A DNA stretch of 64,000 nucleotides from Odiellus spinosus (lineage: Eukaryota > Arthropoda > Arachnida > Opiliones > Phalangiidae): contig OY987231.1 in the NCBI GenBank assembly GCA_963920705.1, positions 21,305,024-21,369,023 on the forward strand. The letters are read 5' to 3'. The notes under the pieces were generated by a model. It had not been told where the DNA came from and did not search any database. It saw only the letters and a list, made by a program, of their open reading frames with translations. Both the position numbers and the translations under genes were made by a program. Below, in pieces: positions 1 through 64,000 of this stretch; position 1 is the stretch's first letter; each line of letters begins with the position of its first letter.

Positions 1-427
1 TTCTAGCTAATGAGCGCGACACGCTTCCAAATTTAATTAAGATTCAAATTAAAGAGAGATAAAAGCGTAATATAATTAAATTAATTTCTTACGATGTAGA
101 AGATCTCATTAGGAGTGAAACTCAATATGTTTTGAAAGGTTGCCTTCGCGAAGGAGGATTAAAGGTGGAAATTTACAATGTATTAGAAAAGATCAGCTTT
201 TCGCTATACTTTACGCTTGAATGCCTAAGATTAAATATAAAAGTTGAATAAGCGTGCAGCTTAATGTATCTATTGTAATTATAAGTGTAGGGTATAAAAA
301 TAAACTCTTTATATTTCCAATTTCTAAAGGGTCTTGTTCAAATAAGATAGCTAGGGTTCCAGAAATTAAATAATAAATTGGCCACGTTCCTTTTCTGAAA
401 ACTAAAATTTCTCTTAATATTATGTTT
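1..427. other. AT-rich stretch, no gene seen
   Basis: No open frame with recognisable protein similarity and no clear repeat ends were found here. Confidence 0.4.
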
Positions 428-500
428 AAAGCGAGGCTGTCACGAATTTACTCCAAATGGAAATTGAGTAGCTGTTTCGGAATGATCGTTTAAAACAAAA
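425..500 (+). repeat. Family L repeat, left end only
   Basis: The stretch begins at TTTAAAGCGAGGCTGTCAC, matching the left ends at 17576, 55556 and 62471. It shares the following block TGGAAATTGAG with the 62.5 kb copy. No matching right end is found nearby, so this is a truncated copy. TTAA at the edge suggests TTAA targeting. Confidence 0.5.
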
Positions 501-806
501 TATTCTACAAACCCATTCTTACACTAAATACTACAACGATTTCATGTTGTTCAGACTAATCTAAACCGCCACATTGAAGCGAGACCATCATAGGAGCATA
601 TAGAGTAAGTAAAAATCACATAATCATGATAAAAACGCAATTGTATATTATAGTGAAAAAGGGGTTTCTCTTGAACAGAGGATATATTGATTTTGCCACA
701 AACGTTGCAGGCTTTCAAATTAACAGGAGCATAAGCTTTAAATCCGATATCTATAGATTTTTCGACTAAGAGTGAAAGTGGCCCTAACTTCTTTTGGTTC
801 GTTGCC

Positions 807-861
807 CCATAGCCTCCTCGATCACGCGCTTCGGCTGCGCTCGCGCTATAGAAGCCCCGGC
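807..861 (+). repeat. Left arm of a 55-bp perfect inverted repeat
   Basis: This 55-bp GC-rich block is the exact reverse complement of 2781-2835. Similarity continues inward with decay, for example the shared block TTTGGGGGAGTTTT, so the pair is probably two inverted copies of an element or the arms of a large foldback about 2 kb across. The long minus-strand frame over 551-1003 crosses this repeat and has no recognised domain, so it is not called as a gene. Confidence 0.7.
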
Positions 862-1038
862 AATCGGCCGAAAATCGCGAATAAATGAATTCTCGAGATT
901 TACAAAACTCCCCCAAACTGATGCACGTCTCAAAGGGGGGAAACTGACCAAATTTGAAGGGTTTTGCCCTTTTCAGGTCTTTAATGATTTTTAAAAGCCA
1001 CAATTAAAATATATGTTTTGCAAATTAGTTTATTTTAT

Positions 1039-1408
1039 CTCCCTAACCAGGTTTCAAAATTTTAGGGTGATTAGTTTTTAAGTAAAAAATTAAATATCAA
1101 CGTAAGATTGTAGCGTGTGCAAAGCTTTACCGCGTGCTTCAGTCATTAACTCCTGTAAGTTTTGAAATTTTGGGAGAGAAGTTTTCCTGCCATTTTCCAA
1201 ATGCCATACATAGGTATTTAACTATAATGATAATAGATTAGTGTTAATCTACTCTCATTATAGTTAAATAACTATGTATGGCGTTTTGAAAACGGCAAAA
1301 AAACTTCTCTCCCAAAATTTCACAACTTACACGCTAAAACCTTACATTGATAATTCATTTTTAATTTAAATTTATCACCCTAAAATTACGAAATCTGATT
1401 AGGGAAAT
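1039..1408. mobile_element. Foldback (long inverted-repeat) element
   Basis: The arms 1039-1234 and 1249-1408 are imperfect reverse complements. Matching blocks include TTTAGGGTGAT with ATCACCCTAAA, GGGAGAGAAGTTTT with AAAACTTCTCTCCC, and CCATACATAGGTATTTAACT with its partner. The left arm carries a small extra insertion. No coding capacity is seen, so this is a non-autonomous foldback transposon of unknown superfamily. Confidence 0.75.
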
Positions 1409-1420
1409 ATTTCGCCTTAT

Positions 1421-1627
1421 ATACCCTTTTCAGACGAGGCTTAACTAGCCGGTTTAATCGGATTTAACCGTGGTTTAATCATGGATGTATAAAGAACTAG
1501 CGCTAGTTCTTTATACATCCATGGTTTAATCACAGTTTACCGAGGCTTATTGAACTGAGAAGGCTATATCAACCTCGGTTAAATCAGATTAAACCACGGC
1601 TAATTACTCCTCGTCTGAATAGGGTAT
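1421..1627. mobile_element. Palindromic MITE with ATACCCT...AGGGTAT ends
   Basis: Terminal inverted repeats of about 45 bp, containing CAGACGAGG and CCTCGTCTG, surround a core that is itself a perfect palindrome centred on CTAGCGCTAG (about 1483-1524). The element directly follows the foldback element at 1039-1408. No coding capacity is seen. Confidence 0.75.
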
Positions 1628-2054
1628 TACAACTCTAGATTAGGTTAAATACCTAGGTTTGGAAAAAATGTTGTTCGGGGCAATCTTATATTGGTATAGT
1701 TTTATAAATATATTTTTTACAACATATTGATACTACTACTATCTGATCATAGTTTAAGATGGTGGTGAATGTTTTAAATTTAAAGAGAATCTCAAATTAT
1801 TTGGGGACTCTCATTCCACAATGCTATTGTTTACGAAAATATTAAGGGATTTCTTACAAGTTAGTGTACAAGAATGTGATGTAATACTAGGAAATAAATA
1901 CCCATCATAGAGCTCTCAAAATTTTTAGACAACTGTATCCTACGAAAAGACAAGAGAAGACCGCCGTATTTAGATTTTCGCGCCGAAACAGGGAAGAGTG
2001 GTTTGAAAACCGAGTTGTCCCCTATAGACGATAACATAAATTCCGACTACGTCT

Positions 2055-2250
2055 CAACCTTGAAAAAATGTCCCATCTTCCGTATAAACGAGTTCTATTT
2101 AACGGCTCTTTTTGTTAGTTTCAAGGCTGGAAAAAGTATAGAAAATCCTACACTTTGTACCAGCCTTGAAAAAAGGGACCATCTTCAATACAAACGGGTG
2201 CTTTTTAACGGTTCTTTTATTCGTTTCCAAGATTATTTTATAATAAGGCC
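2055..2250 (+). repeat. Two diverged outlying units of the 95-bp minisatellite
   Basis: CCTTGAAAAA recurs at about 2060 and 2163, and GTTCTATTTAACGGC-like and TTTCAAG blocks match the array at 3212-5010. The spacing is about 103 bp. The first unit holds a perfect 12-bp stem, TTTCAAGGCTGG with CCAGCCTTGAAA, which is degraded in the main array. The 104-codon open frame across this stretch (2003-2317) is repeat-derived and is not called. Confidence 0.7.
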
Positions 2251-2780
2251 TATTACCCGGCTTCAAAATTTAGTAATTTCTCTCTCTTATCAATTCTCAC
2301 AATTGCAACCTTATTAATTTGAACACTTGTTTTTGAGTAAAATAGTATATTGTCATAGAATAAAAATCAAATCAGAGGGTGAAATTAGAATGTAAGTTTA
2401 TAAATAGCATCTACAGCGTGACTGCAGTGCCTGTGTTAATGGATCAAGGCTTTAGATTTAAAAAGAACCCCGCGCAATAGGTGAAAACCACAAAAAGCTC
2501 CGTCAGTAAAGAAAAATAATAGGTTCGCTAGTTTCAACAATTATTAACGCCAAATCTGTAATTATCAAAGGCTTGGAATTAATTTGTAAATTATCCGTAC
2601 ATACTTAAATAGATGTGGTTATAAAATCAGGAAGCTGGAGCGTAAATTTAAAACTTTAGACAAGAATTTGTTTCTCCCCTCGACTTTTCCCCCCTACATT
2701 TTAATGCTTTTTCGCGCCGTCTTTTGGGGGAGTTTTAATTTCCCATTTATTCTCTCAAACACATGTTAATTTTTTTCTTT

Positions 2781-2835
2781 GCCGGGGCTTCTATAGCGCG
2801 AGCGCAGCCGAAGCGCGTGATCGAGGAGGCTATGG
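2781..2835 (-). repeat. Right arm of the 55-bp perfect inverted repeat
   Basis: This is the exact reverse complement of 807-861. The space between the arms holds the two palindromic elements and the diverged minisatellite units. Confidence 0.7.
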
Positions 2836-3211
2836 TTGCCCAAGCAAAGTGAAAAAAATAGGACTTTACCACTAGTTCAAGTACTCGCGCGTGCTAACTG
2901 TAATTCAAATAGAGTGCTATAATTCTAATATAAAAATAGATTGCCAAGCTTCTGTCAGTTTACCAAAAAGCCTATAGTTACTATGGATTTTTTATGTTAA
3001 GATTAAAATGGTTTTTAGAGAAAAACACAAATATGTGTGTGTTGGTTTACATAAGTTGGTTACTACCTTAGATTTGACCCCACTATCCATAGAAAAACCC
3101 GTTTTCCAAAGGGAATTTAGGTTTTTCCAATCATGCGTTTACTAGATCTTATATTGAAATAACTCCATAAAATAATAATTACAAAATCAATAGATTAGAA
3201 TATAAAATTAC
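2836..3211. other. No gene seen
   Basis: AT-rich sequence without supported coding or repeat structure, between the inverted-repeat arm and the minisatellite. Confidence 0.4.
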
Positions 3212-5010
3212 TTGGTCTCAACTTTGAAAAACTGGTACAATTCCCCCCAGAAACAGGTTCTATTTAACGGCAATTTTGGTTGTTTCTAAGGTTGAGAAAA
3301 TCCTATACTTTGATCCAGCCTTGAAAAATGGTACATTTCCTCCAGAAACAGGTTCTATTTAACGGCAATTTTGGTTGGTTCCAAGGTTGAGAAAATCCTA
3401 TACTTTGTTCCAGCCTTGAAAAATGGTACATTTCTTCCAGAAACAGATTCTATTTAACGGCAATTTTGGTTGGTTCCAAGGTTGAGAAAATCCTATACTT
3501 TGTTCCAGCCTTGAAAAATGGTACATTTCCTCCAGAAACAGGTTCTATTTAACAACAATTTTGGTTGGTTCCAAGGTTGAGAAAATCCTATACTTTGTTC
3601 CAGCCTTGAAAAATGGTACATTTCCTCCAGAAACAGGTTCTATTTAACGGCAATTTTGGTTGGTTCCAAGGTTGAGAAAATCCTATACTTTGTTCCAGCC
3701 TTGAAAAATGGTACATTTCCTCCAGAAACAGGTTCTATTTAACGGCAATTTTGGTTGGTTCCAAGGTTGAGAAAATCCTATACTTTGTTCCAGCCTTGAA
3801 AAATGGTACATTTCCTCCAGAAACAGGTTCTATTTAACGGCAATTTTGGTTGGTTCCAAGGTTGAGAAAATCCTATACTTTGTTCCAGCCTTGAAAAATG
3901 GTACATTTCCTCCAGAAACAGGTTCTATTTAACGGCAATTTTGGTTGGTTCCAAGGTTGAGAAAATCCTATACTTTGTTCCAGCCTTGAAAAATGGTACA
4001 TTTCCTCCAGAAACAGATTCTATTTAACGGCAATTTTGGTTGGTTCCAAGGTTGAGAAAATCCTATACTTTGTTCCAGCCTTGAAAAATGGTACATTTCC
4101 TCCAGAAACAGGTTCTATTTAACAGCGATTTTGGTTGGTTCCAAGGTTGAGAAAATCCTATACTTTGTTCCAGCCTTGAAAAATGGTACATTTCCTCCAG
4201 AAACAGGTTCTATTTAACAGCGATTTTGGTTGGTTCCAAGGTTGAGAAAATCCTATACTTTGTTCCAGCCTTGAAAAATGGTACATTTCCTCCAGAAACA
4301 GGTTCTATTTAACAGCGATTTTGGTTGGTTCCAAGGTTGAGAAAATCCTATACTTTGTTCCAGCCTTGAAAAATGGTACATTTCCTCCAGAAACAGGTTC
4401 TATTTAACGGCAATTTTGGTTGGTTCCAAGGTTGAGAAAATCCTATACTTTGTTCCAGCCTTGAAAAATGGTACATTTCCTCCAGAAACAGGTTCTATTT
4501 AACAGCGATTTTGGTTGGTTCCAAGGTTGAGAAAATCCTATACTTTGTTCCAGCCTTGAAAAATGGTACATTTCCTCCAGAAACAGGTTCTATTTAACAG
4601 CGATTTTGGTTGGTTCCAAGGTTGAGAAAATCCTATACTTTGTTCCAGCCTTGAAAAATGGTACATTTCCTCCAGAAACAGGTTCTATTTAACAGCGATT
4701 TTGGTTGGTTCCAAGGTTGAGAAAATCCTATACTTTGTTCCAGCCTTGAAAAATGGTACATTTCCTCCAGAAACAGGTTCTATTTAACAGCGATTTTGGT
4801 TGGTTCCAAGGTTGAGAAAATCCTATACTTTGTTCCAGCCTTGAAAAATGGTACATTTCCTCCAGAAACAGGTTCTATTTAACAGCGATTTTGGTTGGTT
4901 CCAAGGTTGAGAAAATCCTATACTTTGTTCCAGCCTTGAAAAATGGTACATTTCCTCCAGAAACAGGTTCTATTTAACGGCAATTTTTGTTGCTTTCAAG
5001 ATTGAGGAAA
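3212..5010 (+). repeat. Minisatellite array, 95-bp unit, about 19 copies
   Basis: The block TTCTATTTAAC recurs every 95 bp (for example 3331, 3426 and 3521 for the neighbouring GTACATTT block). Nineteen units were counted, and the edge units are diverged. Two main variants exist at one site: AACGGCAATT (10 units, mostly in the left half) and AACAGCGATT (8 units, mostly in the right half), plus one AACAACAATT unit. Each unit keeps an imperfect stem, CAAGGTTG with CAGCCTTG. The unit length is not a multiple of three and no frame stays open, so it is non-coding. Confidence 0.95.
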
Positions 5011-5679
5011 AGTATCGGATTTCTCATTTGATAATAATATCTATTTTTTGTGTCACGCAACTTTTTGCGTGACGATTTTATAGTTAAGTTATCGAAAATA
5101 AATTACTGGAGATGAATATAAAACTACAGTTTTGTGTCTCTTTTTTTTTATATCGGGTTGATTTGTTTTCAGAATGAACATGCATGAAAAAGTAATTGAG
5201 CATTGTTTCACTTTCGGAAAATGTTTTTCTATTTAAAAGGAGACACGCGACTAAATAAATTTAGCCCAAAACCTATTGAAATGGCTGAATTACGGCCTAT
5301 ACAATATTTCAGCCAAAAATATTTAACCGTTTTATCGTAAAGAGGATTTGAAATTCGAGTTTTTATTCTGTTTTGTTTTCGAGAGAAATTTGAATTTGCA
5401 GAAAAAGTGGAGTGGCCATTTTTCTCAAGATTTATATTTACCGTAAGAATTATAGTAATCTTCTATAAATGGGCGCGAATTCCCCCCCCCCACACACACC
5501 CACACACAGAGAATTTCACGGAGCTCTCATGAAGTCGTGTTAACTTAGCTTAAATCATATATGGATTCAAGGTAATACAATATTGGAACCCTTTTAAAGG
5601 GATCACCTGTTTTGATGCCATGCCACGAAGCAGTTATACATTCATTATTTCAGTTCACCATATAAAGCTGTTATGTTTA
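5011..5679. other. No gene; small hairpin and C/CA tract
   Basis: The stretch contains a perfect 9-bp stem with a 4-nt loop at 5052-5073 (GTCACGCAA, loop CTTT, TTGCGTGAC). It also contains a poly-C and CA-rich microsatellite near 5484-5508. No coding exon was found. Confidence 0.5.
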
Positions 5680-5963
5680 TAGTCCTGGTCGATTTGCCGG
5701 AAATGGGCCCTTGTCTCATAGCCGCGCCGCCATCTTTTTGTAGTAACAGGTTGCCAGACTATTTCTAATTTTAATTCCCACAAACCAAATTCAAGTTGTT
5801 AGTCCAACGCTTCCTATATGATAAAGTATAGGAGGCGTTGGTTAGTCTGTAGCTATTTTCACACTACAAAAAGATGGCGGACGATCACGTGACAAAAAGT
5901 TTTCCCCGCCAAAATTTTCGCGAGGTTCTCTAGACTTCCGGTTTTGGAAATCGACCAGGACTA
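5680..5963 (+). mobile_element. Family E MITE, copy 1 (TA-flanked)
   Basis: The ends read TAGTCCTGGTCGATTT and AAATCGACCAGGACTA. A second inverted pair, GCCATCTTTTTGTAGT with ACTACAAAAAGATGGC, and an inner stem around CCAACGC...GCGTTGG make nearly the whole element fold on itself. Its length (284 bp) equals the copy at 53803. TA at both edges fits Tc1/mariner-type targeting, but no transposase is present. Confidence 0.85.
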
Positions 5964-6487
5964 TGAGATAAAAATGAAATATTGATTGAACATCGTTCAC
6001 AAACATACAGTTCATTTCTAAAATTAATTTCTTACGTATTGCGCCATAAACTTCACCTTTTAAATAAAAATTAACATAAATTAAATATATAACACGTAAT
6101 GAAACATTAATTAACGTTTAATCGGCTGTAATTTAAGCGTATAACTTCTATTCACTAACTTGTAAGATGGCATCGTTAGCTTTTCGAATCATGGTCGATA
6201 ATATCGACCGCGACTCTCCTTTTCACCGCAGCAAGACAGTTAGGAAAATCAAAAATGAATAAATATATGTTGAACTTTTTGTTTAACAAATTAAAAATGA
6301 AATAAAAATTTTCATTGCAAAATTTGTAAAATAAAAGTACCTCATCAGATGTCAATGTCAAACGATTTTGACAACTTTATCAAGCAAAAGTAAGAGCTCG
6401 TTCTCAAAACGTGAAGGTCAATATATACCTGGTACATTTATATTTTTGAAAGAAAGGGATAATGAAGATCATCGAGGGACGTATTTA
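5964..6487. other. No gene seen
   Basis: AT-rich sequence. Short open frames here have no recognised similarity. Confidence 0.4.
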
Positions 6488-6683
6488 TTAAAGGGAGAAT
6501 GTTACCTAACTATAATAAATAGTTATAATATAAATATAATATAATTAAACTATAAAGAAATATAAAACGAAAAATTATTACTAGTTTAATATTTGTTTTG
6601 TAAACTTTTTATTGGGAATATGTAATTTATAAATTTAATTTATAAAAAAAATCACTTGTTATTAGTTTGCATTCTCCCTTTAA
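6488..6683. mobile_element. Short deletion derivative of family B (TTAA ends)
   Basis: The ends TTAAAGGGAGAATG and CATTCTCCCTTTAA match the longer family B elements. The right half keeps blocks such as TAGTTTAATATTTG and ATCACTTGTTATTAG. At 196 bp it is less than half the usual length of about 441 bp, so it is an internally deleted copy. Confidence 0.7.
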
Positions 6684-7933
6684 AGCGTCCCACAATTTTG
6701 TTAATTAATTGCAAATTAACGAGAGATCTATTATGATTTTTAATAAGGTTTTTATGAATAATTTAATGCTCTTAATCGATCAAAAACAACACGTCACTCG
6801 TCTTCATTATGGATACTGTTAAAAAAACTAACTTTTCATTACGTTTTTCCGTAATTTAACAGAACTTAACTAGTAAATGCTAGAGGCGACGTAATCCGCG
6901 AATGTGATTACGTAAATGAGTACTTGTTTAGCATATCAGTGTGCAAATTTTGCGGAAGTGAATAACCCGTGAGAATTAAACTAGTACACAGTATGGCCTT
7001 GGCACCTATTGTAGGTTTAAAGGTCTCAATAGACAGTTTCTGGGTCGATAGACCAAAAATGACAATTGATACGATGACGTGCGGACGTTTTTCCCGTGTG
7101 AAAAATAAAGGCGGGGTAATAAATATATTTTGATCGGGAAAATGCTTCGCTTAAATAATTGATGATTTATAATGCCGGTGGTAAAAGAACTGACCTTCGT
7201 TGACGTTTACCGTATAGAAAACGATATACCGAAGAAAAATAGAAAGAAAATGGCTTGTAAATTAAACAAGATGATCAAGCCATTATAAACAGCTACACCT
7301 CTGAATAAAGTAAATATTGTTTACTGCCAATCAAGTTTTATAACCTTTTTTTTAAGTTTTTTCCAGTGAAGTTTTGTCCCTCAAATTTTTCGAGAAAACT
7401 TTTTCCAGTAAAGCCTCGAAGTACTTAATACTTCAGAGTTAGTACACGTGAAAACACTTATTAGCTTTCAATAAAATACATATATTAAGTCGAAATAAAT
7501 GACTATTGCAAAAAGCTTTTTGAAATGGCGTTTTAGTACAAAATGGACAAAAGCGTTTAAGGTCTCTTAGAAAGGAACTTTATTTTTTTATAAGATTGCT
7601 AATAAGAAATATCATTTTCAATAAGTGGCTAAGGTATGGTCTAAGTGGTTTTGAATTTTAAACTACAAGTTAGTGTTTTACGAGTGTTTTAAAAAACTGT
7701 TACCAAGAGCCTTGAGAGACAACTTTATCCTACGCCCTCTCGTATCATAATTTATCGTAAAATGGAGTCTGTTTATTTATTGGTACCGCCTTACGAGTTA
7801 CCACAGCGAACAGAGGAGCTAATTGAAGTTGGCTAATAAATAAGCAGACGTCGTTTTACGATAAAGTAGGTAAGAACGCTGATTGAAGTTTCTACTAAGC
7901 TTCAATTTGTTCTTGCTATTACTAAATTTGAAA
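6684..7933. other. 3' flank of the channel gene, no other gene seen
   Basis: The sequence is AT-rich. On the minus strand this is downstream of the channel stop codon and may hold its 3' UTR, but I could not fix a polyadenylation site. Confidence 0.4.
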
Positions 7934-10900
7934 TTAGTTATTTCGCGTGGCGATCAGCAAATACGCCCAATATACCAGAGCAAATGCAATCATGATCATG
8001 GGAAAAACAGTTCGAGATATTTTGTCGAATCTATTCGAGACAAACATCAGGGGATTTAACGACTTTACACCCGTGCCTTTCCTCAGGGGTTCTATTTTAG
8101 AAGACTTAGCAGATTCTCTATTAATATTTACAACTGATATCTGGAAAAAAGAAGATTTTTTAAAAGCATAATACCAGAGAGGATATAACTGGAGAAGAGA
8201 GACACTGATCTAAGTAATTTAATAGGACTTTGATCAAGGACAGAAAAGGCGGGAAAATGGAAGCATGCGGGTTTTATTATCGTTCGTAACGTCAAGAAGG
8301 ATCAGATAAGGAGAGGAAAAGTGGGGCTGCGTTGAGTTAGAGAGAGAAGAGCCAACCTCCCACTCGGGTGAAAAGGGGGGATAGGAAATTCTCGAGGTAA
8401 ACTGTTGTCACGTGGTCGCTAGCTAGCGCGTCTCATAAAGGATTCGTTTTACCCACGTGACAACAATTTACCACGAAGCATCTCTACCCCCGTCTGTCCC
8501 CCGTTCTCCCAGAGTGGGAGTTTAGGCCGACGCAGTAGGAGCCGCGCCGTTCCCACTTTTCCTCTCCTTATCTGATCCTTCTTGGTAACGTCTGATAATT
8601 GAGGAATTACTTTTTCAAGGGTTTCGCAGGAAAGGGTAAAGTTCGGTATATCAAGGAGTTGGAAAATTTCGCCAAAGGTCATGGAATTCTAAAACCAAAA
8701 GGTCATTTTCAAAGAATTGCGCTACGAAACTTGGTGTATAGCTGTAAAAATACCATATGTGGTCACGAAAGAAAGCGGAAATGTTGTAGTCATTTGGTCA
8801 GGGAAAATGCGCAGCGATTTTCAGGGAAATATTAAAAATTAACCTTAATTGCCACAATGTAAGGTTATAATATTAAAATAAAGTATAATTATTGGTAATA
8901 CAAATAGACAAAATATCATCACAGTCTCCCTTCTCCCATTATCTCCTTCATTCAACACGGATGATTACCTACCTGCCCCGTAGTTGGCTTTATAATATTA
9001 TTTAAATTAGCTCTAAATGTGTAGGCAACACTATACTCGATGAAGGACGCAAAAACGAGGCTTAAGCAGGCAAACAACCATACATCTAAGCCGGTAACGT
9101 ATTGAACTGGTGGTAAAACATTCCTGGACTGTATCATTAAAGTCGTTATGGTTAATAAAGCAGTAACGCCTAAAGTTACACGGGCTGGAGCCGCGTCCGC
9201 GTCTATCCAGAAAGATAACCAAGATAAAACAACAACCAAAGAACTTGGTAAAAATACGTTGATTACGCTTCCGGTAAGGCGGCGATGTAGCGTGATGTTA
9301 GCCCATAATTCCGTAAAGTTACCTTAAGAACAACATCAATGTCAACCAGAAGCCGATGAAACCCTCCTTTGAAGTCTACTACTCTAATGTTCCATATAGC
9401 GCTCCTCTCTGTATGGGTAAAATTCCCAATTTTACGAGTTAGAAGGGGTCCTACTTCATACCCCCTGTCTACGGAAAATTGGAAATTCTCTCTCTCCACA
9501 AACGACGACGTTTTTTTGACGAACTCCAAGGCTGCTAGAGATATTCGCTTGACGAACTCCCGCTCCGAAAATATCTACCGTTAGGAGGCGTACGAATCGC
9601 GTTTTTTGAAACTAACCCATACAGAGAGGGGTAGACAAGACCCGGGAGTAATAGACTTCAAAGGAGGGTTTCATCAGCTTCTGATGTCAACGTATATACG
9701 TAAAGATCTAGGGCCGGATCAAGGGAGGGTCCTTTGGGCACAGGTCCCCAGGCGCCAGCCAAAAGGGCCAGGCCGTACCAACCACTCGCCTTTTTGCCTA
9801 CCACACTTCTTTTCAATATTGCAACCTTTGTCAATAGGGGGTGCGGTTGCCTAAAAACGTTTGCGCGTCCTATGGGGGCGCCTAAGTTTTTAGGCTTTCC
9901 CTGGGCTATAAACAAAATAAAAAGGGGCGCTTAGATTAGAGCATTTCCCCGCGGCGATAACCAAACACCAAATTTTGGGGACCCTCTTACGAAAAACTGG
10001 TCCGGTCCTGTACGTATAAAGAATAATCTCCATACCAGTAGCCCATTCTTCTGTTTTACTAAAAGTAACTGGATTTATGATGCGAAATTTCAGTGGTTGA
10101 AATGGATAGGCAAAGTTGATTGCTCGTTTGCCATCAATGTCCCATTTTAACATAACTTCTTCGTCAGAACTGAACACTAGTGATAGAAAACAATATTTGA
10201 AGAGTCGCTCCCAATTCTTACAGTCGCGAAATCTTACAGTCTTATGTCTTGAACAACTGTCTTATTTGTTGGCCGATTTAAGACTTAATTTAACTGAATT
10301 TGATTATATCATTTATACGTCACTTTAAATGAGATCTATCCTTCATTCAACGAAACTAATATCATTTCGTGACCAAGTACACGTAACCGGTACACACTAT
10401 CCCTTTTAGCCCTATCTATTGAAAGTTTGTCCGAAGACCTCCGATAAGCGCGATTCCAGATATTGCTAAGACCAAGGAGGATCAGAGAAGGAGAAGAAAT
10501 GTGGGGCTGCGTTGAGTTAGAGAGAGAAGAGCCAACCTCCCACTCGGGTGGAAAGGGGGGATAGGAAATTCTCGAGGTAAACTGTTGTCAAGTGGTCGCT
10601 AGCTAGCGCGTCTCATAAAGGATTCGTTTTACCCACGCGACAACATTTTACCACGAAACGTCTCTACCCCCGTTCTCCCAGAGTGGGAGTTTAGGCCGAC
10701 GCAGTAGGAACCGCGCCGTCCCCACATTTCCTCTCCTTCTCTGATCCTCCTTGCTAAGACTAACAAATTGAGTTAAAATTCTAGATATAATTACGGTTCA
10801 AATTAGGTCATAAACAATTACTTACTTAACCCAAATTTTATAACGCAGTGTTGCGTATCTAAGGGATAATATGCAAATTCCATAGGGCACGATATTCGCA

Positions 10901-12497
10901 TTATGAACCTTTCTACTTTGAAAAACATTTTGGACGGTAAATATTTATATCCTTTGTTTGGTAATGTATCGACGAACGTTTCGGTTTCTTTGGCGTTTGG
11001 AAATATGACGTCTGGTTTCCACATACAATCACCGAATTCGACAGGGAGATTAATCGGTCGATTATGGTTGGTTATTTGAACTTGAATTTTTTCATTGTAC
11101 CATTTGAGTAATACGTAACAATGGAGGCGAAACTCCTAAATTCAATAAAGTTGTCATCCATTTCTACGGAACTTATTTCCAACAAATTCTCACCCACCAT
11201 ATTATCTTCACGTATTTGATCAATGTCCAAAACTTCGAGAGATAGAAGCACCACGTGTCTTCCCTCTAAAGATGAGGCATTCAATAAATAAATATCTTTA
11301 CCCCAGCAAATGCGCGGCGACACTTCAAACAATATCTCTAAATCGTCAACTGGGACATTCGCGCGATTGTTTCGTGAATACTTTATTCTCTATGAGGCAA
11401 AATCGAGGGGTCAGACACTCTTGATTTCCCTGTACACCTGAGTTCAGCTTTGACAGTGCATTGAGTTCGAAATCTTACGAACTCTGAGTTCAGCTTTGAC
11501 AGTGCAAAGAGTTCTAAAATTTTGTACACCTGAGTTCGCGAGTGTCTGTCCCCTCGGGCAAAATATCGTGTTATAAACCCCTTTATCTTTTCTCATAAAG
11601 CCTACTACTATTGAACAAAAAGTGTGCTTGAAATTGATAACCAACAATTAAAACTTGGTTGATGGTTTCATTGAGAAGCTACTAATTAACCTCTGACGGA
11701 GGTAATTTTGGTCGGGACTGGTGCATAAAGTATATCATGCAAACGTGGTAGGCGCGTATTTAAAGTTAAAAATTAAAATACAATAGAAAATATAGAAAAA
11801 CATCGAGAAAAGATAGGAGGAATAAAATAAAGTTTGCGTAATAAATTTAAAACCAACTTTGCTCGAGTTTTTTCACTAAATATTTAAAGCGCTTTAATAA
11901 CTAGTGTCAGAAGCCGATGAAACCCTCCTTTGAAGTCTATTACTCCCGGGTCTTGTCTACCCCTCTCTGTATGGGTTATTCTCAAAAGGCGCGATCCGTA
12001 CGCCTCCTAACGGTAGATATTTTCGGAGCGGGAGTTCGTCGAGCGAATATCTCTAGCAGCCTCGGAGTTCGTCCAAAAAACGTCGTCGTTTGTGGAGAGA
12101 GAGACTTTCCAATTTTCCGTAGACAGGGAGGATGAAGTAGGACCCCTTCTAACTCGTAAAATTGGGAATTTTACCCATACAGAGAGGAGCGCTATATAGA
12201 ACATTGGAGTAGTAGACTTCAAAGGAGGGTTTCATCGGCTTCTGCTAGTGTCAGTGTAGCCATTAAAAACTTTTCAAACCTTTCAAATTTGGTTTCGTTC
12301 GCTGTCGACAATATTTATAATCATCTTCGCTTATATTCCAATCGTCAGCGTAACTTTTTTTATAATTAAACGTAAAAATTATATTATTACACGAGTTCGT
12401 CACTTTTGTTTCAATTCAAAGTCCAATTATACCTGATATTCAATTGCGAGACAGATCCGATAATAAAATTCACCAAGAACGCCAAAAATATAAGCAT
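7934..12497 (-). CDS. Anion-type Cys-loop ligand-gated ion channel subunit, complete, six exons
   Basis: Pentameric plasma-membrane channel subunit, chloride type by its pore. The exons on the minus strand are 12497-12433, 11387-11198, 11135-10826, 10176-10036, 9322-8973 and 8140-7934. All splice phases agree and give 420 aa. Residues 1-17 form a signal peptide (MLIFLAFLVNF...). The ligand domain has WKPDVIFPNAK and a Cys-loop with 13 residues between C168 and C182 (CPMEFAYYPLDTQHC). M1 lies near 257-275, and M2 near 281-303 begins PARVTLGVTALLT. The PAR motif is the known anion-selectivity signature. M3 is near 311-333, and M4 (FPMIMIAFALVYWAYL, about 399-414) is followed by the stop after a short M3-M4 loop of roughly 50 residues. 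The second disulfide typical of glycine and glutamate-gated chloride channels is not seen. The ligand could be GABA, glycine, pH or another, and cannot be told from sequence. Introns 1, 3, 4 and 5 each hold a MITE; the 62-nt intron 2 does not. Confidence 0.9.
8293..8584 (+). mobile_element. Family C MITE, copy 1
   Basis: The ends are CAAGAAGGATCAGATAAGG and its reverse complement, flanked by the direct repeat GTAACGT (7 bp). It lies in the last intron of the channel gene. The interior is a second long palindrome containing CACGTGGTCGCTAGCTAGCG. It shares the AAGAAGGATC end variant with the copy at 27169. Confidence 0.9.
9347..9683 (-). mobile_element. Family A MITE, copy 1, in the fourth channel intron
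   Basis: The ends are CAGAAGCCGATGAAACCCTC and the inverted match with one change. It is flanked by ATGTCAAC, an 8-bp duplication where most copies have 7. The element ends 24 nt before the 3' splice site of the exon encoding M1-M3 (minus strand). It belongs to the subfamily with TTTTTGAAACTAACCC. Confidence 0.9.
9705..9990. other. GC-rich segment of unknown origin in the fourth channel intron
   Basis: It is markedly richer in G and C than its surroundings (blocks such as AGGGCCGG, CCAGGCGCCAGCC and GGGGGCGCC). Open frames on both strands have no recognised similarity and overlap the intron defined by the channel exons. It may be a fragment of another transposon, though I found no clear terminal repeats. 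Confidence 0.3.
10473..10753 (+). mobile_element. Family C MITE, copy 2
   Basis: The CAAGGAGGATCAGAGAAGG end and its inverted partner are flanked by CTAAGAC on both sides (7 bp). It sits in the third intron of the channel gene (10177-10825). Confidence 0.9.
11404..11556. mobile_element. Family J MITE (153 bp) abutting channel exon 2
   Basis: The terminal inverted repeats CGAGGGGTCAGACACTC and GAGTGTCTGTCCCCTCG are flanked by an exact 8-bp duplication, GGCAAAAT. It holds two copies of TGAGTTCAGCTTTGACAGTG. Its edge is 16 nt upstream of the 3' splice site of channel exon 2 (minus strand). A decayed relative lies near 37360-37432. Confidence 0.8.
11908..12244 (+). mobile_element. Family A MITE, copy 2, in the first channel intron
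   Basis: Complete, with 30-bp terminal inverted repeats and the duplication CTAGTGT on both sides (7 bp). Inside each end the block CCTCTCTGTATGGGT is repeated in inverted orientation, a possible second transposase-binding site. Confidence 0.92.
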
Positions 12498-13257
12498 ATT
12501 TGGTGGCTTGTGTTGGCGACAACGTAATGCCTGCCTCTTGGCGCGTTTTCTTCCATATATAGGCATATTACGATCATCAATTTGGAAACCATTAATCTAA
12601 CAACTACTATGCATTAAGGTTACGAGGATTTTGGGTGGAAAATTGGCAGAAGGAGCTCCTGGGGATCTGAGCATAAGGCCAAAAGTTATTTTTTTCTTTT
12701 GCAAACTCTATTGATCGAAAGTGAAATGCTATTGTAGAATACTATGGTACCGTGAAAAAAAAGGGATTTCTAACACGCGACTAAGTTCGTTTCTCGATGA
12801 CATATATAGAAAAATACAATATTTTCAAGAATAAATATCTTCGATAATCATGCAAATATGATGGAAAAAGTTAAACACAATGTAGACAGGTTGTACTTGC
12901 TAGAGGCAACGTGCGAAATATAGATCCGTCTGAAATATTTACTAAATTCAAATCGCGTGAACTCAAAACGCGAGAAACCAAATTTAAAATATATCATTAT
13001 TGTTTCAAGTGATAAGCGTCGATCCGTAAAGTTTCCCAAGCCACGAGTAAATACTGGTTCGCTTTCGGATATCAGTAAAGTTACATCTACAGTACAGAAC
13101 TCACGTGATCAATTACGGTCCCGGCGATTGGTGGAAAATGAAAATCCGATGTCGAACTTTTTTTTGTTTGGGTAGCAAAATGAAGTTAAATGCTTACCAT
13201 CATACTAAAATGAGTTTAATATTCAAATAACTTATCCGTAAAAACTTATCTTATTAA
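12498..13257. other. Upstream region of the channel gene, no gene seen
   Basis: This is the 5' flank of the channel gene on the minus strand. No TATA element or start site can be fixed with confidence, and the short frames have no similarity. Confidence 0.35.
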
Positions 13258-13436
13258 AGCCGCGTTCACACTACAAAATTTGAAACCATTTTTAACCGTT
13301 TTGAAAAAGTGAAATTGAAAATATTTTAGGTCAACTCTAAAAGATCTTATGTATTAAAATATAGAATTATTATCTTGAAACGTTGATATGAAGATTCCAA
13401 ATTGTTTGAAAACGTCTCTAGCGTGAACGTAGCTAA
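13258..13436. mobile_element. Family I MITE, copy 1
   Basis: Ends AGCCGCGTTCACACTA and TAGCGTGAACGTAGCT are inverted repeats shared with the copy at 34709. TTAA precedes the left end; the right flank TAAT looks mutated. The interior shares AACCGTTTTGAAA-type blocks with copy 2. Confidence 0.65.
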
Positions 13437-13799
13437 TGCGCTATTATTCCAATTTTTGCATATATATATATACACTGGATAATAATTACGCGCTTGATTA
13501 AAATAGCATTTTCATGTAGTAAGGTCATTAACTATTCGTAATGGCTATATCGCAATTATAACGTACGTTTTGTGTTATTCTTTGCAAATGTAGGCCTACT
13601 TATTAAGAATTAATAGTGCAAGTATAATTTTTCTATTTCTCCGTGCCTTTTTTTTTTTTTTTTTACGTTTAATAAATATTAAATAAAAACGATAGGGGCG
13701 CCGCTAAATGTAGGCTAGGGACATGAGGCTGCTTTGAGGCACTGTAGGGAAATCAAATAAGTTTTAATATGAACCTCATAAGTTATCAGCATGAGCCAG

Positions 13800-13876
13800 T
13801 TTCGATGGTAAGCTTTAAATTTCTTTCTAGTTTAATATTTGTTTGTAAATTTTTTTTACTGTTGGACTAGGGCTAT
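13800..13876 (+). mobile_element. Left part of a family B remnant split by family G
   Basis: Blocks TTTAAATTTCTTTCTAGTTTAATATTTG and GGACTAGGGCTATTTAA match the right half of family B. The sequence resumes at 14362 with AAACGATAAGGAATCGATAAA, so the family G element at 13877 landed inside this older copy at its internal TTAA. Confidence 0.65.
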
Positions 13877-14365
13877 TTAAAGGGAGAATGAAAGGCCAAA
13901 ACAACCTATTTTTAATCGATTAAGAATGGTAAAATAATGAGAAAAACAATAATATAACTCACCAAAAATATTTCATTATTTTATAAACAATTTCCAAAGT
14001 TCCGAAACTTGCGGATGCTAAGCCTTGGCTGCCTAGCTCGGCAAACTAGGCGAGCACGAGCCGTATTTTTTTTTTTAATATTCCCGTCTGATCTAGTCGC
14101 CAATCACGAGCGAGTACGCGTATTTTTAAAATACGCGTACTCGCTCGTGATTGGCGACAAGAACAGCCGCGAATATTAAAAAAAATACGGGTCGTGCTAG
14201 CCTAGTTCACCGAGCTAGGCAGCCTAGGCTTAGCATCGGAACTTTGGAAATTGATTATAAAATAACGAAATATTTTTGGTTGAGTTATATTATTGTTTTT
14301 CTCATTATTTTAGCATTCTTAATCGATTAAAAATATAATGTTTCGGCCTTTCATTCTCCCTTTAA
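13877..14365. mobile_element. Family G MITE, copy 1 (TTAA), nested in a family B remnant
   Basis: The ends are TTAAAGGGAGAATGAAAGG and its inverted match, with TTAA at both edges. Long arms are nearly complementary. The centre (14097-14158) is a perfect 62-bp palindrome with arms GTCGCCAATCACGAGCGAGT... meeting at TTTTTAAAAAT-like DNA. No coding capacity is seen. Confidence 0.88.
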
Positions 14366-14408
14366 ACGATAAGGAATCGATAAAAAAAAAAATCACTTGT
14401 CGCTTGGT
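14362..14408 (+). mobile_element. Right part of the split family B remnant
   Basis: AAACGATAAGGAATCGATAAA followed by ATCACTTGTCG continues the family B right half. It runs up to the stop codon of the sulfotransferase gene, so the 3' UTR of that gene begins in transposon DNA. Confidence 0.6.
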
Positions 14409-16250
14409 TTAAATTTTAAGATAATTATCCGCCGAATAGCCAAACATCTCAAAATCGAGTTTGTATATTTGGTACAACTGAGTGCGAGTAGTTAAAGGTA
14501 TATTTTCAAAAATTTTAAGCGCGAAGCTTTCGGTAATCGAACTATTGTAAGTGGTAGTCTGGTAATTAAAATCGAAAGCGAATATCGCGTCATTATTCAG
14601 AGTTTCAACTTTCCCTACGTAATCGTATTTAACTAAGCATGGTTCGCAACGAATCCAGAAAGGTATCCAATGAGCGTCGTAATAAATTGGTGGAGTTTCC
14701 AATAAATAATTCGCAAATTCGTTAAAAGTCAATCTTGGTTTCTCTTTTTCGTTGAAATCACTTCCACGATATCTTTTCATAATTGGTACCGAGTAAGCGT
14801 AATATAAATCTACAAGTTCCTTGCCATCTATAACGACAGTACGACGGCGTGGCTTCACCAACTTATCTAAGAAGACGGACACGAGCCTCGTGAAAGGATG
14901 TCTTACAAATATGATTTTTTTGTAGAAATATTTCGCTAATTCGTTACGCGTGTAGTACGAAGGGCTGACGCGATTCAATAAGAAGTTAGCGTCAGAATGA
15001 AATCCTAAATAGTTAGTAGTTACGTTAATATCGATCAAGGTCATGAAATATTGCTTAAACCTCGCGCTAGCAACTTTTGGGATGAAACAAAAGAAAAGGT
15101 CCGTCAAATCATCAGTTAAGACGCTGCAGCGATCACTATCGCAGCGATCACCGAGGCTTTCTTCTTTGTTGCTATCCATTTTCCACAAGGTGCTCTTTTC
15201 ATTCAACTTGTAGTAATTGCAGACTTTTTCCACGGTTTGCAATCGAATTTTCATTTGTTCCGAGCCGTTTAAGTTAGGAAGTTTATTACTGTTCTAGGAT
15301 AAATATCTATAGTTTATCAGCTGTTTCACGAAGTTTATATTTCATTATTTAATACATCTGACCCCAAAAATATACAATTTGACCTTTAAAAAACTAGTGT
15401 AAACGTATAGCTTAAAGGGAGGATGCAATCTAGCAACTAGTGATTTTTTATCGATTCCTTATTGTTTAAATAGGCCTAATCCACTATTTAAAAAATTTAC
15501 AAACAAATATTAAACTAGAAATAAATTTAAAACTTACCATGAAAATAGGCTTAGTGGTATTCATGGAGCTCCTGATTTCCTCCCGTGTAAGGTCTAACGA
15601 CCAATCGCGCGCGACGTAAGTCTCGTGGAGATCTCGCGTGAACGACGGGCCTTTGCTCATTGGTCGCTAGACCTTACACGGACGCGATTCAGGATCTCCA
15701 TGAGTCCCGCTAAGCCTATTTTCAGGGTAAGTTTTAAATTTATTTCTAGTTTAATATTTATATTGTAAACTTTTTATCGGTGGATTAGGCCTATTTAAAC
15801 GATAAGGAATCGATAAAAAATCACTTGTAATTAGGTTGCATTCTCCCTTTAAAATAAAGCTACTTATATGGAGAATGCAACCTAATTTGTATTTTTTTAC
15901 TGTTGTATTATGCATATTTAAACGATAAGGACTCGATTGGGGTTGGGTTGTCCCTTTAATTGTATCGACTGAAGGCATAAACTCACCATCGAAATAGGTG
16001 TCATAGCTTGAACTTCAATCCAGATATCGTACAAAACTTCATAATTGTCAACTTTAATTGTGGACCAATTCCAAGTACCCCAACCGTCAGCCGTAGTTAT
16101 CAACATATTCGGCTTATTTTGATTTAAAACGAACATATCAGTAAAGAGTAAAACTAAAGCCGAAAACAGAATTAAAACCGATAAAATTTTCAATATAGAA
16201 GCTCTTATCCAAGCAGTTCTTATTATTATCTTCCTTATAAATGGTATCAT
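14409..16250 (-). CDS. Carbohydrate sulfotransferase (HNK-1/chondroitin type), complete, two exons
   Basis: Likely Golgi type II enzyme moving sulfate from PAPS to a glycan. Exon 1 is 16250-15987 and ends at a GTGAGT donor. Exon 2 is 15293-14409. Both meet in phase 0 and give 382 aa. Residues 19-41 are one membrane segment after a basic start (RKIIIRTAWIR). The 5'-phosphosulfate loop is CFIPKVASA (about 157-165) and the 3'-phosphate loop is FVRHPFTRLVS (about 217-227). The family-typical DAHWIPF and RCEPCLVKYDYVGKVETL follow. The length suits the Sulfotransfer_2 family. Oddity: the PAPS-loop Thr usual in PKV(A/G)ST is Ala here. The acceptor chosen, TTTATCCTAG, is pyrimidine-poor but the only one keeping the frame. 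The intron (15294-15986) holds a family B element plus a fragment. The acceptor glycan is unknown. Confidence 0.9.
15412..15852 (+). mobile_element. Family B MITE, copy 1 (TTAA), in the sulfotransferase intron
   Basis: TTAA at both edges; ends AAAGGGAGGATGCAA and TTGCATTCTCCCTTT. Inner inverted blocks include GTGTAAGGTCTA with TAGACCTTACAC and AATAGGCTTAGTGG-type pairs. It lies wholly within the intron. Confidence 0.9.
15865..15960. mobile_element. Small family B fragment
   Basis: GGAGAATGCAACCTAA at the left and GGGTTGTCCCTTTAA at the right, with AAACGATAAGGA inside, resemble a heavily deleted family B copy directly beside the full copy. Confidence 0.5.
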
Positions 16251-16423
16251 TTTTAATTATAGCTCAGAATTAAGATATCTCCAAAACTCTCGTAGCATGC
16301 ATTGAAAATATTTCCAAATTATATCCTACTTCAACAAAAATAATAAAAAAAATAAGAGTTAATATTGTACATGTAACTGTTTGCTCAGTTGTATTAGTTC
16401 ATCCACTGGCTTAAAAGCAATAT

Positions 16424-16762
16424 CAGAAGCCGATGAAACCCTCCTTTGAAGTCTACTATACTCCAATGTTCGATATAGCGCTCCTCTCTGTATGGGTAAA
16501 ATTCCCAATTTTACGAGTTAGAAGGGGTCCTACTTCATCCCCCCTGTCTACGGAAAATTGGAAATTCTCTCTCTCCACAAACGACGACGTTTTTTGGACG
16601 AACTCCGAGGCTGCTAGAGATATTCGCTCGACGAACTCCCGCTCCGAAAACATCTACCGTTAGGAGGCGTACGAATCGCGCCTTTTGAGAATAACCCATA
16701 CAGAGAGGGGTAGACAAGACCCGGGAGTAATAGACTTCAAAGGAGGGTTTCATCGGCTTCTG
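16424..16762 (-). mobile_element. Family A MITE, copy 3
   Basis: Complete. Flanks are GCAATAT and GCAATAC, a 7-bp duplication with one later change. It lies about 170 bp upstream of the sulfotransferase start. Confidence 0.9.
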
Positions 16763-17575
16763 GCAATACGAATAAAGATATGGAGAGAGATTTGCAGTAA
16801 ATAAAGTTAGACCATAAATATTTTTCCCACCCCTAAATGACACAGAAAATACTTATTTTTATTTTTGTTAAAAATGGGAGGTGAATTAAAGTGATAGTGA
16901 AAAAAATATATATTTTTTTTAAACAATTTCCTCTGGGAAAATGTACGTTTGAACTCGCAAAACTCACCGAAATTCACAATTAAATATCAAAGCTGCGAAC
17001 TAAATTCGCTAAGCCTAAATCCTTTTCAAAGAAATTTCGATAAAGAATTACTGATGCCAATGAGAAAGGCCGTCTGAAAAGTTTGCGCGATCAATTTCAA
17101 AGAAGAACTCTCAAAGACTCCTAGTGTGATTAATAGAAAAACCTTGATTTAGTATCCCTTTAAGATAAACGCAGACAACAGACGAGAATTCATACTTAGA
17201 GCGACCAGATGAACAAACAGTTAAGGCTAGTTCGCACTTGGCGAAAAAACGACCTTATTCGCGGCGAATAAACGCGTTGAACCTCGCAAAAAATTCGCCA
17301 AGTGAGGCATGCTCTTGATAAGATCGTTTTTCGTGCAGGCGAGCGTGCACGCTAGAAAACTTTCAAATCCTAATTGAAATTTATATAACATAAGAAAATC
17401 GACTGAATTTTGAATATCGTTAGCGTCGACATCTGATGTATAATCACAATTAAACTAATATATCCTAATTTACAATCTTAAATGAAAGTGCGGAAGAGAA
17501 ACAAATGATAAGGTCATATAAGCAACTGCTTGTTTTAGTTCTCAAGTTTCTCACCAGGGAGAATTATTTAAACCT
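16763..17575. other. No gene; small foldback near 17235-17303
   Basis: CACTTGGCGAA (about 17235) and TTCGCCAAGTG (about 17293) form an inverted pair. Nothing else is supported. Confidence 0.4.
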
Positions 17576-18023
17576 GTAAAGTGAGGCTGTCAACATTTTT
17601 TTCGAATGCCTAGTTTTATCATAATTTTAAAACGCCATATTCCAAAATGTCGAAAATATAATTTTTCCAATATACGACGTAATTTATTTCTGGACGTAAT
17701 TAAAGATAATTTTAATTATAAATATAGGACTTTCTGGACTAAGTACTTTTACGAAAAAGGCCGCGCGAGAGCAACCTTATCACGTGCCAGAACGCGCGAG
17801 AAGCCACTTTAGGCTCTAGAATAGCCACGCAACCATAGCGATGACTTAATATTGCCCGCAGAGTTAAAATTTTAAAAATTTCGAAATAGCGATTATAAAT
17901 TATGTATTATATCTTATATGACGTATGTATATATATTTTGAATCGTTTTTTGACGACCTTTCCGAAAATACTACTCAATTTGCATTTGTAGTTCATGAAA
18001 AATAAGTAACAGCCCAACTTTAA
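17576..18023 (+). mobile_element. Family L repeat, copy with both ends
   Basis: Left end TAAAGTGAGGCTGTCAAC; decayed right end TAACAGCCCAACTTTA. Interior blocks (ATAGCGATGACTTAATATTGC, ACTCAATTTGCATTTG) recur in the partial copy at about 21085. No transposase frame is seen; it is probably a non-autonomous DNA element. Confidence 0.55.
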
Positions 18024-20999
18024 ATATATATAGTAGTCCTAGATAAACTAAAATCTGGTCAGTAGTGACAACAATTTGTCATATAATACAGTTTTATTTC
18101 CTATATGGCCCCTAGTTTTGAAAAAATCGGGTCATAATCAATATAACAGACAAGATCTTGAGATTTATTTAGCTTAATCCAATCCATGTTTTCCACTATC
18201 TCTAAAAGAATATCAGTATAAAGAAATAATTACAAAGAAATTCAATCTAACTTGTCGTTATTGTCACTGATAGGACGTAAATCCCGTTTTTTGAGGAATA
18301 AATCCAGTCTGATCCCCAGTTAAGCCTATATTGAAAGTGGTCTCAAATCTGTGTCGTATAGGAATTGCTCTAGTTTTATTTTCAGACCGAAAAAAATAAA
18401 ATAAAAATAAAAATACCGTATGAAGGAAAAATAAATGCGCGGAAGGCAAATCGAAAAGAGATAAGCTCGGAATAAAAATAAATCGAGAATAGAGAGTGGA
18501 GGAAAAAAAATAGAATAAATAAAAAAAGGAAAGCGATGTTTATCACGATGATTGATGGGATTTTGAACGCGAAGCCTGGAAAAGATGGTCTTGCTTTATG
18601 ACCACTACTATACGGACGCCAGCCGCGGCTAACCCCCCAAGCCGAGTAACGTTAAAAGAGTGTTTTTTATCATTCGCAGCAACCGTCCAATAATATAATC
18701 CCGGAAATTCGCGTGATTCGACGATTGCTTTATTTTCATTCTTCCGTTTCCACTCATCGCGCGAAATTAACCATTTTTTATATACTCCGCATTGCGAAGA
18801 AAAACAAAGAAAGAAAAATGAATATTTATTGAGATTAAATGCCCGATTTACGCGTTGAAAATTTCAAAAATAGGGGTCTGAAATTTCAGTTTGATTAAGG
18901 GAAACTATAACGGATAAAAATGAAACACGCATCTAAGATTTGTGTATGAATTTTCCCCTTAAGGACAGACGGACATATCTAGAGAATTATACTTTACCAT
19001 TTTAGTGCATAATTCAAATTCTAAAATATATTGGGAACATCAGCGGCGGCCGTTTGGTTCATCCGATTGGTTCAGAAATTTGCCCCTTTAAAATGGTCAT
19101 CCCTTACGCACACAGCCTAGCTTTGGCTGCGCGATTTGCTATAGTTAACGTCGTCTGCTAAGCTAGAAAAGAAGTCGACTTTAAAGGGGATTTAAAGATC
19201 TGCATTTCCTTATTACTCGATTTAAAATTCTGAAACTTACTTCAGTAAATACGTATATCTAATAATATAAAATATACAAAAGTTTCTATAAAAACTTGAG
19301 ACAAATTATCAGCTATTCTTTAAGAGTAATTTCAATTAATTTCGTTTCACCATTTTATAGCCAGATGTCGACGCAGTCTTCATAAAAACGCGAGTTGGAA
19401 ACTTTTCCACGGGATCACTTGGGAGTAGCAGCGCGTTCGAACCAAGGTTCCCTTTATCTCTAACAGATAAGCTCATGTCTCAAGTGATAATATAAAGAGC
19501 CATAATAAATCCAATTCACGAAGGAACTGCGGGCTCAGCCTACCGCAATCTACAACTGGTTCTCGAAATTCTCTTACACTTAAAGGTTTCGAGCTTTTCT
19601 GAATGAAAACCCGCGAGAGAGCGATCGGGAGAAATCTAACGTTTATTTTCTTCTCTTTACCTTTCAGAACATTGCCTCAAAAACCCTGAACGGCAGATAT
19701 ATATAGCTTTAATACGTAACCAATTCTTCAGAATTACAATTTCATTTACAAAGTTAATCGCGTATACCGTTATCTGTAACAAATTTAAAACTCGTCACCT
19801 TTCGAAAAGTAAACCTAGTATGGAAATTCGTGATTTCGATAAGGAACCTCCGGGCGTCATCAAATAGGCAATGCGCGGCCCGCACCTTTAACTATCCGAG
19901 CTATTAGGGACCAACCTAAAAGGGGAAATTGACGTCCGGACAATGGGAAATGGAGGAGGGGGTGTGAAGAACTTATCGTACGTTTCTGCGGAAGGAAACC
20001 AAACTTCCTCCGACAAAATGACGCGAAAATGCGTGGAAGAGAGCAAAGTATGACAGCTATTCAACTTCCGTTATAGTTCATTTCGAGACCGTGTACCTAG
20101 ATGATGGTAAATGCCCATCCGAACGCGCCTTTTGAAACTTTCCCACGACTATTTACTAAAGAGTATCCCAGTGTCATTAGGTTATTGTTTCTGAGTAAAG
20201 GAGTAAAGGGCTTTTCAGCCCAATTAAAGTCCTCAAAAAATATAGATTTTATAGTTCACGAAAGTCAAAATTATACTATATTTATAGGTTCAAAATTTTC
20301 AAGTTATATTAGATTTAGGTTTAAAATAAAAGAGTAGCCAAGGTGAAGTAATTATATATTCTCTAGGAGCCCTGGGAGTAAAAAAAACGCGAGATTATTT
20401 GGGTTAGGTCTATAATACATCCTAAGATTCATCTACCCAATCGATGCGACACTGTAATGACCGTCGTTGCAGTTACAGTTCGACGAGACAAGAAAGATAA
20501 AAGGATCTCGGGAGTTTTGACCCCTTGGTTCCCTTCTATCACGCTTCTCCTAACCCTAACAAAGACAATGAAGTGTCCCGGCCGATATATCATACACGCA
20601 ATTTCCTCTTCGTCCTCGAGTTTCCCGCCATTTCGTATATACCGATAACTTCTACGGCCCTTCGATTACCGGCTAAAGGATATTAGAATGGGTGAAAACC
20701 CTCCCAATGATTGCTTTTCCTCGATAGAAACGATGTTTTCCCTCCCGAAACTAATTTCCTGGAAATTTAAAAGACAGACGTGTTTTTGTTTTTCGAACTT
20801 CAGTCTAACTTATTATTTGTTTTAAGACCGTGACAGCCGCGAGCGTGTCTAGCTATTTCGAAAGAGCCTCTTAGGTTTATGTCTACTGGAAGCCTATAAA
20901 CTTTATAATTCTTATATTTTAAATTAGAAAATTTCAAAGATTTCGAGTGTAAAGTCTAGTTTTGATTTTGGAAAATACTTAACTCGGGTTTACAAGTTT
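18024..20999. other. Gene-poor AT-rich DNA
   Basis: Apart from the element at 19076-19198, I see only short open frames without similarity, such as 20101-20337. A family L right-end-like motif (GTGACAGCC) stands alone near 20829. Confidence 0.4.
19076..19198. repeat. Family H short repeat, copy 1
   Basis: TTTGCCCCTTTAAAAT at the left and CTTTAAAGGGG at the right are inverted. The inner blocks AACGTCGTCTGCTAAGC and GAAAAGAAG are shared with the copy at about 45741. Confidence 0.6.
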
Positions 21000-21084
21000 G
21001 TCAGAATCGTCAAAACTTTTAAGACCTTAAAATATAAAAACTAATATTATATCACGTAATAAGTATCACGTCGTAGTAAAAGCG

Positions 21085-21268
21085 TATGTTTTAAGGCTCT
21101 ACAAATGCCACTTGACCATAGTGATGACGTATTATTGCGGGGAATAATTACATTTTGAAAATGGCATTTGTATATATAATTTGAATAGTTTTTCAAGGAT
21201 ATTTTCAAAAATGCTATTATATTTCCATTCGGAGTTCATAATAAACCGTGACAGCCTCGCTTTAATAA
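21085..21268 (+). mobile_element. Family L repeat, right half
   Basis: It ends GTGACAGCCTCGCTTTAA and shares CCATAGTGATGACGTATTATTGC with the copy at 17576-18023. The left end is missing. Confidence 0.5.
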
Positions 21269-22998
21269 GATAAAAAAAGTCAATCTTATATTAGAAACTT
21301 TGTATCAATATACAATGTTAATAGATAGAAGAAAAAACAACTTTATTTATAGGGCAAGATTTGGGATTATAAAGAATGTCCCAGAAGTTGGAGAAACTGC
21401 ACGAACGCCTTACAAGAGGGAATCGGGAATGACTCTGGTTATATAGAAGAGTCAAAACAACTATCTAGCTGGCCAGGATATTTTAGTAAAAGGCGTTGAA
21501 AGAAAAGGAAAGTAAAGGTGCGTGGACGAGAGTGAACGAAGCCCGCAGGCCGCCAAATGAGAATAAAAAGAGCAAACAGAAAAATAAGCTCGGACGGAAA
21601 CTCTTGGAACTCGAGAGAAACTGGGGGAAAACTTATAAACAGTATCTAGCCTTAAGGCGAGTATTTTTCGTCCGAAAAGAAAAAGCCGGAGGGTTTCTGT
21701 AGCGTTCGCGGTATACGCGACTACAATCAAAAGCAATCGATATCATTTTCTTGAATATGAAGAGGAAAAGGAACTCGCCCAAAATAGGAAAACTCTTTTC
21801 TTTTGTCTCGTAGCTTCCCGCGGTGCAGGGTGTATACTGTACTGTATGTCTCGAGATAATACTGGTTGGATCCATATCATAGGCGCCGTCCCATAAAGAA
21901 AATCACGAAAGTACACTGGCTCGCTCGGATTATTTCAAAAGGAAAACTTAGGATGAGAGAAAATGAAAAAAAAAAAAAAGAACACAGGGAGAGCTAGAAT
22001 ACCATTTCTCAAGATACTTTTCGTTTCCGAAGATTCGCTCCTTCGACATTCTAGATAGAAAAAAAGATGGGCTCGTACTAAGTAATAAGTTTTATATTTG
22101 CTAAGAATCTTATTTCATAAAAAAAAAACTTCCAAAATTGAACTTATCACGGTTAGATCATGAAAAATAAATGAATGAATGCTTTTTTAAGTCATTCCAT
22201 TCATTCTTATAGTACGCGTATTGACGATGTCACAGAGATCCTGGTGTCGAGGTTAAATCAGATCGTATGCTACCTTAAAAACCTCCTTCAAAGTTCCCTT
22301 TACTAGAAATTATAAATTATCCACTCCAAAAGGCCCTTTTAATATATTTAAAAGATCCACTTATACCAAAGTAAATTTCAAAATCTTAGATAAACACGCC
22401 AGTGTTGAAAAACCAATTTGCGAGATTATAACGCCAAAGGTGCAATAGGTTGGGCTTCACACTGCACACCAAAGCTTAATGGTTGGAACACTTGTACAGG
22501 CGCTATTTGATCCGCTTTTGAACTTTAAATTTTAACTAGTGTTAAAAAAGAGCTAACGAAACTAATTTAAGTATTTAACAAAAATATTATTCTCCATCAC
22601 TAATAAATAAATTAAAATTTCCTCAAATTTAAAAGAAATGCTGAAATTTACGAAATTTAAAACGCTAATCGAAAAAATGCTTTGAACTCGAGAATTTAAA
22701 TTACTTATCCCAGATTCTACAGGCTAAAATAACACATTATTTCCTGTTCAATAAAATTATAAATTATCGATAAACCGAAACTATCGTTGGTTGAACGATT
22801 AATATCAAATAAATCTCAGCCACTCGTCCGAAAAAATTGTGGTCAAGCAGAGGTAAATTTCTTTTAAATCGGTGCCCCCTTGGATGAAAACGGAAATTAG
22901 CGATAGTTACCCTAGTTTGATATTGTCGCCAGCCCCCTTAGATAGAGAGCTTGGAGACGTAACACGTAACATTACAGATCGACTCTTATGGCTCAGGG
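21269..22998. other. No gene seen
   Basis: AT-rich with A-tracts. Overlapping frames on both strands near 21461-21875 mark low stop density rather than a recognised protein. Confidence 0.4.
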
Positions 22999-23439
22999 TT
23001 AAAGGGAGGATGCAACCTAAGAACAAGTGATTTTTTATCGATTCCTTATTGTTTAAATAGGCCTAATCCACTATTTAAAAAATTTACAAACAAATATTAA
23101 ACTAGAAATAAATTTAAAACTTACCCTGAAAATAGGCTTAGTGGGATTCATGGAGCTCCTCATTTCCTCGCGTGTAAGGTCTAGCGACCAATCGCGCGCG
23201 ACGTAAGTCTCGCGGAGATCTCGCTTGAACGACGGGACTTTGCTCATTGGTCGCTAAACCTTACACGGACGCGATTCAGGATCTCCATGAAACCCGCTAA
23301 GCCTATTTTCAGGGTAAGTTTTAAATTTATTTCTAGTTTAATATTTGTATTGTAAACTTTTTATCGGTGGATTAGGCCTATTTAAACGATAAGGAATCGA
23401 TAAAAAATCACTTGTAATTAGGTTGCATTCTCCCTTTAA
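22999..23439 (+). mobile_element. Family B MITE, copy 2
   Basis: TTAA on both sides; ends AAAGGGAGGATGCAA and TTGCATTCTCCCTTT. The orientation and arm sequence match the copy in the sulfotransferase intron closely. Confidence 0.9.
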
Positions 23440-24916
23440 GAGCTTTTTTTATATTCTTGATATAAAATAGTTTTCTCATAACATCCATAAATTTCAATTT
23501 TTTTGATAATTAAATAATAAAAATATTCTTAAAAACTCCTATTCATCCGAGCCCACCTTCTGCATGCACTCACGCGTAGAAGATTCTAATAAAACAAAGA
23601 AACACCTATGTACGTTTCGCGCTCGTTAATTCTAGTTTTCTCCATTCTTCCAGGTTTTTCGGCATTAACGGAATATTTAAATTAGATTAATGAATCGTAA
23701 GAGATACGGTTAAACGAAGCGGGAAAAAGTTTTGAAAAAAAAAAAAAAAAAAAAAAAAAAAATGTTCATTCTTTTTTTTTATTCATCTTTTGCCTCGTTC
23801 CTTTTTCTTGGTTGGTAATTAGATTGTTGATAAATCTTTTGAAGGGATCTCTCGTCATCTTCTGGGACCCTTATTTCTTATCCCAGGCGTCGAGCGGCTT
23901 TCGAGAGAAGAAGAGCTCTTTCTATACTTTTCTCCGACGAATGGCGCTCGTCTTTCGGACCACTTCTGATATAATAAGCTCATTGAAAACAAAATGGAAG
24001 GGATGGAAACTTTTATATGACAAATCCTTAGGCGAGATACGGAAGGAAAAAAAAAAATATGTATTTGAAAAATGACTTTTTCTAAGAGTTATTTTTATTA
24101 TTTCTCGAAGTCACCCCTAAGAGGCACGAGAGGCCACTACCAAAAAAAAAAAAAGCTTTTATAAATTATTATTATTATTTTTTCTTTCTCTCTTCGGAGT
24201 CATCCCCTTTTCATTTTGAGTAGGATAAAACATTAAATTTCATTTGGTAGTTACATATGACGTTACTGTTTTTTTAATCCCCGGGGCCTAGAATCGTCCC
24301 GTCGAATATTTGGAATAAAATTGAAATTTCGCGTTTAAAAATTTAGTTTTTTTTTCTAGTTTTCCTTCAGGGGTCCTTTGGAATAAATGAAAAATATGCC
24401 TTCAGGCAATAAAGATGAAAGCGAAAGATATTATAACTAGTAAACCCAACTTTCCAGAATTCTACTTTGGTCTTTCGATAAATGTTTAAAAACAAAATCA
24501 GCTGAAATTATATTATCAATTTTATATAAATATATATAAAAAATGACGAAATATTATATTTTATTCGAATAGTCAGATGAAGAAATGGATGTCCACCCAA
24601 ATTTGAAATTTTTACGACCGGTATTACATTTTATTATTATTATTGATGATGATTTTCAAAAGATATAAAATATTTTTATTTTATAGGAAAGGCTACGTTT
24701 CAATACGTTTTGTATTTATTACAAAATGATTCTTGTAGATTCAAAAAACGTGTTGAAAAAGGGGAAAGAACTTTTAACTTCGAAACGTATCGTTGTCGAG
24801 ATAAGCGCAGTGTCTCCGTGTGTATTGTCACGGATAAATTAATAGTGCGCTATTAATTAATCCATGGTATTACGCGTCATTAAACGCCATAGCATACCCA
24901 TCTCATTTCCTCAAAG
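23440..24916. other. No gene; A- and T-tracts
   Basis: An A-run of about 28 bases lies at 23735-23762. The plus-strand frame at 23812-24075 has no recognised similarity and is not called. Confidence 0.4.
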
Positions 24917-25334
24917 CAGAGGTATATAATAACCCCCTTCGGGGGGAAGTATGAAAGCCCCTATACTACCAATGCTAAAAATCACGAACAACAAGAGCCC
25001 GCTGCTGACTATCTAGGCCACTAGCTCGCGCTGGACTTCTCAATGTCGCTACTCTAGTAAATGGTCTTTGTATAAACAAGACGGCTCGATTTGTGTTTAG
25101 AACTTCCTGTCTCGGGAGTCAGGCTCTCTGTTAAAACGGAGTCCAAGGTTGACTTCAGCTCGCGAGTTCCGGAAGTGTGCGTAGGGAAAATTTTGTGAGG
25201 TTAAAAATGGTGTAACTATTTTTTGGGAGTAAAGCGGTGTGTCGATCCGCCGCGATTTACGCCGGGCACTCGTTGTTCGTCGATTTTGCCTACCTTTCAT
25301 ACTTCCCCCCGAAGGGGGTTATTATATACCTCTG
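24917..25334 (+). mobile_element. Family D MITE, copy 1
   Basis: Inverted ends of about 40 bp begin CAGAGGTATATAATAACC and include CCCCTTCGGGGGG and AAGTATGAAAG. The flanks are CTCAAAG on both sides (7 bp). It is 418 bp long, with no transposase frame. Confidence 0.9.
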
Positions 25335-27168
25335 CTCAAAGCTATTAATATATTAGCTTGATTTCCAAAATATTTGAAGCTCCTAGCGCCATCTTATTCT
25401 AATTCACGCGTAAAGCAAGTTCTAGCTAGGCCGACCGAGAAAGGGTTGAACATTTAAATTTATAACAAAACTTGGAAAAATATTTTGTAACGTTATGAAA
25501 TTATTTCTACGCTGGTGTACACTTCTTGATTTTATCATAACAGCCCGAGCTCCTAGGGGTGCTGATTTAATTTGGGCCTGAATTAAATAAATTTGAATAA
25601 AAATTCAACTAGTAATCTGACAGTATATGAAAACAATTTTATCTCGAGCAAAATCTAAATGCGTTTAAAAACGAGAAAAAATGTATTCAAAGTTATCATT
25701 TTGACATTTCCCTCTTTTCATATATGGTGAATATACGCGGAATAATTTATTCGCTTCTACGTTTAACATATTTTTCTCGTAGCGTATACCGTATATTTTA
25801 CGAGTCTTACAAGTTATTCGTATCTTTCGCGTTAGTTTTCGGTTGAAAAAAGTCGAGACTAAATTCTCGAGAGAAAAATGGAATCTTATTTGTTTCGGAA
25901 AGGGGGCGTGTCTTCCCCTATTTCTAGTTCCAACTCTTATTCTCTTCAGATCCCGGGAGTTCTTCCGCCATTTGTCTCCGAAAAGACGAGTACTTTTTGG
26001 CCATTTCGAAAAGATGCTTCCAGCGTTTTCGATTCTCGGGAATGTATTTATGCAAAAGCCACGCGCCTTCAATAGAATGAAGCGAAAAAGAGCTAAACGG
26101 GCTACCCAAGAAATGGGAGAGAAATTCTCAGTAGGATTGAAAAGATGGGGGACCAAGTTTGAGAGGAAAACGGTTAGAATCAGATTGCGTTTTCACTACA
26201 AATAAACCTATAAGCCACTTTTAATCTCTTTCCTTCGTATATTCTTAGAGATACAAAGCTATTTTAGTTCCGGGTGTGATGAAAAGACGTATAATTTAGT
26301 TTCAAGGTTAGTTTGCAAAGAAGCGAAGGTCTAGGCCTCATTTAGAACGAAAATAGTTGATCTAACAGTTCTTAAACAAGAGTATGTAAAACGCGATGAA
26401 ATTGGGAGGATGGTGGATATAGGAAACGGCTCTGGGAATTCAATGAGAAAACGGAGCCGTAATTACAACTCCGATCTACGGTTCCCAAATTCAACCGAGA
26501 ACTAGCCACAAGATGCGATAAAGATCAAGGTTTCATTTTTCTCTTAGCTGACGTTGAAATTTACCTTACATCGAAACTGAAATGGTCAGCGTAATACGTT
26601 ATCGCGTCTTTAAGCCTTCTCTCGAAGTTTTCTTCACTTTGTTTAAAGATTAACAGGGTCAGACTAAAGAAAACTCTAGCCTCGCCTATTTACACGTAGA
26701 TTAGAAAAGGAAACTAGTGTTTCTTTTCGTTTGTTTCTTGGGACCACGGTTGCTTCGCTTCGTAAGTTCAGAAATTAAGTTTTCAAAAGTCAGCAAAAAG
26801 CGTGTTGCTTCCCTTTGGCGCCGTTCGCGGTTCAAGGGGTTGTTTTATAAAGTTTATTTTATATTCATCGTGTTTAATGTCACGTATTAATCCGCTACGC
26901 GTTTCCCCAGTTTGCAAACTATAAATAAATACGCCGAGAGTTTTATTCGCGCGTCGTTTTGATGTGGAAAATCATATAGTGCGAAAACGCTCAAGGGATA
27001 TGCAAAATTAAATTTATTATTTGGGTCGACTGCTTAAGCCATTAGGTTGATTTAGTTTCGTAAAAGAAAGAGTGATGTACAATAATTAGTTTTTGTAACG
27101 AAATTAGTTTCTTATTCTTTAGATTAGTGAAAGAAGAAATGGACTTTAAAAATGTACGTATGTTCGAG
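25335..27168. other. No supported gene
   Basis: Long frames overlap on both strands at 25665-26205 (up to 163 codons). They have no recognisable domain, no splice context and mirror each other, so they are not called. Confidence 0.35.
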
Positions 27169-27461
27169 CAAGAAGGATCTGATAAGGAGAGGAAAAGTGG
27201 GGCTGCGTTTAGTTAGAGAGAGAAGAGCCAACCTCCCACTCGGGTGGAAAGGGGGGATAGGAAATTCTCGAGGTAAACTGTTGTCACGTGATCGCTAGCT
27301 AGCGCGTCTCATAAAGGATTTCGTTTTACCCACGTGACAACAATTTACCACGAAGCATCTCTATCCCCGTCTGTCCCCCGTTCTCCCAGAGTGGGAGTTT
27401 AGGCCGACGCAGTAGGAGCCGCGCCGTTCCCACTTTTCCTCTCCTTATCTGATCCTTCTTG
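27169..27461 (+). mobile_element. Family C MITE, copy 3
   Basis: The flanks are GTTCGAG on both sides (7 bp). It carries the CAAGAAGGATCAGATAAGG end variant, like copy 1 and unlike the other three, so two end variants circulate in this window. Confidence 0.9.
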
Positions 27462-27799
27462 GTTCGAGTAATACCATAAATACTGAATTATTTAGTAGCC
27501 ACGAATGGCAAGGTGTAAGATAATTGATATTTATTACAATAATAAGTTTTTGTAACGAAATTAGTTTGTTTTTCTTTAATTGAGTAAAAGAAGAAAATTG
27601 ACTTTAAAAATGTATGTTAGAGTAATATTTAGTAGGCATCAGTGGCAAAGTGTAATATAATTAATATTTATAATATTTTACTTATATAAAATATAGTTAA
27701 TAAATACGCGCATACATACTTATTACATATATTACGCGTATGATTATGCTACATAACTAATTAATATAAAAATCCATTAGTTAGATCATTCAAGCTCGA

Positions 27800-28090
27800 C
27801 ATTTTTCAGGGTTCGTACTACATTTTCGAAATGAATTTCCTTGACCATTTTCAATACTTTCCATGATTTTTCTCTAATTTTGTAAACTTTAAATTGACAC
27901 ATTGAGGTAGAACGTTTATAATAGTAACTTACTAACTACTATACTTAGTAACTGGTACAAATCATCGTTTCCTGGACTTTTCTGCGAATTTCACCCAAAA
28001 ACAATATTTCCCCAACTTTTCCCTGACGTTTTGGACCCCATTTCAATTTCAATGACTTTTCCAAGTTTCCCGTTTTTGACTATAGGCTAT
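27800..28090. repeat. Degenerate dispersed repeat (TTTCCCTGACTTTTCC type)
   Basis: Repeated short blocks such as TTCCTTGACC, TTCCCTGACG, GGACCCCATTT and TGACTTTTCCAAG resemble the stretch at 51274-51535. Boundaries and class are unclear. Confidence 0.4.
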
Positions 28091-28820
28091 TATAATTGCG
28101 TAGATAAAGGTTTCGCTTTCGTATTAAGAAAAAATAACCAAACAAATCATGATTAATTAACTATGTACCGATAATTTAAATTAATTATTTTTCTTTAAAT
28201 TCCCTTAGACTTTATTCACAATTAAAGTTGAGAATTAAGAGGTTATTAATGACTAGGATATATTCCTCAGAAGGAAAAGCTTTCGAGAAAGAAAAAAAAA
28301 AAGGAAAAAAGAAAACAAAAGGGAAAAATAAAAAAGGGCGCGATAAATAACCCGGTGGTGATTATGAGGGGTTCAACGTTTAACGTACGGGAAGGAAACG
28401 ATTCTCAAATATTTTTGCGGCTCAACGTCGCCAACAAAATGAGGATTACTGACCGTTCGCCTGGCATTTATGGCACGCCGCTTTATTTTGTTCTTTTCGC
28501 CTAACTTACGGTTATACGGGCATCCCCCTTTTCCAACGTATTTCGGGCTATAACGTAACTTCTATTCGCGCCTATCCAGAATTAACGAGAAACAATATTT
28601 TATTTTAGCTTATACCGTATACAGCGGCTACTGATATCGATCGAAGAAAGACGAAAGTTTGCCCGTTCATATAGTAGCCCCGTTTGGAATCAAACTGTAT
28701 ATACCTTTTCTACAGATCAGTATAGGGTCGTAATGACTTAAGGAGCAAATATGGTTCGGACGTAACTGTACCTCTGTGCCGTGCCGCCAATAGACAATTA
28801 AGAAACCTCATGGATATTTC
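28091..28820. other. No gene seen
   Basis: AT-rich; purine-rich run near 28286-28330. Confidence 0.4.
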
Positions 28821-29162
28821 CAAAAGCCGATGAAACCCTCCTTTGAAGTCTATTACTCCCGGGTCTTGTCTACCCCTCTCTGTATGGGTTATTCTCAAAA
28901 GGCGCGATTCGTACGCCTCCTAACGGTAGATGATTTCGGAGCGGGAGTTCGTCGAGCGAATATCTCTAGCAGCCTCGGAGTTCGTCCAAAAACGTCGTCG
29001 TTTGTGGAGAGAGAGAGAATTTCCAATTTTCCGTAGACAGGGGGGGGGGATGAAGTAGGACCCCTTCTAACTCGTAAAATTGGGAATTTTACCCATACAG
29101 AGAGGAGCGCTATATGGAACATTGGAGTAGTAGACTTCAAAGGAGGGTTTCATCGGCTTCTG
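28821..29162 (+). mobile_element. Family A MITE, copy 4
   Basis: Flanks are ATATTTC on both sides (7 bp). The left end has one change (CAAAAGCCG). A longer G-run near 29040 and an extra GA repeat make it slightly longer than its relatives. Confidence 0.9.
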
Positions 29163-29536
29163 ATATTTCTATCGAGGTAAGTTAAACAGCTAAGTATAAA
29201 TGATTTGCACATTAGGCAGTCTGAAATCTCGAAATATGTGCCTAAAGTTTAGTTGGTAAATCTTTTGTGATAGATATAGACCCTTTAAAGGGAACATAGC
29301 CTACAATTTAAAGCTTTATTTACTGAAAATCCTGATAATTTTATTGATGACCCCCATAACAAACTAATAAAACTATAATAATTATGTACGTCTGTCAACG
29401 CTGGGTTTAGCGTCAAAATTCATAGCCTTGATGAAGCTATGAGGGTGTGAAACTCTCGAATCTTCTGGGGAAGTAATAGTACCAATAGGTTATATATTAT
29501 ATTGAAATAATTTTAATAAACCACCTTACGTTCAAT
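29163..29536. other. No gene seen
   Basis: AT-rich spacer between a family A and a family C element. Confidence 0.4.
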
Positions 29537-29817
29537 CAAGGAGGATCAGAGAAGGAGAAGAAATGAGGGGACGGCGCGGTTCCTACTGCGTCGGCCTAAA
29601 CTCCCACTCTGGGAGAACGGGGGTAGAGACGTTTCGTGGTAAAATGTTGTCGCGTGGGTAAAACGAATCCTTTATGAGACGCGCTAGCTAGCGACCACGT
29701 TACAACAGTTTACCTCGAGAATTTCCTATCCCCCCTTTCCACCCGAGTGGGAGGTTGGCTCTTCTCTCTCTAACTCAACGCAGCCCCACATTTCCTCTCC
29801 TTCTCTGATCCTCCTTG
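29537..29817 (-). mobile_element. Family C MITE, copy 4
   Basis: Flanks are GTTCAAT on both sides (7 bp). It is inverted relative to copies 1-3. Confidence 0.9.
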
Positions 29818-32518
29818 GTTCAATCACTTTCCAAGCATTCGTGACAATATCCGAATTAATAATAATCTTTTATTGAACTGTAAAAGGGGCGAAATTATCT
29901 CGCAAATCTCCATTGTTACGAATTACCTTTAGTAGCAATTTAATTAATATATTAAGTGAATATAAACTGACCTATTACATATTCAAAATAAGATAATAAA
30001 TCATCGAATAGGATATTAATTTATCTCTAAGTGTATTCGCTCATCAATTCCGAAACAAAAGAATATAAAAATACTACTACAGTGTAGCCACGTCTCGAGC
30101 AATTGCGAACAGTACTACCGAGTTACGTAAATAAGGGAGCTTCGAGAATATTAAGCAAAATGAATGGCTTTCAACACCGGTACACCGCGAATTGTAAATC
30201 TAGTCCATTTATTTCGTCTTGCCTCGAGCCTATTTATCGGTCGGTAATTAATAACGGTCCCTATATAGAGAGAGAATGTTACCGGTGCATGCCAGGAAGA
30301 ATTGGGAGGTTGAACTACGCGCTTGGAAAACTCCCTGGAACGCTGATTAAAATGATGGGAGGCGAGGATGCCTTAATGACGTTTTTATGGATCTTGCGGC
30401 TAGCCGAGGAATTTTCATCCCATTCTACGTATACGCTATCCCTCCCTTTCCGTACGCGCGCGCGATTCACGCAACCTAAAAATCTATATTAATGAAATAG
30501 CAAACAAAAAAGTGTCGTTGCTCGATCCAACACAAAGAAATTTGGTTTCAACGATGTTAAGAGCCGCGGTATAGGAAAACTGAATTTCGATGGGAGACTA
30601 AAACAGAGAATAATTACTCTTTTTGGTTGCTACCATTATATACTCTTAATTAAGGTCTTCAAATAATTAAAAAATATATACATGTATACGGTACTTTAAA
30701 CTAGTGTATTTTTAAACAATTCCATATTAGATTCTTCAACCAATCAGGTTGAGTGAATTTTATTTTAATTCTAGCTATAAATGTTTAGATTTTTCCCTCA
30801 TTAAAAAATTAAATACTTAAAAAGGGCCTCGGTCTAGTAAATAAAGTTTTTTCTGTTTAATATACAGAGAAATTAAACTTAAACATAAGTCTTAACACAG
30901 TAGTAAATTTGTTTTGGAAGTAACTGAAGTGTGAAGATTTTTCGTAACCAAACGTAACTGAATAGACAGTGGTTTAAAAGAACTAATTTAGTGGGCTTCG
31001 TTAATTGGTTACACTACAACTATATAACGCAGTCGTATTAGAATTAACCAATCATAATTCGTTGTTTATCTTGACTAACCAATATATGATCATATAAATC
31101 TTATAAATTTAGATTTGTATGTCTTGTAATATAACTAAATCCCAATAGTAAAACTAGCTATGATAATTAACTCTACCTTCCGAGAATAGCTTGTAATTTG
31201 TGCTTATATAAGGACGGATTTGGCCGAATGTCTACTAGTGATAGAATTTATCTCTAATTAGGCAAAACGGTATGTTAAAAAATTGCATGGTTAATTATGA
31301 TTTTAAACCTTACGAAACAATAGGAGAGCTAGGGGTAGGCTAAAGTAGTCTAGCTTACGAGCCACGTTATGTCATACTTGTAAAAAAAGTATACTTAGCG
31401 CCGTTATACTGTAATGAAAAACACGTATTCATTTCCAATTTCCATTAAACACGAGAGTATGTATCTTGAAATTCCTTTACAGCCGCTCTTTCGAGAGTAT
31501 AGGGATGTATACTTGCTAGGGATTTTTGACGTATCTTCATTAAAGGATTTAGTATAGGGAAGAGTTCGGTATAGCCACGCATTTGACAGGTCGAAGAATA
31601 ATGGCTAGTTTCACTTTGCGCTACCGCTATCCGATGGGATATCTCCTCAATTTTTTTTTTTTTTCTTGTTATTATTTTTCGTTACCCGGTGCCTTTATTT
31701 CTTTATTATCCCTGGTTGGTTTTAGCTTCTTTTATTCAAAGGATTTGACGTTGCTTACATTAAAGAAAAAAAAAACGTCTTGACAAGCAACGTGTTAATG
31801 CTATATACTACCAGATATTGATGAAAGTTCTACTAGGAATTGAGTTTTCTTTATGTCGGTATAGACCTATATTGAAATTTTCTTTTCTTATAAATTTCGA
31901 AATTAATTTATCAGACTAGCTTATACGCCTTTCTTTCAGAGAAATTAATTAATTTTAGTTCATGGAGCTTTTTAAATTCGTTCGGGATATAATAAGGAAG
32001 AAAAATAGCTACGTGGTTTAAGATTTTAAGCATTGATAAAATAAACATAAATTATTATTATCAAAAGTCAATAAGATTTTGGTTTAAGTGATCGATTTTG
32101 AAATGATCGAAGAAAATAAACTTACATAAGCCATCGTCGACTACTCCATTAATTATACCTTTGGCAATGCTAATTACGCACTCAGTTTAGCCCCGTTTCT
32201 ATTTTTTTTGGCCAAAAAAGTAACTTTTTCGTCGTAACTATAGAAATTTACCCGAATTTACCTCATATGACGAAAAAGATATTTTTTTGGAGTTAAATAA
32301 TCTTGATTGAAAACGCGCCTTTAGTACAGTCAAAGCTACAGGCTCGTATCCCGATAACGTGTAGGGATCGATCAGCCCCTCGATCGTATTTTTTGCACTC
32401 TTATGCACTGAATTTTCACCTTAAATGCACCGAATTAGAAGCTATAAATGCACCGATATGGATCGTTTTTAAGCTATAAATGCAATGAAATGTTTCGCCC
32501 AAACAGTACAGGTTTCAG
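29818..32518. other. Gene-poor AT-rich DNA
   Basis: The 129-codon plus-strand frame at 30103-30492 has no recognised domain, starts at no convincing splice or promoter context and is left uncalled. Nothing else is supported. Confidence 0.35.
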
Positions 32519-32855
32519 CAGAAGCCGATGAAACCCTCCTTTGAAGTCTTCTACTCCAATGTTCCATATAGCGCTCCTCTCTGTATGAGTAAAATTCCCA
32601 ATTTTACGAGATCGGAGGGGTCCTACTTCATACCCCCTGTCTACGGAAAATTGGAAATTCTCTCTCTCCACAAACGACGACGTTTTTTGGACGAACTCCA
32701 AGGCTGCTAGAGATATTCGCTCGACGAACTCCCCCTCCGAAAATATTTACCGTTAGGAGGCGTGCGAATCGCGCCTTTTGAGAATAACCCATACAGAGAG
32801 GGGTAGACAAGACCAGGGAGTAATAGACTTCAAAGGAGGGTTTCATCTACTTCTG
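32519..32855 (-). mobile_element. Family A MITE, copy 5 (mosaic of subfamilies)
   Basis: Flanks are GTTTCAG and GCTTCAG, a 7-bp duplication with one change. It combines GAGATCGGAGGGG, typical of one subfamily, with TTTTGAGAATAACCC, typical of the other. Confidence 0.88.
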
Positions 32856-33951
32856 GCTTCAGCCCTAAATGCACAGTGTTCAGTCTTAAATGCACCAAAT
32901 TTTCCACCCCAACACACCATAAACGCGCGAAGATTTCTCCATTTTGTAGTCGAGAATTTCCACCACCATTTTTGTACCGAACTTTCCGTATACCCGCGTT
33001 TGTAAGAAGTTTTGAGAAACATAGAACATAAAACACGTAAACCTAACGGTGGTTAGAACTTAAAACTCTTTTTAGCGCGCTAACAAAGAGCCCTAGGACC
33101 AAGAGGGCAAAAGCGGCGATGTAGCTATTTATAGGAAACTTTTAATTTCCTGCGAAAAGTGGAGCTTAATCTATAAAAGCGTCGGTGGCGTCAGGAATCG
33201 ATTGAAATGAAAGTTTATATACGATGGTAAAAGGTGCGGGGGGGGGGGGGGTAGTAAAGTTTCCCTCGGACAAGTTTTGCAAAACTCGAGATTGCTAAAA
33301 CCTTAAAATTCTGTCAGGAGTTGGTGACGTTTATTTGGAGAGAGTATAAAAACGATTTTTACGGCGACTGTACAACAGCTTGCGAGTTTCAAAGATCCAT
33401 TTTCTTCAGAACGCTGAAGTATACTCGTATATATAGCCAGGGAAATCCGTTCGGTTTTGGGACCCATCCGTTATACGCGCTTGGTTCGGATCGAACCGTA
33501 CAATTGATTTAACCTCCGCGGGAAAAAGTTCAAAAGAATAAATATATTTTTAAAATGGCCGGGCTTGTACGGTTTGTAACGTGTGTAAAATTATTCCTTA
33601 AGTTTGAAGATTGCGAAGACCAGCTGCGGTTTCATTGCTCTCGTATCCTTTGATCTTTAAATTACGCTATTGGGAATGTTAAAACGATTTTTAGTATATT
33701 GGAAATGAAAGAAAATTTCAGCCAATAGACAGTATCATTGGCTCGCGGAATATATATTATACTATGAGCAGAATTCATACACGTAGATAAACCTCGCGTT
33801 AAGGAAAATGGATCAAAAGAAAGACGCGAAGAAAGTTCAAACCAGTATTAAATTTCAAAAAAAAAAGTGAAATAAAATATGCCTTCGGGTCGGATTTAAA
33901 TTAATTATAAGGAAAACTATACTATCACACCCTTTCTATACAAACTAGTAT
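32856..33951. other. No gene; poly-G tract
   Basis: A run of about 15 G lies near 33238-33252. Short repeats of TAAATGCAC flank the family A element at 32400-32890, so that copy landed inside a TAAATGCACC-rich stretch. Confidence 0.4.
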
Positions 33952-34287
33952 CAGAAGCCGATGAAACCCTCCTTTGAAGTCTACTACTCCAATGTTCCAT
34001 ATAGCGCTCCTCTCTGTATGGGTAAAATTCCCAATTTTACGAGTTAGAAGGGGTCCTACTTCATCCCCCCTGTGTACGGAAAATTGGAAATTCCCTCTCT
34101 CCACAAACGACGACGTTTTTTGGACGAACTCCAAGGCTGCTAGAGATATTCGCTCGACGAGCTCCGGCTCCGAAATCATCTACCGTTAGGAGGCGTACGA
34201 ATCGCGCCTTTTGAGAATAACCCATACAGGAGGGGTAGACAAGACCCGGGAGTAATAGACTTCAAAGGAGGGTTTCATCGGCTTCTG
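33952..34287 (-). mobile_element. Family A MITE, copy 6
   Basis: Flanks are CTAGTAT on both sides (7 bp). Complete ends. Confidence 0.9.
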
Positions 34288-34708
34288 CTAGTATATATAT
34301 ATAGTCAGATATATGTATATTTTAAGGATGTAAGAGAATTACGCTATAAGAAATATAATCGAATTTCGATTCATTATAGTGAAATTAAAATTATAATTCT
34401 AATGAAACCCAAAAAATTTATACATTAAAATTCTCGATTATGGTGATGAAACTATAATATTATTAAAATAAATTATTTGAGTTGAAAAGGAATTTTCGCG
34501 GTCGAAAGCTGCCCCTTATGTTTTATAACCATGAATCAGTAGCAGTCTTGATAATAATTTATTTCAAAAATACTTGAGACCCAAAAATTGTTTTATTTCT
34601 ATCTTAAGAATCATATTTGTAATTGTAATTGTCTGGGTATGATTTTCTAACACGAAGAAGGTAACCTAGAGAGCCTTTTTAATGGTTCCCGTTGTACATG
34701 TACTAATG
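34288..34708. other. No gene seen
   Basis: AT-rich spacer. Confidence 0.4.
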
Positions 34709-34906
34709 TGTAAAGCTACGTTCACACTAGACACTTTGGAACCGTTTTGAAACCGTTTCGGATATTCAAATCGATTTATCAAGCTAATAATTTCATTTTT
34801 GGACAATAGCTCTCTAAATTTGACCCTAAAATTTTCAATTTTGACCTTTACATAACGGTTAAAAACTGTTTCAAAGTCTCTAGTGTGAACGCGGCTTAAG
34901 TTAAGG
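34709..34906. mobile_element. Family I MITE, copy 2
   Basis: Ends AAGCTACGTTCACACTAGA and TCTAGTGTGAACGCGGCTT are inverted repeats shared with the copy at 13258. TTAA follows the right end. AACCGTTTTGAAACCGTTT and AACGGTTAAAAACTGTTT form an inner inverted pair. Confidence 0.7.
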
Positions 34907-35884
34907 CATATGGGCTTCACAGGGTATAGTAAAATGACTACGGGGAAATTTAATTCGGATAATTTTAATGACTTTTCAATTATATTTATTTAATGGCTTT
35001 AATTACCGATATTATCTACGTGTTTGTTTTGTCCCCTTGTAAACCCAGTGTATTCTATGTCTCAAAGTTTTCGTCGAAATAAATACATATTAATAGACAA
35101 GCCTTTTCAACATTTGAGATTTTTTCTCTGAACCCATAAATGACCTTCGTAATTTAAATATTTATAAAACTATAAGGTTTATGTTACAAGAGTGTCAAAA
35201 ATAATCCGAACCACTCATAAAGCCACAACGCAGCTTTATTGGACAAGCCCGGAGAAGCTATTTGTCAAGAAATAGTTTATTGCAAAGGAAAATTGAGAAA
35301 TTTCATTCTCTTTTAGTTTTTAAAGTTTTTTTATATATTTTTTTTTTTCAATATTATTACATTTTATTTTCTATCCCAGGAAGAGAGGGTGATTGAGAGA
35401 GCTATAGGTTTATAAGGAAGAGATAGAATAACGGAAAAAATAATGATAGCTGATGTATAATAAAAAAAGATTTAATAGTCTAGGATTTTATTATCGAAAA
35501 ATCTTTTGAAACCACTTTAAAAACGTTTTTTTTTTTTTTTTTTACGAGTCTATCCTAGCGGGAAATTGGATGCATATTCGGATGAAAACTAATTCCCGCT
35601 AGAAGACATTTCATTCTTATTTTCAGAACAGGGCGTTACTATAGCCATTCGGAAGTACTCCAGGCTCTACGCCGGGGAATCCGAGGATTAGAATGTGTTA
35701 ATATAATTCAAAAAAGGTAGATTTACTTCATTCAGTACACTTGAGCGTGGATAATAATGAACCAAAGATTAATATTGTTTTAAAAAAATTGTGTCAAGAG
35801 GTGAAACTGAATTAAATATATAGGATCATCAATGTTGTTTTGAAATTCCATTAACTTTTATTCAAACAAACGTGTCTTTATTTG
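34907..35884. other. No gene seen
   Basis: AT-rich with a T-run near 35526-35543. Confidence 0.4.
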
Positions 35885-36202
35885 CCTTTGAAGTCTACTA
35901 CTCCAATGTTCCATATAGCGCTCCTCTCTGTATGGGTAAAATTCACAATTTTACGAGTTAGAAGGGGTCCTACTTCATCCCCCCTGTCTACGGAAAATTG
36001 GAAATTCTCTCTCTCCACAAACGACGACGTTTTTTGGACAAACTCCGAGGCTGCTAGCGATATTCGCTCGACGAGCTCCCGCTTCGAAAATATCTACCGT
36101 TAGGAGGCGTACGAATCGCGCCTTTCGAGAATAACCCATACAGAGAGGGGTAGACAAGACCCGGGAGTAATAGACTTCAAAGGAGGGTTTCATCGGCTTC
36201 TG
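35885..36202 (-). mobile_element. Family A MITE, copy 7, truncated end
   Basis: It starts at CCTTTGAAGTC and lacks about the first 21 bp of the terminal repeat. The right end is intact. No target duplication remains. Confidence 0.85.
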
Positions 36203-36803
36203 TTTCAACCTACAGCTATGTAGACAATTTCGTCTACAACATTTTTTTAAATTTTTCATACGCGTATTTAATTAGAAGCTTAAAGGAGTATGTATAGCTA
36301 TGACACTAGTTGGTATAATTATCGTCGCTCCAGTAAATTGGAAGAGAGTCTTATCCTTCTTTCTCCAACTGGCACATTTCTGCCAAGCAACATATTCCTT
36401 CTTCCGAAATTCATCCGTACGCATTTGCATGTCTAGATCTCATTATTCATCAAAAACCACCAACTACCGCGGTTATATACTACCCTAGTTTCTCCTAGCT
36501 GTTCATACTCCGGAATAAACTCCCCGAGAGTTTCGGACGAGACGAAGCTCTAGTCCTTAATTCGCAACCACCCACAATTCTCGTTGCTTTTATAGCTTAA
36601 CTACCGAGGAATAGGGAGAGTTCTTTTTTTTTGCCTAGTGTTGGTGGTGATGATAGCCTATATCCGGCTTGTTATTGCATTAGTAGGGTCTTCCCCATCG
36701 TCCTCTCTCTCTCTCTCTCTGCCCACTCTTGAGTAATTGCTTTCGATTTTTCTTCACCTCCAGTATACCCCGTCACTATCCCTATCGCCTCTTTTTATAT
36801 TAA
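36203..36803. other. No gene; CT microsatellite
   Basis: A (CT)n tract lies at about 36702-36720. No coding exon is supported. Confidence 0.4.
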
Positions 36804-37084
36804 CAAGGAGGATCAGAGAAGGAGAGGAAATGTGGGGACGGCGCGGTTCCTACTGCGTCGGCCTAAACTCCCACTCTGGGAGAACGGGGGTAGAGACGTT
36901 TCGTGGTAAAATGTTGTCACGTGGGTAAAACGAATCCTTTATGAGACGCGCTAGCTAGCGACCACGTGACAACAGTTTACCTCGAGAATTTCCTATCCCC
37001 CCTTTCCACCCGAGTGGGAGGTTGGCTCTTCTCTCTCTAACTCAACGCAGCCCCACATTTCCTCTCCTTCTCTGATCCTCCTTG
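36804..37084 (-). mobile_element. Family C MITE, copy 5
   Basis: Flanks are ATATTAA on both sides (7 bp). It is nearly identical to copy 4 in the same orientation. Confidence 0.9.
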
Positions 37085-37561
37085 ATATTAACCACCACCG
37101 AGGATTCATTATGAGTGCGGCTGCTGAAAGTACGTTAAATTAGAACGAACCAATGAACGAAGGACCAGTTGGTTAAAACGTGAACGGTACCAAAGGGTTG
37201 TTGAAAATAAATAGGTTTCGTTACAACCCAAATACTCTTCGCGGAGTATACAAACTTTGGCGTAAAATGAATTAATTATATTTTAATAGTTAAAGATTGT
37301 TTTAAGTGTTTTTTGACTGGGTTAACCACTTTTGAAATCTTTGAAGACCGGATTTCATTATGTTCAGCTTTGACAGTCCGAATACTTCAAAATATACACC
37401 CGAGTTCTCGAGTTTTTATCCCCTCGACCGTTGGTTCACTATAGTTCTTAAACCTCCAATCAAAACAGGCCAAACAACTGACACACTCGCAAGAAAGTAA
37501 GGTTTAGCGCAATCAAAGATTGCTATAAAGATTTAGGGTTATAGCCTAATTTTATTTTTAA
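37085..37561. other. No gene; decayed family J-like fragment
   Basis: TTCAGCTTTGACAGT and CACCCGAGTTCTCGAG near 37366-37415, ending ATCCCCTCG, resemble half of the family J element at 11404. Confidence 0.4.
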
Positions 37562-38004
37562 TTAAAGGGAGAATGCAACCTAATTACAAGTGATTTTTTA
37601 TCGATTCCTTATCGTTTAAATAGGCCTAATCCATCGATAAAAAGTTTACAAAACAAATATTAAACTAGAAATAAATTTAAAACTTACCCTGAAAATAGGC
37701 TTAGCGGGATTGATGGAGATCCTGAATCGCGTCCGTGTAAGGTCTAGCGACCAATGAGCGAAGGCCCGTCGTTCACGCGAGATCTCCACGAGACTTACAG
37801 TCGCGTGTGATTGGTCGCTAGAACTTACACGCGAGGAAAACAGGACCTCCATGAATCCCACTAAGCCTATTTTCAGGGTAAGTTTTAAATTTATTTCTAG
37901 TTTAATATTTGTTTGTAAATTTTTTAAATAGTGGATTAGGCCTATTTAAACAATAAGGAATCGATAAAAAAATCACTTGTTGTTAGGTTGCATCCTCCCT
38001 TTAA
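37562..38004 (-). mobile_element. Family B MITE, copy 3
   Basis: TTAA on both sides; the left end reads AAAGGGAGAATGCAACC and the right GGTTGCATCCTCCCTTT. The orientation is opposite to copies 1 and 2, judged by the unequal arms. Confidence 0.9.
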
Positions 38005-38641
38005 TATTAATCAAAAATACGTCATCAAGCAATGAAAATGATTTATTGATAACCAAAGAAAATACTAAACGCCTTCGCGATAGTTATAGATAATATCTTG
38101 GACCCCGATTTAATTAAAACAAAAAAACATTTAAATTTTCCGCTTCATACTCCCTTTAAGAATATTTTGCACCTATAAGCTTAACCCTTCATTGCTTGGT
38201 TGGAAAAAACCAAAACGTAGACTCGTAAGTTTGAAGAGAGGTTTGGAAGTGGTATTCGAGAAAGATATTACGCCTAGATCATCCAATCCTTCATTCTCAG
38301 TTTCCCACTTATTCTTATCTGTTTAACTAAAAGATTCGCATCTACACTCCACTTTTCTTAACTCTAGGCAGACACCGTATTCCATTCGTGGCTTTAGAGC
38401 CAATAGAATGAAAGGCAGACAAAAAGAAACGTGGCTACTGCTAAGTCTTTTTATCCGTTCAATTGCTTCTGAATCAGAGGACGAAAATTATCCAGGGCAA
38501 AAAAACGTTCATGTTAGAAAAAGTGTTAGAAAAGTAGAGCTAACACTTTTTCTCTTTTTGTTAAATGGAAAATTCGTGGCATCCGCTGCTCATCTTTTTA
38601 CAATGAACCTTTCTCTCGAGTGTGTGTTCAGTAGTCTTGCC

Positions 38642-38673
<32 letters not shown>

Positions 38674-38995
38674 GGGAGGAAGAGGGACGTAATTATGCAA
38701 AAAAGTACTCCTTTATCTGGGATGTTAATATGAAAAATATAGCAAAAATTCGCTAAGCCTTATCGCCTTTAATTTTTTTTTGCGGCGCATCGTTATTCGC
38801 TCGAATTACAAAGCAAAATAAACATACCCTAAATATACGCTCTTTATTTAGAAAGCATTTCGGTTTTTATTTAAAAACAATTCTGTCTAGTTTTTGCACC
38901 AAGCGCTATCTCGCGTGCTCTCTATTAATTCTTAATTTTGCTAAAATTAAAAAGATTGCCAAGTATATCGATAAATAAAATAGAAAGGATTAAAC
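38005..38995. other. No gene; GA/poly-G microsatellite
   Basis: A (GA)n tract followed by about 13 G lies at 38642-38676. The 94-codon frame at 38408-38692 ends in this tract and is not called. Confidence 0.4.
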
Positions 38996-39332
38996 CAGAA
39001 GCCGATGAAACCCTCCTTTGAAGTCTATTACTCCCGGGTCTTGTCTACCCCTCTCTGTATGGGTTATTCTCAAAAGGCGCGATTCGTACGCCTCCTAACG
39101 GTAGATATTTTCGGAGCGGGAGTTCGTCGAGCGAATATCTCTAGCAGCCTCGGAGTTCGTCCAAAAAACGTCGTCGTTTGTGGAGAGAGAGAATTTCCAA
39201 TTTTCCGTAGACAGGGGGGATGAAGTAGGACCCCTTCTAACTCGTAAAATTGGGAATTTTACCCATACAGAGAGGAGCGCTATATGGAACATTGGAGTAG
39301 TAGACTTCAAAGGAGGGTTTCATCGGCTTCTG
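38996..39332 (+). mobile_element. Family A MITE, copy 8
   Basis: Complete and a good type copy: perfect 30-bp inverted ends, flanks ATTAAAC on both sides (7 bp). Confidence 0.93.
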
Positions 39333-40299
39333 ATTAAACTAAGGATGAGATTTTTTTCACACGCATAGTCTTCTGTTACGCGCTGAATATTATATATCTT
39401 TACGCAATTATCTTACAAATCTTTAGATATGAACTTTAAAAATAAGGATAACTCCTGGTTTTTACTTCAAATGTTTAAAAATTATCAATATTAAGCTGAA
39501 TTCCAGTGCCTTAATTATTAATTAAAATAATAGCCACCCACAAATATTTGTCTTTGAATTAATTAATAATATTAAGTATAATTTGGTTCAAACAGCTACC
39601 GGTAGTCTATTAAAATAAATGCATATACATTACAAGAATCTATGTTTAATCTTAAATGAGTGGTCTTGTTCATTTGAGCAACTGTTGTATTCGTATATAT
39701 GGTCCCCAAGACTCGGACAAATGAAGTGTGGAGAGTCGTTTAGCCTTTGGTAGTAATCTTAGGTTATGGTGACTTTGAAAACACAATTACTTCTATATTA
39801 TTTTCTATACTTTATATTTAACTATCGCGACTGAACAAATTTTTAGGATATATTGTTATTCAAAAGCAAAACTACTTTCTTTTTTTCAGGATTTAAAGAT
39901 AAATATTAAGCCGCTTCAATTTTCTCTAGTCTAACAACCTATCTTTACTACAATATTTTATTATTTGGAATATCTTTCTGTGTCACGCGCAAACATTCAC
40001 GAAATAATTCCATATTCGACGATGCAAAATATTTTTGGATTAAACCAATAACGTAATGACAAAACGTTTTGCATTTTAACTAAATGATTCGCGTAACTTG
40101 AGCTAAATTTTCACGTAAAAGATTTCGACGTTAAAAAGGTTTGTGTATCAAGCTCATTAACTTTAGGATAATCGCGTATTTTCCGCGCGTTATAGTGGGA
40201 ACTGAATTTTAGGGTCAATCAACTTTATATAAGCAACAAGTACTTCTCTCAAACTAAAGCATATTCCATAGGTTTAACTATTTAACAAACTAATAGTCA
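39333..40299. other. No gene seen
   Basis: AT-rich spacer. Confidence 0.4.
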
Positions 40300-40520
40300 T
40301 GGACCAATAAGCAAAGGCTCCTCGTTTGCTCCAATAAAATTCGACTGGTCGCTAACCCTTCAATGCGAAGAAATTCAAGATCTCTATGAATCCAGCTAAG
40401 CCTATTTCCTGTTTTAATTTTATTTCTAATTGAAATATTTTTACTGGTGGATTAGGCCTATTTAACGATAAGCAATCGGTAAAAAAAAATACTTGCTGTT
40501 ATGTTTCATTCTCCCTTTAA
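40300..40520 (+). mobile_element. Decayed family B half-copy
   Basis: GGTCGCTAACCCTTC, CTAAGCCTATTTCC, GTGGATTAGGCCTATTTAACGATAAG and the end CATTCTCCCTTTAA follow the right half of family B. The left end is missing. Confidence 0.65.
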
Positions 40521-40999
40521 GTTTCGCAATTTATAATTGACAAACTATAGCCTTAATATTTTATTTCCTTTCTTTATACATGTACGATCAAGTTTTTCTC
40601 CTTCATCAAAATTTTCTTCGCAATTTGCATTAATTTGGAATAAATTTAGAGCTTTAGGCGGTGTACAATAGTACCCCCCACCCCTTCGTTTTATCACTCA
40701 TTACAGAAAATCTACCCTAAGAGTATAGAAACGCTGGCAGTTCATTTTTTCGTTAATAAAAATGACGCGCTGGTCTAGATTCCTCGAGGCCATTTCAATT
40801 TGCATTCCTACGAAGTTAAAACTCCGGCAAATTGATTTTTTTACTTTGATTCTATAGGAGATACTATGGCGGCATGTTAGGTTACTCATTATATACATGT
40901 ATTTCTATAAATAAAAACACGAGATACTGTGTCTTCAACTGAGGGTCCTATGGACCACATTTTGGTGGTAAAATATACAGTCCAGTATTTATTACGTTC
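40521..40999. other. No gene seen
   Basis: AT-rich spacer. Confidence 0.4.
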
Positions 41000-41473
41000 T
41001 TAAAGGGAGAATGAAAGGCCAAAACAACCTATTTTTAATCGATTAAGAATGCTAAAATAATGAGAAAAACAATAATATAACTCATCAAAAATATTTCATT
41101 ATTTTATAATCAATTACCAAAGTTCCGAAACTTGCAGATACTAAGCCTTGGCTGCCTAGCTCGGCGAACTAGGCGAGCACGAGCCGTATTTTTTTTAATA
41201 TTCAGGTCTGATCTAGTCGCCAATCACGAGCGAGTACGCGTATTTTTAAAATACGCGTACTCGCTCGTGATTGGCTACAAGTACAGCCGCGAATATTAAA
41301 AAAAAAAATACAGTTCACCGAGCTAGGCAGCCTAGGCTTAGCATCGGAACTTTGGAAATTGATTATAAAATAACGAAATATTTTTGGTTGAGTTATATTA
41401 TTGTTTTTCTCATTATTTTAGCATTCTTAATCGATTAAAAATAGGTTGTTTCGGCTTTTCATTCTCCCTTTAA
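41000..41473. mobile_element. Family G MITE, copy 2 (TTAA)
   Basis: TTAA on both sides, with the same central palindrome as copy 1 but two changes near its right edge (GGCTAC for GGCGAC). A short block beside CCGCGAATATTAAAAAA is missing compared with copy 1. Confidence 0.88.
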
Positions 41474-41479
41474 GGACGC

Positions 41480-41593
41480 CTTAACCTCCAAAAGTATAAA
41501 ATTTTGAATAAGACGTTTTAAAAGTATGATAAAAATAAAAATATAATCCATAATAGACATTCAAAATAAATTGTGACAGCCTCACTTTAACCA
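41480..41593 (-). mobile_element. Family L end fragment
   Basis: It ends GTGACAGCCTCACTTTAA. Read on the minus strand it matches the left part of the copies at 17576 and 55556. It directly abuts family G copy 2. Confidence 0.55.
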
Positions 41594-41974
41594 ATTTGAA
41601 TCTAGCGAAAAAAAAACGGATTAAAGAATGCTTTGAATCGTATATTTTGCGTAATTGAAAAATGTTTTTTTTTTTTAGGATGATATTAGAAACTTTTTAT
41701 ACGGAGATATTTCACGCTAGTTGCATTGGAGATTTTTTTTTCTTCACCCCTGGCAAAAAATGATTAGACTTTCTAACAAGATTTTATTTCCAGTTTTTCC
41801 ATTTCAATTTTTGATCCTAGCTGAATTACGCGTATCCTCATCCTCTAGGGCCTTTCCTAAGTTCAAAAACTACCCCAGGAGTCAGGACTACGTTTAATTT
41901 TGCTCTATATTCGTGTTTCACCTAATTTACCTTTTGCTATTTTGATAAATAACTTTGAACCGAATATATTAGAG

Positions 41975-42311
41975 CAGAAGCCGATGAAACCCTCCTTTGA
42001 AGTCTACTACTCCAATGTTCCATATAGCGCTCCTCTCTGTATGGGAAAAATTCCCAATTTTACGAGTTAGAAGGGGTCCTACTTTATCCCCCCTGTCTAC
42101 GGAAAATTGGAAATTCTCTCTCTCCACAAACGACGACGTTTTTTGGACGAACTCCGAGGCTGCTAGAGATATTCGCTCGACGAGCTCTCGCTCCGAAAAC
42201 ATCTACCGTTAGGAGGCGTGCGAATCGCGCCTTTTCAGAATAACCCATACAGAGAGGGGTAGACAAGACCCGGGAGTAATAGACTTCAAAGGAGGGTTTC
42301 ATCGGCTTCTG
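41975..42311 (-). mobile_element. Family A MITE, copy 9
   Basis: Flanks are ATTAGAG on both sides (7 bp). Complete ends. Confidence 0.92.
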
Positions 42312-43139
42312 ATTAGAGGAAAAATTAGGAAATTCTATAAGAATGTCCAAAGACAAAATATTTTGCAACACGAGTAAACCTTAGTATATTATTATGTAAG
42401 GTAGGTTACCTAAAGTATTTTGTATAATTTAAAATCTATTTAAACCGCTAACCGTTAATTATTATCTCAAGAAAGAAAAAAATACTTCTTCATATATCAA
42501 AATATTTTCCAAGAAAGTACAGCTTATATGTAAAAATATGTTGACGTAGATATCTCTAAGTACTTGGCCGCAGGAAGTATAATGAATGTGCCTTAGGTTA
42601 TATTTTACGTCACGTTTGACGTATTAATAACCCATACGTCAAATTACGACATTATTATGAGATTGAAAATGACAGAATTAAAGAACAAACGGAAAAGAAT
42701 TGTCATAATTCGTACATAATCATCGTGTAGTTGAATATATATCCAACTAAGGGCGGAGAAGAAGTTGATATTCAATTGTTTTTGGGTAATTATGACCGTT
42801 TTCTGGTAACTTTGAACCACCCATGGATGATAAAGCAAAATTATACTTTGTATTATATAGGTGTATGATATTTAACCCTATATATATATCCAAAGTTAAC
42901 CCAATCCGCGACTTTAACTTTTCCTTGTAGGGCGTGTTATTAAAGCTTTTTTTTTGAAGGTCTATGCCGTTAAAATAACGAACAAGATAAAAGCTAAATT
43001 ACAAGTGGATGGTACCGGTTTCGTCAATTTATTATAGATATTAAGGGAATTAAGAGACAGACTTTCCTCGTTCAAAAAAATAGTCAGGCGTCTGCCTCAC
43101 GTGAGTTTATTTCGGACAGAATGTCGTTGTGAAAAGATC
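42312..43139. other. 5' flank of GPCR 1
   Basis: AT-rich, with no promoter element I can fix. An additional upstream non-coding exon cannot be excluded. Confidence 0.35.
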
Positions 43140-45144
43140 ATGGAGGTGAACAGCTCGTCTTTAACATCGGTGATCTACACGATCTCTCCTTTGTCAATCA
43201 AATATGAAAGTGAAATTGAAGTTTACGCTTATTTCGGGGCAAATATGAGCGCGGACGACGTAGCTCGAGAGTACTTTAACCGTTGGCACGGCACGCGTAT
43301 CGTACCTATGGAAGTAACGGTGGGAATATGCATTTGTGGCACCATTTTAAATACTTTGAATATTTTGGTGTTTTCGAGAAAATCTATGTTGAACTCGATA
43401 AGTATATTGTTAATGGCTTTCGAAACGGCCAATATTCTCATCTTCTTGAGTTTCTTCTTGCAATCCGTGGATTATTTCGCCCCTCTAGATTTTATCTTCA
43501 CATTTCCATGGGCATTCATATTGAGGTAAATAATAAAAGTTTTATAATAAATGGCCAGTGCTTTAGTTATATATTTACGGCATATAATGATGAAACATTT
43601 AAAAGTCAATACAAGTTATCAATTACGTATGAAATATCCCAAGCCTGAATGTCGAATCATTATTTGAAACCAAGGACAAATTTAGAATTCGTTTTTAACG
43701 CGATTACAAAAACTTGTAGAGATGATTTTATAGAAGCCAGTAAGAATTTTGAATTAATATAATATGACCTCGTAGAATTTTTTTAATTTCTTCGAAATTA
43801 TTATTGGCCGATTAACGTGTTACATATGTAACCAGAGATATATAATAACCCCCTTCGGGGGGAAGTATGAAAGCCCCTATACACTACCAATGCTAAAAAT
43901 CACGAACAACAAGAGCCCGCTGCTGACTATCTAGGCCACTAGCTCGCGCTGGACTTCTCAATGTCGCTACTCTAGTAAATGGTCTTTGTATAAACAAGAC
44001 GGCTCGATTTGTGTTTAGAACTTCCTGTCTCGGGAGTCAGGCTGTCTGTTAAAATGGAGTCGAAGGCTGACTTCAGCTCGCGAGTTCCGGAAGTGCGCGT
44101 AGGGAAAATTTAGTGAGGTTCAAAATGGTGTAACTATTTTTTGGGAGTTAAGCGGTGTGTCGATCCGCCGCGATTTACGCCGGGCACTCGTTGTTCGTCG
44201 ATTTTGCCTACCTTTCATACTTCCCCCCGAAGGGGGTTATTAGATACCTCTGATGTAACTGATAACATCTTAACGCTTTTACGCGTCCATATCACGCAGA
44301 TTTTATCCGTTTCTTCGTCTCGTGGGAGCATATTCATTGAGTTGGTTCGCCGCTTCCATCGGTGTGTGGCGTTGCCTGGCTGTATCGTCTTCTTTAAAGG
44401 CTCACAAATGGCTGACGAAGTCCAGGGCTAACAAACTGGTCATGATCATCTTTTCCATTTCGTTCTTGTTGGCGATTCAAAGTTTCTTTATCGCAAACTT
44501 CTACTCGGAGGTCAGAATGGATCCAGTTACAGGCGAGAACAAGACGATTCATTGTCTACTACCGTCAAAATCGTACCACAATTATCGTGTGGTAATCGTA
44601 ACCTTCACTATGATTGCCGCGGCTTTTATACCAGCTACCATACTGCTCGTGTCCACCGTATTCTTGATACATTCCTTATACAGGTAAATACAAAATCTCT
44701 AAAATATTGTTTTTATCTCGATTGTTTTAACAAAAAACCTTTGACGCGTGTTTTTTTCACAGAGCCAGTGGATTGCGGAAAAAGTTGTCGAAACGAAGTT
44801 TGAAACAAATCAAAGATCACGACGATGGCAAAGAGAAGAGCGTCAGTGTCATGATGTTAACGGTACTTTTACTGTTCCTCCTCAATTGGGTACCTTATGG
44901 AATCGCCACAGGAATATACTTCGCGTTCAAAGACCAATACAGAATGGGGCTTCTCTCGTGGAATCCTATGGCAGTTATCCATTACATGCTAATGGACGAT
45001 ACGTTACCCCTAGTGAACAACACGTGTACCTTCTTCATTTATTACCACATGAGTGAAAATTTTCGACGAAGATTTTGGAGATTTTTCGCTAGAGCTAGCC
45101 CACCAGACTATAACAGTCAAACTTCGTTAAAATCTAGATTATAG
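43140..45144 (+). CDS. Rhodopsin-like (class A) GPCR, FMRFamide-receptor-like, paralog 1, three exons
   Basis: Plasma-membrane seven-helix receptor. Exons 43140-43525, 44300-44683 and 44763-45144 join in phases 2 and 2 and give 383 aa. The ATG at 43140 is chosen because the frame upstream has no other ATG. TM1 is near 58-78 (GTILNTLNILVFSRKS) and TM2 near 86-110. The end of TM3 reads GVWRCLAV (W152-C154) where most class A receptors have D/E-R-Y; the Arg is kept. TM6 has NWVPYG, and TM7 runs into NNTCTFFIYYHMSENFRRRF, shaped like NPxxY followed by helix 8 but without the Pro. No Cys is seen at the start of TM3, though ECL2 has one (HCLLP). Intron 1 holds a family D MITE. Peptide-receptor affinity is inferred from overall shape, and the ligand is unknown. 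Confidence 0.85.
43833..44252 (+). mobile_element. Family D MITE, copy 2, in GPCR 1 intron 1
   Basis: The inverted ends begin CAGAGATATATAATAACC, and the right end finishes GATACCTCTG. Flanks are ATGTAAC on both sides (7 bp). It lies inside the first intron (43526-44299). Confidence 0.9.
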
Positions 45145-46303
45145 CTATAGTTTACCGATTTGTTTCGTGACGTTTGAGTATTTTAGCTATCAATTAAATC
45201 ACGTTATGGAAACACGTGATCGAAGTTCAACACTACCATAATTTGATTTCAAACTAACAATCAAACAAAATATTTTGGGATTAGTTATACGTTCAGACGG
45301 TATGAAACTACGCTGACCAATCGTGGATGACTAGATGGTGTCATTTTTTTCGTGTTATTAGCGTCAGGTCCATTCATTTCACAGTTTAAGAAAAATGGCA
45401 GACGACAGAAAAAAACGATGAGTTTCAGAGTAAACCAACGACGAAACATACTGAAGGAAAATACGAGATGTTGATATTTTCGTATAGTCTGAACGGGGCT
45501 TAAAGTTTAATAACGGACAATAAGTAAACCTCTTCCCCGTTGCAACCTTGAAAAGAAGCAAATGTTCCATTTAAAGACCGGTTTCTCTAAGGTTACTTAT
45601 GCACCTCCCAATGTTGTAAATGATAATATACACTGGTTTAATTTTTGCCTTGTAAATCTATAGTTCCTTTTTGTTCAATTTTATTTTTATAAAGTTTTTA
45701 ATTTTTAGACGAATCAAATGTTTATATAGCTGCTCTGAAATTTGCCCCTTTAAAATCACGTTCTCTTAAGCACACATCCTTTCTTTAACTGTACAATTTG
45801 ATATGGCCAACGTCGTCTGCTAAGCGAGAAAAGAAGCCTACTTTAAAGGGGCTTTAAAAATCGTAGATAGTCCCTTTATTCGTAATTATAGTTATTGCAA
45901 AACAGTACGTTATGTTTCAAACATCGGAAAGCCGTTCCCAATGAACACGTGTTCACTGTCGCCTTTAAACTGGGCTGCCGGTTTTAGGAAGTCATAGGAA
46001 CACATAGAGCATATAGGAAAAATTATAAAAAAATAGAAAATGGAAATAATTGACATCTAGCTGAATATTTGTATCTTTTTTAGTAGAAGATTAAGAACTA
46101 CTTGAACTATGTTTCATTCTCCCTTTAAAATAGTTCGTTAAATATGAAAATAGGGCGGATTAATACATAAAGTAAAATCTCTTAAATAAAAAAAGCAGGA
46201 CCCTTCTGTTTCCCTCGATTGGGGGCCTCTCACTGATGGAACCATCCATAGTAGCATTTATATAGTAAGAAAAATTCTGCTAAGCAGCGAACAACGACTT
46301 TCA
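45145..46303. other. 3' flank of GPCR 1, no other gene seen
   Basis: It contains the family H copy listed separately, and an isolated TTAA-family end (TTCATTCTCCCTTTAA) near 46113-46128. Confidence 0.4.
45737..45855. repeat. Family H short repeat, copy 2
   Basis: TTTGCCCCTTTAAAAT and CTTTAAAGGGGC form inverted ends. AACGTCGTCTGCTAAGC and GAGAAAAGAAG match the copy at 19076. Confidence 0.6.
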
Positions 46304-46469
46304 CGGGTTACATGCTACCTCGAACGTCGACGTAAGTCCTTAAATCGACGGTTCGAGGTAGTTTTCGTTAAGTCGACGTATCTCCTCGAACGTCGACGTT
46401 CGTCCGTTTACATGGAAAAAATGAGCGTCGACGTTCCCTTACGTCGACGTTCAGAGCCAAATGTAACCG
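46304..46469. mobile_element. Family K MITE rich in GTCGAC
   Basis: Inverted ends GGGTTACATGCTACCTCGAA and TTCAGAGCCAAATGTAACC run on into GAACGTCGACGTAAG-type arms. The TCGACG core recurs several times in about 130 bp. It is a single copy in this window. Confidence 0.6.
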
Positions 46470-47200
46470 TAGTCCATGTCCCGTCAATGAACGTACTAAA
46501 GGAGAACACCTGCTTCTACGAGACACAATGGGACCCGTTTTTTCCCGGTCCTGAGCAGGAGTAGGGTACCTTTGTGTCGCCCCGACGACTACTGGAATTG
46601 TATTTCCCCCTCTAGCCGAACAAAACACACAGTCTATCCTCTATAGAAGGTTTTTCTAGACCCTGAAGTGCCACCCTCTGTATTAAAAATATTCATTTTT
46701 GTAGTTTTTAAACGTAACATCTATATTAAAAACACGCAGTGGAAAAACGGCAAATATACGAAAGATATCTTGAAGGAAGGAAAACACAGGAAAAAGGTCG
46801 AAATTATAGGAACTTACAGGAACAAATTCAAAATATAGGGAATGCGTTCATCCTGCACGCTTTGGGGTTTGATGCCCCACTTTCCGAGAGCGTACATAAT
46901 TGAAAATTAATTCAATCGTGATTCAATTAGGTTTTTAAGACTTTATCAACTTTGTAAAAACTGACTTCACGCGATATTTTAACTCTAGCTCGATCAGTTT
47001 GAATAATAGTGATATTAATTGTATCAATCGAGCATAGATCGACATTTTAGTATACGACCCTTCAAACCGCGATTACTTTAAGCGCGAATCTACGCGTTTT
47101 ACAAAGAAAATAAATTATTTAATTACTCGACCCCGCTGTCATAATTATCTGACAACGATTTTATTACAACGAGGTCAAGGGTTAGTAAACCTTAAACATT
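46470..47200. other. No gene seen
   Basis: Decayed sequence with AGGAAAAA- and ATAGGAA-type short repeats. No coding exon is supported. Confidence 0.35.
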
Positions 47201-47895
47201 AATAACCCTAAGGTATGCAGGCGAGGGGGCTAACCGCGACCTTTCTAGTGTCGCCTGGTATGCTTAATTCTAGGGTGTAGTTAGTAAATGATGCCAAAAA
47301 AACCTTCCGAGTTCCCTCAACATAACGTCAAATTTGACCAGGATTATTAGAACTATCGCTACGAGCAACGTCCACGTTAGGGACGCTACTCGACCTCGGA
47401 AGTAAAAAAACCCGACCAATTTGGGGGTTATTTTTGAACTCCCACGAAGAACTGAAAACAATGGGAAATAAAATGATACCGCTCGCTCGGGTCATTCGTG
47501 ACCAACGCGTCGCGACCCTAATTCGGTCACGAAACCATACTGCGCTCGGTATCCTAATAATGAGCGGGCCTAACTGGGCAGTCAAGAGGTTTACGATCTC
47601 CCACGCAATTGAATGAACTCAAGCGTTGCGCCCTCTCTCTTGGATCCCCCGCAGCAGTCACCTTGACACAAAAAAATATTACAGTTTGACCCTAACAAGG
47701 AAGCTAGCCTCCACCGCGCTTCATCCAAAAACGGCGGACTCTCCGGCCGCCATTAGTGGACGAACCCCCATACCACAGTTAAACAGTTTTCTACACATAA
47801 CCGAAAAGGAGTTAACACATTTCGGCAAAAAACACCACGGAAAAATCCAGCGACGGTTGAAAATGCTGATGAGAAAGGGCGAGAATGAACCTTAA
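47200..47895 (+). pseudogene. Coding-like A/C-rich island, possibly a decayed retroelement
   Basis: The plus strand changes to a T-poor, A/C-rich composition with fewer stops. Frames at 47434-47616 and 47626-47895 stay open and end at a Lys/Arg-rich tail. They lie in different frames and no domain (protease, reverse transcriptase, integrase, zinc knuckle) can be recognised. Strand-biased, A-rich coding DNA is common in LTR retrotransposons, so a broken fragment of one is my best guess, held weakly. Confidence 0.25.
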
Positions 47896-50811
47896 AATTC
47901 TTCCTCGAGACTGCCATTTATTAAATAATTAGAGGGAATCCCTACTTAAAACTAAAAAATAGAAAAAGGTGACTCTACAATTAAGTACCTTTACCACTAA
48001 TCCAAAGAGGCTCGTAATAATTTTAAATTTAAGTTACGTTAATTTACTGTTAAGTTAAAATCTAGGTTTATATGAGCTTCAAATAATAGGATATATTTCG
48101 TCGCTGCCGACGTTAATTTTAAGCTAAAGAGTCACCAGCAAAACAAAGTTGACCTTTAGGTCTAAAACTCTAGCTTACCCAAAAAGGTTTGGAAGTTCTC
48201 GTTGCACTGGCATATAAAATCATCTCCAATTAACCATGACGTGAAAACATGATGTCATCTGATTATTGAATTGAAATAAAACTGTAGATTAATCAGGCAT
48301 ATCCTCCGGATTATTTGTGGCATTTAGGAACAGATGTTCAAGCAACCTGTTTCAAATACAAATAAAAAAAACAATGCAATTCGGATTAGGAAAAGGTATT
48401 AGACAAATTATGAACAAAGATTCCGATTAAAGGGGAATATAAACCAATATCGCCCTAACCAGAAACAAGATTGGCCCAAAAAGCCCCAATCAAATCTTAA
48501 TTCCTTTGCAAATAATCCCTAAAATCGCTGGTCAATAGCAATGTTACCACGAAAAAACTGTTATGAACTGCTTCAATCTTACTATTTGACTGATTTTGGG
48601 GTTTCATTGTTAATTTGTGGCTTAAGATAAAATCATATTGAAAGGTTTTAGATACCTTATTGTAGTCATAATCATGACAAGTAATTTGTGAAGAAATGGA
48701 TTGAAATTTCGAATAATGGACGCGTAATTATTCTTATTCCAAAATTATATCCAATAACGCAACGTTTTAAACACTTAAGGAGACTGAGAACGGTTGAAAT
48801 AGAAACTGATTGTAGAAATCGAATTCACTCGACACGAAATCCGAGCCGGCGCACTTACGATTAATTCCTTCGTTTCGAGTTAAAATAAGTTAATTACGAA
48901 CATTTTCTACGTTATATTAAACTTAAAAACGTTTAAACTTAACTTAAAACACTGAAAAATACGTTTTAAAACCGGCAATCACACGCGATATCATTCCACA
49001 TTACCTAAAGAGTCGCCATTACCCGCGCGTTTAGGCTTAACACTAGTTTGAAGCCAGATGGCGCGATCGAGCGGGCCGGGAAAAAAGAAAATTCATCAGG
49101 GACGGAAATAAGAAAAAAACCTTATCGTACTTTTGTCCCGTTATGTTCATATTTTCATTTTCTCACTTAAACCTGATATTTTCAAGTTGGGCACAGTGGT
49201 ATATAGTTAATAATAATCTAAATTTAAAAAAATAACAACAAATGATTTGGAAATACATCAAATAGCCTAGTATTTTTCTGATATTCAAATTTTCAACGTT
49301 TCCAAAAGATGAAATAAACTAAATTAACTAATAAAATTCAATTTTAAAATATTCAATCGAATCAATAATATTGGCATTAATTACTCGAATTAAAACAATT
49401 TAAGCTTGAATCATAGATTAATAAATCGGTTACCTATTAATTAAGTCAAGCTTGAATATATCTTTCTCTGTTTAGACAGATGTTTCGGGATTTCATTGTT
49501 ATTTTGAAGAATTTGAGAGGATTTAGAATCTTAACTTATAGCTGTATGATTAAATTCTAGAGATCGAGGATTGGACAAGATAATCCACAGATATTTGGTT
49601 AATCAGTTAATTATTAATAATCTGTTAAATATAGACGATTACATTACATTTATCATAGACTAAAGATAAAACAAACGGATATAAATAACTTGTACAAACC
49701 AAGACCTCTATTAAATTAACTTCAATTTACCCCGATTACCGTTGCCAAAACTAATATTGCGTTCTCATTTAGGCTTTATATATATTACGTTAATTATTTT
49801 ATTATAATTTCAGCCCAACGGAAAGGTTTATTATTCTAAACTTCATAGTAACAAAAATTGGCGCTGTTGCTAAATTTGTAAGATAATCACGTACGTATGG
49901 TCATTAAAGATAGTTTAACACGACCCAGAGGTTGTAAATATTAAGTAAAAATCTTAGTCGACTCTCTCGATTGGTATGGTTTGGCCGGTGTTAATATATA
50001 TACCAAGGTCAGAACTCTATGATTTTACGTGTTGCTATGCGCTATAAAGATGGAGAATAAATTTAATTGGTGAACTAAAGAATTCAGACGCCGTAGATAA
50101 TTTAAAAACTGTATTTGATATCGAAATAAATTGGCTAAAACGAGATGTACTTTGAATTCAAATTAGCAAGCCAATTAGTGAGAAGATTGGTATAATTAAA
50201 AAATATATAAAATATATATACCATAAATGGTACGATTTTGCTACAACAAATTTACAATTGTGTTGGAAATGTCGTTTTAATAATTAACATTCGTGCATAT
50301 TTTACTGAGGAAAGTTTCTTGTAAATGTACAAAGGAAAATTGTTTTAATTTTGTCAAATACCAAGAGACTCATTGACCCGTGGGTCACAGTGAATATTTA
50401 ACGGAAGTTTTCAACAATCACTTAGGGCTAATAGATTTTAAGGAATCTTAATTTTTAAGATGATTTTCTTCATCATGAAGAATTTTCACTATATAGACTT
50501 GCGCAAGATTCTCGCTACTAATTAGGATCCGGTTAAAGATTATAAATATCTCGTTCTGAGTGTCGTGATAAATATCTACCCGATTTAAAGTCATAAATCA
50601 AACTTCTTCATGAGTACAAAACCACAATAAAGCCGAATAAAGAGTGACAAAATATTGCGCAACCGAAAAAAATACGTCTGTTTTAGAGGATATCTTTCAC
50701 AACATCTATAATTCAAGACATTCAATACAATTCAGCCTTAATTAGGATACGTTCACTAGCTATAGCGAAACATCCCAAGCTTAATGCGCGAAGTAGATTC
50801 ATTTTAAGTCT
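47896..50811. other. AT-rich gene-free DNA
   Basis: No supported exon. It includes a decayed family F copy near 49558-49729. Confidence 0.4.
49558..49729. mobile_element. Family F repeat, decayed copy
   Basis: GGACAAGATAATCCACAGATATTTGG, AATTATTAATAATCTGTTAAATAT and the right end CAAACCAAGACCTCT follow the better copies at 54560 and 62657. Confidence 0.5.
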
Positions 50812-51252
50812 TTAAAGGGAGAATGCAACCTAATTACAAGTTATTTTTTATCGATTCCTTATCGTTTAAATAGGCCTAACCCACCGATAAAAAGTTTACA
50901 ATACAAATATTAAACTAGAAATAAATTTAAAACTTACCCTGAAAATAGGCTTAGCGGGATTGATGGAGATCCTGAATCGCGTCCGTGTAAGGTCTAGCGA
51001 CCAATGAGCGAAGGCCCGTCGTTCACGCGAGATCTCCACGAGACTTACGTCGCGCGCGATTGGTCGCTAGACCTTACACGCGAGGAAATCAGGAGCTCCA
51101 TGAATCCCACTAAGCCTATTTTCAGGGTAAGTTTTAAATTTATTTCTAGTTTAATATTTGTTTGTAAATTTTTTAAATAGTGGATTAGGCCTATTTAAAC
51201 AATAAAGAATCGATAAAAAATCACTTGTTGTTAGGTTGCATCCTCCCTTTAA
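50812..51252 (-). mobile_element. Family B MITE, copy 4
   Basis: TTAA on both sides; same orientation and arm variants as copy 3. Confidence 0.9.
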
Positions 51253-51273
51253 CCCTAAAGGGTTCGAACGAAA

Positions 51274-51535
51274 TGTTTGCATTAAAAATCTCTGACTTTT
51301 CCAGGTCATCTCTTACCAATTATCGCCATTATCCCTGACCATTTTTTTTTAATTTTTTAGGTTAAAGAACAACATTACATTATAATTTTGTTGACCAAAA
51401 GAAATTCCGGACTATCCCTGACTTTCTATGACTTTTTTTTTAAATCCCAGACTTATCCATGACCTTTTGACCCCATTTTGGAAATCCCTGACTTATCCAG
51501 GTTATGAAGAATTATCCAGATTACATACAAACCCT
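51274..51535. repeat. Degenerate dispersed repeat (TCCCTGACTT(A/T)TCCA type)
   Basis: TCTGACTTTTCCAGG, ATCCCTGAC, CCAGACTTATCCATGACC and TCCCTGACTTATCCAGG recur irregularly, as at 27800-28090. This type of decayed repeat is seen in many animal genomes. Class unknown. Confidence 0.45.
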
Positions 51536-53151
51536 GTTTCAAACCAATTTTACCGATAGATGAGCTGATTTTAGCGGGCGAGAAGTGATTGTCAACTTAA
51601 GCTTCAACTCTACGCTTTGACTAAAAATTCTCTCGCTTGTGAACTCGCCTTAAGCCTAACGTATTTAAATAAATTATTCATATGCAAAGACTTTCCTTAT
51701 TACGAAGATCTAAGAGATAAGCATCTCCGCTTTTGGTTCCCGATTGCATTTATCTTATACCACGAGTTAATCATGATTAACTCGGGTTGAGGTTAAAATT
51801 ATTAAAGAGACTATAGTAACAGGATTTTAAATTGAGGAAAAATACTTCAATGAACAGAAAAAAAAAGGTTTAATGATAAGGGCACCAGGCTTAAGCTAGG
51901 ATTATTAACAATAGACATAAATATCTTAATAGTTCAATAAATACAAAAATTTATTTGCAGATGCCATGGTGATATTAATAAAATAAGTTTAAATTACAAT
52001 AAAAGCTAACGTCAAACAGTGGCAAAAGTAGTTAACTAACAAAACCACACGCGAGTCTGTTTATTATTTATTCATAGTAGTAACGAAGGTGGTTTTGTTA
52101 ATTCATACTTGTTAACCGTTTGCCGTTAGAGGACGCTTATGAACTCTTTTTTCTTTTATTCATCTTCATATACATTAAGATGATTTGGGTCGAAATGATC
52201 GAATTTCATATGATCGATTGAGTTAAAAAACTAACCTAACCTAAATATTTCGATCATTTAATCCAAAAAACTGGTTTCGATCACTTAAAAGTCGATCAAT
52301 TGGGACGATACCCATTAAGATAGATTTTCATTGTTAATAAGTTCTATGTTTAAGCAAATTTTTAGAATTAAAAAGTAACGCGCTTAAAATAATGTGGCAC
52401 TATCCCTTTAACCACATAGTTTTACTTAAAAAGCTGTAATAATTATCACGGAGATTGAGAGTTAAAATGTCGAAAGTTTTACACACGTAATAGTTAATTA
52501 AATAAAATAATTTTAATCCAAAGATCAAAACGTCTCGAACTTTTGATTTTAAATATTTTATTAAACAAACTATTACTTGTTGTTTCTCCGTAAAAAATTT
52601 CAATAATTTAATTTTAGTTTTACTTTGTTTAAAATGCACCTCTGATAAATGATTCATTAAAAACACCCTATTTTTATACAGTATTAATTGAAAAATTAAG
52701 GTGACGCGCTAAAATTCTGTGGAAAAAAGGAACTCGTAGAGTTTCCGGTACGCGTGTTAATCCGATGAATAACATTTATCTCGGGAATCTATCTTCATTC
52801 GGTATATTATTAGCAAACAACGTGTTTAAAAATTTATTAATTTTAGTACGCTTAAAGGAAATGCAATTGAGACGGTCATTAATATTTCACAGTGAAATGG
52901 TGTTATTCCCACAATATGTAGTGTTTGTCAATCGAAAGCCTTGAACCCTGGGTTTTTTTTTTTTTTTTTTCTCAAAACATTCGAAAGTAAGCGCCGTGTA
53001 ATATCATCCTTGGTAAAAATAAAACCCGTTTTCTTATGACGGGAATTTTTTTATTAACTTTCAAATCCGGTAAGGTAAAATACTAGCAAAAACATTAATT
53101 TAAACCTCCCAAATTTAAATTTATTATTCGTGGTTTTTCGCGTTTATCAGA
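51536..53151. other. 5' flank of GPCR 2, no gene seen
   Basis: AT-rich with a T-run near 52950-52970. Confidence 0.4.
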
Positions 53152-55111
53152 ATGGAGCGTAACGATATCGCGCAGCCTTCGTTCTCGAAAAACATTGACT
53201 TTGAATGGTATATACGATTCAATGAGAAATCAAACGCGACTGCCGTACAACTAGTGAAAGATTATCAGGAAGCCATTATATCACGTTACGGTATTCCGAT
53301 AGAAGTGAAAATGTCTCTTTGTTGCGTCGGGATTATATTAAATTCTTTGAACGTTTGGGTTTTCACTAGAAAGTCCATGAGTAGTTCCATCAACGTTTTA
53401 CTCGCGGCTTTCGAATTTTTTAGTATCATCATATTTTTGACCTCGCTCCATCAAGCGATCGAGTATTACGACCCTGGAATCTACCTACTGGGTCCGGTCT
53501 GGTTGGTCCTAACCTGGTTTGTACTTTGTTTCAAAGATTTTACTTATTATACAATTGTGTAACCAATAGCGAAACCCTAAAATAACTTCTCATTTTGAGG
53601 TAGATGGGATGCGAGATACTATACGGTGAGGGTCTTCCTAAAATAAAACCCACATTTTTAAAAACAGCAGCCTCTTCTCTAGGAATTCCAGGCGGGATAA
53701 TGTAATTTGAAGGGTACATTATTTAGAGAATTGGCAAAATTAGATAGGGTTAGAGGTCATCGATTCGCTAGGATTTCCTGAAGCACGTTTAATTTTATTC
53801 AATAGCCCTGGTCGATTTGCCGGAAATGGGCCCTTGTCTCATAGCCGCGCCGCCATCTTTTTGTAGTAACAGGCTGCCAGACTATTTCTAATTTTATTTC
53901 CCACAAACCAAATTCAAGTTGTTAGTCCAACGCTTCCTATATGATAAAGTATAGAAGGCGTTGGTTAGTCTGTAGCTATTTTCACACTACAAAAAGATGG
54001 CGGACGATCACGTGACAAAAAGTTTTCCCCGCCAAAATTTTCGCGAGGTTCTCTAGACTTCCGGTTTTGGAAATCGACCAGGACTATACATTCTTGGTAA
54101 GATTAAAAAAGCGTGTCAATAATTTTCATTTTAGGATTCACGTCACACTGGGTTTAGGCTCCGTCATCGCTTCGAATTGGATAGTGGTCACGATTGGAAT
54201 ATGGCGATGTTTAGCTGTTGCGTCGAGTTTAAAGGCGGCAGTCAGACTGACGAAGCGTCGAGCAAAGCTATTGGTTTCGTTTATTTTTAACGTGTGCGTA
54301 CTCTGGGTTATTGGACATCTAACTCTATTGTCATATAACACGAAGAACGTTAAGGCCTCGCAAAATGACAGTAGAAACGTCACCATTTACTATATAAAGC
54401 CAACCAAAACCTACCTAAGATATCATTTGGTATTCGTTTACGAATACATTTTATTATTCGCCATACTTCCGATGATAATATTGATCATTTCAACTATATA
54501 TCTTATACGTGTTTTATCAAGGTAGGGTGGTTCGAAAGATTGCAAATTAGGGCAATTATAGGTCGGAGTTTAGACAAGATAATTTCTGTTGGTTTTACGT
54601 TTATTCATAATTTGTAGTCTATGATAAATCCGATGCAATCGGGAATATTTAACTAAATATTATTAATAATTAACAGATTAACCAAATATTTGTGGATAAT
54701 CTTGTTCAAATCCCGACCTCTAATCACGATAAAGTGTTAATATTTATTTCCTTATTGTGTCAATACAGGGCAGTGGATAATCGAAGAGTTATAACGCGAT
54801 CAAAAACATCGAACAACGCGGTAGATATTCAGAAAGAGCGCAAACTCAGTTTTATGTTGGTTGTAATTTTAATTACGTTCATTATCAGTTACTCGCCATA
54901 CATAATTATGGCTATTCTTAGTTCCCTTTATCACGTAAAATATATTCACGGATATTTAAATTGGAGTCCGGGCGAAGTGTGCAAATACGTCTTTTTAAAT
55001 GATCTATATCCTATTCTTAGTAACTGTTCTACGTTTTTCATATACTACTTCATGAGTTCCAACTATCAACTTGCCTTAAAGTCTCTTTTTTCAAAAACCA
55101 GGCGAAACTAA
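53152..55111 (+). CDS. Rhodopsin-like (class A) GPCR, paralog 2, three exons
   Basis: Paralog of the receptor at 43140, with the same two splice positions and phases. Exons 53152-53516, 54135-54521 and 54769-55111 give 364 aa. Shared landmarks are N-terminal NATA-type glycosylation sequence, ILNSLNVWVFTRKSM in TM1, GIWRCLAVASSLKA (W145-C147) at the DRY position, and NCSTFFIYYFMSSNY in TM7. It differs in TM6 (ISYSPYII for LNWVPYGI) and lacks the ECL2 Cys, so the usual TM3-ECL2 disulfide looks absent. Intron 1 carries a family E MITE and intron 2 a family F repeat; without them both introns would be short. Tandem duplication from one ancestor is the simplest history. Ligand unknown. Confidence 0.85.
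53803..54086 (+). mobile_element. Family E MITE, copy 2, in GPCR 2 intron 1
   Basis: 284 bp, same length as the copy at 5680 and nearly identical. TA at both edges; one change in the left end (AGCCCTGG). It ends 48 nt before exon 2. Confidence 0.88.
54560..54721. mobile_element. Family F repeat, in GPCR 2 intron 2
   Basis: Ends AGGTCGGAGTTTAGACAAGAT and ATCTTGTTCAAATCCCGACC-like sequence are inverted. The centre has TATTATTAATAATTAAC. Flanking duplication is unclear here. Confidence 0.7.
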
Positions 55112-55162
55112 CCTTAAAAATAAGCGAATTTTGCCATAGTGTGAAGCTGCCAAGGCCAATAT

Positions 55163-55500
55163 CAGAAGCCGATGAAACCCTCCTTTGAAGTCTATTACTC
55201 TAATGTTCGATATAGCGCTCCTCTCTGTATGGGTAAAATTCCCAATTTTACGAGATCGGAGGGGTCCTACTTCATACCCCCCTGTCTACGCAAAATTGGA
55301 AATTCTCTCTCTCCACAAACGACGACTTTTTTTTGACGAACTCCGAGGCTGCTAGAGATATTCGCTCGACGAACTCCCACTCCGAAAATATCTACCGTTA
55401 GGAGGCGTACGAATCGCGCTTTTTGAAACTAACCCATACAGAGAGGGGTAGACAAGACCCGGGAGTAATAGACTTCAAAGGAGGGTTTCATCTACTTCTG
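55163..55500 (-). mobile_element. Family A MITE, copy 10
   Basis: Flanks are CCAATAT on both sides (7 bp). It lies 51 bp past the stop codon of GPCR 2, so probably within or next to its 3' UTR. It belongs to the subfamily with TTTTTGAAACTAACCC. Confidence 0.92.
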
Positions 55501-56291
55501 CCAATATTAATCGATCGAATATTTTGAGCTCTTTCAACTGTATTATTTTGTTTTAATTAAAGTAAGGCTGTCACCATTCTTTTAGAATGTCTATGGATTA
55601 TATTTTTAGTTTAATAATATTATTAAAACGCCGTATTCAAATGTTTCTACCTCTGGGTTGAACTTCAAAATGAAAATATCAATATTTTTTTTTTTTCCGA
55701 TTTCTACAACGTAATTAATAATCATTTTCGTACGAAAGGTAGGACTATAGAATAGCAGACGATGTTTCGATGGCAATTCATTAATTTAAATACACGAATA
55801 TACGGAAGTCTTAATTGTAAAACGAATGCCATTTACCATGGAATAATAAAAACAGGAGACGCAATTGAGGATTATTGATACGAACATCTCGATGTTATTG
55901 ATCCATGGCTGCGTATATATTTGCCTATATATTTTCCCAATATTTGTGGCATTGGTTAATAATACTATATACATGTAGGCTTCGAAAAGCTTTTATGTAC
56001 AATACGCCTTTAAGGTTATTAAAAACAAATTTTTAGAATATAGCTCGATATACTTTCTTTGATAATGCAAAAGTCGTGTAAACACAAAACGATATAAATG
56101 CTTCTAAAGGATAAGTACAGTACAACCTACGCAATCCCACGAACGAAATATCGATACAACTAATAGCGAAGAAAAAAATAGCAAAGTTCTCTTTCTAAAA
56201 GCTTCGTTTTAATATTAAAGGTAAAGAACGTATCGGAAAAGAAATAAAGCTAGCAGTCTCCCATTTTATCCAAGCGGAATTTAGTTTCGAA
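55501..56291. other. Spacer between GPCR 2 and IR 1
   Basis: It includes a family L left half at about 55556-55760 (TTAAAGTAAGGCTGTCACC, AAAACGCCGTATTCAAA). No exon is supported. Confidence 0.45.
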
Positions 56292-59200
56292 ATGAATTTG
56301 AATAACAGTGTCGATGAGGATTATAAAGTTTTAAAAGCGCATTATCTAAATGTAAGGCGGTTTTTATCATGAAAACATAAGTGGATTAAATATAAATCCA
56401 ATTATTATATATATATTTATATACCAAAGTAAATGTTTTTGCTTTTTGTTTTAGTATATGCCTTGGTTGAACGCTACAGATGAGAATGGAAATAATATGG
56501 AAGGGCTAGTTGGAGTCCTAATGGACTACGTCCGGAAATCAATGAATTTAAGGTTTGATATTATTTAAAATCATTATGGACTATATCAACGATTTTTCTG
56601 AATATGCCTACTCAATTTCCATTTGGAGTTGATATCTTCGCGTATTAAAAACCTTTGGAAAATTGTACAAAAAAGAAATTGGAAAAGATTCAGATTTGAT
56701 TATTCAATTAAACGGATAACCTCGACTAATCAAAAGGCTTCATAAATATCCGCGGGATTTTATTAAGCCAAGGATGGGGCGTCTTTTGATTAGTCGGAGG
56801 TTTTACTTTTAATTCAATGATACCAGAAGCCGATGAAACCCTCCTTTGAAGTCTATTACTCCCGGGTCTTGTCTACCCCTCTCTGTATGGGTTATTCTCA
56901 AAAGGCGCGATTCGTACGCCTCCTAACGGTAGATGTTTTCGGAGCGGGAGCTCGTCGAGCGAAAATCTCTAGCAGCCTTGGAGTTCGTCCAAAAACGTCG
57001 TCGTTTGTGGAGAGAGAGAATTTCCAATTTTCCATAGACAGGGGGGATGAAGTAGGACCCCTTCTAACTCGTAAAATTGTGAATTTTACCCATACAGAGA
57101 GGAGCGCTATATGGAACATTGGAGTAGTAGACTTCAAAGGAGGGTTTCATCGGCTTCTGATGATACCTAAAGCAGAAGGTTTCCAATCTTTTGAAACTTC
57201 TTGAATGTTTTAGTACGCGATCTTGTCGTATTTTGAGAAGGTGAATCAAATAAAAAATCCCTTAATTTTCCTCTTCACCTTCCCTTTAAACATTGGAAAC
57301 TATTTGATCCAACGGCGACCAACCTACGGAAATGAGCGCGTGAGAATAATTATTGTTACTGCCATGTTTTAGATTCGAACTGATGACTTCCAACGAAGCA
57401 CCAATCATCGGGGAGAAAGGAGACGACGGTAATTGGACTGGTGTTGCTGGATTAATCAACAGAAACGTTAGTAAAATTCATATTTAGCCTTAGGAGTAAT
57501 TAGTAGGAGGGTAAACCAATTTATAACTTGAGAGACTGTACTAACAAATTATAGGAAACGCAAATATCATTATTGGCAATAATTTTAAAAGACGGTGAAC
57601 TAGACGGGGCTAGGGCAACCTTTCCACTTTGGTTCACGACCTTAACTATTCTATCGGGTCTACCACCGGGTTTCAACGACGAGTTTTTTGATCTGTTAAT
57701 ACCTTTCGACAAAGAGGTATACTAAAAACATTCAAACGTATTCAAACCGCGTGACATTAAAAGCAACATCATTTTTAGTCCGAAATATGCTTGGTAATAT
57801 CCGTCATAACCTTAACTTTACTGTCCTTCGGATTGGAAAGAGTGATGGTTGGAGTTCTTCCAGATCCGCGTAAACTTCGTAAAATAACCTTCTTGGAACA
57901 CTGCTCATTATTCGTGAAACCAACTGCGTATCAGCGTAAGAGAAACGCTCTTGATATTGTCTTAACCCTTTAAAGAAACGAATTCTTTATTTTGTGTTTT
58001 TACGAATCTACGTTATTGAAAAGCTAAGATATGTAACAACTTTTATTTTTAAGTATTCACCAGAAGCCGATGAAACCCTCCTTTGAAGTCTACTACTCCA
58101 ATGTTCCATATAGCGCTCCTCTCTGTATGGGTAAAATTCCCAATTTTACGAGTTAGAAGGGGTCCTACTTCATCCCCCTGTCTACGGAAAATTGGAAATT
58201 CTCTCTCTCCACAAACGACGACGTTTTTTGGACGAACTCCAAGGCTGCTAGAGATATTCGCTCGACGAGCTCCCGCTCCGAAAACATCTACCGTTAGGAG
58301 GCGTACGAATCGCGCCTTTTGAGAATAACCCATACAGAGAGGGGTAGACAAGACCCGGGAGTAATAGACTTCAAAGGAGGGTTTCATCGGCTTCCGATAA
58401 AAGTCTAATTTCTATTATTTCGGCCGTGTTTTAACTCTCTAAGGGCAATTTGGTCCATACGAACAGTAATGAACTACACTAAAATAAATTTGAAGAATAC
58501 CTGGGGGCAAGCCGGTTTCTCTCGGGTCACACGCTCCAAAACGGAGTCTATTGGCTGGGTTTCACCAAATTTATGTACCAGATATCGAAACCTTTTATTT
58601 TCATATTTATAAGATGCTTAAAAATAAGAGTTAATATTTTTTTAAAGTTTTAGAAAACGTAGATTCAGAAAAGCTAATATTTTTGGCTTTTAATTTCTTA
58701 GCCGTTACAAATAGCAAAACCATACCACGTTCATCGGCCGCTAAGATTTGTTTCATCATGTGGTGGTTGACTATGCTCGTTATGGCTAATTTATTCAGTA
58801 GCCAATTAAAGGCGAATAGTTCGGCTTTTCAAACTCCTTTCCGATTCGACTACCTGGAAGACATCGTCGAATTCCCCGATATCAGAGTTATTATGTTTCG
58901 AGAACCGAGTATAGTTGGATTTTTTAAGGTAAGTTTTAAAGACGAATGCTATTTCGGCATTAAGTAATTTACTTAAACATCATTTAAATAGAAATCTCCA
59001 CGCGCTCTGGATCGGGCTGTCTTTCAACAAATTGAGAGAACTTCTGGTTTGGTAGATCTAGAAGAATTCTTAACGGAAAGTAACATGGAGGCCACGAGAC
59101 TGGGAAAATCAATTATAGTTGGCGAATTATATACATTAGCGGAAAAATTTAAAGTAGAATGCCTGACTAACGACTCGTACCAGATGGGTAAAGGCAGATT

Positions 59201-59619
59201 TGGCAGCCTACCGTTATCTTTGATGGTTTCTAAAGCGCTTGGGGATAAATTTCTAGAAAAACTTAATAACAAGTATATTGTTTCGTGAAGAAATTTATTT
59301 TTTAAACCTAAACTAGAAGTTGAAATATCTTCTTCGCAGAATCATACGTTTCTACGAAACTGCCAATGCCAGGCACTTTATGGATGCTTCGCACGTGCCA
59401 CTAATCAACTGTCTCGGCAGGACGCGACCGGACAAGACAACCGACACTCAATTTACCACAACCGAATTGAAGCCATTTTTAATATTTTTAAGTATAGCTT
59501 TGACCGTGTCCTTTAGCGTCTTTATTATTGAACTTTGTACTAGTGTTTGTCGCGTTTCAACCAAAAAGGACAGGAGAAGAAAGGGGCCAGTGATTGTATT
59601 AAAACATGAAAGGGAATAA
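56292..59619 (+). CDS. Divergent ionotropic receptor (IR), complete, eight exons
   Basis: Membrane receptor channel of the ionotropic glutamate receptor superfamily, IR branch. Exons 56292-56351, 56455-56552, 57373-57466, 57555-57716, 57779-57935, 58702-58928, 58992-59272 and 59340-59619 join in consistent phases and give 452 aa. Ligand lobe S1 is near 15-138 (EGLVGVLMDYVRKSMNLRFE; NWTGVAGLI). M1 is near 141-160 (CLVISVITLTLLSFGLE). The pore loop and M2 have FIMWWLTMLVMANLFSSQL (about 208-226), replacing the usual SYTANLAAFLT. S2 holds LTNDSYQMGKGRFG, and M3 is near 405-427 (FLIFLSIALTVSFSVFIIEL). The usual S1 Arg of glutamate binding is not obvious, as in many IRs. No amino-terminal domain and no signal peptide is seen from the first ATG, which is placed alike in the neighbouring paralog. 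A chemosensory role is inferred from family only. Confidence 0.85.
56824..57159 (+). mobile_element. Family A MITE, copy 11, in IR 1 intron 2
   Basis: Flanks are ATGATAC on both sides (7 bp). It accounts for much of an 820-nt intron. Confidence 0.92.
58061..58396 (-). mobile_element. Family A MITE, copy 12, in IR 1 intron 5
   Basis: Both ends are present, but the right one reads CTTCCG. The flanks (TATTCAC, ATAAAAG) do not match, so no target duplication remains. Confidence 0.88.
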
Positions 59620-59626
59620 GTTTTAA

Positions 59627-59964
59627 CAGAAGCCGATGAAACCCTCCTTTGAAGTCTACTACTCTAATGTTCGATATAGCGCTCCTCTCTGTATGGGTAA
59701 AATTCCCAATTTTACGAGATCGGAGGGGTCCTACTTCGTACCCCCCTGTCTACGGAAAATTGGAAATTCTCTCTCTCCACAAACGACGACATTTTTTTGA
59801 CGAACTCCGAGGCTACTAGAGATATTCGCTGGACGAACTCCCGCTCCGAAAATATCTACCGTTAGCAGGCGTACGAATCGCGCTTTTTGAAACTAACCCA
59901 TACAGAGAGGGGTAGACAAGACCAGGGAGTAATAGACTTCAAAGGAGGGTTTCATCGGCTTCTG
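59627..59964 (-). mobile_element. Family A MITE, copy 13, directly after the IR 1 stop codon
   Basis: The 7-bp duplication GTTTTAA starts at the base after the TAA stop (59617-59619) and recurs after the element. The IR 1 3' UTR must therefore begin in, or read through, this element. Confidence 0.92.
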
Positions 59965-61509
59965 GTTTTAATTTAAATTGTCATTTTGTTGATTTAGCGA
60001 TATTATACATTCGCCGAATTTCAAAATATGTCTTCCTCGAAGTGTAAAGAAAGTATGAAATAAAAATAAATTCACGTTTGCAGTTGAGTTTCTGATATTT
60101 AAAATATATGTAGTAAAGTATCATTACAGCACGGCTACGAACCGATATAAGGCTACAAACCCTCCTATCCTTTAATTGACTAATGTTACACGAGGGGTCA
60201 ACCACTAAAGCGCTCTTACAACCCTCTTGTAATGGAGCTCATAGTTATCATCAGATATTACTGGGGTTAAATTATAATTCCCATCCAAATTCATAGCAAA
60301 ATCCATGAATTCAAAATAAATGTTTTATTCTGAAAAAGTTTGAAGGTTAGCTAGTTCAAAATCAAGGTCAAAATACTTCCAAATAAAGGTTTTGATGACA
60401 AAGTTGATCAGTTAACGATTGAGGTTAAACTGTATCCACGAAACATTATTTTTACTATTAGTTTATGGAATTACCAAATCGATTAATCGACAGCTTTAAG
60501 TCGCTTGCTAGCAATGAAATCAGAAACGAATGTGTATCGAAGCGTAATGTAAAATTCGTGTAAATTGGCAGAATAGAGTACACCTTGAAAAAGGTTTAAT
60601 ATCCAAAGTAAATAAACGAAACATACCGCGCTCGTTACTCACTGAATTAAATTTTTAGGGAAACTGTCAGTTATAACTTAATCAGATTTCTTTTTCCCAA
60701 CGATTCAAGCGCTAAATGACCTCTTAACTAACGTTTTCATTTTGTTTCACGTTAACCAATACTTAAATAGAAAATGTTAAAGGATCGACTTACCTTGATT
60801 TACATGTTTTGATGATAAAGATAGCCACTGTGATGATTTAACGGTTCCTCATACAATGCATTTCCAAATATTTCTTTGAATCTGTAATTAAAGTTAAAAT
60901 TTAAATTATGTTCTCATTTTGTTATATCAACAAATGTATTTATGATATTTAAAATATGAGTGTTTTGTGAAGGTACAAGAAAAACGTTCAACAAAGCTAC
61001 GAAAATAGAGGCTAATTGGTTAAAAATTAAATAAAATCCAGTTTTTACTCGAAAGCAATACTGAAAATAGCCCAGGTGACGAGGGGTGGCTGCCTTCCTT
61101 TAATTTCATCCCATTTTCTTTTAAGCTCGCTGATTCGCTAGTTTTTCTAATACAAAGAACGCATTTTTCCCCTCTCTAGCCGAACGGTTCGATAGGCGTT
61201 TCACAAAGTCAAAAAGCTCATAACTATTGCTTAAACAAATTGCTAAATTTTCAAGAAGTAATCTTTACTTTCCGAAAATTGCGACAGCTTTAAGTGCATG
61301 TTTCCAAAGAAAACGATTAACGATTACTCGCATCTAGGCGTAATGTAAAAATCATGCAAAGTTGCAGAGTCACGAAAACCAAATTCAAATCTTAAAAGTA
61401 CCTACGACACTTAACGCGCTCCGCTCTCGTTGAATTCAAAGCTACATTGCGAAATAATGCCAATTATTAATTAGTTTGGTCAGAACGGTTATTAATACGT
61501 AAAAAAAAA
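59965..61509. other. Spacer between IR 1 and IR 2
   Basis: AT-rich with no exon recognised. A short 5' exon with a signal peptide for IR 2 was looked for and not found. Confidence 0.35.
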
Positions 61510-63662
61510 ATGAATTATAGTGAACATGATCACAGTGTTCTCAAGGCGCATTACTACGAGGTAAGTCTAGAAGTATCAATTCGTCTCCCCTTTGGACTAA
61601 TTCGAAATTACACTTGAACAAAAGTATATAAATATAAATTTTAACCCCTTATATTTCAGTTTATGCCATATTTTAAAATGGCAAATGATACCAGCAACGT
61701 GGAAGGAATTTGCGGCGTTGTAATAAATTATATCATGAAATCTATGAACATAAGGTTTGATTTAATAATTTCAGTTTTCTTGGGAAAACTTTCATTCTAT
61801 ATACAATTCAATCAAGTTTTTCAAGCTTTTTTTATCACTTGAAGCCTGATAACGTGGGCTAAACGAAAAGATTGATTTCAAGCTTCAACTTTGATTGAAA
61901 ACGCCCCTTTAGAAAAGTTTCTTCCCATATTTGCAATGTTAAACTTGTTTGCGAGGCTGAAAATAGTTTTTTTTTATGTTTAAGATACGAGGTGATTCCG
62001 TCCAATATAATACCCACACTAGGATCAAAGCAAAAGGATGGTTCTTGGGATGGTGTAGTTGGGCTGATACATAAAAATGCGAGTGAAATTTGTTTAATTT
62101 GACCAGAAGCCGATGAAACCCTCCTTTGAAGTCTCTTACTCCCGGGTCTTGTCTAACCCTCTCTGTATGGGTTAGTTTCAAAAAGCGCGATTCGTACGCC
62201 TCCTAACGGTAGATATTTTCGGAGCGGGAGTTCGTCCAGCGAATATCTCTAGCAGCCTTGGAGTTCGTCAAAAAAACGTCGTCGTTTGTGGAGAGAGAGA
62301 ATTTCCAATTTCCCGTAGACAGGGGGGATGAAGTAGGACCCCTCCGATCTCGTAAAATTGGGAATTTTACCCATACAGAGAGGAGCGCTATATCGAACAT
62401 TAGAGTAGTAGACTTCAAAGGAGGGTTTCATCTACTTCTGATTTGACTAATTTAGAACTTAGCGTAACATTTTAAAGTGTGGTTGACACATATTTTTCAT
62501 GAACTCTAAATGGAAATTGAGTTGAAAAACGATTTAAATAAAAATTCCCCGCAATATTTTAGAGTGAACAGTTGATTTTCGCGCTTTTTTGGCACGTGAT
62601 AAGGTTGATTTCGTGCGGTCTTTTCCGTAATTACGTCATATATCGGAAAAAAATTAGAGGTCGGGATTTGAACAAGATAATTTCTGTTTTATCTTTATTC
62701 ATAACTTGAAATAATCCACGGATTTTTATGATAAATGTAATGTAATCGCGAATATTTAACTGATTATTATTAATAATTAACTGACTAACCAAAAAATTGT
62801 GGATAATCTTGTCCAAATCCCGACCTCAAAAAAATTACCTATATATTTCTGAAATTTTCATTTTGAAGTTTCTGAAAAAGGTGTCAACCTAGACGTATAA
62901 AAGTTCGAATATCACGTTTTAATATTATGATAAAACAAAAAAATATAGTTCATGGGCATTCGAAAAAATGATGACAGCCTCATCTTAAAATGTTTTTAAT
63001 CACAGGACACGCAGTTTTCATTTTTACCAATTATTCCAACGCCAAACGATCTCGAAATTGCCGAACTAACGTTTCCATTTTGGTTCACGTCATTCGCGAT
63101 ATTATCTGGTCTCCATTCTGGGTTCAAAAGAGAAGTTTTCAACTTCTTCGACGAAACAGTAAGGTTAATGGGTACGGTATAAAAAAGGTGATTACATTAC
63201 AATATTTCTAGACAGAGATATGTTTGGCTGTTTGTTTCATAATCTTAACTTTGATGTCCTTCTCAATGGAACGTAAGATTATTCAAGTATTCCCGACCAC
63301 GCGACATAAAACTCGCCCCGTATCATTCCAAAAACATTGCACATTGTTTCTTAGACCAATTTTCTATCAAGGTAAGATTTATAGTCGTACCACACATAGA
63401 TTTAAATTATAATCGGTTATTAATTGAACTTTCAGCCGTCTCCAACATAAATATTATACCCGTTTCATCAGCAGCTAAACTATGTTTCATCATGTGGTGG
63501 ATGACTATGATTGTTATGTTCAATTTGATCAGTAGCCAATTAACGGCAGCTAGCTCATCCTTGACTAAGCCTTTTCGATTTGACAGCCTCGAAGATATAT
63601 TACAATTTCCGAACACCAGAATTATAATCATTAAAGACCCGAACGTATATAAGTATTTTCAG
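61510..63662 (+). CDS. Divergent ionotropic receptor (IR), paralog 2, 3' end beyond the window
   Basis: Paralog of the IR at 56292. Exons found: 61510-61560, 61660-61754, 61985-62078, 63006-63158, 63212-63371 and 63436-63662. Exon lengths match or nearly match (exon 3 is 94 nt and exon 6 is 227 nt in both genes), and phases are the same. Landmarks are VLKAHYYEFMPYF at the start of S1, SWDGVVGLIHKN, TFPFWFTSFAILSG, M1 CLAVCFIILTLMSFSME, pore and M2 FIMWWMTMIVMFNLISSQL, and FRFDSLEDILQF leading into S2. Exon 3 ends at GCGAGT rather than a GT donor. The last two exons (rest of S2, M3, stop) should lie past 64000. Like its paralog it starts without a signal peptide. Confidence 0.8.
62104..62440 (+). 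mobile_element. Family A MITE, copy 14, in IR 2 intron 3
   Basis: Flanks are ATTTGAC on both sides (7 bp). Its left edge is 25 nt after the 5' splice site. It belongs to the subfamily with GGTTAGTTTCAAAAAGCGCG. Confidence 0.92.
62471..62989 (+). mobile_element. Family L element in IR 2 intron 3, split by a family F insertion
   Basis: Left end TTAAAGTGTGGTTGACAC, right end GATGACAGCCTCATCTTAA. The family F repeat at 62657-62827 sits within it, so L is the older insertion. Confidence 0.6.
62657..62827. mobile_element. Family F repeat nested in family L
   Basis: Inverted ends GAGGTCGGGATTTGAACAAG and CTTGTCCAAATCCCGACCTC. The flanks AAAAAAATTA (about 10 bp) repeat on both sides. A 9-10-bp duplication would suit a Mutator-like element, but superfamily cannot be settled from a non-coding copy. 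Confidence 0.75.
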
Positions 63663-63669
63663 GTAAAAT

Positions 63670-64000
63670 CAGAAGCCGATGAAACCCTCCTTTGAAGTCT
63701 ATTACTCCCGGGTCTTGTCTACCCCTCTCTGTATGGGTTATTCTCAAAAGGCGCGATCCGTACGCCTCCTAACGGTAGATGTTTTCGGAGCGGGAGCTCG
63801 TCGAAGCGAATATCTCTAGCAGCCTTGGAGTTCGTCCAAAAAACGTCGTCGTTTGTGGAGAGAGAGAATTTCCAATTTTCCGTAGACAGGGGGGATGAAG
63901 TAGGACCCCTTCTAACTCGTAAAATTAGGAATTTTACCCATACAGAGAGGAGCGCGATATGGAACATTGGAGTAGTAGACTTCAAAGGAGGGTTTCATCG
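63670..64000 (+). mobile_element. Family A MITE, copy 15, cut by the window edge
   Basis: It starts 7 nt into IR 2 intron 6. The 7 bases before it, GTAAAAT, are the 5' splice site itself and fit the family target pattern. The right end is just beyond 64000. Confidence 0.9.

What the first reader, a model, noticed from the sequence alone, without database searches (positions are those of the whole stretch)
8286..62447. Three MITE families share a palindromic 7-bp target pattern, hAT-like but one base short
Seen: families A, C and D have unrelated interiors but CA...TG ends and 7-bp duplications. Readable examples are ATTAAAC, CTAGTGT, GCAATAT, GTTTCAG, CTAGTAT, ATTAGAG, CCAATAT, ATGATAC, GTTTTAA, ATTTGAC, ATATTTC (A); GTAACGT, CTAAGAC, GTTCGAG, GTTCAAT, ATATTAA (C); CTCAAAG, ATGTAAC (D). 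Position 2 is T in 16 of 18 and position 6 is A in 15 of 18; position 1 is never T. The pattern nTnnnAn is its own complement. Known: Ac-type hAT transposases use 8-bp nTnnnnAn sites with CA(G/A)nG-type ends. The one 8-bp case here (ATGTCAAC at 9339) fits that longer form. Inference: one hAT-like transposase with a shortened staggered cut mobilises all three families.
Basis: partly seen in the sequence, partly recalled or inferred. Interest (0 to 1): 0.75.

Follow-up and report, generated by a model that had tools for sequence, protein, structure and literature searches.

The report
Three MITE families, one 7-bp target
Three unrelated kinds of very short parasitic DNA in this animal-like genome land in the same symmetrical sequence and copy seven bases of it; seven-base versions of this behaviour are already known in two transposon superfamilies, and which of them moves these copies is still open.

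Summary
The window holds 13 complete A, 5 C and 2 D copies: 16 of 20 have exact 7-bp duplications, 2 more have 7 bp with one mismatch. In the window's own 443-Mb genome, of 103 sampled copies 81 have exact 7-bp duplications, 13 have 7 bp with one mismatch and 2 have 8 bp. The 81 exact sites share a wider palindrome, Tnn-nTAnTAn-nnA: T-3 58, T2 62, A6 63, A+3 57 of 81. 'hAT-like but one base short' is not unique: 7-bp duplications with T2/A6 are published for 1360 and Galileo (P superfamily), and 7-bp hATs as hAT7 in fungi. The -3/+3 bases match the hAT Tol2 and are the reverse of P, 1360 and Galileo. Unrelated termini and family-specific target differences argue against one single transposase. 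hAT and P transposases both abound, but none was found inside an element with A, C or D ends; the lists compared are incomplete. I lean towards hAT (about 0.48) over P (0.35).

The parts
8293..8584 (+). C MITE, 292 bp, TSD GTAACGT
9347..9683 (-). A MITE, 337 bp, TSD ATGTCAAC (8 bp)
10473..10753 (+). C MITE (CAAGGAGG subfamily), TSD CTAAGAC
11908..12244 (+). A MITE, TSD CTAGTGT
16424..16762 (-). A MITE, TSD GCAATAT/GCAATAC
24917..25334 (+). D MITE, 418 bp, TSD CTCAAAG
27169..27461 (+). C MITE, TSD GTTCGAG
28821..29162 (+). A MITE, TSD ATATTTC
29537..29817 (-). C MITE, TSD GTTCAAT
32519..32855 (-). A MITE, TSD GTTTCAG/GCTTCAG
33952..34287 (-). A MITE, TSD CTAGTAT
35885..36202 (-). A MITE lacking its outer left end (start approximate); right flank TTTCAAC
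36804..37084 (-). C MITE, TSD ATATTAA
38996..39332 (+). A MITE, TSD ATTAAAC
41975..42311 (-). A MITE, TSD ATTAGAG
43833..44252 (+). D MITE, 420 bp, TSD ATGTAAC, between open frames that look GPCR-like by eye
55163..55500 (-). A MITE, TSD CCAATAT
56824..57159 (+). A MITE, TSD ATGATAC
58061..58396 (-). A MITE with no matching duplication
59627..59964 (-). A MITE, TSD GTTTTAA
62104..62440 (+). A MITE, TSD ATTTGAC
63670..64000 (+). A MITE cut by the window end; left flank GTAAAAT

Best explanation
A, C and D are three independent families of non-coding cut-and-paste miniature elements. Related, but probably not identical, transposases of hAT type move them in trans. The transposase assembles both ends (terminal CA...TG, perfect inverted repeats of 32-41 bp) and captures a palindromic target, Tnn-nTAnTAn-nnA. 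It joins the two 3' ends to opposite strands 7 nt apart; gap repair then gives the 7-bp duplication. Shown: families, ends, 7-bp stagger, shared 13-bp target motif, low divergence of the sampled copies. Inferred: that the transposase is a hAT (a hAT7-like one) rather than a P-superfamily enzyme, and that there is more than one of it.
For: 7 bp in 94 of 103 sampled copies, allowing one mismatch. The same palindrome in A, C and D. Of 162 half-sites, T-3 in 115 against A-3 in 27; Tol2's published target is TNA(C/G)TTATAA(G/C)TNA, while the motifs quoted for 1360/P (ANAGT) and Galileo (AANGT) put A at -3 if GT is read as positions 1-2 of the duplication. Termini CAG/CAA/CAG: the hAT 3' ends read in this genome start CAGT(G/A)GCGCCGCCAGG, while the P elements read start CATAGA. 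hATs with 7-bp duplications exist (hAT7). PF05699 has at least 150 matches here. Sampled copies are young: median divergence from consensus 0.9% A, 0.3% C, 0.7% D, over 48, 20 and 21 distinct sequences (best-scoring hits, so biased to young).
Against: No transposase was found inside an element with these ends. hAT7 is described only in fungi in the paper read. The inner motif nTAnTAn is that of Galileo (GTANTAC) rather than Tol2 (TTATAA): 66 half-sites have TA at positions 2-3 against 33 with TT. Rare 8-bp cases beside 7-bp ones are also reported for Galileo. TIRs of 32-41 bp are long for a hAT (recalled). No duplication of a hAT in this genome could be read, so its hAT stagger is unknown.
Confidence: 0.48

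Rival explanations
1. The transposases are of the P superfamily, of the 7-bp kind of 1360 and Galileo; A, C and D are P-type MITEs.
For: 7-bp duplications with T2/A6 are the rule for 1360 (274 of 279 insertion sites, GTTNAAC) and Galileo (GTANTAC, occasional 8 bp). P elements of this genome have CA...TG ends. P-type transposases look more numerous here than hAT, with the caution that the two models are not strictly comparable: 386 first-look candidates for PF21787, 150 scored, 32 of them in open frames of 600 aa or more by my count, against 220 candidates for PF05699.
Against: The P-type elements whose duplications could be read make 8 bp: GTTATAAC in L064 by script, and by eye TTTAAAAC (L056) and AATAAATA (L057), where the script reported 6 bp because it set the end 2 bases off, and GTAGGAGC in L054 (one search gives the same 8 bp one base over, TAGGAGCC). 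One flank each of 11 such copies, read by eye, has T-3 in 3 of 11. T-3/A+3 is the reverse of the P-superfamily A-3/T+3. The MITE ends start CAG/CAA, not CAT. None of 150 PF21787 domains lies within 10 kb of the 212 listed ends compared (208 distinct places; nearest 10.2 kb).
Confidence: 0.35
2. One single transposase mobilises all three families.
For: Same stagger and same 13-bp palindrome in all three.
Against: By eye and without gaps, the first 11 bases of the consensuses differ at 4 (A-D), 8 (A-C) and 9 (C-D) positions, so they fail the Repbase end rule quoted (at most 1 mismatch). Target composition differs between families at -4 (p 0.001), -3 (0.005) and 1 (0.004); local base composition may contribute.
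Confidence: 0.12
3. Another superfamily with 7-bp duplications: Dada or KDZ (Kyakuja).
For: Dada makes 6-7 bp; Kyakuja makes 7 bp with CA..TG ends.
Against: Dada families with definable ends sit in small RNA genes, and Dada-U6 and Dada-U1 have no terminal inverted repeats, whereas the window has no Rfam match at gathering level. The two Kyakuja families described have no TIRs, whereas A, C and D have 32-41 bp perfect TIRs. PF18758 gave 0 matches in the genome, but its controls were silent too, so this shows little.
Confidence: 0.07

Closest known systems
hAT7 (hAT families with 7-bp duplications, Puccinia and Melampsora; PMC12730594, passages seen)
   Same: 7-bp duplications in a superfamily that usually makes 8
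   Different: Fungal, classified by their transposases, twenty families carry a TET/JBP gene, clustered with Ac/Tam3 and other fungal hATs; here non-coding MITEs in an animal-like genome, superfamily not proven
Tol2 (hAT; PMC2753552, PMC8151067, passages seen)
   Same: Palindromic target with T-3, A-1, T2 and mirror bases; MITE D starts CAGAGGT as Tol2 does (Tol2 end recalled)
   Different: 8-bp duplication; TTATAA core, here TAnTA; T-3/A+3 stronger here (58/81 and 57/81; 46% reported for Tol2)
1360 and Galileo (P superfamily; PMC3276498, PMC4168063, PMC2775673, passages seen)
   Same: 7-bp duplications with T2/A6, rare 8-bp cases in Galileo, palindrome wider than the duplication
   Different: A at -3 (ANAGT / AANGT); Galileo has very long TIRs; no P-type protein linked to A, C or D

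Membership tests
hAT superfamily | hAT transposase (dimerisation domain) encoded by an element with the same ends | tested here: inconclusive
   150 of 220 PF05699 candidates scored. 171 listed ends (100 A of 231, 52 C of 120, 19 D of 19) compared with them; 2 of 171 lie within 10 kb and neither is an autonomous partner. The 41 ends were not compared with hAT by script. 3' flanks of 16 hATs (about 1.25 kb each): no A, C or D end within 4 mismatches except a whole C MITE in one.
hAT superfamily | 8-bp duplication (5, 6, 7 in hAT5, hAT6, hAT7) | tested here: inconclusive
   7 bp, so only the hAT7 variant fits
hAT superfamily | Ends C/T-A-A/G-n-G (recalled) | tested here: inconclusive
   D CAGAG and the C subfamily CAAGG fit; A CAGAA and C CAAGA fail at position 5
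hAT superfamily, Tol2-like targeting | TNA...TNA around the duplication | tested here: met
   T-3 58/81, A+3 57/81; A-1 34/81 and T+1 30/81 weak
P superfamily (1360/Galileo kind) | 7-bp duplication with T2/A6 | tested here: met
P superfamily (1360/Galileo kind) | A-3/T+3 outer target bases | tested here: not met
   A-3 in 27 of 162 half-sites, T-3 in 115 (published motif)
P superfamily (1360/Galileo kind) | P-type transposase in an element with the same ends | tested here: inconclusive
   212 listed ends (100 of 231 and 41 A, 52 C of 120, 19 D) against 150 of 386 PF21787 candidates: none within 10 kb; 171 ends against 47 of 68 PF12017 places: none within 10 kb
Dada | Insertion in multicopy small RNA genes | tested here: not met
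   no Rfam match at gathering level in the window; sites elsewhere not tested
KDZ (Kyakuja) | KDZ transposase in the genome | tested here: inconclusive
   0 matches, but controls silent as well

The most novel reading that the evidence does not exclude
An animal hAT lineage with a 7-bp stagger (an animal counterpart of hAT7, arisen separately) whose transposases recognise very different ends but keep one 13-bp target palindrome, so that unrelated MITE families in a genome can be grouped by target motif rather than by their ends.
Probability: 0.22. Interest if true: 0.55.

Novelty: new member of a known kind. Interest (0 to 1): 0.35.

Why it matters
It shows that duplication length and a nTnnnAn logo do not tell hAT from P, because the same 7-bp pattern is published for P-superfamily elements and 7-bp duplications for hAT7. 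The bases outside the duplication (-3/+3) may do so and can be tested on any well-annotated genome. If a 7-bp hAT is confirmed in an animal, structural models of hAT strand transfer would have to allow a one-base change in target spacing while the target contacts keep their place.

Tried and rejected
Rejected: chance or alignment artefact; 8-bp duplications misread as 7 (2 of 103 are 8). A 2.5-kb P-type element as the C partner: it lies INSIDE a C MITE in L054, with its own ends CATAGA and an 8-bp duplication, and only shares a 14-nt inner stretch with the C end. The group CAAGAAGGATCAGACAAGG...GTAT as the C partner: the two copies fetched are ordinary C MITEs. The hAT next to C2:30769543: the nearby C end is a 22-bp remnant of two fused ends. 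Single A-type ends in L125/L127: no convincing second end within 4.5 kb (up to 5 mismatches, duplication not matching) and no frame over 110 aa. The hAT 4.6 kb from an A end at C8:11792116: that end reads as an A MITE with one base lost, and two hATs of like score end in CAGTGGCG; its own end was not fetched. L061/L062 P-type gene: repeat boundaries without inverted repeats. Viral and bacterial collections: no exact match to a 28-nt A end or, in viral contigs, to a 26-nt D end. A last pattern search meant to read the duplication of a hAT in this genome did not complete, so one of 12 genome searches stayed unused.

Rows dropped before counts: logos use only exact 7-bp copies (81 of 103). A came from L001-L030 (30 best of 1403 first-look candidates), C from 20 of 753 and D from 20 of 1675 by rank, plus the window and incidental copies in held loci; all are biased to young copies. 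Two further C copies with 7-bp flanks, seen later in L132 and L133, are not in the tally. One search counts each distinct sequence once (48 A, 20 C, 21 D); its A and C maxima of 0.45 and 0.35 probably come from copies left in the wrong orientation, which stay in the medians. In one search, 47 of 68 PF12017 matches and 52 of the 100 listed C places (of 120) were typed; the places inside the P-type element and two second-strand repeats were left out. Of the 231 A places only 100 were listed; 8 were fetched: 5 are A MITEs with indels, 1 has A ends and another interior, 2 are single ends.
Full report
WHAT WAS CHECKED. The window is a 64-kb stretch of contig C7 of a 443-Mb assembly in 286 contigs.

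OBSERVATION. Approximate matching of the ends found 14 left and 14 right A ends, 5 C pairs and 2 D pairs. A structure-only scan (inverted repeat plus flanking direct repeat, no prior motif) recovered 5 of 5 C, 1 of 2 D and 6 of 13 A copies with 7-bp repeats. Of 13 complete A copies, 9 have exact 7-bp duplications, 2 have 7 bp with one mismatch, 1 has 8 bp (ATGTCAAC) and 1 has none; C is 5 of 5 and D 2 of 2.

GENOME-WIDE SAMPLE. The first look of the genome search gave 1403, 753 and 1675 candidates for A, C and D. I read flanks of the 30 best A hits, 20 C and 20 D, plus the window copies and copies met by chance. Tally: A 51 copies (37 exact 7 bp, 6 with one mismatch in 7, 2 of 8 bp, 1 of 10 bp in a microsatellite, 1 of 6 bp, 4 unclear); C 30 (27 exact, 2 with one mismatch, 1 with two); D 22 (17 exact, 5 with one mismatch). 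The sample is ranked by similarity and so favours young copies.

TARGET MOTIF. The 81 exact sites show T-3 58, A-1 34, T2 62, A3 42, T5 38, A6 63, T+1 30 and A+3 57 of 81. T-3, T2, A6 and A+3 are enriched in each family separately (p from 5e-3 to 2e-9). The palindrome is a property of the columns, not of single sites: column-shuffled sites are as palindromic as the real ones. The families differ at -4, -3 and 1 (permutation p 0.001, 0.005, 0.004), weakly at -1 and 2 (0.04), and not at -2, 3 and 4. Local base composition could contribute to this.

ELEMENT ANATOMY. Consensus A is 337 bp with a 32-bp perfect TIR inside a 72-bp imperfect one; C is 292 bp with a 33-bp perfect TIR and weak self-complementarity throughout; D is 418 bp with a 41-bp perfect TIR. 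Interiors look unrelated. Median divergence from consensus is 0.9%, 0.3% and 0.7% over 48, 20 and 21 distinct sequences. An A-ended element with a different interior exists (L126, flanked by CTCAAAA, read by eye).

WHICH TRANSPOSASE? Both candidate superfamilies are plentiful. PF05699 (hAT dimerisation) has 220 first-look candidates, 150 scored. PF12017 (P-type) has 68 matches. PF21787 (P-type RNase H) has 386 candidates, 150 scored. Both ends of one 4.4-kb P-type element were read: CATAGA...TCTATG, duplication GTTATAAC, with P-type domains. A 2.5-kb relative is inserted in a C MITE with an 8-bp duplication. A hAT 3' end, seen where two copies diverge, reads inwards CAGTGGCGCCGCCAGG; two further hATs have the same or nearly the same stretch. 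Searches for A, C and D ends followed by non-MITE sequence gave 231, 120 and 19 places, and 41 for a second A pattern. By eye most of those listed are MITE ends with an indel, fused remnants, or the P element's inner stretch. Compared by position with transposase domains, 2 of 171 ends lay within 10 kb of one of 150 hAT domains and none near 47 PF12017 places; neither of the two looks like an autonomous partner. None of 212 listed ends (208 distinct places) lay within 10 kb of 150 PF21787 domains. So no autonomous partner was found, but the lists are incomplete and this does not show that none exists.

WEIGHING hAT AGAINST P. For hAT: the -3/+3 bases equal those of Tol2 and are the reverse of P, 1360 and Galileo; the ends start CAG/CAA; and hATs with 7-bp duplications have been published as hAT7. 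For P: 7 bp with T2/A6 is the rule in 1360 and Galileo, the inner TAnTA equals Galileo's, the occasional 8-bp case is also seen in Galileo, and P-type transposases look the more numerous here. The P-type copies of this genome whose duplications could be read make 8 bp and show T-3 in 3 of 11 flanks (by eye). The stated probabilities (0.48 and 0.35) are judgement, not computation. Dada and KDZ are unlikely, though the KDZ search itself was uninformative.

LITERATURE. A search for 7-bp duplication phrases gave 13 papers, and one for hAT5/6/7 gave 129, of which in the 15 listed only PMC12730594 is about transposons, judged by title. In these listings no animal 7-bp hAT came up; Repbase's own text uses 'hAT ... 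7-bp TSD' as an example of a query, so such entries may exist. Papers were seen as passages or listings only.

VERDICT. A correct and well-seen pattern, extended here to a 13-bp target. Ordinary in kind: MITEs of a long-stagger superfamily with published 7-bp precedents. The superfamily call and the single-transposase claim stay open, the latter with evidence against it.

Noticed in passing
L054 154-2651 (G000:C4, near 8489942): A 2.5-kb P-type element sits inside a C MITE with duplication GTAGGAGC, so it moved after that C copy.
   Followed up: yes
L054 2521-2538 and relatives among L046-L060; This P-type family carries, about 113 bp inside its right end, 14 nt identical to the C end (CAAGAAGGATCAGA); possibly a remnant of a C-type insertion or a shared binding site. 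Unexplained.
   Followed up: partly
L134 44-65; other places: Minimal remnants of 22-24 bp made of two fused C ends (such as CAAGAAGGATCAGATCCTTCTTG) recur with different flanks; the one read has 7-bp flanks alike at 6 of 7. They look like products of aberrant excision or gap repair.
   Followed up: partly
G000: The genome holds a rich set of P-superfamily transposases: 150 scored PF21787 matches, 32 in open frames of 600 aa or more by my count, several in groups with the same score and frame length.
   Followed up: no
MITE hits often seem to lie in other parts of the large contigs than the hAT and P transposase hits (for example many on C2 at 2-5 Mb against 25-32 Mb). Not tested statistically.
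   Followed up: no
window about 13878-14364, 15412-15852, 22999-23439, 37562-38004, 50812-51252: Further inverted-repeat copies ending TTTAAAGGGAGAATG or similar, probably with TTAA duplications.
   Followed up: no
window 5679-5964 and 53802-54087: Two 286-bp copies, 99% identical, with inverted ends like ATAGTCCTGGTCGATTT, another short inverted-repeat family.
   Followed up: no
window 62657-62827: 171-bp inverted-repeat element flanked by 10-bp direct repeats AAAAAAATTA.
   Followed up: no
window 3145-5154: Tandem array of about 19 copies of a 95-bp unit, mostly 96-98% alike.
   Followed up: no
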